A stretch of DNA of 64,000 nucleotides, taken from NCBI GenBank assembly GCA_946894095.1, contig OX335651.1, positions 6,656,501-6,720,500 of the forward strand, written 5' to 3'. Positions 1 to 64,000 of the stretch are shown here, one piece after another; within the stretch, counting starts at the first letter, position 1; each line of letters opens with the position of its first letter. Made by a program: the position numbers and the translations under genes. The stretch is from Incurvaria masculella. Taxonomy: Eukaryota; Arthropoda; Insecta; Lepidoptera; Incurvariidae. The notes under the pieces are model-generated. The model had not been told where the DNA came from and ran no database searches. It saw only the letters and a program-made list of their open reading frames with translations.

Positions 1-746
1 GCATCTTTAGAGCATCGCCCCATTAGATTGAGCACTTTGATTCACACCGTAAAAGAGATTCGTCCAACGGCGGGTTAATCCATTTGTCAACGGTCGAAAA
101 CGTCCGACTCTCCCAATAGACTAGCGCTTCGTAAGCTCGATCCGCTGAAAATTCTATTTTCCCGGAAAATAAGATTACAGCTGAGAGCGATTGTAGAACT
201 GTAAACGGAAATATACCTGAGATTACTGTGGTCACTGTAGACATAGATAAATTATAGTAGGAAAGATTGCTAACGTCATACAAATGTTAAATAGGCATAA
301 TAAATTCAACAGATGGCGTTGCAATTCATATTTGTGAATACATTAAATACAAACCTTGTGGGGGCAAACATCGGCTGCCTTCAATGAAATATTTTACCTG
401 TAACGCAACATATTTCATTGGATCGCTCTCCGATCCACATTTTTCTTTAGTTTTAGTTTTAATTTAAATTTTACTGTTAGATGTTAGATTATTAATTTAA
501 ATTGTTATTGAAAGATTGATTTAAATTTTATTTCGTGATTTTGAATATCATTGATATATTTCTTTACAAAGACATTACTTGATTGATAGCTAAAATGTAT
601 CATTTTCATAATGTGAAATTAGGCTTAGTTAAATAACGGTGTTACTAGTTCTGGTAGTAGCGGGAGATGGTTACTATGACATTTGCAACCAGGCAAATGT
701 CATAGTAACAGCAAAAATATGAAGTATTTAGCCACTTTTGCACGTT

Positions 747-1102
747 GTTTTTTATGCGACCTGACATGGATGGGTAATTACCTCATAACTACCGTTATGA
801 TATTAGCCCAATACACCACATTCCCGAAGGAATTAGGTGCATGCCAGGACCTTCCCTTTATGGGCACGGCTACATTTAACTGGATGGAAAACACAGACAA
901 TTTTTCATTGCTGCTTCGACCATCTTTTCATCCAATGCGATGGTACGAACCTGGGTGGGCTTAAACCCTACCACCTAGTAGAGGAAGGGGAACTACAGTT
1001 TTACCATGGATTCCGAACCATGGAGCAGCTAGCATTCTTGACGAAAATGCACTTATCGAACTCGGAAAGAGAAAGACAGTGGTGCAAGTCGGTATTGAAC
1101 CA
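747..1102 (-). mobile_element. tRNA-derived SINE, head truncated
   Basis: Reading on the minus strand, the copy runs from the B-box region (ggttcaataccg, read near 1102-1091) to a T-run at 747-753 that is the A-tail. It shares nearly all its body with the plus-strand copy at 1201-1609, including the blocks around 'ttccatccagttcaatgtag' and 'ccatccatgtcaggtcgcat'. The tRNA-like 5' end is missing beyond 1102. Confidence 0.75.
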
Positions 1103-1200
1103 TTCAGCATTTTTTACCCTTCCCATCCCCAAGTTGTCTCTCTATGAAAGCACTTGTTTCGTATCTAAGCTATGTAGATTAACAGTAGCGGTAAGTGAGC

Positions 1201-1609
1201 GGCTCGTAGCCTAGTGGCGCGGGGACTGGCCTAGCGTACCAGAGGTCTGGGTTCAATACCGACTTGCACCACTGTCTTTCTCTTTCCGAGTTCGATAAGT
1301 GCATTTTCGTCAAGAATGCTAGCTGCTCCATGGTTCGGAATCCATGGTAAAACTGTAGTTCCCCTTCCTCTACTAAGTGGTTGGGTTTGAGCCCTCCCGG
1401 GTCGGTACCATCGCATTGGATGAAAAGATGGTCGTAGCGGCAATGTAAAATTGTCCGTGTTTTCCATCCAGTTCAATGTAGCCGTGCTCATAAAGAGAAG
1501 GTCCTGGCATGGCACCTAATTCCTTCGGGAATGTGGTGCATTGGGCTAATATCATAACGGTAGTTGTTGTGTAGTATTAACCATCCATGTCAGGTCGCAT
1601 AAAAAAAAA
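1201..1609 (+). mobile_element. tRNA-derived SINE, full-length
   Basis: Begins with a tRNA-like head: A-box-like TAGCCTAGTGG (from 1207) and B-box-like GGTTCAATACC (near 1251), the internal Pol III promoter. A ~330-bp body and an A-tail at 1601-1609 follow. The same body recurs more than fifteen times in the window. There is no open frame of its own; SINEs move with LINE machinery. Confidence 0.8.
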
Positions 1610-1652
1610 GTATAAAGAATACGCTTGTCATCTATAACGAAATTCAACCCAC

Positions 1653-1750
1653 CTTGTAAGTTTGCAAGTTATCGACTCTACAGAGCAGCGCCGCTTCTCT
1701 GCCGACTGGCACCGTGATGTTAGCGATTGCGTCCACGAAAGACGGCAAAT
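1653..1750 (-). CDS. DIP (Dpr-interacting protein) family, exon 3: N-terminal half of Ig domain 1
   Basis: On the minus strand, acceptor TTCCAG (ending 1751) precedes 98 nt, then donor AAG|GTGGGT (GT at 1652-1651). The phase-1 frame encodes LPSFVDAIANITVPVGREA followed by ALLCRVDNLQTYK. This matches the start of the first Ig domain of DIP/IgLON proteins: P-x-F, a strand with N-I-T-V, the VGREA turn, the first Ig cysteine (LLC) and the L-x-x-Y-K just before the usual V-A/G-W-L. The exon ends in phase 0 after YK, so the Trp-bearing strand and second cysteine must lie on the next exon, outside the window. DIPs are surface Ig proteins that bind Dpr partners and help neurons choose synaptic partners. 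Which DIP paralogue this is cannot be told from 32 residues; a lachesin-like member is the main alternative. Confidence 0.85.
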
Positions 1751-2099
1751 CTGGAATCACACAATATATATTAAATTATCTTATTAATTTAGCTCTATTT
1801 ATTGTTAAGGTTAAATCATCATACTAGTAAAAGGTCTATGTTCAGCTGTGACATGTCAAAAATGTTCGCAAAAATTCGATTTATTACATTGTTTAATTTC
1901 TTTTATTATTTCTGAACTTTTTCGTTCAAAATCACATGCATCAAATGGGACAAGCCTCACTGGATCGTGCAGCCATAGATCCACTACCACGCCACGCCAC
2001 CCACGACGAAATACGTTCGCCAAGTCAGTGTCTACGACCACTAACCCTCCAAAAGTTCGAGAACCCTCTGCAATTATGTTTGCAGGTGGCACGCTTACT

Positions 2100-2279
2100 A
2101 TGCCCGGCGGTAAATAATGGTACAACGGACGCTGGAAAGAGATAACCGGCTAGTTTCGGCTTTGTAGAGCGTCGTCGCTGTCACACGCTGTTACTCAGTG
2201 CCTGTGTGTGTACTACGTGCGACAGAAGTGAGGCTGTCTCTTTCCAACGTTCGATGTGTATTATTTTATGCCGGGTGCT
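2100..2279. mobile_element. Small MITE with ~36-bp imperfect inverted ends
   Basis: Left end GCCCGGCGGTAAATAAT (about 2101) through 'acgctggaaagagata' is mirrored by 'ctctttccaacgt' through 'attattttatgccgggtgc' at the right end (about 2240-2279). Clean target duplications were not resolved. Confidence 0.5.
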
Positions 2280-2321
2280 TTAAGTTGGATTACGCTTAGC
2301 GCTCCAGCATTAATTAACAGC

Positions 2322-2844
2322 ATCTTTAAAACGCTTACAGAGTTTCCTTCCAATCCGTACCAAAATCACGTTGACGCAAACTCTCCTACTTCCAATTTTA
2401 GATTATGCAGATGTGTGCTTTTTGGATTTAACTGAAGTTCTCCTTGATAAATTGGAACGTTTACAGAATCTCTGCATTCGCTACATATATGGTCTGCGTA
2501 AATACGACCATGTATCGCAGTACCGTCGTCAGCTTAAATGGCTACCCATTCGTTATCGAAGGAACTGTCACATACTCACTCTTCTTTTTGGGGTCTTAAA
2601 TAACCCTCACTCTCCTGAGTACCTTCGTTCCCGATTCTTGCACCTATCTTCACACGGTCTCCCTCTACGTTCTAGCGACGACAGTATCCTTGCGATTCCC
2701 CGCCATACAACTTGCTTCTTTTCCAACTCCTTCACTGTACATGCAGTACGTCTGTGGAACTCGTTGCCTTCCTCCGTCCGCTCTTGTCAAACTATCGGCT
2801 CTTTCAAGTCGAGAATCAAGGAGTTTTATTTAAATGAAATCTGA
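2322..2844 (+). pseudogene. CR1/Jockey-type LINE, C-terminal end of reverse transcriptase
   Basis: The open frame continues from about 2325 to the stop at 2844. It shows the thumb and C-terminal signature of non-LTR reverse transcriptases: LDYADVCFLD, DKLERLQNLCIRYIYG, KWLPIRYRR and the tail LWNSLPSSVRSCQTIGSFKS. The palm with the catalytic Y/FADD is absent, so this is a 5'-truncated copy. A ~400-bp 3' UTR and a short ATTC tandem tail at 3260-3283 follow. The minus-strand fragment at 21350-21990 belongs to the same family. Exact clade (CR1, Jockey or Daphne) is not settled. Confidence 0.8.
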
Positions 2845-3290
2845 ATATACTATTTTTATCGCTGTACATCTTTCTTTTTATTATCATCAAAGAAATAGGT
2901 ATATATTTTTGTTTTGTTTTAATTTGTTCCTAAATTGTGGATATACAATATATATTTTAGTATATTGTATTATATATATTAGTTTATTTTATTCAAAGTA
3001 TGCTTGTATTGTCATGTAAATTATGGTTTATGTATGTTTATACTGTATGTATATATTTTTATTTTATTTGCTTTATTATTTTCCTTTCAAATTGCTATTG
3101 TGTACCTACCTACAGATATTTTAGATTGTCTCTCCTCATCACCCCAAAGGTTGACTGGAAGAAATCACTCCTAGTGATAAGTCCGCCTTTGTGCAATTTT
3201 GTTGTTGTTTCGAATTGTTTTTGTAATTGTACTTGTTTTCTATTGCACAATAAAGAATTTATTCATTCATTCATTCATTCATTAATATCT
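2845..3290 (+). mobile_element. LINE 3' UTR with ATTC microsatellite tail
   Basis: AT-rich 3' UTR ending in 'aataaagaattt' and five or so ATTC units. Short tandem tails instead of poly(A) are typical of CR1-type LINEs. Confidence 0.6.
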
Positions 3291-3299
3291 CTTTCTTTT

Positions 3300-4422
3300 T
3301 AATCTAAAGCCATTAATATTTGCTACATGCGCGAACTTGACTATCTTAAGCTTGCCCTATTGCAACCTTTGTTTGAGTGGTATCATATTGAACTATGCAT
3401 AGATTAGCATACTTCTTATTTCATTATTTGAAGGAAATGTTTACTAAATTGATGATAATGCATGGTTGAAAATCTAAAGAGGATAATTTATACAGAATAA
3501 ATGATGAATAATGGATTCCAAGAAAATTAAAAAATCACTCGGCCGGAATTAATTGCCAAGGGATGACGCTTCCGCCTTGGAGCGTTATCCTGCAGGGATA
3601 ACCATTATTTTGTTTATTAAAGTTGAGTTTTTTTATTTGTGTCTTTAAAAACCTTCCGCGTAAGGCGCGTTTTACGTAAGCTGTTTACGAAATGATTCTT
3701 GAAAGTATTTTTATTGAGCTGTTAACAACCTGAACACAACAGCATTTTATACGCATTTATTAATTTGTAGTACATAACGATAGCTTTGTTCTCACTTAAA
3801 AAACATCTCAATGCTAAACTACCCCAATTAAAACTCTTAAATGAATACTCATTTCTGTTTATACTTATTATAATCTATTAATTTTTTTAAATATTTTTTT
3901 TACCATTTCAAAACGATTTATTTAAATAAATCGATTACTACAAGCATATATAGGCGATATAGTAAGCAGATCGAAAAGTGTTCTAATGATGAAACTACGT
4001 ATTGTTCATACCAGAAATTAGAATATGGGGTAATCGGAAAGAAAATATTTTCGGCATTTTTTTTATCGAAAATTAAAATATGACACAAAAGTCAGCTGAA
4101 TTATATTTACCAAGCGCAAATAAAGGTATGAATGGAGGCTGAAATATGAACTCGAACTTTCACACTCCGTTGAGTACAAAAAGTGGGAGCAAGCCTCCGC
4201 CCCGATCTTTTGCATACGGAGAGGTTGCCCGCATTCCGCCGCCTTACATCAAAAGTCGTAAGCGGAACCCACATAAGTAACAATGTGAAGTATACGCGAG
4301 CAAAGCAACCACTCTGAAAATCCTTTTAACTATAACGTACGCGTATACGTACAGGGTTTGAGACGATGTGTCGATGCCTCATATCATAGATTCAAAGCTT
4401 TTTTCACAAACCTTTTCATCTT
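3300..4422. other. No gene recognised
   Basis: AT-rich intron sequence with one short GC-richer patch (3536-3600) that can fold into small hairpins. No open frame with protein-like content. Confidence 0.5.
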
Positions 4423-4426
4423 TTAA

Positions 4427-4969
4427 GGCGGCCCAACCCGGCGGGACTAACTCATTCGCGGGCACGGTACAAAACCGTGCTGTCGCGCTCTGAGACCTTC
4501 TATGTTTCAAAGAAAAAGACAGGCTCCGTGATGAGGTAGATGCTTATTGTCCACAAAAAAGACAACGTGCATAGTGTAAGATTTGGTAAGATTTACGAAA
4601 ATTTTAATTACATAACGACTTATAGCTAAAAGTAAACCACGACCGCTGTAGTCCAAAATCTAACAGATACCAAATAGATTATAAATATTGATTAAATAAG
4701 CTATGTCTGATGACTAATCTTTTTTAAGATGTTGTTACATTATCATTGCGTAATCCACCTCCAAAGTTATTGTATAAAACGCGCGAAAAATTCGAACTTT
4801 CGGACCTTATAACTTAGAAACCAAAGACAATTTTACAATGCCAATGGTTATCAAACATCTAGTTCGATCAAATAAAGCTATTTTGAGCAAAATTTTGGAT
4901 CTCTGACAAGAAATATGGGCGTGATCTTCTTTCCCCTTTTGTATGGCGAGATGAGCGGGATGGGCCACC
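4427..4969. mobile_element. TTAA-flanked MITE, family 2, copy 1
   Basis: TTAA at 4423-4426 and 4970-4973 flank ends that are inverted copies of each other: GGCGGCCCAACCCGG on the left, GGGATGGGCCACC on the right. A second copy in opposite orientation lies at 10452-10935. TTAA targets are typical of piggyBac and Kolobok elements; the superfamily is not decided here. Confidence 0.7.
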
Positions 4970-5442
4970 TTAAGGCTCTATATGACGCTAACCTCTAACT
5001 TTTTAAGTTTATTTTTATTTTATATCAGCGTCGGTTAAGCATAAAGACTGGTAAAAAATCGTAATATCAAAGTTTAGACTATTATCTTGTGTATGACTGT
5101 AAAATGGTTTTATTAAGTTGCTTATATTCTTTAAAAAAATATGTTTGTAAACACCTATTTACAAGTTTTTACGTGGTTTTCAAACCGGCGCTTGGAAACT
5201 ATAAATGATTTCGGAAATTTTCTTTTTTGTGGTACACGATCACATCTTTATCTACTGAATAAGCGTGAAAAATATATTAATTCACTTAAGAAAGTAGACT
5301 TTACAGGTCAAAAACCTAAATTTTGCTTCGTCGCGCTCAATTTTTACGAGCATACAACAATGAACCCTAACGCAAACTCAATGCTTCCGGAGATCACCAA
5401 CATCGTTTGTTTGCTGAACGCTGGAGTCAGTTGGAGCCTTAA

Positions 5443-5773
5443 GAGGATAATGAGGTGATCATGTCCCATACAGTGGCTCGTACCTGATTCCTGAGTGAAA
5501 TTAAGAAATATTTTTCAGATAATTTACACATAAAATGATTCAACTGTGAGATACGTCTGTGCGTATCTGTTTTTTGATACATCAACTTATATCACTGATA
5601 TACGCCCCTAAACATGTGTACATCATGGATACACGTTAAGTTATCAAACAGACCAAAGCGTACAGACGTATCTCCGTTGATTTATTTAATGTGAAACATT
5701 TCACAATATCTTTAATTTTACCGCGGAATCAGACACGATCCATTATATGGAACTTGATCACCTCATTATCCTC
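5443..5773. mobile_element. TTAA-flanked palindromic MITE, family 1, copy 1
   Basis: Exact TTAA at 5439-5442 and 5774-5777. Termini GAGGATAATGAGGTGATC and its reverse complement, with arms that pair over much of the 331-bp element. A diverged second copy is at 55951-56295. No coding capacity. Confidence 0.8.
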
Positions 5774-5805
5774 TTAAGTGGTCGCTCATGAAAAATGATT
5801 TCGCA

Positions 5806-5870
5806 GCCCCCGTGAAAGTTGAAAAGCCCATGGACGTCGTCGGGCACCTCCTGTCATACGCCATCGAAAT
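5806..5870 (+). mobile_element. Short LINE 3' fragment (same family as 39400-39800)
   Basis: 'gtgaaagttgaaaagcccat' and 'gacgtcgtcgggc' match the sequence just past the LINE C-terminal coding end near 39770-39805 and 28455-28485. Confidence 0.4.
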
Positions 5871-7292
5871 CAACAAAATAAATCTATGTTTTCGCTGTGC
5901 GTTTATCTGCAACAGTTCCATAGAACTACTTTCGAGCAAATGGATTCTAACATAAAATAAATCTGCGACTTGTTTGCTTGTGACAGATGCGTATTAAGTT
6001 GGTAATTAAAAAAAAATTGGAGACAGCGTGTCTCGTAGTAGGCGCGCTAGTTGGCGTACCTCCTTTGTTTTCGGTGTGAGTTTTGTGGAGCAGCACGCTC
6101 TGCTTCTTATTTTCTTATCTTAAGCCATCAATTTCAATATTATAGTAATGTTTTAAATAAAAAAATATAGAATAATATAAAATATAATTATATAATAATA
6201 AAAATTAAAAGTAAATGTTTTTATGAAAGTTTACTAGCATCGGAACCTATTTATTTCTATTTTCAAATAAAATATTTACTGGAGCAATAAAAAAGCAATA
6301 AAAGTTTACGTTTTATCATTTATTGAAAGTAATGAATACATTTATTTTTGCTATTAGTTTCTAGTCAGGCTTTTAAGAAATCTATCCATTCATATAACTC
6401 ATTGGCAAATACAGCTAAGAATAACTGGCACAAAAATTCGCTGGAAATGTGTCATTTATTGATCCGTTTTTCATCTATTTCGGGCCGAAAAAAATCCTTT
6501 GGTCCTTGGATTTGTTACGATCCCCCAACAGCTTTCAGGCATTCAAAGCATATATTTCATATCTCTGTCTCCATATGTCGCTCGCATATTCCCCAGCTAC
6601 GCAGATATCGGATTTCGATGTATTGCTGAGCAACCGGAGGAGTCCTTTCACATCGATCGGCAACAGAAAGGAACAATAAGTCGCGGATAGGAACTTGTGC
6701 CGAGCCAGCACGCAGCGGCCAACTGCTAATGGAACACTTGTGAGAGCTGAATCGGATCGTATTTTACCGAACTGCGAAAATGTTTGGAAGGAAAAATTAA
6801 TCTTCTTTTTTTATGGGTTCCTTAAAAAAAGTGTCTTTAGGGACTTACTCAGTTATAAGGAAGTGGTCGGTTTTTCCACCACTAAAATTGATTTCGTTGT
6901 AAAACTAAAAATGATTTTTTCAGATCCGATAAATTTTTGAATGGAAGTTTCTGCGGCTACGGGGCGCGATCGGATACTGGATGGGTGCCTTTTTATTCGT
7001 TGAGCCTAGTTGCGGTTTATATCCCACGCCAAACTGTAGGTTTCCTTCCAAGCTTATTTCAAGTAAATGTAGTCAAAGAGGCAATTACCATAAATCCAGT
7101 ACAATGTTGATGCGCAAGCACTGAGTTTTTATGTGGTAAGTTGGGCTGGTATCATGCCACACCCACGGTAATAGCCATCCCAATAAAATTTTTTTTTCAC
7201 TTTTTCGAAAGGCGTTTTCCTTGGGAATAAAGAATGTCTTAGGCGTTAATGGGATATGTTTTTTATATGTTTACTAATCTAGTTTACTTTTC
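5871..7292. other. No gene recognised
   Basis: AT-rich sequence; open frames near 6348-6940 overlap in several phases and show no protein family features. Confidence 0.45.
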
Positions 7293-7556
7293 CTAGATAC
7301 CATGGAAAATTATCTTAATTACTTTGATGACAATTTCGCAAAAAAACACCAAGAAAGTTCAGGGGAGAAAGACAACAAGGTGATACATCCCGATGCTTCT
7401 ACTCTGGATGAGTACACATGCGTGAAATTGGCTTGTATCAAAGCAAAGGTTGCCCTGTTGCAGAGCACAATGGATCAAATGTTGAGCCCGCATATAATAT
7501 TTGGCCGAATTTATCACAAAAAGGTCGACTTTCATGTGCGCGGTGCGGGATCATAA
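7293..7556 (+). other. Unidentified plus-strand open segment, possible exon
   Basis: A good acceptor-like tract (acttttcctag, ending 7296) precedes an ATG at 7302 and an 84-codon open frame with mixed, protein-like composition: MENYLNYFDDNFAKKHQESS, then DASTLDEYTCVKLACIKAK. A donor-like AAG|GTGATA lies at 7377-7385. I do not recognise a family. It is antisense to the DIP-like gene inside intron 2, so it could be a decayed transposase piece, a nested gene or chance. Confidence 0.25.
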
Positions 7557-7738
7557 GCCTTTTCAGAGAATGCGTGAGAGTAAATTTTACGATCAGCGAA
7601 TTTCTGTGCGCGAATCGTAAAATAATCTGATTCGAACATACAGGGCGGCAACTTAGCAATAAAATTGTTCAGAAAACTTATTTGGGGCAGTTTCACCTGA
7701 AAACCAAAATTTTCTCGCATATGTATCCGTGTCATGTT

Positions 7739-7885
7739 CGTCCGTGTTTTCCATCAAGTTCAATGTAGCCGAGGCAAGGAAGGTTCTAGCATGGCACCTA
7801 GTTCCCATGTGGTGTGTTAGGCTAATATCTAACGTTCAGTTTGGTATTAGGCATCAATGTCCAGTTACATAAAAAAAGGTATAAA
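7739..7885 (+). mobile_element. SINE, 3' half only
   Basis: Shares the body block 'ttcaatgtagccg' to 'catcaatgtccagttacat' plus an A-run with the other SINE copies. Confidence 0.65.
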
Positions 7886-7962
7886 CATTCACTGAACACG
7901 TTCTTATGGAGAGCTGTAGACTCTTACTTATTAATTGACATACGAAGCTAAATTAAATATAC

Positions 7963-8136
7963 AAAAAAAACGGTCAAGTGCGAGTCGGCCTCGCACACGA
8001 AGGATTCCGTACCATCGTACAAGATTTAACTTATTTTTTTATTTTTAAATTTTACTATTTGTTGTTATAGCGGCAAAATAAATACATAATCTGTGAAAAT
8101 TTCAGCTGCAACTATTACGGTTCATGAGCCCGATAA
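7963..8136 (-). repeat. GGGTTCCGTAC repeat, partial
   Basis: Shows the family blocks 'cggtcaagtgcgagtcgg', 'ttccgtaccatcgtacaag', 'tgttgttatagcggcaaaat' and 'tcagctg', then breaks off after 'ggttcatgag'. Confidence 0.6.
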
Positions 8137-9220
8137 AATGTGGTTAAAAAACCTTCCCGTGCAACACAGCAACCCCTTGTGGTGTGTTGTATGCGCAGTC
8201 AGATCAGTGGTTTCGAAGCATATGGAGAATAAATTAGGAAGTTTCCGTACAAATTTTAAAATCAAATGAAATTAAAACATCATTTATTTGCTTTTTGTAC
8301 ACAAAATAATGGCAAAAAGGAACACTTGATATGGCCAAATACCAAATTTGAGGTACGGAACCCAAAGACACTAAAGTCAGATAGGCTGGCCGTTTGAATC
8401 TAGCAACAACGTTTTACAATCATCTGCAAAGGCTGGACCAATACTAATTCCGCCACCCACTAACTCAGTACCCGCGAAAGGTATTCTTGCTGATTAACTA
8501 CAAGCCTTGCAGTATATTCATGACGTAGTTATTTTTACAGGGCTCTTTCTAAAATTGTGGTGTCCTTGCTTTACAGTCGATTTTAAACATATCAAATTCG
8601 TTGAAAAGAGAGACGTAGTTCCTTGGTACGACAAACTATATTTTACTTTATATCGCTGTTTGAGAGTGGCATACGTGATATATTTGCCTCATAAATGTGG
8701 CTTAGCATGGGTTCTCTTTGCGGTGGAATTTTCTTGTCAGTAGACGTGAGCCTCGTATAGAGGGGGGAAATTAAGTAGATAGGGACAACATACAGTGTGC
8801 TTACATGTGTGAAAAATGCAGTACCAGTGCGCGTAGAAAAAGGTTCTGTATCTTGGTGGGCGACTCTCGCTTCAGGGTTCACCAAGGATAATCACAGACC
8901 CACTTCTCTTTACTACACCGCAGCGTGAGTCACTTGAATAGGGGTCTAAATGAGCTAGGTTCAAGACCGAATATACCAGATTGCTGAGACTTCGTTGGTC
9001 CCCCAAACGTTGGAGCGGGAAGAGACGACGGAGCGAGGAGAGATCTCGGGGTGCTTTGCATGTGAGCAGACTAAGCGACGCTGGACCTAGATAACATTTC
9101 GGGCAAGCCAGACCAACGCCATTAATATCTCGGACAGCTTGAACCAAACATTTCTTGGAGGGCAAAAACGATGCAATGAATTTCATATTGTACGGTCATG
9201 ATATATGAAAAATCTAATGT
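8137..9220. other. No gene recognised
   Basis: Mixed sequence. The minus-strand open frame at 8872-9186 is long for its context but shows no domain and has no partner elsewhere. Confidence 0.4.
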
Positions 9221-9224
9221 CAGT

Positions 9225-9350
9225 TCCAGCGAGCATGGCAGGACGGGAGTAGCAAGCGAAACCTTAAATACAATGGGGGCAACGCATGCGAGTGAGTTCG
9301 CTTACTAATTCGCTTACGAATGCGGATGACTCCATGGTTCGAAAGCCAAG
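9225..9350 (+). repeat. Fragment of the inverted-repeat element seen at 14155-14432
   Basis: Shares 'cagcgagcatg', 'acgggagtag' and the 'gttcgctta' blocks with the element near 14155-14270. Confidence 0.4.
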
Positions 9351-9412
9351 CAAAACTCTAGGTGGCGTTGTCTACATAATAGATAGTATAGGATTAAATC
9401 TGAAGATGTATG

Positions 9413-9785
9413 GATGGACTCGGTAGCTCACGCGACGCGATGCCGTTCGACAATTGGGGAGAGGCAACACTGGGCGCGGTCGGGTTCTAGATGTGTAATC
9501 TTTTCAACCGTTAATCGGTTCGGATGTGGTTCCTGTTGTATATATTCCTTATGTGTGGTATAGATGACTAGACGGTAAGGTAAAACCCCGCCCGGATCGG
9601 TACCTTGCGCGGAATATAAAATGCTCGAAGCGAAAATGAAAATGGTCCACGTTTTCCATCCAGCTCAGTATAGCCATGCGATATAAGGAAGGTCCTGGTA
9701 AGGCACCTTTTTCTACGTTGTATGTTAGGCTTATATAATTACAGTAGGTGTGTCATCAGCCATACATGTCCAGTTTCATAAAACG
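9413..9785 (+). mobile_element. SINE, diverged full-length copy
   Basis: Head 'cggtagctcacgcgacgcg', middle 'gatcggtaccttgcgcgg', then 'ttttccatccagctcagtat' and the 3' end 'catacatgtccagtttcata'. More diverged than most copies. Confidence 0.65.
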
Positions 9786-10447
9786 ATGCAAATAAACCTT
9801 TTCATTGGTCGTATCAGTGCACAGAACCCCTAGAAAGTATACCATCTACAAAGCTGAATATTTATTTCGAAACTTACGACGCTATCGTGATATATCCATT
9901 CCCAGAAGTAACATCATGTCGCTAAGAAGGTGTAAAGATTTCCCCCAGAGCATTTAACCGCGCCCTACTCGTCTCGCGAAGTCTCGAGCGCGCAAAGTAC
10001 GACGAAAATGTTCGTGAAATGTGTGCGAAGTCTGGCAAAACGACGGACGATAAAATTCTGAAATTGCCATTTGAGGCGTGATCGGCCAGGATTGTTCGCG
10101 CGACCAGCATGAATTGTGAGAACAGGAGTGGATAAAAGTCGATAAGCCTAATGTATTTAGTATCACCATCGATAGAGCGATGCGGAAATTACATGGCCCC
10201 ACTGTGATTTGGCTCCTATAGCTCAGAGAATTTTGTTACGAAACCGTGCGTCACATATTGTACGTTTGGAGGTGTCCTACATTCCCTATCCGCCACACAT
10301 ATCTAGGAGTCGATACCTTAAAAATAACATCACTTTCTTTGCTCTATAAAAGCATAGATAGGGTTGTAGTTTGTCTGAGTTCGCAAGCAAATAAAAATGA
10401 CTAAACAGTTAGGGTCTACCACCAAATACTGATTTGCTTAATCCTCA
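9786..10447. other. No gene recognised
   Basis: Two overlapping minus-strand open frames near 9922-10202 are in a GC-richer patch but show no family features. Confidence 0.4.
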
Positions 10448-10451
10448 CATT

Positions 10452-10935
10452 AGGGTGGCCCAACCCGCTCAACTCCCCATACAAACGGGGAAAGAAGATC
10501 ACGCCCATACTTTTTATCAGAGGTCCCAAATTTTGCTCAAAAGGGCTTTATTTGGTCGAACTAGATGTCTGATGACCGTTCGCATTTTAAAATTGTGTTT
10601 GGTTAGAAAGGGTTATAAGGTCCGAAAGTTCGAATTTTTCCCGCGTTTTATACAATATCTTTGGTGGTTTATTACGCAATGATAAAGTAAGAACATCTTA
10701 AAAAGATTAGTCATCAGACATAGCTTATTTAATCAAGATTTATAATCTATTTGGTTTTTGTTAGATTTTTGACTACAGCGGTCATTCTTTTAGCTATAAG
10801 TCGTTTTGAAATCAAAATTTTCGTAAATCTTACCAAATCATACACTATGCACATTGTCTTTTTTGTGGACATGTTGCATCAGCGCGGTTTTGTACAGTGC
10901 CCGCGAATGAATTAGTCCCGCCGGGTTGAGCCACC
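10452..10935. mobile_element. TTAA-flanked MITE, family 2, copy 2 (inverted)
   Basis: Inverted relative of 4427-4969. Ends GGTGGCCCAACCCGC and GGGTTGAGCCACC; the right TTAA is intact (10936-10939), the left has decayed to TTAG. Internal blocks such as 'agattagtcatcagacatag' match the reverse complement of copy 1. Confidence 0.65.
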
Positions 10936-10939
10936 TTAA

Positions 10940-12234
10940 ACGGCCTTTCTTGCAATCGATACCAGTACAAGATAATCAGCACTTTAGTAATAAAGGCCCT
11001 TTAAGTATCGAATAAAATAAATCAGCAGTTGGTGAAAACCATCTTAGTCCAATTATATGTAATGGAATTCCTGTTTAGTTAATTATCAAGTCGATTTCTC
11101 ATGAAACTACATTTTGCTATCACCTTATTATCTCTTAAGGTCATTTGTAACAAGTTAAAACATTGCATTAATCAACATCGTACTTCTAGCGTTTGTTTTT
11201 TCGTGGAAGACAGAGGCCTCAATATGAGAGCCAATATGCCAGTTTCAAGTCTTTTCAGCGGTTGTTGTTGTTATTTATCGTTTCTGATACTCATTGATAA
11301 TTTTCTTTTTCTAGGATGTTCTAAGTCGTTGTGTGTATCTCGTGAAACATAATATATTTTTGATTTTCAATCGCTCGACGTGCCGCTGTGAATGTTTGCT
11401 AAGGCGTCGGAAAGACACCCTAACCTATCCCTTGTACCAGATCAAAAGTAGAGGTTTTCACGAATCGACAGTGCTGCTGGCGGCGGCCCCTGCACTGAAA
11501 AAAATATGAGCAACTGGTCTCTGTTTTAGCACAGATAAAAATCAGTCATTTATGGTAAAGTACTATTAAAGTATTACTGTAAGTATCTATAAATGATCCA
11601 AAAAGTTTATATTAAACGGTTATTTAACTGACTTAATTAAATTAGACTAATTTATTGGTGTAGGTGTGGTCTGAGAGATATTATCTTGTTTTTGGCTTTA
11701 CTGTCTACGAGTTCTTTAGAGTCAATATCCACATGGCCACGAATTCAAACCAGTGCAACATCCGAGTCATAGCTTCGGTCATTATCTTATATCTGTCTTG
11801 ACCATATAAACGTCTACACATAAGTATATTTATACATAAGTATAAAGTAAGTACTTAAAAAAAAAGAGCTATGTAAAGGTTCAGTATCGTTATTTCCTGC
11901 ATTAGCTGTAGAGTACACACGGTTTCGTCGACAATATTTTCGTCTGCCGGTTCGTTTACCTCTGGCGAAAAAGAATCGACAAAAAACTTACTGGTTAGTG
12001 ATTTTTTTTTTATATCTATTTCACTGAGATTTTATTGATGTTAATAATTAAAAGAAGCTAGACCTTACTTTCAATATACTTTTAACGTTTTGAAGTCACA
12101 TCATACTTTGTTTTAGTTCCTCGTTCGAGCCATCAGATTATAATGAAGTAAACACTTAACGGATTCTTATTGAAATTATATTATAAACAAATAAAAAAAT
12201 CTGAATTTCCTAAGAGTGACTTGTGACAGAAATT
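10940..12234. other. No gene recognised
   Basis: AT-rich intron sequence; short open frames only. Confidence 0.4.
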
Positions 12235-12242
12235 ATTGAAAG

Positions 12243-13238
12243 CTTAGATGAAAAAGAATGGATACGGTACCTCCATACTGACGATAGTTCAAAAGCGTTC
12301 CTATTTTTAAAAAAAACTCACACACCTATACTTTTACATGCACACCAAACTCTACTACGTAAAGGGTAATAGAGCAGGACCAAGGTATAAGGAAATGCAT
12401 CATGCGAAAAAGTGACAAATAGATTCATCTAATCGCGGAAGAATGAAATGAGACAACAATTTCCTTAAATTGAATTAGTTATAGCATGAGAAAAAGGGAT
12501 GGTGACATTTGTGACGTCTGGTCGTAGATATAGTGCAAAATTCATCCTAATCCATCATGACACATCAACGATGCGCACATGCTAAGCCCTTTGACCAGAA
12601 TGGCGCGTCAAAACTAAATGAAAAATGAAAGTGAAAACGGCAGGGTTGCAAAAATGATCACAAAAATAAATAACAATATGTTGTATGGTACATTAAAATA
12701 TTAAGGTTCCTATTTAGTGATAGTGGTTAGAACAAGTAGTACCATGATTGTATAGTTAACAAGGCATCAAATAATCTTTTCGCGAATGTGCAAGCGGGAA
12801 AATGAAAAAAATATTAATGGAATCATTCTTTAAACCATCGTTTTTCTGAGTAAAAATCATCGATATTAAGGATAAATTAATAAAGTCGAAAATACACAAT
12901 TTGTAAATATTTAAATCATAAAATAAAATAAACACAAAGAGGGAATCATTAATGTATTGCAAGTATGGTTCAAACATTGCAAAACAAATAATATTGATTA
13001 TTCTTGAATTGTCCATGTTTGCATTTTATGCATTTAAAAATTTCGTTCAATGCGTTTTAGATGCTAAAAAATAGTCCAAATAATAGTCAGTACAGTGTTA
13101 TGTAAAACCTGTTGATGATTATTGCCGTTCGCTGTAAATGTGTGATGGTATTTTGATAAACCACCTGCCACCGACTGAGAGCATATGAGCTGACCGTAAA
13201 ATTTTTTTAGTCCCCTATCCATTCCTTTTTCATCTAAG
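12243..13238. mobile_element. P-like transposon, internally deleted non-autonomous copy (996 bp)
   Basis: Exact 8-bp target duplication ATTGAAAG at 12235-12242 and 13239-13246. Termini CTTAGATGAAAAAGAATG and the reverse complement ATTCCTTTTTCATCTAAG. Most of the body matches the longer copy at 30254-31980, but the segment of that copy carrying THAP and transposase remnants is missing here (join at about 13155), as is a further ~19 bp near the right end. The shared 86-codon minus-strand frame (12756-13016) is probably not coding. Confidence 0.85.
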
Positions 13239-13744
13239 ATTGAAAGGTGATTTTAACTGTTGTTGTTGCGTTCAATACCTTATTATAGTATAGTGTAAAG
13301 TTGAGAATATTTGTAATTAAAATTCCAATAAAAAAAATTGGACGAACCTTGAATACATAAAAAAAATATCAACACTATTTAATACACACGATATTTCTAC
13401 GTGATTTGGCTGCCAGGTAAAATTTATGTATTTTTATGGAGTGACAATATATCGTAAAGAGGGTTCGTTCCGAACACTAAAACGCTATGGTTATTCTGAC
13501 ATAGTTCCTGAGAGGATAAGGTCAGAAGTGCCCGGTCACGGGATATTAACAGGTGCGACACCCTCATAATGTGTCACCCTGTCACGGATATCATTTGTTT
13601 TCGCGCTCATGATAAATGAAGGAAAGCGAAGCAGTTCCGTCAACGGATCTTATAATGCTCACCGTCCACTAGTAGAGCCTCTTTTTATGTATTTAAATTC
13701 ACTTTAATAAAATATATTCATTTTCTTAAATATTACAAGAAAAA

Positions 13745-14116
13745 GGTAGCCCAGTTATGCGACGCCTGGCCATTCGAAGAGCTGGGTAAGCACCTCTGAG
13801 CGCGGTTGGGTTCCGCATGGGTGATCATTATTAAGCCGTTGAGACTGGCCGTGGATTAGATTCCACGTAAAACTGTCGGTCCCATTCCTTACTTACTCGG
13901 TGGTAGGGTAAATCCGGCGCGGGTTGGTGCCACCGCATTGCATGAACGATGGTCGAAGCGGCAATGAAAAAGTCCGTGTTTTTCATCCAGTTCAATGTAG
14001 CCGAGCAATATAAGGGAGGTCCTGGCATGGCACCTAGTTCCCATGTGGTGTGTCAGGCTAATATTTGACGTCCATTTTAGTATTAGCCATCCATGTCCAG
14101 TTACATAAAAAAAAAA
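13745..14116 (+). mobile_element. SINE, near full-length
   Basis: Head 'ggtagcccagttatgcgacg', body 'catgaacgatggtcgaagcg' and 'ttcatccagttcaatgtagc', 3' end 'catccatgtccagttacat' with an A-tail to 14116. Same sub-type as the copy at 49290-49656. Confidence 0.75.
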
Positions 14117-14154
14117 CCAGTAATTTCACGATAAAAACGTATCAAAACAAACCA

Positions 14155-14432
14155 AGGACGAGAGTAGCGATCGAAACTTATTCGTATGGCGGCAGCGTAG
14201 CCACGAGTTAGTGGAAAACGTTTAACTGTTAGTTCGCTCATGAATTCGGAACGCTCAACATCGAATGTTTGTTACACTAAATAGCGTCATGTGAAATTGA
14301 ATTGAACTCAAGAAAATGAGTAGTAATCTAACTCAGTCATTGCGACTGCCGCCCTTGTATCTACAAGTGGCTACGCGCCGCTCCCATACATTCAAGTTTA
14401 GGTTATTACTCCCGTCCTTCCCATGCTCGCTG
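14155..14432. mobile_element. MITE with ~100-bp inverted ends
   Basis: Left arm 'ggacgagagtagcgatcgaa' to 'gcgtagccac' is mirrored by 'gtggctacgcgccgc' to 'attactcccgtccttcc' on the right. Part of the same repeat appears at 9225-9350. Confidence 0.5.
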
Positions 14433-14457
14433 GTTTTTGACCGAACTAAGCACGAAG

Positions 14458-14885
14458 CGCAGTTATGACGCACGGATGTGAAACGTGGACTCGGACAGTC
14501 GCCGTTGTCCAAAGGTTAAAAGTTGCCCAGCGAGCAATGGAGCGAGCCATGCTGGGAATATCGCTACGAGATATGGTGCGCAATGAAGGAGTCCGCCGAC
14601 GTACCAAAGTAGTCGATATTGGACACCGGATGGCTAAGCTCAAGTGGCTGTGGGCTGGTCACGTCAGCCGAAGAGACGACGACCGTTGGTGTAACCGTGT
14701 CCTACACTGGCGGCCGTAGACAGGAAAACGGAGTGTGGGAAGACAACTCGCCAGGTGGGAAGACGACATCAAGTGCGTCGGCGGAAAGCAGTGGTTTCGG
14801 ACCGCCGAGGGCTCGGAAGACTGGAGGAAAATTGGAGAGGCGTATGTCCAGCATTAGACGCAAACACGCTAACTGACTGACTGAA
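14458..14885 (+). pseudogene. RTE-type LINE, C-terminal end
   Basis: Protein signature of the RTE clade: THGCETWTRTVAVVQRL, QRAMERAMLGISLRDMVRN, the RRRTKVVDIGHRMAKLKW block and WAGHVSRRDDDRW. A frameshift near 14715 moves the remaining C-terminus (W-E-D-D-I-K, then W-x-K-I-G-E-A-Y-V-Q) to another frame. The copy ends with a short CTGA tandem tail at about 14870-14884. Only the last ~140 residues of what is normally a ~1000-residue polyprotein remain. Confidence 0.85.
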
Positions 14886-14889
14886 GCGC

Positions 14890-17040
14890 GAAGCGCAATC
14901 GGGGCGTCTCCGCTTGAATCAGGGGCGAAAATGCTTTCGTATGTCCATCTGTCATGCTGTTGCATGCATGCACAGTGCATTTTCATGAAATTTTGTAAGC
15001 AGGTTAGATAATTATATGTTACAAGACCTTTTAGGTAAGTCCCAAGAAACTTTAGGTAAGTCCCAAATGAGAAAAATACAATAAAGACAATAGGATTTTG
15101 TTTTAATGTGCGCGGGGAACATTTAATCCGTCGAAACTTGCAAGGTCTACAGCTCAGAAAGCCACTAATTAAATAATAACTATATAATATATAATAACTA
15201 TAACGAAAAATATTCTACATGAAACCATAGCTAAATACCAACATAGATAAATCCTTTTTAATATATGGTGATAAATAAGGAAATCAAGCTGGTGTACGGT
15301 CAGATGGGGGCATTACAATGACGGTATGCCAACAATGTGGAGTGATTTATCACTCGGGAACAAACACACCCAAAAGCCTTAAGACGCTATTTTATTGCAT
15401 TTCAAGAAGCCGGCGAAAATTTAACAAAAAAAAAAGAAACAAGCTACTGTATCGAAGATTGATTGTATATAAATAAGAAAAGCGAGCATGAATAAGAGTT
15501 TATTGAAGTTTTTGCAGCGAGACATTTTTTCAATATTCAATGGATTGAAAATGTTTGTTAATAAATGTGGAGCAATCTTATTTTATTGTTTAATCACAAA
15601 GAGGACTCACAATACTATATGATGATAAAATACTACAAATCTGAGTGCTGTACTCAGATGATGAATAAACAATAAACAATGTTTATTATAATAAAATACC
15701 AGCAGTTTTTTATATATTATAGGTAGAGGAATGAAAGTTCCTGCTTTAAAAACGATTAGTGTATTGTAATAGTGTAGGTAAAATGTTACTTTCAGCAATG
15801 TTATTGACATAAAGTCAGGGTCGGACGGAACAGATAATATACATCGTTGGTAAGAGTTGGTTTGGACATATGGATCGAATTTCGCAAAAAAATATTTTTT
15901 TTTATGGAAAACCGAAATATAATAAGTAAAGGATCGTAAGTCCATCGCTTGAAGAAGAAAAATATGTATAATATTACAATTATATAACACGAATTTTTAA
16001 AACAAAAAAAAATCTTTTTAAGGAAAACCTGAAATAAAGATCTTAAATCCATCGCTTGAAGAATAATATTAGCGCATCAAGCGTAAATTATATATGCGCC
16101 ACCTACATAAAAATAAAAAATACTTATGCTGTAACTTAAACACTAAATCAAAACTTATTTAATTTCAATAATATGCATTTTTCAAATCCTGCAGCCACAC
16201 TTGGTCGCACTCGATTTGGCGCAGTGAATCAGCGGAGCTCCGACGTACCTCCGCCAAATGAAATTACGCTGCAATCGAAAGGAGTCGGGGGCAAATGAAA
16301 GAAGTGAGCTAAGAAACTGCGGTATTGGAATTTGAAACGGTTTCGTAGAGTTCGAATCCAAACCTCGTTACAACTGCTTTGAGCAATCATTGCAGTAACT
16401 TATTTACCGAAATTGTTCCGTCGCGTCTTAAACACTGTGAAAAACGTATGCTGGGGATACTTTAATCAACGATGACTTTCGCGGGTGCGGTCGATTTAGC
16501 TAAAAAAGTATTTTTATTACAAAAGCGAGCAGTGATGGTCTTGTGCGAAAGTTACTGCCTATTATAGCTCTTTATATATAGCGCTCCCAATTTGCAACTG
16601 TGAGGTTTTATGCAAAGGGAGACGCCGGAAAATGACCATCTGAGGACCATAGCTCAGGAGGTCTTCGGTAATAATTGCCGCATCCGCATATAACTTTGGT
16701 AATCTTAAGACGGTCCCTATCCATTCGCAATACTACGGGTGATAGCTGTTTACATGCTGTAAATGTTTTACTAGGTTTTTTAATATCTCGTGTTTATTAT
16801 TTTAATTTACCTTGTAGATTGGAAAATATTGACTGCAAACAATAATATAATTATTTTCCATAAACATACAAATAAATAATAATGTTTGGGATTTGACTTG
16901 TTTAATGAATGCTATATATGACCATGATATTGACGATATGGTACATTTGTGTTAAATTTAAACTTACTTTTTTTTAAACAAATCATAAATAAATCATGGC
17001 TTGCATTGTTTATCTTTCAATCAATGTTATCTAGGATTGT
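14890..17040. other. No gene recognised
   Basis: AT-rich; open frames at 15607-16052 on the minus strand are low-complexity. A GC-richer patch at 16190-16440 is unassigned. Confidence 0.45.
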
Positions 17041-17047
17041 ACATTAC

Positions 17048-17101
17048 CTCCAGGTATGAGGCTGGTCTTTTCACTAAAGCTACTGCTGAGGTCTGTAGCA
17101 C
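17048..17101 (-). CDS. DIP-like adhesion gene, exon 2: 54-nt linker exon
   Basis: On the minus strand a pyrimidine-rich tract ending in CAG (17104-17102) is followed by 54 nt and a donor GAG|GTAATG (GT at 17047-17046). The length is 18 codons, with phase 1 at both ends. One of the three frames contains a stop; the phase-1 frame from exon 1 is open and reads ATDLSSSFSEKTSLIPG with flanking split codons. Its last base plus the first two bases of the exon at 1750 make GAT (Asp). Serine/threonine-rich linkers between the signal peptide and first Ig domain are plausible in this family. No homology is claimed for the linker itself; support comes from the splice sites, the phase match on both sides and the open frame. 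Confidence 0.68.
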
Positions 17102-17564
17102 CTGAAAAAAATAAAATTATGCTTAGATTGACAGGACACATTAACAGAATAAAACTGTACGTAATTTTATTGTTGCGTTCTTGAGATCATCCTAACTGTA
17201 ATTATATCTGATCAATTGAAAAAATAGTATATGTAAAAATGATTCAAAATTCTTTAATACGCTACAAAAAAACAATTTACAAAATAAAGTACAGTGCAAT
17301 AACAACATTAGTAGGGCGCAAAGGCGGGCTTATCCCTCGTAGAGATTTCGTCCAGCCGATCTTTGGCTGTTTGAGAAGTTCAATAGGGATATATTCGTAG
17401 GTAGTAGCGGTAGGTTTGGTTTGTGAGTTTGATTATACTTATTATAATAACCTAAAACTAACTACACATTCGTAACATACGAACATATATTAATTATGTA
17501 ATAAACTTAATTGTAAATATTATATCTGGTTTAGCCATAAATAAACCTACATATATCTATACTT

Positions 17565-17945
17565 ATAATAAAGCTGAAGAGTTTGTTTCTTTGTTTTCTT
17601 TTGGTTTTTTAGTTTGAACGCGCTAATCTCCGGGACTGCCAGTCGGATTTGAAAAAAATATTTTGCATTTGGTAATAAAATTGTTCGGAAAGGTCATAGG
17701 CTATATAATATCACGCTACAACCCTGAGGAGCCGAGCAGAAAGAAAAAAGTCAAAAATGACGTTAAGCGTTAAGCGCTGATTTCTGGAACTACCAGTCGG
17801 ATTTAGAAAATTATTTTTGCATTTGGTAGCCCAATTCTTCGGGAAGGCAACAGGCTATACACACGCTACGCGTCACATGCTATGACCCTGATGAGCCGAG
17901 AAGAAAATAAAAAGTTAGAAAGGACGCTAAACTTGAACTAATTAA
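17565..17945 (+). repeat. Helitron-like repeat with two related ~170-bp units
   Basis: Contains 'cttataataaagctgaagag' and two similar blocks, each with 'ccagtcggattt', 'tttgcatttggta', 'aggctata' and 'atgagccgag' or 'aggagccgag'. I recall this sequence style from lepidopteran Helitron-type repeats; no terminal hairpin plus CTRR was confirmed here. Confidence 0.4.
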
Positions 17946-18026
17946 TAACGCAGGTGGGTGAGTCGATGCCAGAACAAATGTTTACAAAGTCGCTTATGTT
18001 ACGGAACACTTAGTGGGTGCGACCGC

Positions 18027-18435
18027 CTTTTTTTTTATGCAACCTGACATGAATGGGTAATATCACACAATTACCGTTATGATATAAGCACAATACAACA
18101 CATTCCAGAAGGTGCCATGCCAGGACCTTCCTTTTATGAGCACGGCTACATTGAACTGGATGGAAAACACGGACACTTTTTCATTGCCGCATTTAGCATC
18201 TTTTCATCCAATGCGATGGTATCAACCCAGGCGGGCTTAAACCCTACCACCTAGAAGGGGAGGGGCACCTACAGTTTTACATAGATTTCGAACAATGGAG
18301 CAACTCGCATTCGTGACGAAATGCACTTATCGAACTCAGAAAGAGAACGAAAGTTGTGCATGTCGGGGCGAGGAATTGAACCCAGAACTCTGGTACGCTA
18401 GGCCAGTCCCCGCGCCACTAGGCTACGAGCCGACT
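18027..18435 (-). mobile_element. SINE, full-length, minus strand
   Basis: Tail T-run at 18027-18036; tRNA-like head 'ggctcgtagcctagtggcgc' read on the minus strand near 18432-18413. Same sub-type as 1201-1609. Confidence 0.75.
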
Positions 18436-18843
18436 TGCATTTGGGTGTTTTTTTATCTGATTTTAGGTTTATAGTTCAGGTACCCATAACTTCGTTTGTT
18501 TTTCCGGATTCGACTATTTCGGATATATTTGTACTTTCGAAAAAGGTGAGTATATAAAAGTTAGTTCATGGTTGTTTTAATGGTTAGTTAAAAATACTTA
18601 CTTTAAAATATTGTAGTGGCTATTAAATTTTGTTTAGTTACTATATGTGGTTTTCCTTATTAAATTAGTACTAAACAAGTAGGTAGGTTGCAGTTGTCCA
18701 TCCATACTATCCATTCTTATACTTATCCATACTAATATTATAAATGAGAAAGTTACTCTGTTTGTTTGTTTGTTAGCTTTTCACGACAAAGCGACTGAAC
18801 GAATCTTATTGAACACGAGGAGATATATTGTATCTTGGGGAAG

Positions 18844-19298
18844 CAGGGTCGGATTTAGAGTTGTGGAGGAACCAGGGCAACAAAGGAGTGGATGCCCCTA
18901 ATTATTATTCAAATAATCTGGAAACGGCGGTGCATACGTTTCACAGAGACATTGAAGCGGGGAAGGAAGACTGGTCGAACTGCTATTTGCATATGTTCCA
19001 AATAATGCAAACAATCATTTATTGTGAAAAACTATAAATGTATCACTAATGTAACATCTGGTTTTGCTTATCAGAAGCCAAAAACTTTCAGTATTCCCTA
19101 AGTGTAATTATGGATGTTAAAAAAACACACTGTTATAACGAAAACATATTGAAAACTGCTAAATCGATGAATTGAACATATTTTCGTTATAAAATTAGTG
19201 CTCAACCTTTCCTTAAATAAGTAAAATTTATGTAAAGACCCTCTCTTGTGGAGGCCCCGGGCAGTTGCCCCGGTTGCCCTCCCTTAAATCCGGCGCTG
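18844..19298. mobile_element. hAT-type MITE (455 bp)
   Basis: Exact 8-bp target duplication TGGGGAAG at 18836-18843 and 19299-19306. Ends CAGGGTCGGATTTAG and, on the other strand, CAGCGCCGGATTTAA. An 8-bp duplication and CAG-start ends point to hAT. The 69-codon open frame inside has no transposase features. Confidence 0.8.
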
Positions 19299-19679
19299 TG
19301 GGGAAGTACCAAAGGCCACCTTTTGTCTCAGAAAATCTTCAATCATTCCTCAAGGTACGGATTTGAAAACTCATATTTAAGCTTTTTAGCGAGACTAGGA
19401 AACTTATTCGATTTCGATTCTGAAGGTACCTACGTTTGGCTTGTTTTTTCCCGCAACTTAAGGGGTTCCTACTGTCACGATATGAATGGTTAACGCCCTT
19501 GAAAACCAATTACGCGAATTAGATGCGGTTTATATATCCGTCTAGCCTGATTCTACGTATTAATTATAGGCTACCTACCATCACGCTAAATTACCGGATG
19601 GATGAGCAGTAGGGTTCAATGATTTTAACTTGCAAACCACTCACCCAGCGTACATGTGGATTGTACGTATCTACATATA

Positions 19680-19905
19680 GAATTCTGGGCGTGGTCGGGT
19701 TCCGGATGGGTGACCATTTTCGATGTTAAGGCTGACGGGTATCACGGGGGCTGACGGGGGCTGACGGGGCCTGACGGGGGCTGACAGGGGCTGACGGGGG
19801 TTATTTCTCCTTCCTTCGTATTCGATATGATAGATAGATAGGGTTAAATGAAGGAAAGATGGTCTAAGCGGCTCTGAAAATCGTCTGTTTTCCATTCATT
19901 TCAAT
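19680..19905 (+). mobile_element. SINE fragment interrupted by a GC-rich decamer repeat
   Basis: 'gtcgggttccggatgggtga' and the later 'ttttccattcatttcaatg' are SINE blocks, separated by the decamer array at 19732-19801. The same SINE sits at the matching place in the next Helitron-like copy (20870-21040). Confidence 0.5.
19732..19801 (+). repeat. Decamer tandem repeat GGGGGCTGAC, about 6 units
   Basis: Units of GGGGGCTGAC with single changes (GGGGCCTGAC, AGGGGCTGAC). G-runs every 10 bases could form a G-quadruplex on this strand. Confidence 0.85.
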
Positions 19906-20140
19906 GCTTTGAAAACATATTTAATTTGGAAATTGGAATTACAAATATTTTTTAATTTCCTCTACTGGTATTATGAATCGAAATATTTGGATGTTTCTTA
20001 TTGAATCTTGCAATATCGTGGCTCAACCGTTTTTGTCCTTTGGGTAACTATTAATATAGTTCGACATCCGTCCAAAACGACATTGACCCTGGCGAAGTCG
20101 GGTATCTAATAAATAATATAAAGGGGAAAGTTTGTAATAA

Positions 20141-20189
20141 TGGATGGATGGATGGATGGATGGATGGATGGATGGATGGATGGATGGAT
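20141..20189 (+). repeat. ATGG microsatellite, about 12 units
   Basis: Uninterrupted GGAT/ATGG tetranucleotide run. Confidence 0.95.
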
Positions 20190-20869
20190 GTTTGTTACTC
20201 TTTCACGTAAAAACTACTGAATGGATTCTAATGAAACTTTACAATAATATAGCTTATACATCAGAATAACACATAGGCTACAATTTATGTGCCCATGAGC
20301 TTTAGAACTTTCACGGGGCTGCGAAAACGATGCCGGTAGCGATACTTCACACTAGGGGGAGAGGAGCCGGGGGCGGTGGCGGGGAGCGGCGGCGGGGGGA
20401 GGGCAGACGTCGTGACTGTTTGGTGTCCGTTTGGCGAATTTTCAAGGCACTAGCGATTTGTAAAACTTAGTACATGTACATTTAACTACCCGGGAATTAG
20501 AATTGGCTAAATAGAATTCAGTTCCGCTTACGCTAAGATGGGGCTGTCATACAAACTGCAATGCTATGCACGGCTCGGCTTTGCGGCGGCAGCGCTTACT
20601 TTTACTGAAGTACGGCTTGGTATTTCCTGCAACTTTAGGACTACTTGGCATCACGCTAAATCGCCGGAGGAGCGACCAACAGAATAAAATCCTTGAGAAC
20701 CAATTACTCGATTTAGATGTGCATTGTATCTACGTCTAGCCTGATTCTACTAAAAACTTATAGATTATATAATATAACGCTTCATTACCAGAAGGGTAAG
20801 TAGTGAGTCTTAAAGTCTTATAACTTGCGAACCACTAACCCGATTTATGTGCGTATTTTATCAATGTAT

Positions 20870-21040
20870 AGGCTCTCTGGGGGCAGTCAGTTTCGAGATG
20901 GGTTACTGTTTTCGATGTTGAGGCTAGCTGTGGGTTGGAGTCCACGCAAAACTTACCTACGTTACACGTTACTTACTAGGTAAGCAATGTAGCAGTGACA
21001 GTACAGAAAGGTTCTGGCGGCAAATGCTTTTTTTTTTTTA
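20870..21040 (+). mobile_element. SINE fragment within Helitron-like copy 2
   Basis: 'gtttcgagatgggttactg', 'gaggctagctgtgggttgga' and 'gtccacgcaaaac' match the SINE middle. Confidence 0.45.
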
Positions 21041-21258
21041 AATAGTCACCAAATGTCAACGAAGCTTTAAATGGGAATTATTGGATGTTTCTCATTAAAT
21101 CATGCTATTTCATCTCGAACGATCTTGATTATATTTGGTAGATGGATACATTGTCCTGGACCAGTTTGACCCTATTTTGGACCAGTCATGTGGGCTACTT
21201 TTTATCCATGAAATAATTTAGCCGACACTAACCCGAGCGGAGCCGGGTACCGCAGCTA

Positions 21259-21345
21259 GTGATATTATAAATGCGAAAATAACTATGTCTGTCTGTCTGA
21301 TGAGGTTTTACGCCTAAACCTTTGAACCAATTTTGATTAATTTGG
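21259..21345 (+). mobile_element. Helitron-like 5' end fragment
   Basis: 'gatattataaatgcgaaaat' followed by GTCT repeats and 'ttgaaccaattttgatt', cut off against the LINE remnant. Confidence 0.4.
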
Positions 21346-21349
21346 AAGA

Positions 21350-21990
21350 ATAAGAAGGGTGTGAAATGAGGAGCGGACGAGTTATAGATGCAGGAAGATA
21401 CTAGATTGAGGACGTGGTAATTTCTTCGAAGATGGATAGCCACTTGAGAAGTTTGCGAAAGTCAGAAACATGATCATATTTGCGTAGTTCAAATATGAAC
21501 CGTATGCACATGTTTTGCAACCGTTCAAGTTTATCGATAAGTTAATCGTTAACGTCTAGGTAACAAATATCTGCATAGTCAAATAAAGGGAGGAGTATAG
21601 TGAGGGTGAGTGAAGGTTCTGTAAACCTACCTGTGCTTGCCATGACAAAGTTTAATCCAAAATAAAAACCAGATTTTTTACAGTTTTAGTATGTATAGTG
21701 TGTATGGAATAACTGTACCATTATAAATACTTCAGGCAATGATGAGCTATCTATCTTAGACATCAACCGTTTGCCTCCAACAATCATTGCTTGAGATTTC
21801 GTAGGATTCATAACTAAGTCAAAAGACACCGTGTTCACTCATGTATGGTTGGTCACATATGGTACGCCATTGATGACATCAACTATCTTGTCGACGCTGC
21901 CTAATTGATAAAGTTGTAGATCATCGGCGAAGAGATGGTAGGCAGATTTTAAGAGTTCAGAAACAAAATATATAACAATTTAGAAAAGAA
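21350..21990 (-). pseudogene. CR1/Jockey-type LINE, reverse-transcriptase palm to thumb, decayed
   Basis: On the minus strand AYHLFADDLQL (catalytic FADD encoded at 21931-21920) is followed by LVMNPTKSQAMIVGGKR. After breaks, FDYADICYLDVNDL and IHLRRNYHVLNLV follow, matching the protein at 2322-2844 (LDYADVCFLD, IRYRRNCHILTL). Several stops and frameshifts interrupt the frame; the element is dead. Confidence 0.75.
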
Positions 21991-22013
21991 TCAGAGATAA
22001 CACGCTGATATAA

Positions 22014-22180
22014 TTTTTTTTCATGCAACCTAACATGGATGGCTAAATACCATACAACTACCGTTATGATATTAGCCCAATACACCACATTCTCGAAAAA
22101 ATTAGGTGCCATGCCAGTACCTTCCCTTAATGAGCACGGCTACATTGAACTGGATAGAAAACACGGATTTTTTTTTTTTA
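22014..22180 (-). mobile_element. SINE, 3' half
   Basis: T-run then 'atgcaacctaacatggatgg' to 'tacattgaactggatagaaa' and a second T-run; the head is missing. Confidence 0.65.
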
Positions 22181-23244
22181 CAAACCAACTAACCCCCCTT
22201 AGTTCCATTTCAGGACGAGATGCTATTAAGTAAAAAATGCTATATTTATTTTACAAAACAAGTGGCAGCGCCTAAGTGGTAATTAGAATCTGCCAATTTC
22301 AACTTACGAGCGAGGTGCAATTTGCGATTATAGTTGGCAAATTGTTTCCGGAGTGAGTTATATTAACTCTACCTTTGAAAACACCTAAATTACATAAAAT
22401 AGGGAGCAGACGTGCGACAATGTGGCGGTACGACCAAAAAAATACGAGTAGTATTTTTGGGTTCTGTACAATTTTCTGTCTATCATAAATAGACTTTCTG
22501 ACAATATTCTTCACGTTAAAGATTTAGGAATCTACCCTCAATAATGAATTTAAAAAAATTGCAGAGCTCACAAAAGTAACTTACATAGTTACTTCATTAA
22601 TATATAAAACCATCTGTATTATCTCCATGCTACATAACTTACGAAGATACTGTGACTTAACAGCTCCTGGCAGGAATACACGAAAAACACGCAGTTACCA
22701 AAAAGGCCAAACTATCAGACTTGTGAGATGGGTTTCATATATTTTTTCATCACTTTTTTCATCCATAACCTATTAAATTCAAAATTGCCCATTCTCAATA
22801 CTTTCATTGAGGAATCCATTTTTTTTTTATTTGAAGCTTAGGGCCGAGTGCACGAAAGCACAAAACATCTAAATAAACGTCAACGTATGATCAAACACGT
22901 CACTTTGTATGGACAGTATGGAAGCCACTCCGTGTGGTTCACTGAAAGTGACGTGTTTGAACATTGATTAACTCGGCCATCGCTTCGTGCAATCGGGGCT
23001 TAAGCTAGTAGATTTAAGACGAATGAATTGTTTCAACTAGTATCAATAATTGAAAACATCGGGTTATTTTTTTAATATAAGTTCAGGCGTGGCACTAGCG
23101 CAGCTCTGCAGCAGTTACCGCTAGAATAATAATGACGTGTTCGAATCAGCCATCGCAAACGAAAGCGGGTATAAATCGTTAACGTTTCTGTTCTGAAAAT
23201 TTTGATTTCAAGAAAGAGCCCCGTGAAAGACACAAACACCGGCC
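22181..23244. other. No gene recognised
   Basis: AT-rich intron sequence without protein-like frames. Confidence 0.4.
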
Positions 23245-23245
23245 A

Positions 23246-23462
23246 AGTGTGAGTTCGACTCGCACACAAAGAGTTCCGTAGCATGCAAAAAATCCCGTAC
23301 CATCCCATATTTTTTTGATATTTCATATTTTGTGTGAAAATTTCGACTGTATACACACTCACATTACGGTTCATGAGATACAGCCCTTTGATAGACGAAG
23401 AGACGGACCGACGGACCGACGGACGGATGGACGGACGGACTTTGGGTGCGGTACCCTATAAA
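23246..23462 (-). repeat. GGGTTCCGTAC repeat
   Basis: Blocks 'ccggccaagtgtgagttcg', 'attacggttcatgagatac', an ACGG-rich run (23402-23440) and the end 'ggtgcggtacccta'. Confidence 0.65.
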
Positions 23463-23465
23463 AGA

Positions 23466-24661
23466 GCATTGATTGAATACTAATTGATTGAGAAAAGTAT
23501 TTGGTGGACCATTGCTTGTAAGTTGTATCCACTACAGCGTCATTAGATTTGAGTGGTCAGTCTGAGTTCACACCTAAATTGGCGTTTACGGCAAACCGAT
23601 GGACTGGCGTTTTCCGGTAAAAACGTCTAACTCCATGCAAGTTTTTACTAGATATTCTGTGGTTTTACTTGTTCAAGCTGTCAAAGTAAAACTTGGACTT
23701 CCGATTTGTATGAAAACGCGGAGTCGACGTAAACGGCAACGTCGACGTATTAACGGCAACGTTTAATAAGCTGTCAAATTAAACTCGGACTCGCAAATGT
23801 TAGTTCGCTTAACGCTCACTACGCGCGCTCTTCAATTCTCCATACATTTGAAAACGCCAGTCGATCGGTTTGCCATAAACGCCAATTTAGGCGACAACTG
23901 AGACTTCGGGTACTGGCCAGAATAAGTACTGCATATAGAATATCAATAACAACTGATGCTGGAAAAACTCGCTGTTCAAAAAACGACGCCGGTCGATTTC
24001 TGTAGCCCACTGCTCCTTTAAAACAAGGTTCGTGCACACAATACTGCACATACTAGATATTACATAAAATGCACGATAAGAATGGTACAAACATCGATTG
24101 ATTAAATGTATAGTTGATTTTTTTCCCTTCACTTCTTGAAGGCCACGTCTATTTCATAGGTAACGACCTAATACATTCCTGCTGCTTCTGAGATCGCCTC
24201 ACCTTTTACGAATCGATGTCGGGAGGTGGCCCCGGTGGTGTATTTGCATTGCATAACTTCTGGAAGCAAAGTCGGATTAAATTCGAAACAGCTGGAGCGT
24301 TGCTCTCAACTTATTTAAATTTATGATCGGTTGTTTTTTTTAACGCATACCATAGATCGCGAATTGAAATAAAGCTGAGCGCATCGAAAACCTCATAATT
24401 TTAATAATAATAAGTGCAAAAACCCAGATGATATTAAACACCGATTAAATAGGAAACTTAACACCTGTCGTAACAGCTGAAATGTTAATGTTGACCTCTC
24501 ACATAAATACATGTGTCTGAGCCTATAACAAATAATCAATCCTTATTTCAGTTTCTTTTTATTTTCCTCGCATGTATGATGAGAATTATCTTTAAAAATA
24601 AAAGGTTAAACAAAATAAAAAAAAACACGCTTTTTTAGCTGGTGGAAAAAAAAACATTTGA
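23466..24661. other. No gene recognised
   Basis: Some short repeats of 'aaacggcaacgt' (23728-23762); otherwise unassigned. Confidence 0.4.
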
Positions 24662-24958
24662 TTTTTTTTTTATGTGACTGGACATGGATTTATTTATTTA
24701 TTTATTTATTAATATGGCTCACATACAGGATAAATTCGTATTACACAATCATAAACACATTTACGGTATAAAAAACGAACGAATCATCCTACTGGTAGTG
24801 GGCACAGAGTGTACAGTTATAGGTAGTTAGCTAAGAAAGTTTATGTCTACGATTCAACAATCGTATGGCTGGATGGCTAATACCACACCTTCTGTCATGG
24901 TATTAGCCCAACACACCACATGGGAACTAGGTGCCATGCCAGGACCTTCCTTATATAT
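24662..24958 (-). mobile_element. SINE split by a nested insertion
   Basis: SINE 3' part 'atgtgactggacatgg' (24672-24687) resumes at 24873 with 'ggatggctaataccacac' and 'ggtgccatgccaggacc'. The ~185-bp insert begins with an ATTT tandem run, the mark of a minus-strand LINE tail. Confidence 0.6.
24689..24872 (-). mobile_element. Short LINE-tail insertion inside a SINE
   Basis: Starts with about six ATTT units (an AAAT tail on the minus strand) followed by unassigned sequence up to 'caacaatcgtatggct'. Target duplication could be ATGG. Confidence 0.35.
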
Positions 24959-25170
24959 ATAAGAAGCATCAAGTTTTCGAAATAGCTACACAATAAATAT
25001 CTGTAACAATTTTCGTTGACCCTACGCTTTTTGCAGCATATATTTTTAAATAATTTTACTGTTATTCTAAACTCTCTGAAAACGTATTTACTTTTATCGA
25101 GTCAGCTGCCTTTCTATTGCTGTTTCGATAGTATCTTATAAATTATATTTTCATGTTAAGCAAGACAGCA

Positions 25171-27117
25171 GCGCCGCCACCGAGATTCACACTCTTTCAA
25201 ACTTTGCAAGGAGCAGCTCAAGACCTTTACGTGATGCACGGACGATTAACTTGTTCACAAACAATCCAGAACTGTGCAACGTTTCTGCGAATATAGTGAG
25301 AAGGCGCCGGAGCGGTGGCGGTTGCAGACAGAGGGAGGCCTTGCTAGCCGCCATAAGTCGACAGAGGAGCTTGATATGTACAAACCTAATTACAGCCGCA
25401 CCGGGTTATGGATTTGTTCGGCGCGGAGCGTGAATGGGAACGAGGCATCGACATACCAAAGCAATATACTGACAATCAGAGTACTTCTCGATACAAATCC
25501 GGCGCCGCCACCGAGATTCACACTCTTTCACACTTTGCAAGGAGCAGCTCAAGACCTTTACGTGATGCACGGACGACTAACTTGTTCACAAACAATCCAG
25601 AACTGTGCAACGTTTCTGCGAATATGGTGAGAAGGCGTCGCCGGGGAGGTGGCGGTTGCAGGCAGAGGGAGGCTTCGCTAACCGCCATAAGTCGACAGAG
25701 GAGCTTGATATTTACATACCTAATTACAGCCGCACCGGGCTATGGGTTTGTTCGGCGCAGAGCGTGAATGGGTACAAGGCATCGACATACGAAAGCAATA
25801 GACCGACAATCAGAGTACTTCTCGATACAAATCCGGCGCCGCCACCGAGATTCACACTCTTTCACACTTTGCAAGGAGCAGCTCAATACCTTTACGTGAT
25901 GCACGGACGACTAACTTGTTCACAAAACAATCCAGAACTTTGCAACGTTTCTGCGGATACGGTGAGAAGGCGCCGCCGGGGAGGTGGCGGTTTCAGGCAG
26001 AGGGAGGCCTCGCTAACCGCCATAAGTCGACAGAGGAGCTTGATATTTACATACCTAATTACAGCCGCACCGGGCTATGGGTTTGTTCGGCGCAGAGCGT
26101 GAATGGGTACAAGGCATCGACATACGAAAGCAATAGACCGACAATCAGAGTACTTCTCGATACAAATCCGGCGCCGCCACCGAGATTCACACTCTTTCAC
26201 ACTTTGCAAGGAGCAGCTCAATACCTTTACGTGATGCACGGACGACTAACTTGTTCACAAAACAATCCAGAACTTTGCAACGTTTCTGCGGATACGGTGA
26301 GAAGGCGCCGCCGGGGAGGTGGCGGTTTCAGGCAGAGGGAGGCCTCGCTAACCGCCATAAGTCGACAGAGGAGCTTGATATTTACATACCTAATTACAGC
26401 CGCACCGGGCTATGGGTTTGTTCGGCGCAGAGCGTGAATGGGTACAAGGCATCGACATACGAAAGCAATAGACCGACAATCAGAGTACTTCTCGATACAA
26501 ATCCGGCGCCGCCACCGAGATTCACACTCTTTCACACTTTGCAAGGAGCAGCTCAATACCTTTACGTGATGCACGGACGACTAACTTGTTCACAAAACAA
26601 TCCAGAACTTTGCAACGTTTCTGCGGATACGGTGAGAAGGCGCCGCCGGGGAGGTGGCGGTTTCAGGCAGAGGGAGGCCTCGCTAACCGCCATAAGTCGA
26701 CAGAGGAGCTTGATATTTACATACCTAATTACAGCCGCACCGGGCTATGGGTTTGTTCGGCGCAGAGCGTGAATGGGTACAAGGCATCGACATACGAAAG
26801 CAATAGACCGACAATCAGAGTACTTCTCGATACAAATCCGGCGCCGCCACCGAGATTCACACTCTTTCACACTTTGCAAGGAGCAGCTCAATACCTTTAC
26901 GTGATGCACGGACGACTAACTTGTTCACAAAACAATCCAGAACTTTGCAACGTTTCTGCGGATACGGTGAGAAGGCGCCGCCGGGGAGGTGGCGGTTTCA
27001 GGCAGAGGGAGGCCTCGCTAACCGCCGTAAGTCGACAGAGGAGCTTGATATGTACATACCTCGTTACAGTCCCACCGAGCTATGGACTTGTTCGGCGCGG
27101 AGCGTAAGTGGGAACGA
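25171..27117. repeat. 335-bp tandem array, about 5.8 units
   Basis: The landmark 'gcgccgccaccgagattcac' recurs at 25171, 25502, 25836, 26171, 26506 and 26841 (spacing 331, 334, 335, 335, 335). The units starting 25836, 26171 and 26506 read identically. They are much GC-richer than the flanks. Each unit is open in more than one frame, giving overlapping open frames of up to 173 codons. The period is not a multiple of three, so one protein frame cannot run through the array and coding is unlikely. The origin (satellite, LINE 5' UTR subrepeat or captured sequence) is unknown. Confidence 0.95.
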
Positions 27118-28320
27118 GCCAAAACGGTTCGGGTAGGTAAGTAGCCTCTGCCGCCGCTTCCCCGCGCCGCCGCTGGGGTGGTAGCGGCGCCGCTCTAGCG
27201 AAGTTCGCGCCCATTTAATAATTTGAATATTTAATTATTTCTTGAAAACCATTACCGATAAATGCATAGTTTCTTGACAAAAGTTGCGGACTGGGAATAA
27301 TTTATTAATTAAATGTATTTAAAATTAAAATGGAAAAAAAATCGCATATTTACCTACTTTTGTAGCAAGAGTTATTCTATTTCAGATACTGAATCGACCC
27401 TAAAAGGCTTGTAGAAATAAATAAAACACCTCACATATAGGGTCGTTTCACTTCTTTTTCCCTCCTAATTCTTCGCTTGATAGTTTTCTTCTACGAGATA
27501 TTGTCTTTTTTCTCTAATCTCTTATTTTTTGGGTTGCAGTTAATTTTTTCTTAAACTTTATATTTATAAATTTAAAAATATATTTATTTCCAGTTGACCT
27601 CGGATCACTGGAATACCGGCGACTATTCGTGGTTATAGCGGCAATAGAAATACACATTCTGTGAATATGTCAACTGCTTACCTATTACAGTTCATGAGAC
27701 AGATGGACGGACGGACGAACGGATAGCGGAGGCTTAGTAATAGGGTTCCGCTGGCACCCTTTGGGTACGGAACTCTACAAATATAACTTGACCTAAATTA
27801 GATAGAAATGTAGCTTTCTGTCTACATATATTTTGACTATACTTAAACGAACTTCCTAATTAATTAAAACATTCTGGATTCCTTTGAATTCAAGGAACGT
27901 TTATGTTCCCCTTTTAGTGGCCTTCTTTGGAAAAAAACGGATAGTTTATTTTACCTTGATATTGAACCCATCACACATTTCTTGGACATCTTAGAAACTT
28001 TACAAAACATTTTTACCTTGGAGAATTTTCGGTACATAAAAACCCTTTTGCTAAAGCTTAGTCTTGTGAGGCTATATTTTGAAAATAAAAACGGGTTTTG
28101 ATTTCATCCAAACCGTAACATTCACGTAAAAGCGACAGCCCTATTGCGTTCTATCAATTAATTATTTACTCATTAGCTGTGACGGGGGCCCCATCTGGTG
28201 GGAGATGTAAATTGAGCACCTCTCCCCCGCGACTAGAGCCGTCACCTTCTCAGGCCGATCCTAATCGGTCATAATATTCAGTGAGAAAAATTAACATCGA
28301 TTAGTCGTAAACCGCCATGA
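27118..28320. other. No gene recognised; GC-rich edge then AT-rich sequence
   Basis: 27140-27205 is GC-rich with GCCGCC and GGCGCC motifs, adjoining the array. The rest is AT-rich apart from the partial repeat at 27630-27782. Confidence 0.4.
27630..27782 (-). repeat. GGGTTCCGTAC repeat, partial
   Basis: 'gttatagcggcaatagaaat', an ACGG run, 'gcttagtaatagggttccg' and 'ttgggtacggaac'. Confidence 0.6.
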
Positions 28321-28324
28321 AATA

Positions 28325-28490
28325 ATGTATTTATTTTGAGTCGGTAAATTGTAGAATGCACTCACTGCTGAGGTACTTCCCCCGAAGTACAACCTGCGGT
28401 GCTTCAAACATGACGAGTGTGAAGAAGCACCTGGCGCCGGCATTGGCTACTCTAGTGAAAGTTCTGGAGCCCATGGGCGTCACCGGGTTC
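28325..28490 (+). pseudogene. LINE 3' fragment, family as at 39400
   Basis: 'gtcggtaaattgtagaatgc' to 'gtgaagaagcacctgg' aligns with 'ttcggtaaactatggaatgc' to 'gtgaagaagtacctgg' at 39650-39740; the encoded motif there is GKLWNALPVE. Only ~160 bp remain. Confidence 0.6.
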
Positions 28491-28542
28491 TTTGGTGAAG
28501 ACATGGTGTGCTCCATATGTCGCGCTCTAACACATATTATAA

Positions 28543-28835
28543 AAACCGGCCAAGTGCGAGTCGAACTCGCACACGAAGGGTTCCGTACCATCATACAAGA
28601 TTTAACACAAAAACACGTTTTTTCTATACGTTTATCTATTGTTCCTTTAATTTTCATTAATTTGTAATTGTACCTATTTGTTGTTTTAGGGGCGAAATAA
28701 ATACACACTCTGTGAAATTTTCAGCCGCTTACCTGTTACGGCCTGTGAGATACAGCTCTGTGACAGACGGACGGACGGACAGAGGAGGCTTAGTAATAGG
28801 GTTCTGTTAGCACCATTTGGTTACGGAACCCTATA
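28543..28835 (-). repeat. GGGTTCCGTAC repeat, full-length
   Basis: From 'aaaccggccaagtgcgagtc' through 'ttccgtaccatcatac', 'tcagccgctta', an ACGG run and 'gttacggaaccctata'. Confidence 0.7.
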
Positions 28836-28839
28836 AAGG

Positions 28840-29722
28840 CTAGCATTTGTTAGATTATTATGAGGCATAGCTCTAACAGTTGCTACCTACAATTATAAAC
28901 ACTTTGCCCTATATTTTTTCCTAAATAGCTACGAGCGACCCCGGCCGCCTTCTTTCGTTAATTAATGTTTCCTTGCTTTGGGGCCGATTTTACCCACAAC
29001 ATTATATTTGTTGAGAAATGCGACGAGCTTGCTTAGTACTAAAATGTAAATTCTGTTAAATGGTGCCACTTAATGGTTTTGGCTGCGTGTTGTTCAGAAC
29101 CGCAGTGAATTGTGGTCGAATAGCGTCTGTGCTTTGTATTTACGATTCCCATCATTTGGAAATGTTTCACAATGAGATGAAGTAGTGATATTAATAAACA
29201 GAAAATGTTTTATCTTGGTTAAATTTTTCGTGCTTGCTAAATTAAATCGTCATTTGATTAACCAGCGCCCGTGAAATTATTAAAATTTCCCGGATTTAAT
29301 GTCATTTTCTTTCCAGTCTTTCATGTGTAATGTATGTAAATTATTTTTATGTTTTTATAACCACTCGATGTTAATCATGATTTCTACTTAAAATAACACA
29401 ATTAACTTAAGGGCTGATTTTTCATTAGTCAGAGAAACATCCAGATAACTATTCGACGAATTTATTTATGCTTCTGCTTATCCATCAGATAAAGAAAGTC
29501 CATTTTTTATTAGTAAAATTATGGTTTCATTTATTTAAAATAAATAAAAGTTATTTAAATTAAAATTAAAGCTTATGATAGAAGCTTATGAATAAAATTT
29601 ATGATAGAAGATATAATTCTCCGGTAATGAGTATACGTCTTTTGAAAAACGTGAATTTGTACTATCAGTCCTATAAGTAATATCTAAGAATTGAAAAATC
29701 GCCCCTTAGAATAGTAAAATAT
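28840..29722. other. No gene recognised
   Basis: AT-rich, with short direct repeats of 'atgatagaag' at about 29575-29610. Confidence 0.4.
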
Positions 29723-29725
29723 AAC

Positions 29726-29843
29726 AATGTCATATAAGGAAGGTCCTGGCATGGCACCTAGTTCCCATGTGGTGTGTTGGGCTAATACCATGACAGAACT
29801 TGTGGTATTAGCCATCCATGTCCAGTCACATAAAAAAAAAACT
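29726..29843 (+). mobile_element. SINE, 3' end only
   Basis: 'aaggaaggtcctggcatggc' to 'ccatgtccagtcacat' with an A-tail to about 29840. Confidence 0.7.
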
Positions 29844-30253
29844 GTCAAAATTAAAATCGGGAGTAGGTCGAAATTGGTTTTATTCTATTTTATTGCGCTT
29901 TCATTTATTTTTAAACCCTGGGTATATATTGGTAGATAAATACAACAATCATTAATTTGTGGGGCTATGCGATAAGTCGACTGATAGCAAATTTTCTCCA
30001 AACAAGACTATGCATTTTATTGTTCGGTCAATAAAACAAGGGTGACGGGGTATATTTTTTTAATATATATGCTTTTAAAATGTATCGTATTGTATTATTA
30101 TTATAATACATGTACACTATGATCAATAAGTTCCGGGAATTTGTAGTTTGAATTTAGAACGCTTTACCGATTCGAATATATATTTTTTTCTCAGTTTGGT
30201 ACACCTTTCCCTGACACTCCTGCCAAATGTCAAATATTAAATGTCATTAGTAA

Positions 30254-31980
30254 CTTAGATAAAAAAGAATGGATACGGTACCTCCATGCTGACGATAGTT
30301 CAAAAGCGTTCCTATTTTTAAAAAAACTTACACACCTATACTTTTACATGCACACCAAACTCTACTACGTAAATGATAATAGAGCAGGACCATGGTATAA
30401 GGAAATGCATCATGCGAAAAAGTGACAAAAAGATTCATGTAATCGCGGAAGAATGAAATGAGACAACAATTTCCTTAAATTGAATTAGTTATAGCATGAG
30501 AAAAAGGGATAGTGACATTTGTGACGTCTGGTCGTAGATATAGTGCAAAATTCATCCTAATCCATCATGACACATCAACGATGTGCGCATGCTAAGCCCT
30601 TTGACCAGAATGGCGCGTCAAAACTAAATGAAAAATGAAAGGCAGGGTTGCCAAAAATGATCACAAAAATAAATAACAATATATTGTATTGTACAATAAA
30701 ATAGTTAGGTTCCTATTTAGTGATAGTGGTCAGAACAAGTAGTACCATGATTGTATAGTTAACAAGGCATCAAATAATCTTTTCGCGAATTTGCAAGCGG
30801 GAAAATTAAAAAAAAAATAATGGAATCATTCTTTAAACCATGGTTTTTCTGAGTAAAAATCATCGATATTAAGGATAAATTAATAAAGTCGAATATACAC
30901 AATTTGTAAATATTGAAATCATAAAATAAAATAAACACAAAGAGGAAATCATTAATGTATTGCAGGTATGGGTCAAACATAGCAAAACAAATAATATTGA
31001 TTATTCTTGAATTGTCCATGTTTGCATTTTATGCATTTAAAAATTTCGTTCAATGCGTTTTAGATGCTAAAAAATAGTCCAAATAATAGTCAGTACAGTG
31101 TTATGTAAATCCTGTTGATGATTATTGCCGTTCGCCGTAAATGTGTGACGGTATTTTGATAAACCACTAAGTTATTTCTTTTTACATTTTTTTTAATTTC
31201 CTTCAAATAGGTTCAGTTTATTACGCTTTTGTCCTTTTGTCGCGGCTATAATCCCCGGATTGGTTTTATGTATATCATAAAGTTTTACATTTAGATATTT
31301 TTCGATAATAGCCCTAAGAAGATGGAGTCTATGATTAAATGTAGCAGGTTGAAGAAATGAATACTCATTTAATGACAAAAGGACATTTGAGCCAAGAAAC
31401 GACTTGAGAATTTTAATCTTTACGGAAACGAGCTGTCCGTCACATGTAAAATTTTGACCATTTTCAAGGATGTACCTTTTCTATCACAGCCATAGAACTA
31501 AGACATATTATACAAACATCCTAAACGACATTATAAAAAATAATAAACAGTACGTTGACTATTGTTTTGTGGTAGCCCTACTTGTTTTTTAAAATAAAAT
31601 TTATTTCAATATATAATACTGAAATGAAAACAAAAATAAAAATCGAACTGACAATTTTGGTTTGCTTGTGCCAACCCTGTTTGCGCATTTACAACACATA
31701 AAAGGTTTCAGGTCAACTAAACTAAAAATATACTGAATATGCTTGTTCTTACATATGTAATGTGATTCCATTGCACTTGTTGTGCTTATTAGTGTTATTT
31801 CGACATTTGTCAGCCACACAAGACATTTTGAAGGCATTTTGTTGATATTTCGAAATCTTGCCCAACTGACGCGCATGGATTGACGTTTGACACCGACTGA
31901 GAGCATATGAGCTGACTGAGCGTATTTTTGACGGACCGTAAAATTTTGTTAGTCCCCTATCCATTCCTTTTTCATCTAAG
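30254..31980 (-). mobile_element. P-like (THAP) transposon nested in the mariner
   Basis: Exact 8-bp target duplication ATTAGTAA at 30246-30253 and 31981-31988. Termini CTTAGATAAAAAAGAATG and ATTCCTTTTTCATCTAAG, the same as the copy at 12243-13238. An 8-bp duplication plus THAP-type remnants on the minus strand point to the P superfamily rather than hAT. Confidence 0.85.
31193..31826 (-). pseudogene. P-like transposase remnants (THAP N-terminus and C-terminus)
   Basis: On the minus strand an ATG at 31826 starts MSCVADKCRNN followed by CNGITLHM, the C-x4-C plus G-I-T-x-H opening of a THAP zinc finger, then a stop. Other frames carry further broken pieces. Downstream, 31378-31193 encodes FNHRLHLLRAIIEKYLNVKL, then RNKLNLFEGN. 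This resembles the C-terminal tail of P/THAP transposases as I remember it (a conserved aliphatic helix, then K-L-x-L-F-x-G). The catalytic middle is gone. The family assignment is inference from these two ends and the 8-bp target duplication. Confidence 0.55.
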
Positions 31981-32042
31981 ATTAGTAATTGTTTGCCGTC
32001 TGTTTATATCAATCAAGTTTTTGAAGTTCGTCGCATTTCAAA

Positions 32043-33139
32043 ATGGAAAAAAATATTGAACAAAGAATTTGTTTGAAGTTTTGTGTTTCCAACGAAATCT
32101 CTTGTGCTGATGCATTCAAAATGCTACAAAAAGCCTACGGGGACTTTGCTCTCTCAAAAACAAGAGTATACCAGTGGTATTCTTCGTTCAAAAATGGTCT
32201 CAAAGAAGTTGACGATGCACCTCGTCGTGGACGCCCTTCAACATCAACTACCGATGATAACGTCGAAAAAGTTCAGAAATCGTACTCGAAAATCGTCATG
32301 CAAGCGTCAGAGAGATAGCTGGTGAGCTCAACATCGCGTATGGATCGGCACAGCATATTGTGGTGGATATTTTGGGCATGAAACGCGTTGCAGCACGACT
32401 TATGCCAAAAGACCTGAACTTCGTACAAAAACAGTACCGTAAGACAGTGGCCCAGCAGGTGATTTCTGAGGTAACGAATGACCCTAACATGATGCAACGC
32501 ATAATTACTGGTGACGAAACGTGGGTTTACGAATATGATGTTCTAACTACCCAACAATCATCATAGTGGCGCTATAAAAATGAACAAAACCCGAAGAAAG
32601 CGCGTCAAAGCCGATCAAAAATAAAGGTAATGCTCACTGTTTTCTTTGATTATCGCGGCGTTGTTCATTATGAGTACGTGCCTACTGGTCAAACAGTCAA
32701 TAAGTAGTACTACCTGGCCGTAATTAAGCGTTTGAGATATGCTGTGCGTAGAAAACGACCGGAATTGTGGCAAAACCACTCATGGATCTTGCACCATAAA
32801 TATGCTCCGTCTCACAAAGCGCACATCGTGACCGATTATTATTTGACCAAACATACTGTAAATACAATCCAACAGGCACCGTATTCTCCGGATATGGGAC
32901 CATGTGACTTTTTCCTGTTCTCAAAACTTAAATTACCCCTTCGTGGAAAGAGATTTTCGAGCTTCGATGAAATAAAAGAAAATGCGACGAAGGCATTGAA
33001 AGCCATTCCTTCACCGGGCTATCAAAAGTGTATGGAAGAATGGGTTAAGGCCTTTCCGACCCATATAAAGTTGTTTGCACACATAACGCAAAAAGTATTG
33101 CAATTTAAGCCACGAATTAATAATAAAAGTTTAATATAG
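32043..33139 (+). pseudogene. Mariner transposase, inactivated
   Basis: The N-terminal helix-turn-helix half is clear: MEKNIEQRICLKFCVSNEIS, LSKTRVYQWYSSFKNG and RRGRPSTSTTDDNVEKV. A frameshift near 32275 moves the frame; the rest runs from about 32330. In-frame TAG stops follow QQSS (32563-32565) and VNK (about 32706). Of the DDD triad, the first Asp (GDETWVYEYD) and third Asp (PDMGPCDFFLF) are kept. The second, normally in HDNAPSH, reads HKYAPSH, so the catalytic Asp is lost. The C-terminus is intact to the stop at 33139. The family's usual length is about 345 residues, which matches. Confidence 0.93.
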
Positions 33140-33148
33140 TCATATTAC

Positions 33149-33309
33149 TTGCAGCGAAAAAAAATTTACAATTTCAGGATTATTGGTTTTGTTACAATTT
33201 ATTTAAATACGATTTTTATTTAACAGCGTCATCTAACGGTGTAAAACTTCTAATCGGCAATTACAACGAAACCATTAAACCTGAAATTGTGAATATGTTT
33301 TCGCTGCAA
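33149..33309. mobile_element. 161-bp MITE in the mariner 3' UTR
   Basis: Near-perfect inverted ends TTGCAGCGAAAA ... ACAATTTCAGG and CCTGAAATTGT ... TTTTCGCTGCAA. Flanks suggest a short TAC duplication, not certain. Confidence 0.65.
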
Positions 33310-33534
33310 CTACTATGGCTATATTTAATATTTTTGACGAATTCGTGCCTTAAAGTGCAATACTTTTTGCGTTCTGTGTAAAAAAAACATTGTATGGGTC
33401 GGAACATCCTTAAGCGTTGGCGTATGTACGTACATCGCTTCGGACGGTTGTTATTTTTAAGGTGATAAAATAAATGTATCCAAAAATTAACACATTTTTT
33501 TTAAATTATTAATTCCCGGAACTTTCTGATCATA

Positions 33535-34200
33535 GTCAGTATGTTACGTTTAAAACCTAATGTCCGTTAAAATTCTATAATGTTTTTTCCTTGGAGGTTT
33601 CGAAGAAGAAGAAGGTTGCACCCGTATCGATTGTATCGGGACCTAACCGTTATATACACATAACTGTAAAATTTCATGAAAGCTAATTATGAATGGTGAT
33701 TTCAAGGCATGTACGGCTGTGTACATGACGTTTGTTTTAAAAGGACTACGTTAAAAATATTTTTTTGTTAGACGTGCTTAGTCTAACTATAAAGCAACTA
33801 AATCCGTGTTCATCAACTATACAATCAATATGTTGTTGAAATTCAAAATAAAACCGGGTGGGTGTAATTGTTGTTTTTTTTTTAATTAAATTTAACGACA
33901 GCCCAACCAATAACATTTATATATAAAGTACTGGATTATTTTTGGGCATAAACTGCATTGGTAATATTTCAAGCAAAATTAAATTAGTAATCCTGATACT
34001 GGAATTAGTTCCAATTGGGTCTTCTATAGGTCGCATATATCAGCAATTACCTGTGTTAACTTTAAACCAACCAAAAGACTTCATTTTCGTTAAGTAACAA
34101 TACTCCTATCTAATCGTAGGTGCAGCAAGAATACATCAATTTATAATGCAAGTGTAAAATCACAACTTCATCTTTAAGCCAAACAACAATGTCATTACGT
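33535..34200. other. No gene recognised
   Basis: AT-rich intron sequence between the mariner and the interrupted MITE. Confidence 0.4.
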
Positions 34201-34300
34201 TTAAGGCGCTAGGACTGGCCAACTACTCGCGCCATACAAATGCACTTTTTAACAAATGTAATAATATGTAGTGAAACGCTTCAGAAAATCCAAACAAAAA

Positions 34301-35094
34301 ACAAATTATTTAAAAATATAAAAAACCCGACTGCGTAAAAAAATGTAACTTAAAATTGACTTAGTAAAGGAACTGAAAAGATAGAAACAAGTTGAAAAAT
34401 TAAATATTTGTTGTGTTTGAATGATCATGGTTGACAGTGTTTACAAACGCAGTCGGGGGCATCAAATAGCCCCAGTACGTTCCATAGTAAATGACTAGCG
34501 ATTTTATGGATTATTTCGGTGGAGCAAGAAAATACGTGGTGGGGGAAGTTCCAATATCCTATCTTTCATTTTTATGTCTAAAGTGAGGTTTTTTTTCTCG
34601 TTCTCGGTGTCACCAATCATCATGAAATTTACATAGGTACACTTTCAATGAATTTAATAACAAAAAAATATAAATCATAGTTAATGTATTTGGTGCACAA
34701 TATGAATTATATAATGATATATTATATATTTCCCAATACATTCCATTATTAATGACTAGCGATTTTCTTAGTGATATGGGTATAGCAAAAATATACTTAT
34801 TGAGACAAATTATAATCTTCTAACTGTCATATAATAAATACGAAAGTAAGTTTGTCAGTTTCGCGAACTCAACCGACCATCGTGAAATTTGCATAGGCAC
34901 ACCATTGAAAATATAAATCGTAGTTAATGTATCTTATGCCTCCGACTGCGTTTGTAAACACTGTCAACCATGATCATTCAAACACAACAAATATTTAATT
35001 TTTCAACTTGTTTCTATCTTTTCAGTTCCTTTACTAAGTCAATTTTAAATTACATTTTTTTACGCAGTCGGGTTTTTTATATTTTTAAATAATT
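34301..35094. repeat. Palindromic subelement with ~160-bp inverted arms
   Basis: 34301-34458 is mirrored by about 34938-35094, including CCCGACTGCG, 'gaaacaagttgaaaaattaa' and 'gatcatggttgacagtgt'. Between them are two related blocks sharing 'aatgactagcgattt'. It matches 48133-48955 in the right copy. Confidence 0.85.
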
Positions 35095-35191
35095 TGTTTT
35101 ATTTTAATTATTTTTAGTTTTCGTAGAGCATGCATTTATCATTTAAATATCTGCACGTTAATAAATTCCAACGAAAGTAAGGTTAGGTATT

Positions 35192-35570
35192 ATTATGGAA
35201 CCTGACATGGATGGCTAATGTAACACAACTACCGTCATGATATAAGCCTAATTCAACAAATTCCAGAAGGAATTAGGTGACAGGCCAGTACCTTCCTTTA
35301 CACACAATCACGGCTGCACACGGATACCATGGGTGGAAAATACATACAATGATCTATTGCCACTTTGTCCATAGTTTTTCCTAATGCGGTGATACCAACC
35401 CAGGCGGGATTAACCCTGTCACCTAGTAGGGTAAGGTGACCTACAGTTTTACATGGGTTCCGAACCATGAACAACTCGCAAGATAAAGTTGTGTATAACA
35501 GATGCGAGGATTTGAGCCCATAACCTCTTGCATGAAAGGCAATATTTTAGTCCCTACACTACGAGGTGTA
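35192..35570 (-). mobile_element. SINE inside the composite element, left copy
   Basis: 'ggaacctgacatggatggct' to the tRNA-like head 'tacacctcgtagtgtaggga' read on the minus strand near 35572-35553, with a B-box-like 'gggctcaaatcc'. The partner in the right copy is 47470-48037. Confidence 0.75.
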
Positions 35571-36020
35571 ACAAATAGAGTTTTTTGATTGATATTAAAA
35601 CAAAACTACATTTTCTAAAAAATTCTTCATGTTATCTTTAAGGCTTTAATGAAGTCATCAGTTCATAGAATGAGATTCCCTCATTCAACGAATTTTGATC
35701 ATATGCCGATATATACAAGGTTTTAGTGGAGGTATGGTCCAAACGTTAACGTATTCCTTGGCATATTTGAAACAAAAAGGATAAATATTTTATTTGTAGG
35801 TATTTAAAATGTATGGGGAAAATCTTTTTCAAGTCATACGACAAAATATCTTCTACCTTTTTAGCTCCAAATATGCCGAGGAATACGTGGTTAGCTTTTG
35901 GACCATATCTCCGTTAACACCCTATATATGGTTTTTTTAGAATCTCCCTCTCATCATCGTTGATTACAGTTACACTAAATTTATAAGCGAACAGTTCGAC
36001 ACTCAAATCCTGTGGTTATA

Positions 36021-37062
36021 TGCAAGGTCCGTCACTCGAAGTGTTACCAATTGAAAATGATGTTATTTAGTTAATTGAAGAACGGTTCGTTAAAAATTAT
36101 ATCACAATAAAACATTTAATTTTAAGACAATAATTGTTATTGTTCGATATAGCCTCCTTTGATCCATAGATAAGAGCTTTCTGAGACGATGCTGAGTATT
36201 GTTGGAACGGCCAGCGTTTTGTACTGCATTGTTTACACGTGCACATGGTATGAGCGCCTCATTTAACACCTTTTGCACACACTTGCTGGTTGACTTTGAC
36301 GCCCTTCTCGATAAACACGAGTGAATAGCGACCATTTGCGGTCACTGCAGCCGAGACCATAACAGAAGCGGGCGCTTGCTTACGAACGGGAACTCGATCG
36401 TCTAAATTCTCGTTTTTTGCCCTGTAGCCAAACACGAAAATGTTGTTTGTTTATATACTGTTAGACAGTAAACATTTTTTCATCAGAAAATACAATGTTT
36501 TCCAGATCGCCACGCAAGACTTTCATTGCTTGAGCTCTTTGTAGTCGAACTGCCTTCTGCGCTGAACTAAGATGCTGTAATTTTTGTATCTTGTTGGTAG
36601 GGCTTCAGTTGCATTTATTTTTATTTCAGTATGCGCCGATTACTTGAGTCGGGTATTGTCTGACTTTTCGCAAATTTTGCAGAACACTGGTGAGGATTTC
36701 CTTGAATTCGAGCCTTTACCTTTCTAACCATATCATGTGATACTGCTATTTTCGGATGACCGCCTCTATGCCGTTAAGTAATGCTAGGTTATAACGCTTA
36801 ATGGTTCGATGCACTAACATTTTGTTCACATGTAAATGTCGGAGCTCCCGAACGATGAGTGGTTGTGATTTTCTGGTCAAATACAAAACGATCACAATGT
36901 TAGGTTTAATATCCATTGCGAAAATTTATTATACAATTCAAATTAGTTCCCGCTCTTTTTGCCCACTTAAAAACAATGAAACAGATTGACGTTTCACCAA
37001 AATTTGGCGCACTGTCATTATTATTTTGAAAATAGAAGTAACAGTTCAAGTGACGGACCCAG
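36021..37062 (-). mobile_element. Tc1-like element inside the left composite copy
   Basis: Inverted ends AAGGTCCGTCACTCGAAG (36025) and CAAGTGACGGACCC (about 37047-37060), flanked by TA-containing sequence. Transposase on the minus strand. Confidence 0.7.
36102..36916 (-). pseudogene. Tc1-like transposase, decayed (left copy)
   Basis: The minus-strand start codon at 36916 corresponds to that of the right copy at 46112. The C-terminal part remains open: VAIHSCLSRRASKSTSKCVQ overlaps another frame, then KVLNEALIPCARVNNAVQ and a tail to 36102. The right copy shows the N-terminal helix-turn-helix better. Frameshifts and stops break the catalytic region. Confidence 0.65.
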
Positions 37063-38448
37063 TAGTAATCGCTTTGATCACAGGATTTCATCCATTTATA
37101 AACTAACTGCTAGTTAAAATTCAATAATCTCCATAATAACCATGATTGTAATATTTATATCCACTACTTCATAAGACTGGAAGTTGTCTCTTGACTGACA
37201 GCTTTGAATGTGAGTCAAAAGCATTGCTAAAGCCATTTTTATTTAATTATTGAGCTAGTTAAGTTCCAGTTTCACAGTTTAGAACTTTAACTGGATGCGG
37301 CGAAAGAGACCTGGATTCATCGTTTGCAAATATATGTGGGCCCGAGGTCCACAATCGCCCGATCGAATGTGTTACCTTGGAGCTTATAAACTGTTACATC
37401 CCAACTGAGCGTTTATTGCTTTTCTTGCCTCCAAAGCCCATCAAAATATAACGTTCATGATTTAATCCGTACATGAACTCCTGGTTTATTATTTTGAATA
37501 ATATAACGTGTTAATACTATGTGATATATGATGATAAACCCAACTTTGGCAAAGCCGTGCTTTTCCTTCCCACTGCTCCCAAGGACGCACGGTTAAAGAT
37601 CAGCGATATTATGATGGCGATCATATTTTATGTACCCTATTTAACATAGGTCCTCATCAGGGGGCTGACGACATCTTCATGGAAAGTTTTCCTATCTTTG
37701 GTAAAGCTTTTAGATATTATCAGATTGATACCGATTTTGGGCACCACAGTATCTCGGCACTGTAGGGTCGCCCTCTTGTGGAACAAGCGGACCTTCCCCA
37801 GCGTGACACCCATTGACAACGGAAGTATGGATTTATGAGCTGTGCAGGTGCAGAATTCTGATAGTAAAGCAATGATGGTGATATCGGTCTATGCGGCGAC
37901 CGAGAATGTCGAAAATCTATCTGACTATCGCCCGGATCCACGACTTCCAGTTACAGTCATCCCAAAGTTATCTTTCGGTTACACCATATAAATATGCAAT
38001 GTAACCGAAACAACATTCCATATAGCTGGAGGTAGTGAAAAGAGGAGTATATGACCTAAGTTGGTGTGACCAGCACGCTTGCGTAAACAAAAATCATTTG
38101 AATAAATTTTTAACATTGAATATTTTGATGTTTTTGGAATTTCTTATTCCAAATTACATTTAAACATATAAGTTGCATACCTTTTTGTACACTATTTAAA
38201 AAACCCTTTAGTTTGATACCCCACTCGATAGGTTTCAAGAAAAAATATATTTGAAAACACATAATTTGGCGCCAAAAATCAGCCATGTTTTTTTTTTATG
38301 ATTTTGATATAGCCAGTGTCACTTTCATAATTAAGACGAATGTAACGATACCTCTCAAGCTAAAATCCATCAAGCCGTTTAGGCTGCAGGGGGCGACAAA
38401 GAAATATACATACATACATACACTCGAAAAACATAACCCTCCTTCTTT
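37063..38448. other. Unidentified interior of the composite element
   Basis: Collinear in reverse with 44580-45986. A 73-codon minus-strand frame (37941-37720) is kept in both copies but I recognise nothing in it. Confidence 0.4.
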
Positions 38449-38754
38449 CGCAGTCGGGTAAAAAGTTGATTTTTCTCATTAGAAATCTGAAAGTAATTCG
38501 ACTTCTAGATATAGCATAAACAAAACATTCCATTTGCTATTAGATTTCTACATTTAGTCAAAAAAGTTCGGAAATGGACACCGTTTCCGCAATGTATTTT
38601 GTATAGAAAAAGGTAACATACATTAACGAAAATAAGTTGATTAATAGACAAGGAATCATATATTGTAAGAATGACACTTATAATCGTCAGACTTAGTTAG
38701 TTAACTTGGGGTGCCTCGTCTAACTTTGCGATTTGGCTAGTACCAGGGCCTTAA

Positions 38755-39380
38755 ACGATTTGCGACCATTTTAATTGCATAACAGCAAAATAGAATTCAT
38801 GAAACGACCAAAATCAACCAGTCCACTAATTGTCTCGAGATTTCATTGTGTCTGTACTGCGAGCAGTCTTGCAGCAATAAAACAACAATTTCGGAGACGA
38901 TAAAGCGCTTTAACGGCTCCAGAAACCATAAAAACCCAGTAAAGGGCACCCTTTGCGCATAGTTTTAATAGGTCGGTCGCTCCTGGAGCAGATGCTTAGC
39001 GTAATTAAGGAAGCCCAATTTTTACAACTTTGTGATTTATTTATCGAATTCATTTCGCTCTCACCCTTCTACGGTCATAATTACAGAGAGTTGAGGTAAT
39101 TGGCCTCGATTCTTTTTTCAATTTGTGAAATAAGAATTACTGGTTATGGAAGAAGAATTGTTTAAATGAAATGTACATTTATTGACTTCTAACTCTAAGA
39201 TTGGTTGGTTACGGATCACCTTTATTTAAACATGTAAGGCTTTTCTAATAGCTTCTTCGTGGCAAATAAGAAGTAAAATGTCTACACACATTAAAATACG
39301 AATTGTTTTTTGTATTATCCACTGCGCTCGGAATTGTCATATTTTATTATTTGTAGTGCAATTGCATTCGTAATTCTATT
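38755..39380. other. No gene recognised
   Basis: Unassigned intron sequence up to the LINE fragment. Confidence 0.35.
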
Positions 39381-39386
39381 CTTATA

Positions 39387-39940
39387 TTGTTTGTCGACCC
39401 TTCCAATACCAGAGCTCATAGATCGAATCCTTGCCCCGTTCATGCATGCATTCAATGGTTTGGAACCGTGCATCTCTCTCTGTGTTCTATCGTCTTCACC
39501 GTGGAGAATGCTCATCGGAGCTGCATAACGCTGTCCCTCCGTCCCCTTTCTACCATCGCACAACGCGGAACAGGCAGAAAATTCACTCTTTCACTGTCGA
39601 CATTCCAAAAATCAGAACCAACCGATCCTCTAGGTCCTTTATCTATAGGTTCGGTAAACTATGGAATGCACTCCCTGTCGAGTTATTTCCTCCAAACTAC
39701 AACCTGGGATCCTTCAAGCATGGTGTGAAGAAGTACCTGGCCGGCCGGCATGGTTTTCGCAGCACCCTCAAAAGTTCGAAAGCTCATGGGCGTCGTCGGG
39801 CAACTTAAGAGGTCCTGACGTACGCTATATGCCACGATTTACATTAAATAACCTACCGTGGTATATGCCCAAACCCCCACCCCCCTTTCTCCTTTTTCAC
39901 GTAGTAATTTAAATACTATAAAATATTGATTTATTTAGAA
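39387..39940 (+). pseudogene. Non-LTR retrotransposon (Jockey-like), C-terminal end
   Basis: Frame 39431-39808 encodes PPSPFYHRTTRNRQKIHSFT, then FIYRFGKLWNALPVELFPP and YNLGSFKHGVKKYL, the standard C-terminal end of many LINE reverse transcriptases. The palm is missing (5' truncation). A short AT-rich 3' part ends near 39945 with 'aaataaatggctgtttttc'. Smaller relatives lie at 28325-28490 and 5806-5870. Confidence 0.8.
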
Positions 39941-39950
39941 ATAAATGGCT

Positions 39951-41310
39951 GTTTTTCGTCTATTTCATCAATTTGTGAACGGTACAAGGAAGTGAATTGG
40001 CAGAAAAATAAGCTCACATGTAAGCAAAAATAAGCTTAGCATTTGTTAATATTATATCCCCCGTCCTCCTAAATCGGTCGCGTACTAATGGTACGAATTC
40101 TGAATTATTTTGAGCAAATGGATAATATATTTCCTTGAGTTATCTCTTACGGATAAACCTATCGGTTCGATGATAAAAATAATATCAAAAATAAAATATC
40201 ATTAATCCTGTAACGTTTTTCCTGTCCTATTTATAATTAAAAATTAAATAGTTAATATTAATTAATCAATTATTGTAATATTATGTGTAAAAACATATAT
40301 ATGTTTTTATTTAAGTTTTCCTGTCTTCTGTTTACAGTCTTCGCATGAAAAATGTAAAAAACGTCAACAACAATACCATATAAATATACAAAATACCATA
40401 TGTCAGAATATTCCTAACCTAACATTTCTACTCTCTCACCCTTAAACAAACTCTCTAACCTCTTTTTTAAAAAGAATGAGTGGTTCATCTTAGATGCTAA
40501 TCGTGTTAGTTTCCATTTCGTTAATGAAGTCATACAAAAGACGTGAAAAATCATTCGCTTCCCAATTTATATGTTATGGAAGTATGTAAATCGTGTTATA
40601 TATAGCTGTTAAGTTTTCTGCTTATTATAAACAATATTTCAAACTCAAATACATCACACAAAATGGTATGTTAATACATGTACGTATACATCTTCTAAAA
40701 CACAAAAAAATAAACCATAATGACATTTGAAGGTTAGTAACTTATATGCAAACATTTAATGCAAACCTGATCTGCGTACTTACGCAAGTAGAGTAAAGAG
40801 TAAGAGTTGAATCAATTTATTTACAAGACTACACATTTTTGAGATACAAGCCATGGTGTAAAAAAAGACAATTAAAATGTGATTTGTATAAAGGCCATGG
40901 CTCAGCAAAATCCGGGATGGATATAATTCCACCAGTCGCTGGTTTTCCGCCGCCACCACCTAGTTGCATTATTTTAAACACTTTTTAAACAAGTTCAACT
41001 TATCACATTTTATATATAACACCTTATATTCGAAAGAAAAAATTAATTAAGAAGCAAACAGCAGGAACAGGTAAGTAGGCCTATTCTTGGATTTCCGTGA
41101 TCAGAAATCAGGAATATTTTAGTCGAGAATACCGCTTTAATACTCGTACCGCTTTAATAGGTTGTCAAAGTTATCTTTCCGTCGAGAAAACCGCTATGAA
41201 AGTGGTTTTCTCAACCGGAATATTCCTGATTTTTGTGCACGAAATTCCAAGAACAACCATTTCTGTCATCTATAATAGGTTCTACAATAGGTATAATAGT
41301 AAATTCTCCC
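39951..41310. other. No gene recognised
   Basis: AT-rich; an imperfect inverted repeat at 41105-41235 ('atcaggaatattttagtcga' against 'caaccggaatattcctgatt'). Confidence 0.4.
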
Positions 41311-41311
41311 A

Positions 41312-41857
41312 GGGTCCTGATATTCCGGGAGGTCACGACATTTTTGGTCACGATAAGGTAAATGGCTGAATCTGGGTTCACAGGTTAGAGACCAACCCTC
41401 TGATGCTAAATATGTCAGTCTGCCTGCGCCAAGTGGTTGCGTTATCTACATTGGCTACACAAAATATATGTTGGTATATACATACTAATTAATATACTGA
41501 TTATCTGGACCTATCGAAATCTGTTAATTATGCAACAATAACTATGCATAAATATGCATTCGGTTTTTTAATCCAATACTTAAATTTAACTGAAGTTTTA
41601 TCTGTAACATAAATCGCCTATAACTACGAAATGCTACCAAAGATTTCATGCTTCGTTATTTTCAGCTATTTACCTAATCACGTATATTTTTTGTCACGAT
41701 AACTATTTTTAAAGCGCCTTATCTAAGAAACGCAACCACTTAACTCAGGCAGACCGACACATTTAGCATCAGAGGGTTGGTCTCTATCATGTGAACCCTT
41801 TTTCAGCCATTTACGTTATCGTTACCATTTTTGTCGTAACCTCCTAGACTATGACCT
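41312..41857. mobile_element. MITE with ~140-bp inverted arms
   Basis: 41312-41460 is mirrored by 41715-41857, including 'gtaaatggctgaa', 'gagaccaaccctctgatgct' and 'aagtggttgcgt'. It lies just downstream of the GTGAGT donor of exon 1, inside intron 1. Confidence 0.65.
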
Positions 41858-41901
41858 AAATAGCTATATTGAAACCATATAATATAAAGTTGTAAACTCA
41901 C

Positions 41902-41974
41902 TGGCACCGAACGCCCCCCGACTCAGCAGGAGGCACAGAACAATTGTGCCGCCACTCATCACTGACGGTGGCAT
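41902..41974 (-). CDS. DIP-like adhesion gene, exon 1: signal peptide
   Basis: On the minus strand an ATG at 41974-41972 opens 24 codons plus one base, then meets a strong 5' splice site (A|GTGAGT, GT at 41901-41900). The peptide has a polar start, a hydrophobic core (TIVLCLLL) and small residues near GAFGA, so it reads as a secretory signal peptide. The exon ends in phase 1. It joins in frame to the 54-nt exon at 17101-17048, the split codon giving Ser. A second in-frame ATG (41959) begins MSGG and may be the real start. The frame is also open upstream to 42088, so the start is not fixed. The role (sending the protein to the cell surface) is inferred from the downstream Ig exon. Intron 1 would be about 24.8 kb. 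What would change this call is a transcript with a different first exon. Confidence 0.62.
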
Positions 41975-42545
41975 GGCAACTTTGCCAGCGGCTCCGCAGC
42001 TCTGAGCACTCGCAAACTTTTTACAATTCACTAACTTTTTGCGTACTTTTCTGGAGTATATTGCACACATCGAAGCACTGGCAGACACTTGATATTGCGA
42101 CCCTTACGTCTTGGGGTGGTTTCCTTCAGTATTTCTTATTTTGAGTTTAATCTAATAACCAACGATCACTTCTCTGAATTTTTGTCTTTTGCTATAGTTA
42201 CTGTCTTAGTACAATGATTAAAACTGCATTAATTACGAGATGTGTAGAAGTTAGTATATTGCCACACATCATTTTAATTAATTACTTTAAATAAAATTAA
42301 CATTATTGGATTTAAATGTATTCGTCCCATGATGTCAATTATAATACTGTATTGCCACATTTAATCGCTTCGACACTGTTTTTGTCGTAACCACGTATTT
42401 TTGTCAGCAATTGTGGCGCCAAGCACGAGACTGTACGCCTCGTGAAGCTCACACGTCCAACTGGCTTTTCCAGGCTGTGCTCCGGAAAACTTTTGCGTCC
42501 GCCGACGCATGCGCGCCTCGCACCACAAGCTTGAGACCAAATTCG
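41975..42545 (-). promoter_or_regulatory. Possible 5' UTR / promoter region of the DIP-like gene
   Basis: Upstream (on the minus strand) of the signal-peptide ATG there is no recognisable transposon for about 550 bases, and two stretches (41895-42010 and 42410-42545) are much richer in G+C than their surroundings. This is what a 5' UTR or promoter would look like, but no TATA box or initiator was identified with confidence. Short in-frame ATGs lie in the first 115 bases. Confidence 0.25.
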
Positions 42546-43065
42546 CACTTGGAGGAAAATAATGTATTCTGGAAACTCGTTTTTGCTTCTTCATTACGAA
42601 TCACGGGTTTCCTTTGCTCAAGGCATTTCTAAAAAGTACTCACCCATAAATTCTCGTTTTTTTATTTTGTTAAATTACATGGTTTGTTAGTTAACAAAAT
42701 GTTTTTTTTTTCATTTTAGGCTCAGCTTGGCATAAATTCTGTTTGAAAACAGTCTTCAAATTTCAAAATTTCAAAGAGAGTTCTGTCATTTAATGAACAC
42801 ATGAACACATACATGAACACATTATATTAACTTAGTATTTAAATGCTTCATAGTGAGTTATTGAAAAAAAAAACGAATCATAATAATAAAGGGCAAACTA
42901 GAACAAAAAACTGCCATGTTTGAGTAGTCTCTCATTAACTTAACAGTCCGAAAAAAATGAATGATACATACACCTAAAAATACTTATAATTCCCGTGGTA
43001 TGTATATCATAGCTAAAATAAATTAATTTAAATTGATACAAATAAGTATCCATAACAAAAATAGT
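42546..43065. other. No gene recognised
   Basis: AT-rich flank; short repeats of 'atgaacacat' at 42793-42820. Confidence 0.35.
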
Positions 43066-43068
43066 TAC

Positions 43069-43147
43069 TTGCCATGTGGTGTGTTAGGCTAATATTTGAC
43101 GGTCAGTTCGGTTTTAGCCATCCATGTCCAGTAACATAAAAAAAACA
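43069..43147 (+). mobile_element. SINE, last 80 bases
   Basis: 'catgtggtgtgttaggctaa' to 'catccatgtccagtaacat' and an A-tail. Confidence 0.65.
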
Positions 43148-43570
43148 CAATACTTTTAATCACATGTATGTATTTTAGCTGGTGGTCAGAATCTCATACA
43201 GGAATGATTTTTAAATAATTGTTAATATAGACGCATCCTCTTGGGTGGCTCTTGGTAACATTTTATTATACATGTAGTAATATTGTTAAGGGAAATTATT
43301 TTACGTTGAGAGCGAAAAATATATAAAATATCGTGGGGAATACATTGAAAAAGCAATGAAATATACAAAATTCAACAATGAGAAAAAAAAATTTAGGTAT
43401 TGTTTCTTGCAACTATCGTTGCTTGTAGCGAGCATCGTTTCATCTATTAGAAATATTCAGTTCGGTATTCCGAGCAGCAAGTCAAGTAACCGTCAACTAC
43501 AACAAGTAGTTCGCAGGGCAATCGAACCTCTCTTATAACCATGTTCCCAGCCAGAATATCCATTTATTTC

Positions 43571-43755
43571 TCGGTAACCTATGATATGCAGGAATTGATT
43601 AACTGTTTCTCCGTAACCTATAACATGTAGAAATTGAATAACTGTTTCTCCGTAACCTACTTTTTCTCGGTATCCTATAATATGTAGAAATTGATTCACT
43701 GTTTCTCGGTAACCTATTTTATGTATGTATTGATAAACTATTTCTAGTTAACCTA
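43571..43755. repeat. 39-bp minisatellite, about 4.5 units
   Basis: Units begin at 43571, 43612, 43651 (shortened), 43669 and 43708 with the core 'gtaacctataatatgtagaa' and 'ttgattaactgtttct'. The period is 13 codons and the minus strand stays open (QFLHIIGYRE repeated), but no protein family is recognised. Confidence 0.8.
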
Positions 43756-43759
43756 TAAT

Positions 43760-44560
43760 AGGTAGTGTATAATTTTTTCGGACAGTTTGACCCATTCCTT
43801 CCAGGGCCTTTTAAACCCTTCCATCGAATGATTGATGAGCATGGGTGGTATCCCAGTTTAAACTTATATTATCAAACTTATATAGCATTTTATTTACTAT
43901 ATGTCAGGATAACAGTATTGGCAATATGTAAAGTTATGGCGTACTTTGGAATAAAATAGCCACATAGCCAGGTATTTACACAAAAAATGCTGAATCGAGC
44001 AAGGCGTTCTGATTTATCTTCCTCCATCCGATGCAGGTGGTGCTCGTTACGTCTCGGCGTCTTGCCTTACCTGACTAGACGCAAATAGCACCCAACATTA
44101 CTCACCCGAGATGCTACAACGAAGAAAAATGCTAATGCACCCGTGGCCAGGAACCTTCCACTCTCCGCTCTCTTGTGAGTAAACGGTGTCCCATTATGTA
44201 TTTGTGCACTCATCATCTAGAGACGATTTTATATTTCAGAACGGGTATGTACTTACAAATTATTTGAATACTGATACGAAATTATATTAGATTATCTTTT
44301 AAATAACATAAAGGTACACTGATGAGAGCCCAAAAAGTTAACATTTCTTAAATAAAAAAAATATCTAGATAATTTGTAGATAATTTGTTACGCATGTGTG
44401 CTGTTAGTTATCTTACGGAGAATTGAAGAAAATGAATATCTTAAATAAATATCGCGAAAAAAAAACTATCGATGTAAAATACGATGGAAGTAGCGTGATT
44501 GGCAATGAACTTTCGGTTGTATACATCCTGTTTGCATAAAATAATAAATAAATGGCATAC
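43760..44560. other. No gene recognised
   Basis: AT-rich flank before the right composite copy. Confidence 0.35.
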
Positions 44561-44603
44561 TATTTATTACCCGACTGCGGAAGAAGGAGGGTTATGTTTT
44601 TCG

Positions 44604-44662
44604 AGTGTATGTATGTATGTATATATGTATGTACGTATTTATGTATGTATGTATGTATGTAT
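44604..44662 (+). repeat. TATG microsatellite
   Basis: GTAT/TATG run with a few interruptions; the left copy has only about four units at 38409-38424. Confidence 0.9.
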
Positions 44663-44669
44663 ATTTCTT

Positions 44670-45985
44670 TGGCACGCCCTGAAGCCTAAACGGCTTGATG
44701 GATTTTAGCTTGAGAGGTGTCGTTAGATTCGTCTTAAATGTGAGAGTGACACTGGGTATATCAAAAAAAAAAAAAATCATAGCCGATTTTTGGCGCCAAA
44801 TTATGTGTTTTCAAATATATTTTTTCTTGAAACCTATCGAGTGGGGTATTAAACTAAAGGGTTTTCTAAATAGTTTACAAAAAGGTATACAACTTATATG
44901 TTTAAATGTAATTTGGAATGAGTAATTCCAAAAAAACATCAAAATATTCAAAGTTAAAAATGAATTCAAATGATTTTTGTTTGCGCAAGCGCGCTTGTCA
45001 CACCAAGTGAGGTAATATACTCCTCTTTTCACTACCTCCAGCTATATGGAATGTAGTTTCGGTTACATTGCATATTTATATGGTGTTACCGAAAGATAAC
45101 TTTGGGATGTCTGTAACTGGAAGTGGTGGATCCGGGCGATAGTCAGATAGATTTTCGAAATTCTCGGACGCCGCATAGACCGACATCACCGTCATTGCAT
45201 TACTATCAGCATTCTGCACCTGCACAGCTCATAAATCCATACTTCTGTTGTCAATGGGTGTCACGCTGGGGAAGGTCCGCTTGTTCCACAAGAGGGCGAC
45301 CCTACAGTGCCGAGATACTGTGGTGCCCAAAATCTGTATCAATCTGATAATATCTAAAAGCTTTACTAAAGATAAGAAAAAACTTTCCACGAAGATGTCG
45401 TCAGCCCCCTGATGAGGACTTCTGTTACATAAGATATTATCGTCATCATAATATCGCTGATGTTTAACCGTGCGTCCTTGGGAGCAGTGGGAAGGAAAAG
45501 CACGGCCATGCCAATGTTGGGTTTATCATCATATATCACATATTATTAACACGTTATATTATTCAAAATAATAAACCAGGAGTTTGTGTACGGATTAAAT
45601 CATGAACGTTATATTTTCATGGGCTTTGGAGGCAAGAAAAACAATAAACGCTCAGTTGGGATGTAACAGTTCATAAGATCCAAGATAACACATTCGATCG
45701 GGCGATTGTGAACCTCGGGCCCACATATATTTGCAAACGATTAATCCAGGTCTCTTTCGCCGCATCCAGTTAAAGTTCTGATCTGTGAACCTGGAACTTA
45801 ACTAGCACAATTATTAAATGACAATGGCTATAACAATGCTTTTGAGTCATATTCAAAGCTGTCAGTCAAGAGACAACTTCCAGTCTAATGAAGTAGTGGA
45901 TATAAATATTATAATCATGGTTATTATGGAGTTTATTGAATTTTAACTAGCAGTTAGTTTAAACGTGGATGATATCCTGTGATCA
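44670..45985. other. Unidentified interior of the right composite copy
   Basis: Matches 37063-38400 in reverse. The 74-codon plus-strand frame (45123-45347) parallels the left copy's frame; no function recognised. Confidence 0.4.
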
Positions 45986-45986
45986 A

Positions 45987-47008
45987 ATTCTATTTTCAAA
46001 ATAATAATGACATTGCGCCAAATTTTTCATTGTACACGTCAATTTGTTTCATTGTTTTTAAGTAGGCGAAAAGAGCTGAAACAAATTTGAATTGTATAAT
46101 AAATTTTCGCAATGGATATGAAACCTAACATTGTGATCGTTTTGTATTTAACCGGACAACCAGTCATCGCTCGGGAGCTCCGACATTTACGTGTGAACAA
46201 AATGTTAGTGCATCGAACCATTAATCGTAATAACCTAACAGGGAGCATTGCTAAACGGCATAGAGGCGGTCATCCGAAAATAGACGTATCACATGAAATG
46301 GTTCGAAAGTTAAAGGCTCGAATTCAAGGAAATCCTCACCAGTGTTCTGCAAAATTTGCGAAAAGTCAGACTATACCCGACTCAAGTAATCGGCGCATAC
46401 TGAACTGAAAAGAAATGCAACTCAAGCCCTACCAACAAGATACAAAAATTACACCATCTTAGTTCAGCGCAGAAGGCAGTTCGACTACACAGAGCTCAAG
46501 CTACAAGAAAGTCTTGGGTGGCGATCTGGAAAACATTGTTTTTTCTGATGAAAAAATGTTAACTGTCTAACAGTATATAAACAAACAACATTTTCGTGTT
46601 TGGCTACAGGGCAAATCCAACGAGAATTTGAACCATGGAGTTCCCGTTCGTAAGCAAGCGCCCGCTTCTGTTATGGTCTGGGCTGCAGTGACCGCAAATG
46701 GTCGCTATTCACTCGTGTTTATCGAGAAGGGCGTCAAAGTCAACCAGCAAGTATGTGCAAAAGGTGTTAAATGAGGCGCTCATACCATGGGCACGTAAAC
46801 AATGCAGTACGAAACGCTGGACGTTCTAACAACACTCAGCATCGTCTCAGAAAGCTCTTATCTATGGATCAAAGGAGGCTATTTCGAACAGTAACAATTA
46901 TTGTCTTAAAATTAAATGTTTTATTGTGATATATTTTTTAACGAACCATACTTCAATTAACCAAATAACATCATTTTCAATTGGTAACACTTCGAGTGAC
47001 GGACCCTG
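45987..47008 (+). mobile_element. Tc1-like element inside the right composite copy
   Basis: The right end GAGTGACGGACCCTG is followed by TA (47009-47010). The left inverted end has been lost by a small deletion relative to the left copy. Confidence 0.7.
46112..46890 (+). pseudogene. Tc1-like transposase, decayed (right copy)
   Basis: Starts MDMKPNIVIVLYLTGQPVIA, then RELRHLRVNKMLVHRTINR and KRHRGGHPK, a paired-type helix-turn-helix for binding the element's ends. It breaks at about 46408. A later frame shows VMVWAAVTANGRYSLVFIEK, then GVKVNQQV, the start of the DDE catalytic core. The final catalytic block is absent, so the copy was truncated before the composite was duplicated. The fine clade within Tc1/mariner is not decided. 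Confidence 0.8.
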
Positions 47009-47469
47009 TATATAACCAGAGGATTTGAGTGTTTAACAAATTTGTTCGCTTATAAATTTAGTGTAACTGTAATCAACGATGATGAGAGGGAGATTCTAAA
47101 AAAACTATTTATAGGGTGTTAACAGAGATATGGTCTAAAAGCTAACTACGTATTGCTCGGCATATTTGGAGCTAAAAAGGTAGATGATATTTTGGTTGTA
47201 CGACTTGAAAAAGATCCTCCCCATACATTTTAAATACCTACACATAAAATGTATAGCCTTTTTGTTTCAAATATGCCAAGGAATACGTGGTTAACGTTTG
47301 GACCATACCTCCACTAAGACCTTTTATATATCGGCCATACGATCAAAATTCGTTGAATGAGGGAATATCATTCTATGAACTGATGACTTCATTAAAGCCT
47401 TAAAGATAACATGAAGAAACTTTTAGAAGATGTAGTTTTGTTTTAATATCAATCAAAAAACTCTATTTG

Positions 47470-48037
47470 TTACACCTCGTGGTGTAGGGACTAAAATATT
47501 GCCTTTCATGCAAGAGGTTAGGGGTTCAAATCCTCGCATCGGTTATACACCACTTTATTTTGCGAGTTGTTCATGGTTCGGAACCCATGTAAAACTGTAG
47601 GTCACCTTACCCTACTAGGTGACAGGGTTAAGCCCGGTTGGGTTCGTATCACCGCATTAGGAAAAACTATGGTCGAAGTGGCAATAAATCATTATCAATA
47701 TCCGTGTGCAGCCGTGATTCTGTATAAAGGAAGGTCCTGGGGGTCCATTCAGGGCAAGAGTGAGTTAGAATTCGTCACTAAATATCAACTCACTTTTTTA
47801 AATAGTTAATGTTTTCACACTTCTTGACCATCATTACATTTATGTAAAAATCTGGTCTGTCTCGTAAATACGTTGGAAGTTTAAATAACGGTTCTGTTAT
47901 TTAAATAATTATCTGTTTCCGAGCAATTTTTAGGTTAACTCACTCCCGAACTCGAACTCACTCTTACCTGAATGGACCCCCTGGCCTGTCACCATTACGG
48001 TAGTTGTGTTATATTAGTCATCCATGTCAGGTTCCAT
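47470..48037 (+). mobile_element. SINE inside the right composite copy, split by a MITE
   Basis: tRNA-like head 'acctcgtggtgtagggacta' with B-box 'ggttcaaatcc' (47523), body to 'ggaaggtcctgg' (47740), then resuming at 47985 and ending 'catccatgtcaggttccat'. Confidence 0.8.
47741..47979. mobile_element. 239-bp MITE with 5-bp target duplication
   Basis: CCTGG at 47736-47740 and 47980-47984 flank inverted ends GGGTCCATTCAGG and CCTGAATGGACCC; further pairing ('aagagtgagtt' against 'aactcactctt'). The left composite copy has the empty site. Confidence 0.85.
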
Positions 48038-48132
48038 AATAATACCTAATCTTACTTTCGTTGGAATTTATTAACGTGCAGATATTTAAATGATAAATGC
48101 ATGCTCTACGAAAACTAAAAATAATTAAAATA

Positions 48133-48955
48133 AAACAAATTTTTTAAAAATATAAAAAACCCGACAGCGAAAAAAATTGTAACTTAAAATTGACTTAGTT
48201 AAGGAACTGAAAAGATAGAAACAAGTTGAAAAATTAAATATTTGTTGTGTTTGAATGATCATGGTTGACAGTGTTCACAAACGCAGTCAGGCATAAGATA
48301 CATTAACTACGATTTATATTTTCTATGGTGTGCCTATGCAAATTTCACGATGATCGTTTGAGTACGCGAAACAGACAAACTTACTATTGTATTTATTATA
48401 TGACAGTTAGGAGATTATAACTTGTATCAGTAAGTATATTTTTCCTATACCCATATCACTGAGAAAATCGCTAGTCATTAATCATGGATTGTATTGGGAA
48501 ATATATAATATATCATTATATAATTCATATTGTGCATCAAATACATTAAATATGATTTATATTTTTTTGTTATTAAATTCATTGAAAGTGTAACTATGCA
48601 AATTTCATGATGATTGGTGACACCGAGAACGAGAAAAAAAACCTCACTTTAGATATAAAAATGGTGAAAAATGGGGGAAGTTCCGATAGGATATTGGAAC
48701 TTCCCCCACCACGTATTTTCTTGCTTCAACGAAATAATCCATAAAATCGCTACTAAATCCATAGTGAATACTATGGAACGTACTATGGAACGGGCTATTT
48801 GATGCCTCCGACTGCGTTTGTGAACACTGTCAACCATGATCATTCAAACACAACAAATATTAAATTTTTCAACTTGTTTCTATCTTTTCAGTTCCTTTAC
48901 TAAGTCAATTTTAAGTTACAATTTTTTTCGCTGTCGGGTTTTTTTAAAACATATT
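48133..48955. repeat. Palindromic subelement, right copy
   Basis: Same structure as 34301-35094: arms with 'gaaacaagttgaaaaattaa' at 48221 and its reverse complement near 48866-48885. Confidence 0.85.
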
Positions 48956-48966
48956 GTTTTAGTAAG

Positions 48967-49190
48967 TGGCCTTGGTGGCTCAGTGGCACGACAGCTAGGT
49001 TTTCGAACTAGAGGTTTATCACAATGGTATAGTTTTGGATGGGTGACCGTTTGACCGCTGAAGCCGGCCGTGGTTTCGATTCCACGTTAATCTATAGGCT
49101 CTATTATATTCCTTACATTATGTTCGAATTACTGACTTGCTTTTTGGCGTAGTTAATTCCGCATTGAATGAACGATGGTCGTAACCAAGA
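48967..49190 (+). mobile_element. SINE, partial and diverged
   Basis: Head 'cttggtggctcagtggcacg', middle 'ggatgggtgaccgtttgacc' and 'gccgtggtttcgattccacg', then 'gaatgaacgatggtcgtaa' before it breaks. Confidence 0.6.
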
Positions 49191-49289
49191 GAATCGAAGC
49201 AACTAGTATACTATTCCGTGACTGGATTCGTAGACGCTCACAAAATCGCGATTGAGAACCTCTCTCTGAGAATTTCCAGAGAATCACTC

Positions 49290-49656
49290 TCGGTAGCCCA
49301 GTGGCGCGACGCCTTGTGATTCGATGAGCTTGGTGAAGCACCTCTGAGCGCGCTTAGATTCTGGATGGGTGACCATTTTCAACCGTTGAGGCTGGCCGTG
49401 GTTCGGATTCCACGTAAAACTGTAGATCCCCTTTTTACTTACTATATGGTAGGGTTCATTCATCGCATTGAATGAACGATGGTCGAAGCGGCAATGAACG
49501 TTGTCCATGTTTTTCATCCAGTTCAATGTAGCGGAGCAATATAAGGAAGGTCCTGGGCATGGCACCTAGTTCCCATGTGATGTGTGTTTCATGTGGCTTT
49601 TATCTAACGGTCAGTTTGGTATTAGCCATCCATGTAGTTACATAAATAAACCTGCA
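49290..49656 (+). mobile_element. SINE, full-length
   Basis: Head 'cggtagcccagtggcgcgac', 'gctggccgtggttcggattc' (B-box-like), body 'gaacgatggtcgaagcggca', 3' end 'agccatccatgtagttacat'. Confidence 0.75.
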
Positions 49657-49659
49657 ATT

Positions 49660-51225
49660 TCGTACCCTGTTCCCAATATATTGAGGCCATATGAAATTCG
49701 CCACAGAAGATTTTATGGTGACGCCCTGGACACAAAAAAAAGTAACACTACAGCCGTCGCCACATAAATAAACTGTTGAAACAAGAAACAAATAGTCCGT
49801 ATTTATTCAAGCCTATGAAATATTATTTATTTTCATCATTTTGTAAATATTATGAACTTGCTAAGGCTGCGAAAGTTCTACGCGCCGTCACCCTATCACA
49901 CAAAAGTTATCAGATTGTATTTGTGAACTCTTATTGTGTTTCTTATTTCTGTATCTCTTTTGTTGTTCCCTTCTGCTTTGTTCAGAAGAAACTACTGAAA
50001 GCTGCCTACAATGCTAAATAACATATTGGAGATTATTTCTTATTCCTGCGATACTTTCTATGTTATAATTTCAGTCCTAGCAGTTTTTATCTCTTTTGAA
50101 AAACGAGTCAAACAAGCTTGACCTTAAATTTATAAAGTGACTCAATAATTAATATTTTTTAGAGTGGTGGCTTTTTGCCGCGGCAAATGGCAAACATTGA
50201 TAAGAGCTCTTAAATTAAAGTGTGTCCGCCATAATAGCACGAGAGCAACAATTTTGTAAGAATATTTTAGCAAGAAGCGGCGAAATGTTGCTGAATTAGT
50301 CGGTAGTAAGAGAGTCAATTATGAACCCCAAGTGCCTTAAAATGTAAAGGTTTCAATTCCAATGCAATATAGTTGTGGAATAATTCCAAGTTATATCAAT
50401 AACGGTTCTAGCCACTTTACAATTTAAAAGTACCACGTAACGTCAATCTGAGTAAGAAATGTGAATAAGGTGTATAGGAAATACAATTAATTTGTTAAAA
50501 AAGTATACCCAAAAACAATATTTGTAGAACCAATATATATTTTTTTTTTCGTTGCAGAGGTCATTAAAAAGGACATTCTTAAAATGAGTTAATTAAATGG
50601 ATTAATGATTAATAACCCATTTTAAAGTAATTAAAATGGGTTTTCAACAAATAACAGCACATGTGTACTTACTGTATTTCATATTTCATCAACATTTATT
50701 TCTAAGTATATTAAGTACTCTGGTCGTGTACAGTAATAAATAAAACAAATTAAATAAACGAATATAAAAAACACCTGCAGGCAGCTCTTATCCTATGGAC
50801 ATCTCTTCTAAATTAAGGACATTTTAATTAATGGATTCTCTTATTACGACTTTCCGCTTTTTAGAAATTAACATCTTTTGGAGAAAATTATAACTTTGCA
50901 TGTAAATTGCTCTTATTATTAGTCTAGCATGTGATTTGTGTTTCGAACAGTATTTATGTGTTTTTAAATTAATAAATCGAGTGCAACGAGTTTTAAAAAT
51001 ATTAATAAACTCACTTTGACGTTGGTAGTGATGTTATAATTTGACCTGTATTTGCTTCACTGAGCAATGCAAATACTTCTCCCTTCAGATGCAGTAATAA
51101 CTTCGACTACCCTCGTCCATCTTGCCAGAGTATGCCCGAGTTGTGTCTCGATGGATGCATCCAAGCTTCAACACCTATCGAACATACTACTCTAGACATT
51201 GTCGTGAGGCGATATCTTTCATCCG
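49660..51225. other. No gene recognised
   Basis: AT-rich upstream flank; the open frame at 49776-50021 has no family features. A direct repeat of 'ttaaaatgggtt' and 'ttaataaccca' near 50600-50640 makes a small hairpin. Confidence 0.4.
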
Positions 51226-51229
51226 TTTT

Positions 51230-51535
51230 TAGGGTTATGTACCCAACGGGTGCCAACGGAACCCTATTACTAAGCCTCCGCTGTCCGTCCGTCCATCCTT
51301 CCATGCGTCCGTCCATCAGTCCGTCCGTCCGTCTGTCTCAGGGCTGTTTCTCATGAACCGTAATAGGTAGGAAGCTGAAATTTTCACAGAGTGCCGCTAT
51401 AACAACAAATAGGTAAAATTTAAAAATAATAAAATTTAATGTTTAACAAAAAATGTGATTTTTTCGTTTTAAATCATGTACGATGGTACAGAATACTTCG
51501 TGTGTGAGTCTGACTCGCCCTTGGCCGGTTTTTCA
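51230..51535 (+). repeat. GGGTTCCGTAC repeat, full-length
   Basis: 'agggttatgtacccaacggg', CCGT runs (51285-51335), 'tgaaccgtaataggtaggaa', 'cgctataacaacaaataggt' and the end 'cttggccggttttt'. Confidence 0.7.
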
Positions 51536-52024
51536 CAAAATCATTTACGGTCAGATGGGGTTACTAATTGTATAATTTAAGCTGTTTTGTTTCAAAAAGG
51601 CACATCAGTAACGTAACCGAAGATGAAACGATAAATTTGACAGCGGTCGCAAGAGATCGCTGGAAGTAAGCACTGATTTGTATATGGAGATAAATCGCAG
51701 TGTAGGCACCACTTCATGGTTGAACCGCTACGATGAGGAGGTTAACGATAGTTAGGTTTGTAAGTCCAAACTACTAAGACGCTAAAAGTTTTCCATTTCT
51801 ACTTCTACTTCGTGAAACATCATCTCAATTGTCGAAAACCTTCAACCTATTTGTAATTGAAGAGCCATTGGCTTATAAAGCATTGAAACATTGTGTTTAA
51901 AATTCTACCTATTTTGTTTCAACGCTTTACCGAACTGTATTGTGAACATTAAATGCGAATAACATGCAAACATACTCGTATTTCCGTCGTCACCAAAGTC
52001 GTATTTAGCTGTTTACAGCAGTTA

Positions 52025-52093
52025 TCTGGACATGGATAGCTAACATCATTTATTGTCACGATATTATCCCAACACAATACATGGGCACTAGGT
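52025..52093 (-). mobile_element. SINE 3' fragment
   Basis: 'ctggacatggatagctaaca' to 'atgggcactaggt', directly abutting the next SINE's tail. Confidence 0.5.
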
Positions 52094-52095
52094 TT

Positions 52096-52451
52096 TTTTT
52101 ATTGAACCTGATATGGATGGCTGGCATACCACACAAATGCCCTTATTAAAGCCCAATACACCACATTCCCGAAGGAATCAGGAATGCCATGCCAGGACCT
52201 TCCCTAGCATGGCTACATTGAACTAGATGGAAAACACAGATATTTTTTTATTACTATTTCAACCATAGTTTAATCCGATTCGGTGGTATCAACCCCGGCG
52301 GGCTTAACCCTACCACCTAGTAGGGGACGGAGGCCAATAATTTAACATGGATTCTGAACAGCTCGATTTCGTAACGAAATGACCGGGGCGACGATTTGAA
52401 CCCAGACTACTCGCACGAAAGGCAAGTCCTTTAGCCACTAGACCACGACCT
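52096..52451 (-). mobile_element. SINE, full-length, minus strand
   Basis: T-tail at 52093-52099; read on the minus strand the head is GGTCGTGGTCTAGTGGCTAA with B-box GGTTCAAATCG, then the standard body. Confidence 0.75.
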
Positions 52452-52477
52452 ACGGGTCGTGGTCTAGTGGCTAAAGG
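52428..52477. repeat. Perfect 23-bp palindrome with 4-base loop at a SINE head
   Basis: 52428-52450 and 52455-52477 are exact reverse complements separated by TACG; the arm is the A-box part of the tRNA-like head. Confidence 0.95.
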
Positions 52478-52545
52478 TGTCATGCCTTTTACCTTCCTTG
52501 TATTTTACGGCTACATTGAGCTAGATAGAAAACGCTTTGACCACC
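52455..52545 (+). mobile_element. Second, rearranged SINE fragment
   Basis: After the A-box arm the sequence jumps to 'gtgtcatgccttttaccttc' and 'ggctacattgagctagatag', SINE pieces in mixed orientation. Confidence 0.4.
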
Positions 52546-52648
52546 GGGCGGAATTACTGCGTACATTTCTATTTATTTCGGGACGCAAAGAATAACTATG
52601 CTATAGGAAGTATAAACATATCTAGCAATAATCGGTTCGAATATAAGT

Positions 52649-52970
52649 TGTCACCTTTTATACTGTGCCTCAACGCCAGCTGCCACCAGCATCCATAACT
52701 TAGCGGTGTAGTCCGAGATTAAATTCGCCACCGTCTCACTTAGTGAGCGCCGATCGACAATATTGGGTCGCAGCTTGTTGCATAATCTGGAATTAGCCTG
52801 AAGCAAAAGCATCTGCTCATCGATGCTGTATCGCTTATTATTTAGCAAGAAGTCCTTTTCAATATGAGGATCGAAAGTGCAAATCATGAAATGTATGTAT
52901 TTCAAATCGTATATCACCGCGTAAAGGTAAGAGAAATCTACACCCTCAGTACCTAATATGTGGTGTTCTT
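52649..52970 (-). CDS. Possible exon of an unidentified gene
   Basis: On the minus strand a frame with strongly protein-like content stays open from about 52970 to 52649: KEHHILGTEGVDFSYLYAV, IYDLKYIHFMICTFDPHIEK, DEQMLLLQANSRLCNKLRPN, LISDYTAKLWMLVAAGVEAQ. It has no ATG at its start, and several AG acceptor candidates lie at 52930-52975. It ends either at a TGA after YKR or at a donor AAAAG|GTGACA. Composition is balanced with few rare residues, unlike the neighbouring chance frames. I do not recognise the family. It lies upstream of the DIP-like start and so is probably from another gene, or a remnant of one. Confidence 0.35.
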
Positions 52971-52974
52971 TTAC

Positions 52975-54465
52975 AAACTACCACACCAGTGACGATTAGA
53001 TTTATGTAAACTACCATTGTTCATAAATCATTTTCATTAAAAATCCTTCATTACCATAAAAATATAATATTAATTTTACATTTCATTAAATTCAATTCAA
53101 ATGTATTTATTGCAGGAATAAAGAAATTAACAAGTAATACATGCACAAACCTCAATAAGTGTTCGTTCTTTCATTGCTGGACAATGTATAAAAATACAAA
53201 AGCCAAAAAATAGCCATTTAAAAAAAGAAAAAACAAATTGGTCATGAATCAGTTGCGAACTCTCTCGGTTAATTTTGGTCGCATGTGTTATCTATTAATT
53301 CAAAACGACATTTATGTTTGTTTCAAAGATATATTACATAGATTTAGTACATGGACAACCATCGAATGTATACATAGACTAAATCGGTCCAAACGTGTGG
53401 TCCTAACGAAGTTAGTTTCGCCGTACGTGCGAGAACCAAACCTTCCGAATGACGACGTTGTTTCTAAACTAATGTCTATTTGCGGATAACACTACATTCT
53501 AGCCCGAACTTTATGCTGCATTCCGTATATAATGTCTTCAACCTCGTTACACTTGAAATAAACGTAATTAAAAAAGCGATACGACAATATTCATATAGCG
53601 TATCGTCTTATTTTTCTCGTGGGTCATACAGCCGTGTGGTGAGTGCTGATTTAGTGGATTCTAACATAATGAGATCTTTCTCGCCGAGCGGTGAAAATGT
53701 AAAGTTTTTTGTTAACTTTCAAACGGTGTTTTCAGATCCTGCTGTGAGTTTCGCGGACCTGAGTTTGAACTGGGTTGGACGTTTTTTTGTTCTTGCTCCT
53801 GTTTTTTACCGACTTCAAAAAAGGAGGAGGTTCTCAATTCGTCGGAATCTTTTTTCCTATTTCAACAGTTTCGTACCCGCCGTCCGTGATGTATCATGTC
53901 GCATCATATATTATTCGGGCTTTTTATATTATTTAAATTGACAGCATCCAATTTTTGCATAAATGGCAGAGAATATATAATACTTTTGAGATAACCGCGG
54001 TCGTTAATCATGTTTGAAAAATGTTACGGCTTTTCAATCGGCGGGAAGAGACATTATCCGACGTTTCGAGCTAATCGTTCAGCCCATTATAAAGTTATGC
54101 TTTTTTTGGTTTTAATGAGTCGCCTTGTAAGTAAACGGTTATTTGATTGGGTTTATGATTTAAAGATATTTATAGAAACTATCAGCAATCGTTATAGCAA
54201 ATAGTCCTAAATACCTATAATAAGGATTGGAAAAATAAAACAACATCCGAATGCTTTAATTATTCATTTTACAAGAAACCTTCACAGAATCAATAAGATG
54301 TATTAAGATATATATTCATAAATCAGATAGAAATCAGAAAATATAATCAGATGTATTAAGATATATATCTATATTATAAGTAATACGTTATTCCATGGTG
54401 TCCCATAATCGCATTTCAACAAATTTAGCAACAAAACGAAGTTAAGTTCCTTATATGCACGCTCT
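52975..54465. other. No gene recognised
   Basis: The long frame at 53480-53941 is not supported: it crosses a known repeat end at 53803 and shows no domain. Confidence 0.4.
53799..53860 (+). repeat. End of a widespread arthropod repeat
   Basis: 'ccgacttcaaaaaaggagga' and 'ggttctcaattcgtc' is a terminal sequence I recall from many arthropod genomes. Only the end is present. Confidence 0.4.
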
Positions 54466-54469
54466 ATGT

Positions 54470-55382
54470 ATTATAGTTCCATAGTTCATCTCCCCAGTAA
54501 AAGACCACTTTCGATTGGAAACCTTTAACGAATTTAAGTCACGATGCCATCTAATGCGCCAATTTGTTCCATAGCTCATCTCCCCAGTAAAAGACCACGT
54601 TCAATTGGTAACCCTTAACGATTTTAAGTCACGATGCCATCTAATACATCATTTGGTTCCTTAGTTCATCTCCCCAGTAAAAACCTCACGATACCATCTA
54701 ATGCGTCATTTGGTTCCATAGATTATCTCCCCAGTAAATTACCACGTTCCACTGGAAACTCTTAACGATTTTAAGTCACGATGCCATCTAATGCGTCATT
54801 TGGTTCCATAGTTCATCTCCCCAGTAAAATAAGTCACGATGCCATCTAATGCGTCATTTGGTTCCATAGTTTATCTCCCCAGTAAAATAAGTCACGATGC
54901 CATCTAATGCGTCATTAGGTTCCATAGTTTATGTCGTCAGTAAAATAAGTCACGATGCCATCTAATGCGTCATTTGGTTCCCTAGTTCATCTCCCCAGTA
55001 AAATACCACGTTCGATTGGAAGCCCTTAACGATTTTAAGTCACGGTGCCATCTAATGTGTCATTTGGCTCCATAGTCCATCTCCCCAGTAAAATACCACA
55101 TTCGATTGGAAACTCTTAACAATTTTAAGTCACGATGCCATCTAATGCGTCATTAGGTTCCATAGTTCATCTCCCCAGTAAAATACCACGTTCGATTGGA
55201 AACCCTTAACAATGTTAAGTCACGATGCCATCTAATGCGTCATTTGGTTCCATAGTTCATCTCCCCAGTAAAATACCACGTTCGATTGGAAACCCTTAAC
55301 GATTTTAAGTCACGATGCCATCTAATGCGTCATTTGCTTCCATAGTCCATCTCCCCAGTAAAATACCACGTTCGATTGGATC
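54470..55382. repeat. Satellite-like tandem array with ~90-bp and ~58-bp units
   Basis: About 12 units share 'ttccatagttcatctcccca' and 'gtcacgatgccatctaatgc'. Long units add 'taccacgttcgattggaaac' and 'ccttaacgatttt'; short ones (54818-54990) lack that block exactly. The array ends sharply in 'cgttcgattgga' at 55380. Confidence 0.95.
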
Positions 55383-55945
55383 GGGACGTAATGATGTCAT
55401 TTGGGGGAAAATTGAGTTGAGAGCCGACTATTGTTAAGGAAAACAAAGGGTCTCGTCGGCGGGGTAGGGGCGGGAGGGAGCTGGGGGGAAGGGGATACGG
55501 GGAAGAGGCGGCGGAGCGGCTGAGCTCAGATTGTTTTATGGGCGACCGGCCCGAGATGACAACAAAAATATTTTGGCTGTACGCGAGTGAGGGTCTAGGT
55601 ATTATGACAGATGCGGTGCTCTCAAGAGGAATATTGAATTTTCTGATAACATAGGGTACATAGCTAGTTCATATGTGCCGTTCATCGTTTCGAAAATATA
55701 TTTTCTATACGAAGAATAATTTGCACAATTCATAGCACGAGGCGAATGTTAGAAAAAGTGGAACGAGGCATTTTAAAAAAAAAATGAATATTTTATATGT
55801 ATGTATGCGGGCGCCAAGTAGCTGAATAGGCCACTCAATTGCATTCCTGAGGGCTTTAATGATATGCGAGTATTCAATCAGATGTCTAGACTACTCTTTG
55901 AATGAATTAATACAGGCAAACGTTGAAAGCCAGCCCATTATCCTC
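55383..55945. other. G-rich stretch then AT-rich sequence, no gene
   Basis: 55440-55530 is G-rich (runs such as GGGGTAGGGGCGGGAGGG), similar in style to 20350-20407. Confidence 0.4.
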
Positions 55946-55950
55946 ATTGA

Positions 55951-56295
55951 AGAAGATAATGAAGTGATCTAGTTCTATACAATGACTCGTGCCTATTTCC
56001 TAAGTCAAATTAAAGAAATATTTTTCTGAAATTTTACACATTAACTAAATCAACTGAGAGCTACGTCCGTACGTTTATATTTTTTTATAACTTATCTTAT
56101 ATCCATGATATAAGTTATTAAAATTTTTCATCAAATTCTTATGAGTTAATGATATAAGTTAAGTTATCACACAAATCAAAATGTACAGATAAATCTCTCA
56201 ATTGGTTTATTTAATGTGCACAATGTCAGAAAATATTTCTTAATTTGACTGAGGAAAAAGGCCATTATAAGGAACTCGGTCACCTCATTATCCTC
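55951..56295. mobile_element. TTAA-flanked MITE, family 1, copy 2
   Basis: Right end CACCTCATTATCCTC then TTAA (56296-56299); left end decayed to TTGA then AGAAGATAATGAAGTGATC. The body matches 5443-5773 loosely. Confidence 0.65.
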
Positions 56296-56299
56296 TTAA

Positions 56300-58630
56300 A
56301 TAAATCATTGTCCTTACAAATTTCAACCACTTCATGCCGACTTGTAGTTTTATTATAATTATAGTGGATTATTTTATGCGAAGCTTGTTTTTGAGTGTGT
56401 TGAGTGGGTGGCTCGCTGTTTGCCGCGCCAAGCTGTGTGCGTAATATTCAAGTATCCCGGGAAAATTTGTAAATTTGGAAGTTAACAACATCATAACAAA
56501 GTATTCAAATTTTGCGCTGACTAAATGCTAATACTATATTCCAAAAGTATTTATTAACTTTGACAACAATTTGTACATTTTTCATTACACATTGAATGCC
56601 AGGAAATCGTTTGTCTTTTAGGAAAAATATTTCCTATGTTATCTGCATATTGTGGGCTAGTAAAAATAATAAAATTGTTTTACACGTACAATTTATCCTG
56701 TCACAACACAAAGACAGACATTTTTTATGCAACTTGACATGGATGGCTACCGTTATGATATTAGCCCAACACACCACCCTGCTTCCGATGAATGTCACGA
56801 CCAATATTTTTTTAGATAATTTTTAAAAATCTGATTACAATGCTTCAAATGTAGATGTCGCTGAAATTCAAATAAATATTCTGTTTACTTTATCTGAAAA
56901 ATATGACATACATTTCCGAATTTTAAGTTCTCGGTTAATCCCACGTTGCCGAGCGCATCACAACGCTGCTATAGGAGCTTTGCTGCAAAATAGACGCTCA
57001 CATGCCCTCAAAATGAGCTTTGTGTTGTGTACCATACCCGTGAAACAATATCAAAATAGTTAGGTATTATCACACATCGATGTAAGCAACCCGTGCTCGG
57101 CGCGTATTAGAAGGGCATAACTCAAGCTTTATCTCCGGCGGCTACAGAAGGTCGGCGCAACCACACATGTGATTGAGCCGACATTACACCGAAAATACGC
57201 CGCGGTGATAGATCGCATACCGTTGCGTGATTTATGTGCTCCGACAGGAATCCGTGTAATCTCAGGCGGCCAAAGTCACTGCTCACTTGCGAAAGGATGA
57301 GTGAATATTGAATATATTAATTTGCGAAAAGGTTATAAATTCGCACGTACCGCGATTGGCCTTTCGTAGCCTGAGAAATTAGTTTACATTTGTTTGTTTG
57401 AACGAAATAATTAGTTTTATTCTTTATTTATCCTCGATTTGGAGTAACCAGAGTCAACTCGTGAGATGTAATTGTTTAATAAGCGTGTATAAAGAAAAAC
57501 TAAACAGAACATTTTCAGGGCATCGTTTTACAAACATATTTGTACAAACAATTATTACAAACATTACATACATTTTACTACATACAGTAAAATGTATGCT
57601 ATAAAATGTCTTTGCTATTATCTCACGGTTGATCATTGGGAGCTTCAGATATCATTAAAAGTAACGTATGAATACGATTCCCGTATGACATTTTACCGGG
57701 TTGGAAAAAGAGCCTATGTATAACTAAAATGCGGGTATTTGGATCTTCAATAATTATTCTAATCACTTTCAATGAATTATTAAGTACCTTTACAATTTTA
57801 TTTTGTTAAATTTTGCGCCTGCTGATGTGAATCTTTGATAAAATTCCAGAAGAAACGGATTTTTATATTCCTTTACTTACACTTTTAGAGATCCTTGAAT
57901 GTATTCAATCAAAATTTCCTGGATTCGAATTCGCTACTGCGATCTTTAAGCCTATTTAGTTAGTTACCTAGAAAATGGCTAATTTAAGAAAATCGAGAGA
58001 TGGAACCTTCAAAACGCCTTTGTAAGAAGTAAAGCGCGAAAGAGATGATTAATTTTAATTGGATTCAAATAATTTGGAAAATATCGTAGGGCCCACTTCC
58101 AACAAAGGCCCGAAAACGTAATACAATTACTGATTATACGTTTCAATGGAGCGAAGTAGATATAGTTTGAATAAGCGTGCCTGTATACCTATATTTAGTT
58201 GTGAAACAACATTTCCGAAGACTAAGCAAGTACTTCGAGTAAGTTTAATAGAGTCAATGGAGCTGAAACGTCTCGAGTTGTCGTGTAGTCAGCTGGAAGC
58301 AGAGACTATACAGACCAGAGGATAAACTTGATACCTACACTCCATAAACAACAACACATACATGCATGATTTTAAGATCATATAACTAACCCTTTTGGCT
58401 CCGGGTCTTGATAAAACTACTTGAATTGTATTGACCTATGTAGAGCTATGTCTGAGCTCTGACACATACTCGTAATACTATTGGGCCCACGGAATTTCAT
58501 ATCGTGGATGTCGACTAATTGATTCATAGTTTTTGGTTCAAATTTTACACCCCTTCATTTACATTACATACACATGTGGATTTGTATAAAAAATCAACAT
58601 AATGAAATGTTTGTCCACATGTGTTTGCCC
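56300..58630. other. No gene recognised, apart from one SINE end
   Basis: 57070-57260 is GC-richer than its flanks and free of recognised repeats, but has no convincing open frame or splice pair. Confidence 0.4.
56723..56782 (-). mobile_element. SINE 3' fragment
   Basis: 'ttttttatgcaacttgacat' followed by 'ggatggctaccgttatgata' and 'ttagcccaacacaccac'. Confidence 0.55.
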
Positions 58631-58634
58631 TTAA

Positions 58635-59135
58635 GGCGCTAGGACTAGCCAACTACTCGCGCCATACAAATGCACCTTTAATCAAATGTAATAAAATGTA
58701 GTGAAAGCCTCAGCAAGTCCAAATAGAACTCCAGACTGATAATGGATTGTTAATATTTTTATATTCCATCATTTATTTAAATAATAATAACAATATAAAA
58801 TTTGGTAATTAATATAAACTGTGAATAAAGTAGATTTTTCACATTAGAAATCTGAAAGGAATATGATTTCTAGATATAAGCAAAAACAGCATATATTCAT
58901 AAACAAAAAAATCCATTTGCTTTTAGATTTCTACATTTAGTAAGAAAAGTTCGGAAATTGACGCCGTTTCCGCAATGTATTTTGTATAGAAAAAGGAAAC
59001 ATACATTAATTGAAATAGGCAGATTCCTAAACAAGGCATCATAATATTGTAAGAATGACACTTTTAATCGTCAGACTTATTTAGTTAACTTGGGGTGCCT
59101 CGTCTAACTTAGCGATTTGGTTAGTACCAGGGCCC
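58635..59135. mobile_element. TTAA-flanked MITE, family 3, uninterrupted copy (501 bp)
   Basis: TTAA at 58631-58634 and 59136-59139. Ends GGCGCTAGGACTAGCCAA and, on the other strand, GGGCCCTGGTACTAACCAA. It gives the empty-site reference for the composite insertion at 34301-38459. Confidence 0.85.
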
Positions 59136-59139
59136 TTAA

Positions 59140-60985
59140 TATATAGATCTGAAAGTTTCTGGAACAGGTCACTTATTGAATTAAAAAGAGATCCTGGTTT
59201 AATAACATCTGATACATTTTATCAGAATCCAGAAACTTTGTTGAATTTGTGCCCTAAGTATAGGTTGTTGACTAAAGGGGTTGCAGAAGCGGGAGGAAAG
59301 GTCAGCCATCGTTCCGAACCCACACTATAACAACATACTCTTGAGGCAACAATAATCCAGCCTAATGGTTAGTTAATAATGCCTAAGTTACTTACATTAG
59401 TGGCAATTTCACTGATTAGTCTGTGCAATTGCCTTCAATACGACATATCACAATAACTTTAACATATATTAAAATTGTTATAAACAGATACAATGTCCGT
59501 ATCGAAAACGTGATCCGAGTCCTATTTGTTTTCATAATTCTCTTGTTCATTGTGTACCATAACAAAATAAAACTTAACATAGTGTATGGAAATAAAAATA
59601 TTATTTCTTACATATTTCGGTCAATCAGTAAATTTTATATAATAGTCTTTTTCACTTTACTAACAATTGCTTAGCTCAACAAAAAGATACATATATTATA
59701 ATGTCATCATTTTATTTATCGATCTCAAAGTTATTCAACGCTTAAACTCGTTACCTATCAGGAACTCTATGTAGACGAGGAATCTTCTATTATCATTATT
59801 TCTTAGAGGTTTTTAAATTAGATATTTACGATAAATCTAACTTTAAATTAAGATTAAAATCCGTGGCTTCTAATATACTACGCAAAGAAGAAACCAAAAA
59901 TAACTCCGCTGGTTTTGTTTAATTTATCGGGTAAACGCGCATCTCATGATGTTACTCTAAGTTTTAAGAGAGAAAGACCGTTTTTTCTTCACTCGTCATC
60001 CCACATTAACGTATTTTTAACGTCGATTTGTCTTTATTTAAAGGGGCCTTATTAATTAATTCCACAAACGGTATCGAATTCATAAATATTTTCAATAATT
60101 TACAGATAGTTAGTCACGAAATAATTGTTCTTTAAGATATTGTGCTAAGCCTGTTTCAATTTGAAGATCGATTAATGTTTTTAGTAGGCAGTAATGCTCT
60201 ACATAAAATGCACATGACAATTTCAATTGTTAACAGTACTTCCACCCTATATTGCTTATACGACAGCGGTCGGGTGAGCCGCCGTAATATGCACACGAAT
60301 TCGTGAACTTTGTTCAGTGATTTTGCAGCAATTTTAGCAAATTAAAATTGAAGTATAGAAGTAATATATTTTTTTACAAAATTTACTCAAATTAATTAAA
60401 CAAACTTAAATTTGATGATATTTAAATGAATGCTACTCAAGAAATAACGTAGGCTCAAAACGCCTGACCTCATTCAGTTTATCATAATTGTATCACCGGT
60501 TCGTTTATTTTTTTTCTGTATTTACCTTATCACTGCATGTTTTTTTAACATCTTTCTATTACTTTTACAATTTTTAGTACATTTATATTTTATATATATT
60601 TAAATATCCGCTAAACTGCGGAAACAGTTTGTTGGCGGAATTATCACACCTTTCATTTTATTGACTGAAAACCCATCCCGTATAATTTCCTTATAACGTG
60701 AAACAAGCATGTACTTGCACATTGATGGTACACAACCTCATCTAGGACAAGAAACAGCTGGATTTGGCAAACTGCCCGAGCCAAATAGATTCAATATTGT
60801 TATTTATTCGAAATTCTTGGCGGAACTACATTTTTCAGCGATACGTCTGCGAAGCCAAAAGCCCTTCGGGACATCTCGCAGAGAGGAAATCTCTCCGTGA
60901 TCCGGTCGCGCCGTCTCCATTTATTTATTTTCTGTTGGTAATGCGATGCTCTGCTAGTTCTTTGTGTTCTCAGGTTATTATCTAT
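59140..60985. other. No gene recognised
   Basis: AT-rich flank. Open frames at 59423-59674 and 60709-60900 show no family features. Confidence 0.4.
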
Positions 60986-60990
60986 TTATA

Positions 60991-61280
60991 TGGTTCCGTA
61001 ACCAAAGGGTGCCAACGGAACCCTATTACCTACCTATTACTATACAGCCTCCGCTGTGTCCGTCCATCCGTCTGTCACAGGGCTGTATCTCATCAACCGT
61101 AATAGGGAGGCAGCTGAAATTTTCACAGAGTGTGTATTTATTTTTCCGCTATAACAAAAAATAGGTGAATTAAAAAAAATATAAAAATTAAAGGGGGGGG
61201 GGGGGCAAACAAAAAACGTTACTTTTTTGTGATAAATCTTGTATGATGGTACGGAACCCTTCGTGTGCGAGGCCGGTTTT
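60991..61280 (+). repeat. GGGTTCCGTAC repeat
   Basis: 'tggttccgtaaccaaagggt', 'tcaaccgtaatagggaggca', a run of 13 G (61193-61205), 'tatgatggtacggaaccctt' and 'gaggccggttttt'. Confidence 0.7.
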
Positions 61281-61879
61281 TTTTTACGTGTCTAAGTTTA
61301 TGATTGTGTCCCAAAAAGACCTATTAAAATGAAATTTAATTTAGCAGGGATTTAAAAAAAATATCACCCATGAATTCAATACATTAATTAAAAAACCGAT
61401 ATAATGAATCCTACAATATTTTAAAAAGTCTTACCGACACTTCTTTAAACATTGTTCGAAACCTTTCCTCATCCACATCCAAGTCACATGCTACCCACTT
61501 TTCTCTCTATTTTATCTCTGTCCACCGTTCAACTCGGTGCAGAAGCTCGTGCATTATAATTTTCCATCTCTCATAAAAAATCCAAGGATGCAGGTGCAAT
61601 CACGTTATGCTAATAACTATCATTGTCTGGTGCACTGGCGACAGGCTAAGCGCGCTGGCCCGCCAGGCTAGGCCACTCGCGTCGTCGACTCAAAGCGGGC
61701 GCGAGGGAACAAGCGAAAATGTGGCAACGATGCGACCTAGCTCAGATGCTGAAATCGTTTGATTTTACAGCGTGTGAATTCGTGGTGACTGATGCCAAAA
61801 TCCTTATGCTCGCTGACGATAATCTTGCCACAGTCTGTGTCCACATTTCACCCTATTTTGTCGTCGTCAATGACGTAGT

Positions 61880-62190
61880 TTTTAGGGTTCCGTACCCAAA
61901 GGGTAAAAACGGAACCCTATTACTAAGCCTCCGCTGTCCGTCCGTCCGTCCGTCCGTCCGTCCGTCTGTCCGTCTGTCACAGGGCTGTATCTCGTGAACC
62001 GTAATAGGTAGGAAGCTGAAATTTTCACGGAGTGTGTATTTATTTTGCCGCTATAAAAACAAATAGGTAAAATAAAAAAATAATAATAATTAAAGGGCCA
62101 ATACAAAAAATGTGTTAAATTTTTTTTTTTGTTAAATCTTGTACGGAACCCTTCGTGTGCGAATCCGACTCGCACTTGGCCGCTTTTTTT
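61880..62190 (+). repeat. GGGTTCCGTAC repeat
   Basis: 'agggttccgtacccaaaggg', about seven CCGT units, 'cgtgaaccgtaataggtagg', and the end 'cgactcgcacttggccgc' with T-run. Confidence 0.75.
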
Positions 62191-62500
62191 TAGGGTTCCG
62201 TCCCCAAACGGGTGAAAACGGAATCCTATTACTGAGCCTCCGCTGTCCGTCCGTCCGTCCGTCCGTCCGTCCGTCTGTCATAGGGCTGTATCTCAAGAAC
62301 CGTAATAGGTAGGCAGCTGAATTTTTTACAGAGTGTGTATTTATTTTGCCGCTATAACAAATAGGAATAAAAATATAAAAATTAAAGGGTTTTTAGAAAA
62401 AAGGTAAACCCACACAAACGACGTGTTTTTTTGTGTTAAATCTTGTACGATGGTACGGAACCCTCGTGTGCGAGTCCGACTCGCACTTGGCCGTTTTTTG
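62191..62500 (+). repeat. GGGTTCCGTAC repeat, head-to-tail with the previous copy
   Basis: Starts at once after the T-run of the copy before ('agggttccgtccccaaacgg') and ends 'cgactcgcacttggccg' and T-run near 62500. Confidence 0.75.
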
Positions 62501-62502
62501 TA

Positions 62503-63340
62503 TTAGTTTTCACTTTTGACGTTCTAAGGAGAAATGCATTCTCCTAAATTATTCTGAAACATTGTAATCGATGAACCAATTAATCGCCTTATTTGCATTT
62601 GAAACGAGATGTCTTATCTTGACACATTTGGTTGGACTTATTACCTAACGACAAGTTATCCTAACTATGAACAAGACGATTATTTGGATAACCTCTCTCA
62701 CTGCTTATATAATTTCAACTTTCTTGTATGATTGTATGAATACGCTGCATACTTCCCATTGTCATTTTTACGTAATATTATTAAAAAAGTAGTCCAAATA
62801 ATGCTGAGGATGGTAGTTATCCTTTCATAACATTAACAATTTAACAAAGGTATAATGGATGAAGATAGGTACAGGGACAGGGAAGGTCTCAGGTGTTCGT
62901 GGAGCCAGAACATTTTAAAGGGTATAATTAATTTTGTAAATATTCGTTAGGCGGGCCTGAACAAGGAAGGTATTCAGTTGATAATTAGAAATGGTAATGA
63001 TATTTTTTGTTGCTATTATACTTAATTTTACGATGAACAAGTTATTATATTTGTTTGGATTAGTGTGAACAATAACTTTATCTTATAGCATTTTAGTTAA
63101 AAGCAATGCAAGGACTGTGCCCTGATATCTATTTTTCTAAATTCAAAATAAAAAAATTCAAAATTAATTTAATCCGTGATTTTTAGTTGATACGAAATAC
63201 AAACCAATTTATCACATCGTCAAAATTATTAGGTCTACATAATAAACATCTCAATCAATTAAAGTCAATCAAATCAGGTCGATTACATTAAATCAGTATA
63301 AATCAAATAACATTCATGAAATCAATTAAATAAAATAAGT
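62503..63340. other. No gene recognised
   Basis: AT-rich flank with many 'aatca' and 'atcaat' words at 63180-63330. Confidence 0.4.
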
Positions 63341-63344
63341 AAAT

Positions 63345-63690
63345 GAATTATTTTAACCGAATAATAAATTGAGTGAAATCATTAGTAAAAAATATTGGAA
63401 ATACTTTAGGTCATAAAAATTCTTTGTAAGCAGCCACTTGTGTAGTTCTCGTTTAAATATGTGATCACTTTCCACTGCTTGCATGTCTAGCGGCAATGTA
63501 TTGTAGATGGCTGAAACTTTATATTTTAAGCTACTTTCAAATTTAGTGGTGCTATGATTGTGCACTTGCAGGAGGAGTTTGTGCCCTTGTCCCTATTCCG
63601 CGTTGACCGAAGGTAGAAAGGGGTCGGAGGATATGCACACTTTGTCCATACCGTGGAGTCGCGATAGCGGACACGAGCCACTTCTCCTTC
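63345..63690 (-). pseudogene. Jockey-like LINE, C-terminal end, minus strand
   Basis: On the minus strand PPTPFYLRSTRNRDKGTN parallels PPSPFYHRTTRNRQ at 39540. After a frame change YKVSAIYNTLPLDMQAVES and FKRELHKWLL form the usual C-terminal helix region, ending at 63353. The palm is missing. It is a different sub-family from the 39400 copy. Confidence 0.7.
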
Positions 63691-63890
63691 CTGTTGCCTT
63701 CTGTGGTTATGCCGCAGGGCGGCTGTGGCGTGGGACCGCTCGTGCAAGTCACCTCCGCCGCGTCGCTCCACTCATCACGCTCAGGAGATCGCTCGGTCGC
63801 GGCCGCCTCCCCGCCTCCCCGCCTCCCCGCCCCGCCGCTCCTCCGCAATGCAGCGGCACCCGCCGGGCGTGACGTCACTCGAGCGATGTC
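63690..63890. promoter_or_regulatory. GC-rich island with CRE palindrome
   Basis: Strong shift to G+C with CCTCCCCG repeats (63805-63835) and the palindrome TGACGTCA at 63870-63877, the CREB/ATF site. It could be the edge of a promoter or first exon of a gene beyond the window. Part may be LINE-derived. Confidence 0.3.
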
Positions 63891-64000
63891 ACTGCCAAAT
63901 CCTGAAAGCCGCTATCTCAAAGGATACATATTTTCTTAACATCTGTTGTCACATACTGAGACGAGACCTTCATACTTTTGGATGGATAGTTTGTGAGAGC

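What the first reader, a model, noticed from the sequence alone, without database searches (positions are those of the whole stretch)
1653..41974. A DIP-type synaptic adhesion gene hidden as three tiny exons across 40 kb of transposons
No long open frame marks this gene. Three minus-strand segments each have good splice signals, and their phases lock together: exon 1 ends with one base, exon 2 is 54 nt in phase 1 to 1, and exon 3 takes two bases then runs 32 codons. The junction codons are AGT and GAT and no stop appears. Exon 3 is a clear Ig-domain start of the DIP/IgLON kind.
Basis: partly seen in the sequence, partly recalled or inferred. Interest (0 to 1): 0.88.

Follow-up and report, generated by a model that had tools for sequence, protein, structure and literature searches.

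The report
Divergent insect DIP nerve-wiring gene
The window holds the first, tiny exons of a known kind of insect gene, a DIP cell-recognition protein that nerve cells use to choose partners; the rest of the gene lies next door and looks intact, but the middle one of the three exons is not proven.

Summary
In detail: the three minus-strand segments are where stated, have usable splice signals and join without a stop into 75 residues. The DIP reading is right. Exon 3's best PDB match is Drosophila DIP-theta (E 6e-7), and the rest of the gene lies just outside the window on the same strand: five more Ig exons in phase and a candidate last exon with a GPI-like tail. The model has 9 exons, 60.4 kb, 388 residues and all six Ig cysteines. 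The ectodomain matches DIP-theta best (311.6 bits; eta 278.3, alpha 256.2) but is divergent: identities 68 of 103 in Ig1, 48 of 96 in Ig2, 30 of 94 in Ig3. Exon 1 is likely. Exon 2 is only plausible: candidates of its splice score occur about 0.8 times per 40 kb, skipping it keeps the frame, and an ATG upstream of it gives a rival first exon. No other insect genome or RNA was available. It is a new member of a known family. Side finding: DIP exons in this genome often carry tandem copies.

The parts
41902..41974 (-). Exon 1, coding part: MPPSVMSGGTIVLCLLLSRGAFGA plus one base; signal-peptide-like
   Evidence: only first-exon candidate at its score level; its 301-bp surroundings are single-copy in the genome; GC 62%, reached by 1.4% of local windows
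17048..17101 (-). Exon 2, 54 nt, phase 1-1 (candidate cassette)
   Evidence: unproven. Genome-wide copy search did not complete; no second copy within 224 kb
17048..17141 (-). Rival reading of exon 2 as a first coding exon: MCPVNLSIILFFSGATDLSSSFSEKTSLIPG
   Evidence: same frame open from 17186 through the acceptor
1653..1750 (-). Exon 3, phase 1 to 0: first half of Ig1 (LPSFVDAIANITVPVGREAALLCRVDNLQTYK)
   Evidence: same phases in the three paralogues whose exon 3 I read (L002-L004); continues into exon 4 at G000:C11:6649312-6649105, outside the window

Best explanation
The window carries the 5' end of an open, divergent DIP gene of the theta/eta kind in what looks like a moth or butterfly genome (552 Mb, 31 contigs; the order is my inference). 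Shown: exon 3, five further Ig exons on the same strand and in phase, family-wide intron positions, and all six Ig cysteines. Likely: exon 1 at 41974-41902 supplies the signal peptide, and the last exon supplies a GPI-anchor signal. Plausible: the 54-nt exon 2 adds a short linker before Ig1. Inferred from the family: the protein sits on neurons by a GPI anchor and binds Dpr partners through Ig1, the domain kept best here, while Ig2 and Ig3 have drifted.
For: Exon 3 to DIP-theta E 6.1e-7. Ectodomain 311.6 bits to DIP-theta, 278.3 eta, 256.2 alpha. All Pfam families over their cut-off are Ig domains. Exons 1-8 in phase with AG/GT edges, exon 9 in frame to one terminal stop, 388 aa. Exon 3 phase in 3 of 3 paralogues read; phase-0 start of exon 4 in 10 of 10 paralogue exons and in L055-L057. 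Exon 1 scans and single copy. GPI anchoring of most fly DIPs (PMC10863630, abstract and passages).
Against: No transcript, no orthologue. Exon 2 is of chance level by splice score. Exons 1, 2 and 9 have no homology support; exon 9 was picked from 19 scan candidates and its GPI-like tail was judged by eye. Long branch (1.3 against a median of 0.32), Ig3 only 30 of 94 identical to theta, and two paralogues are closer to theta over exons 4-8.
Confidence: 0.88

Rival explanations
1. Exon 2 is not an exon or is skipped: exon 1 joins straight to exon 3.
For: Exons 1 and 2 both end in phase 1, so the skipped form is open with one terminal stop. Candidates of exon 2's total score are expected about 0.8 times per 40 kb, and a higher-scoring one lies at 24259-24203.
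Against: Its acceptor is the second best of 3135 AGs on that strand, and its GC is 50% (reached by 16% of local windows).
Confidence: 0.3
2. Exon 2 is the 3' part of a first coding exon that starts at the ATG at 17141 and encodes its own signal peptide; exon 1 belongs to another promoter or to no transcript.
For: The frame of exon 2 is open upstream to 17186 and holds M-CPVNLSIILFF-SGA.
Against: A T-rich splice tract read as codons gives hydrophobic residues anyway; the acceptor there is very strong; exon 1 scores higher as a first exon.
Confidence: 0.12
3. The gene is a decaying DIP duplicate rather than a working gene.
For: Long branch, weak Ig3, degenerate copies of exon 4 beside the true one.
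Against: Nine exons without stop or frameshift, all six cysteines kept, Ig1 conserved best.
Confidence: 0.05

Closest known systems
Drosophila DIP-theta (PDB 6efz, 6eg1)
   Same: Best PDB match for exon 3 and for the ectodomain; three Ig domains, same cysteines; Ig1 66 of 101 identical.
   Different: Ig3 only 30 of 94 identical; two other genes of this genome are closer to theta over exons 4-8 (63% and 62% against 48%).
Drosophila DIP-eta (PDB 6eg0)
   Same: Three-Ig DIP of the same binding subgroup as theta (PMC7195491, passages).
   Different: Lower score (278.3 bits); Ig1 57 of 101 identical.
Vertebrate IgLONs (neurotrimin, PDB 6dlf)
   Same: Three Ig domains; IgLONs are GPI-anchored neural proteins (PMC10863630, passage).
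   Different: Only 119.8 bits, below every three-domain fly DIP in the PDB listing.

Membership tests
DIP (Dpr-interacting proteins) | Three Ig domains each with its cysteine pair | tested here: met
   Ig families with 3 stretches; six of six cysteines aligned to DIP-theta
DIP (Dpr-interacting proteins) | Closer to DIPs than to Dprs, IgLONs or other Ig proteins | tested here: met
   DIPs theta, eta, alpha, gamma lead; neurotrimin 119.8 bits, first Dpr 75 bits
DIP (Dpr-interacting proteins) | Intron positions shared with DIP-like paralogues | tested here: met
   exon 3 phase 1 to 0 in 3 of 3 read (a fourth, L069, not resolved); exon 4 phase-0 start in 10 of 10
DIP (Dpr-interacting proteins) | Signal peptide and GPI-anchor signal | tested here: inconclusive
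   hydrophobic exon 1 and hydrophobic tail of the candidate last exon; no predictor was run
DIP (Dpr-interacting proteins) | Binds Dpr proteins through Ig1 | not testable with these tools
   needs a binding assay
DIP-theta orthologue | Groups with DIP-theta to the exclusion of other DIPs | tested here: inconclusive
   no starred set holds it; two paralogues are closer to theta over exons 4-8; only four fly DIPs were at hand

The most novel reading that the evidence does not exclude
In this genome a mutational process repeatedly amplifies exons in place, and DIP wiring genes are a rich site: 16 of 70 DIP-like exon places carry tandem copies, against 5 of 65 for Cys-loop receptor exons. Copies often keep only one of the two splice edges, so that one spliceable exon remains. 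The window gene's exon 4 (three copies) is a case, and a few arrays in other DIP genes may yield alternative Ig segments.
Probability: 0.3. Interest if true: 0.55.

Novelty: new member of a known kind. Interest (0 to 1): 0.27.

Why it matters
It shows that a gene with no long reading frame can be recognised from tiny exons spread over 60 kb, and it adds a divergent DIP whose recognition domain is kept while the other two domains drift, a natural test of which parts of a DIP are needed. The tandem exon copies across DIP genes may matter more, if they hold in raw reads and in other assemblies.

Tried and rejected
Protein search of 5.8 billion sequences with the 75 residues gave nothing (1 candidate by shared words, none at E <= 1). 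Pfam on the 75 residues alone: none. Pfam on seven window ORFs: 0 of 7 at E <= 0.01, so the non-LTR-like ORF at 2314-2844 rests on my recall. Rfam: none over its gathering scores. tRNA: none. No structure was predicted, as sequence matches settled the fold. That exon 4's copies are Dscam-like alternatives was rejected for this gene: copy 2 has a stop, has lost a cysteine and shows no acceptor at the matching place, and copy 3 is cut short. For the arrays of other genes I read by eye that only one copy keeps both splice edges in L051, L053, L054, L055, L056 and L058; L057 and L063 have AGs that could serve, and L052 was not resolved. Whether exon 2 is unique in the genome could not be tested; within 224 kb it matches only itself. 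A paper search for DIP-theta with Lepidoptera found 0 papers.

Full report
Observation. Joined they give 225 nt and 75 residues without a stop, with junction codons AGT and GAT (in one search I had set the ATG two bases off). The 301 bp around exon 1 give one match, itself, in the 552-Mb genome. The same test for exon 2 did not complete; within 224 kb exon 2 matches only itself.

What exon 3 is. Against the Protein Data Bank the 75 residues match Drosophila DIP-theta best (33 bits, E 6.1e-7, residues 43-75), then DIP-alpha and DIP-gamma. A 33-residue piece of exon 3 finds itself and three further places in the same genome at E 4.0e-4 to 5.8e-4. In those three the exon enters in phase 1 and ends in phase 0 after Y-K, as here. 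A fourth exon-3 place (L069) was fetched, but its edges were not resolved.

The rest of the gene. I read 160 kb downstream on the same chromosome. A translated search found the remaining Ig exons on the same strand (the query was recalled from memory, and one search shows that it is nearly DIP-theta itself). I set the edges by hand: exon 4 C11:6649312-6649105, exon 5 6648426-6648268, exon 6 6647622-6647494, exon 7 6646583-6646446, exon 8 6645896-6645747. Each has AG and GT edges and each junction keeps the frame. A scan for a last exon over 79 kb listed 19 candidates. I chose 6638226-6638069 by eye: it is GC-rich, in frame and ends in a hydrophobic tail as in GPI-anchored proteins. With it the model is 388 residues over 60,406 bp with one terminal stop. 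Introns are 24.8, 15.3 and 8.8 kb at the 5' end and 549 to 910 bp between exons 4 and 8; the last is about 7.5 kb.

Identity. The ectodomain scores 311.6 bits to DIP-theta, 278.3 to DIP-eta, 256.2 to DIP-alpha, 184.9 to a two-domain DIP-gamma and 119.8 to neurotrimin. The Pfam families over their cut-offs are Ig domains. Identity to theta falls from Ig1 (68 of 103) to Ig2 (48 of 96) to Ig3 (30 of 94), while all six cysteines stay. Ig1 is 65% identical to theta, 56% to eta and 49% to alpha. For comparison, fly DIP Ig1 domains average 53% among themselves, and eta and theta are 71% identical (PMC6374074, passages). So it is a DIP, and by Ig1 of the theta/eta kind. Whether it is the theta orthologue is open. 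Over exons 4-8 two other genes of this genome, pieced together from exon matches, are closer to theta (63% and 62%, against 48% here). In a tree of 18 rows, 11 of them only one exon long, this gene has a long branch (1.3, median 0.32) and no firm place. Only four fly DIPs were at hand.

How it works (inferred). Most fly Dprs and DIPs are held by a GPI anchor (PMC10863630, abstract and passages). DIPs and Dprs bind through Ig1, and DIP-theta, eta and iota form one specificity group, listed opposite Dpr1-5 (PMC7195491, passages). A conserved Ig1 with drifting Ig2 and Ig3 fits a protein whose recognition face is under constraint. Nothing here tests binding or expression.

Exons 1 and 2. With simple weight matrices written from memory, and thresholds set from exon 1 itself, exon 1 is the only first-exon candidate upstream of exon 3 on the minus strand; there is none on the window's plus strand and none on either strand of the 160 kb downstream. 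At looser thresholds this fades: 1 against 0, 1, 0; then 3 against 0, 3, 3; then 8 against 1, 12, 9. Exon 1 is 62% GC, which 1.4% of local windows reach. Exon 2 is weaker. Its acceptor ranks 2 of 3135 and its donor 104 of 3570, but 9 open phase 1-1 candidates of at least its total score occur in 448 kb of strand. In the interval between exons 1 and 3 there are 2 on the minus strand, exon 2 included, 2 on the plus strand and 0 in the reversed sequence. Its GC of 50% is reached by 16% of local windows. It can be skipped in frame, and an ATG at 17141 makes it a possible first exon. My estimates: exon 3 0.99, exon 1 0.85, exon 2 0.6.

A side finding. Behind exon 4 lie two decayed copies of it at a spacing of about 251 bp: one with a stop and a lost cysteine, one cut short. 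A copy of the start of the last exon sits 138 bp before it. In the search with DIP-theta I kept 108 of 150 rows as DIP-like by eye and dropped 42, which by place and open-frame length looked like other Ig genes. The 108 fall into 70 exon places, 16 of them with tandem copies within 700 bp. The same count for Cys-loop receptor exons gives 5 of 65 places from all 83 rows. Among 137 kinase rows, with a stricter E-value and only 128 of 629 candidates scored, I see two pairs by eye. The three searches differ in sensitivity, so the rates are only a rough comparison. I read nine places (L051-L058, L063). They are of two kinds: copies after the true exon that keep the donor and lack the acceptor, and copies before it that keep the acceptor and lack the donor, with exceptions or unclear cases in L052, L057 and L063. 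Assembly error is not excluded. Four paper searches on duplicated exons (listings only) showed none whose title or abstract start concerns DIP genes, but that library is partial.

Noticed in passing
G000:C11:6649312-6648682 (minus), about 7 kb below the window's start: Exon 4 of this gene is followed by two decayed tandem copies at about 251-bp spacing, one with a stop and a lost cysteine, one cut short.
   Followed up: yes
L051-L058, L063 and rows: Tandem exon copies at 16 of 70 DIP-like exon places and 5 of 65 Cys-loop receptor exon places; up to nine copies, often with only one copy keeping both splice edges.
   Followed up: partly
G000:C11:6638363 (minus): A diverged copy of the start of the last exon, with its own AG, 138 bp upstream of it; read in phase it ends at a stop without a hydrophobic tail.
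   Followed up: partly
window 25171-27112: Tandem array of a 335-bp unit, 5.8 copies, 97% matches, with open frames of up to 211 aa on the plus strand that match no Pfam family.
   Followed up: partly
window 32708-33136 (+): Piece of a mariner-type transposase (Mos1, E 3.7e-11) in the intron between exons 1 and 2.
   Followed up: partly
window 54476-55380 and 43567-43765: Complex tandem arrays with units of 39 to 147 bp upstream of exon 1.
   Followed up: no
G000:C1:27208490-27221559 (minus): 24 Ig_3 matches in a row, many about 400 bp apart and nearly all open; by recall this looks like a Dscam1 variable-exon cluster.
   Followed up: no
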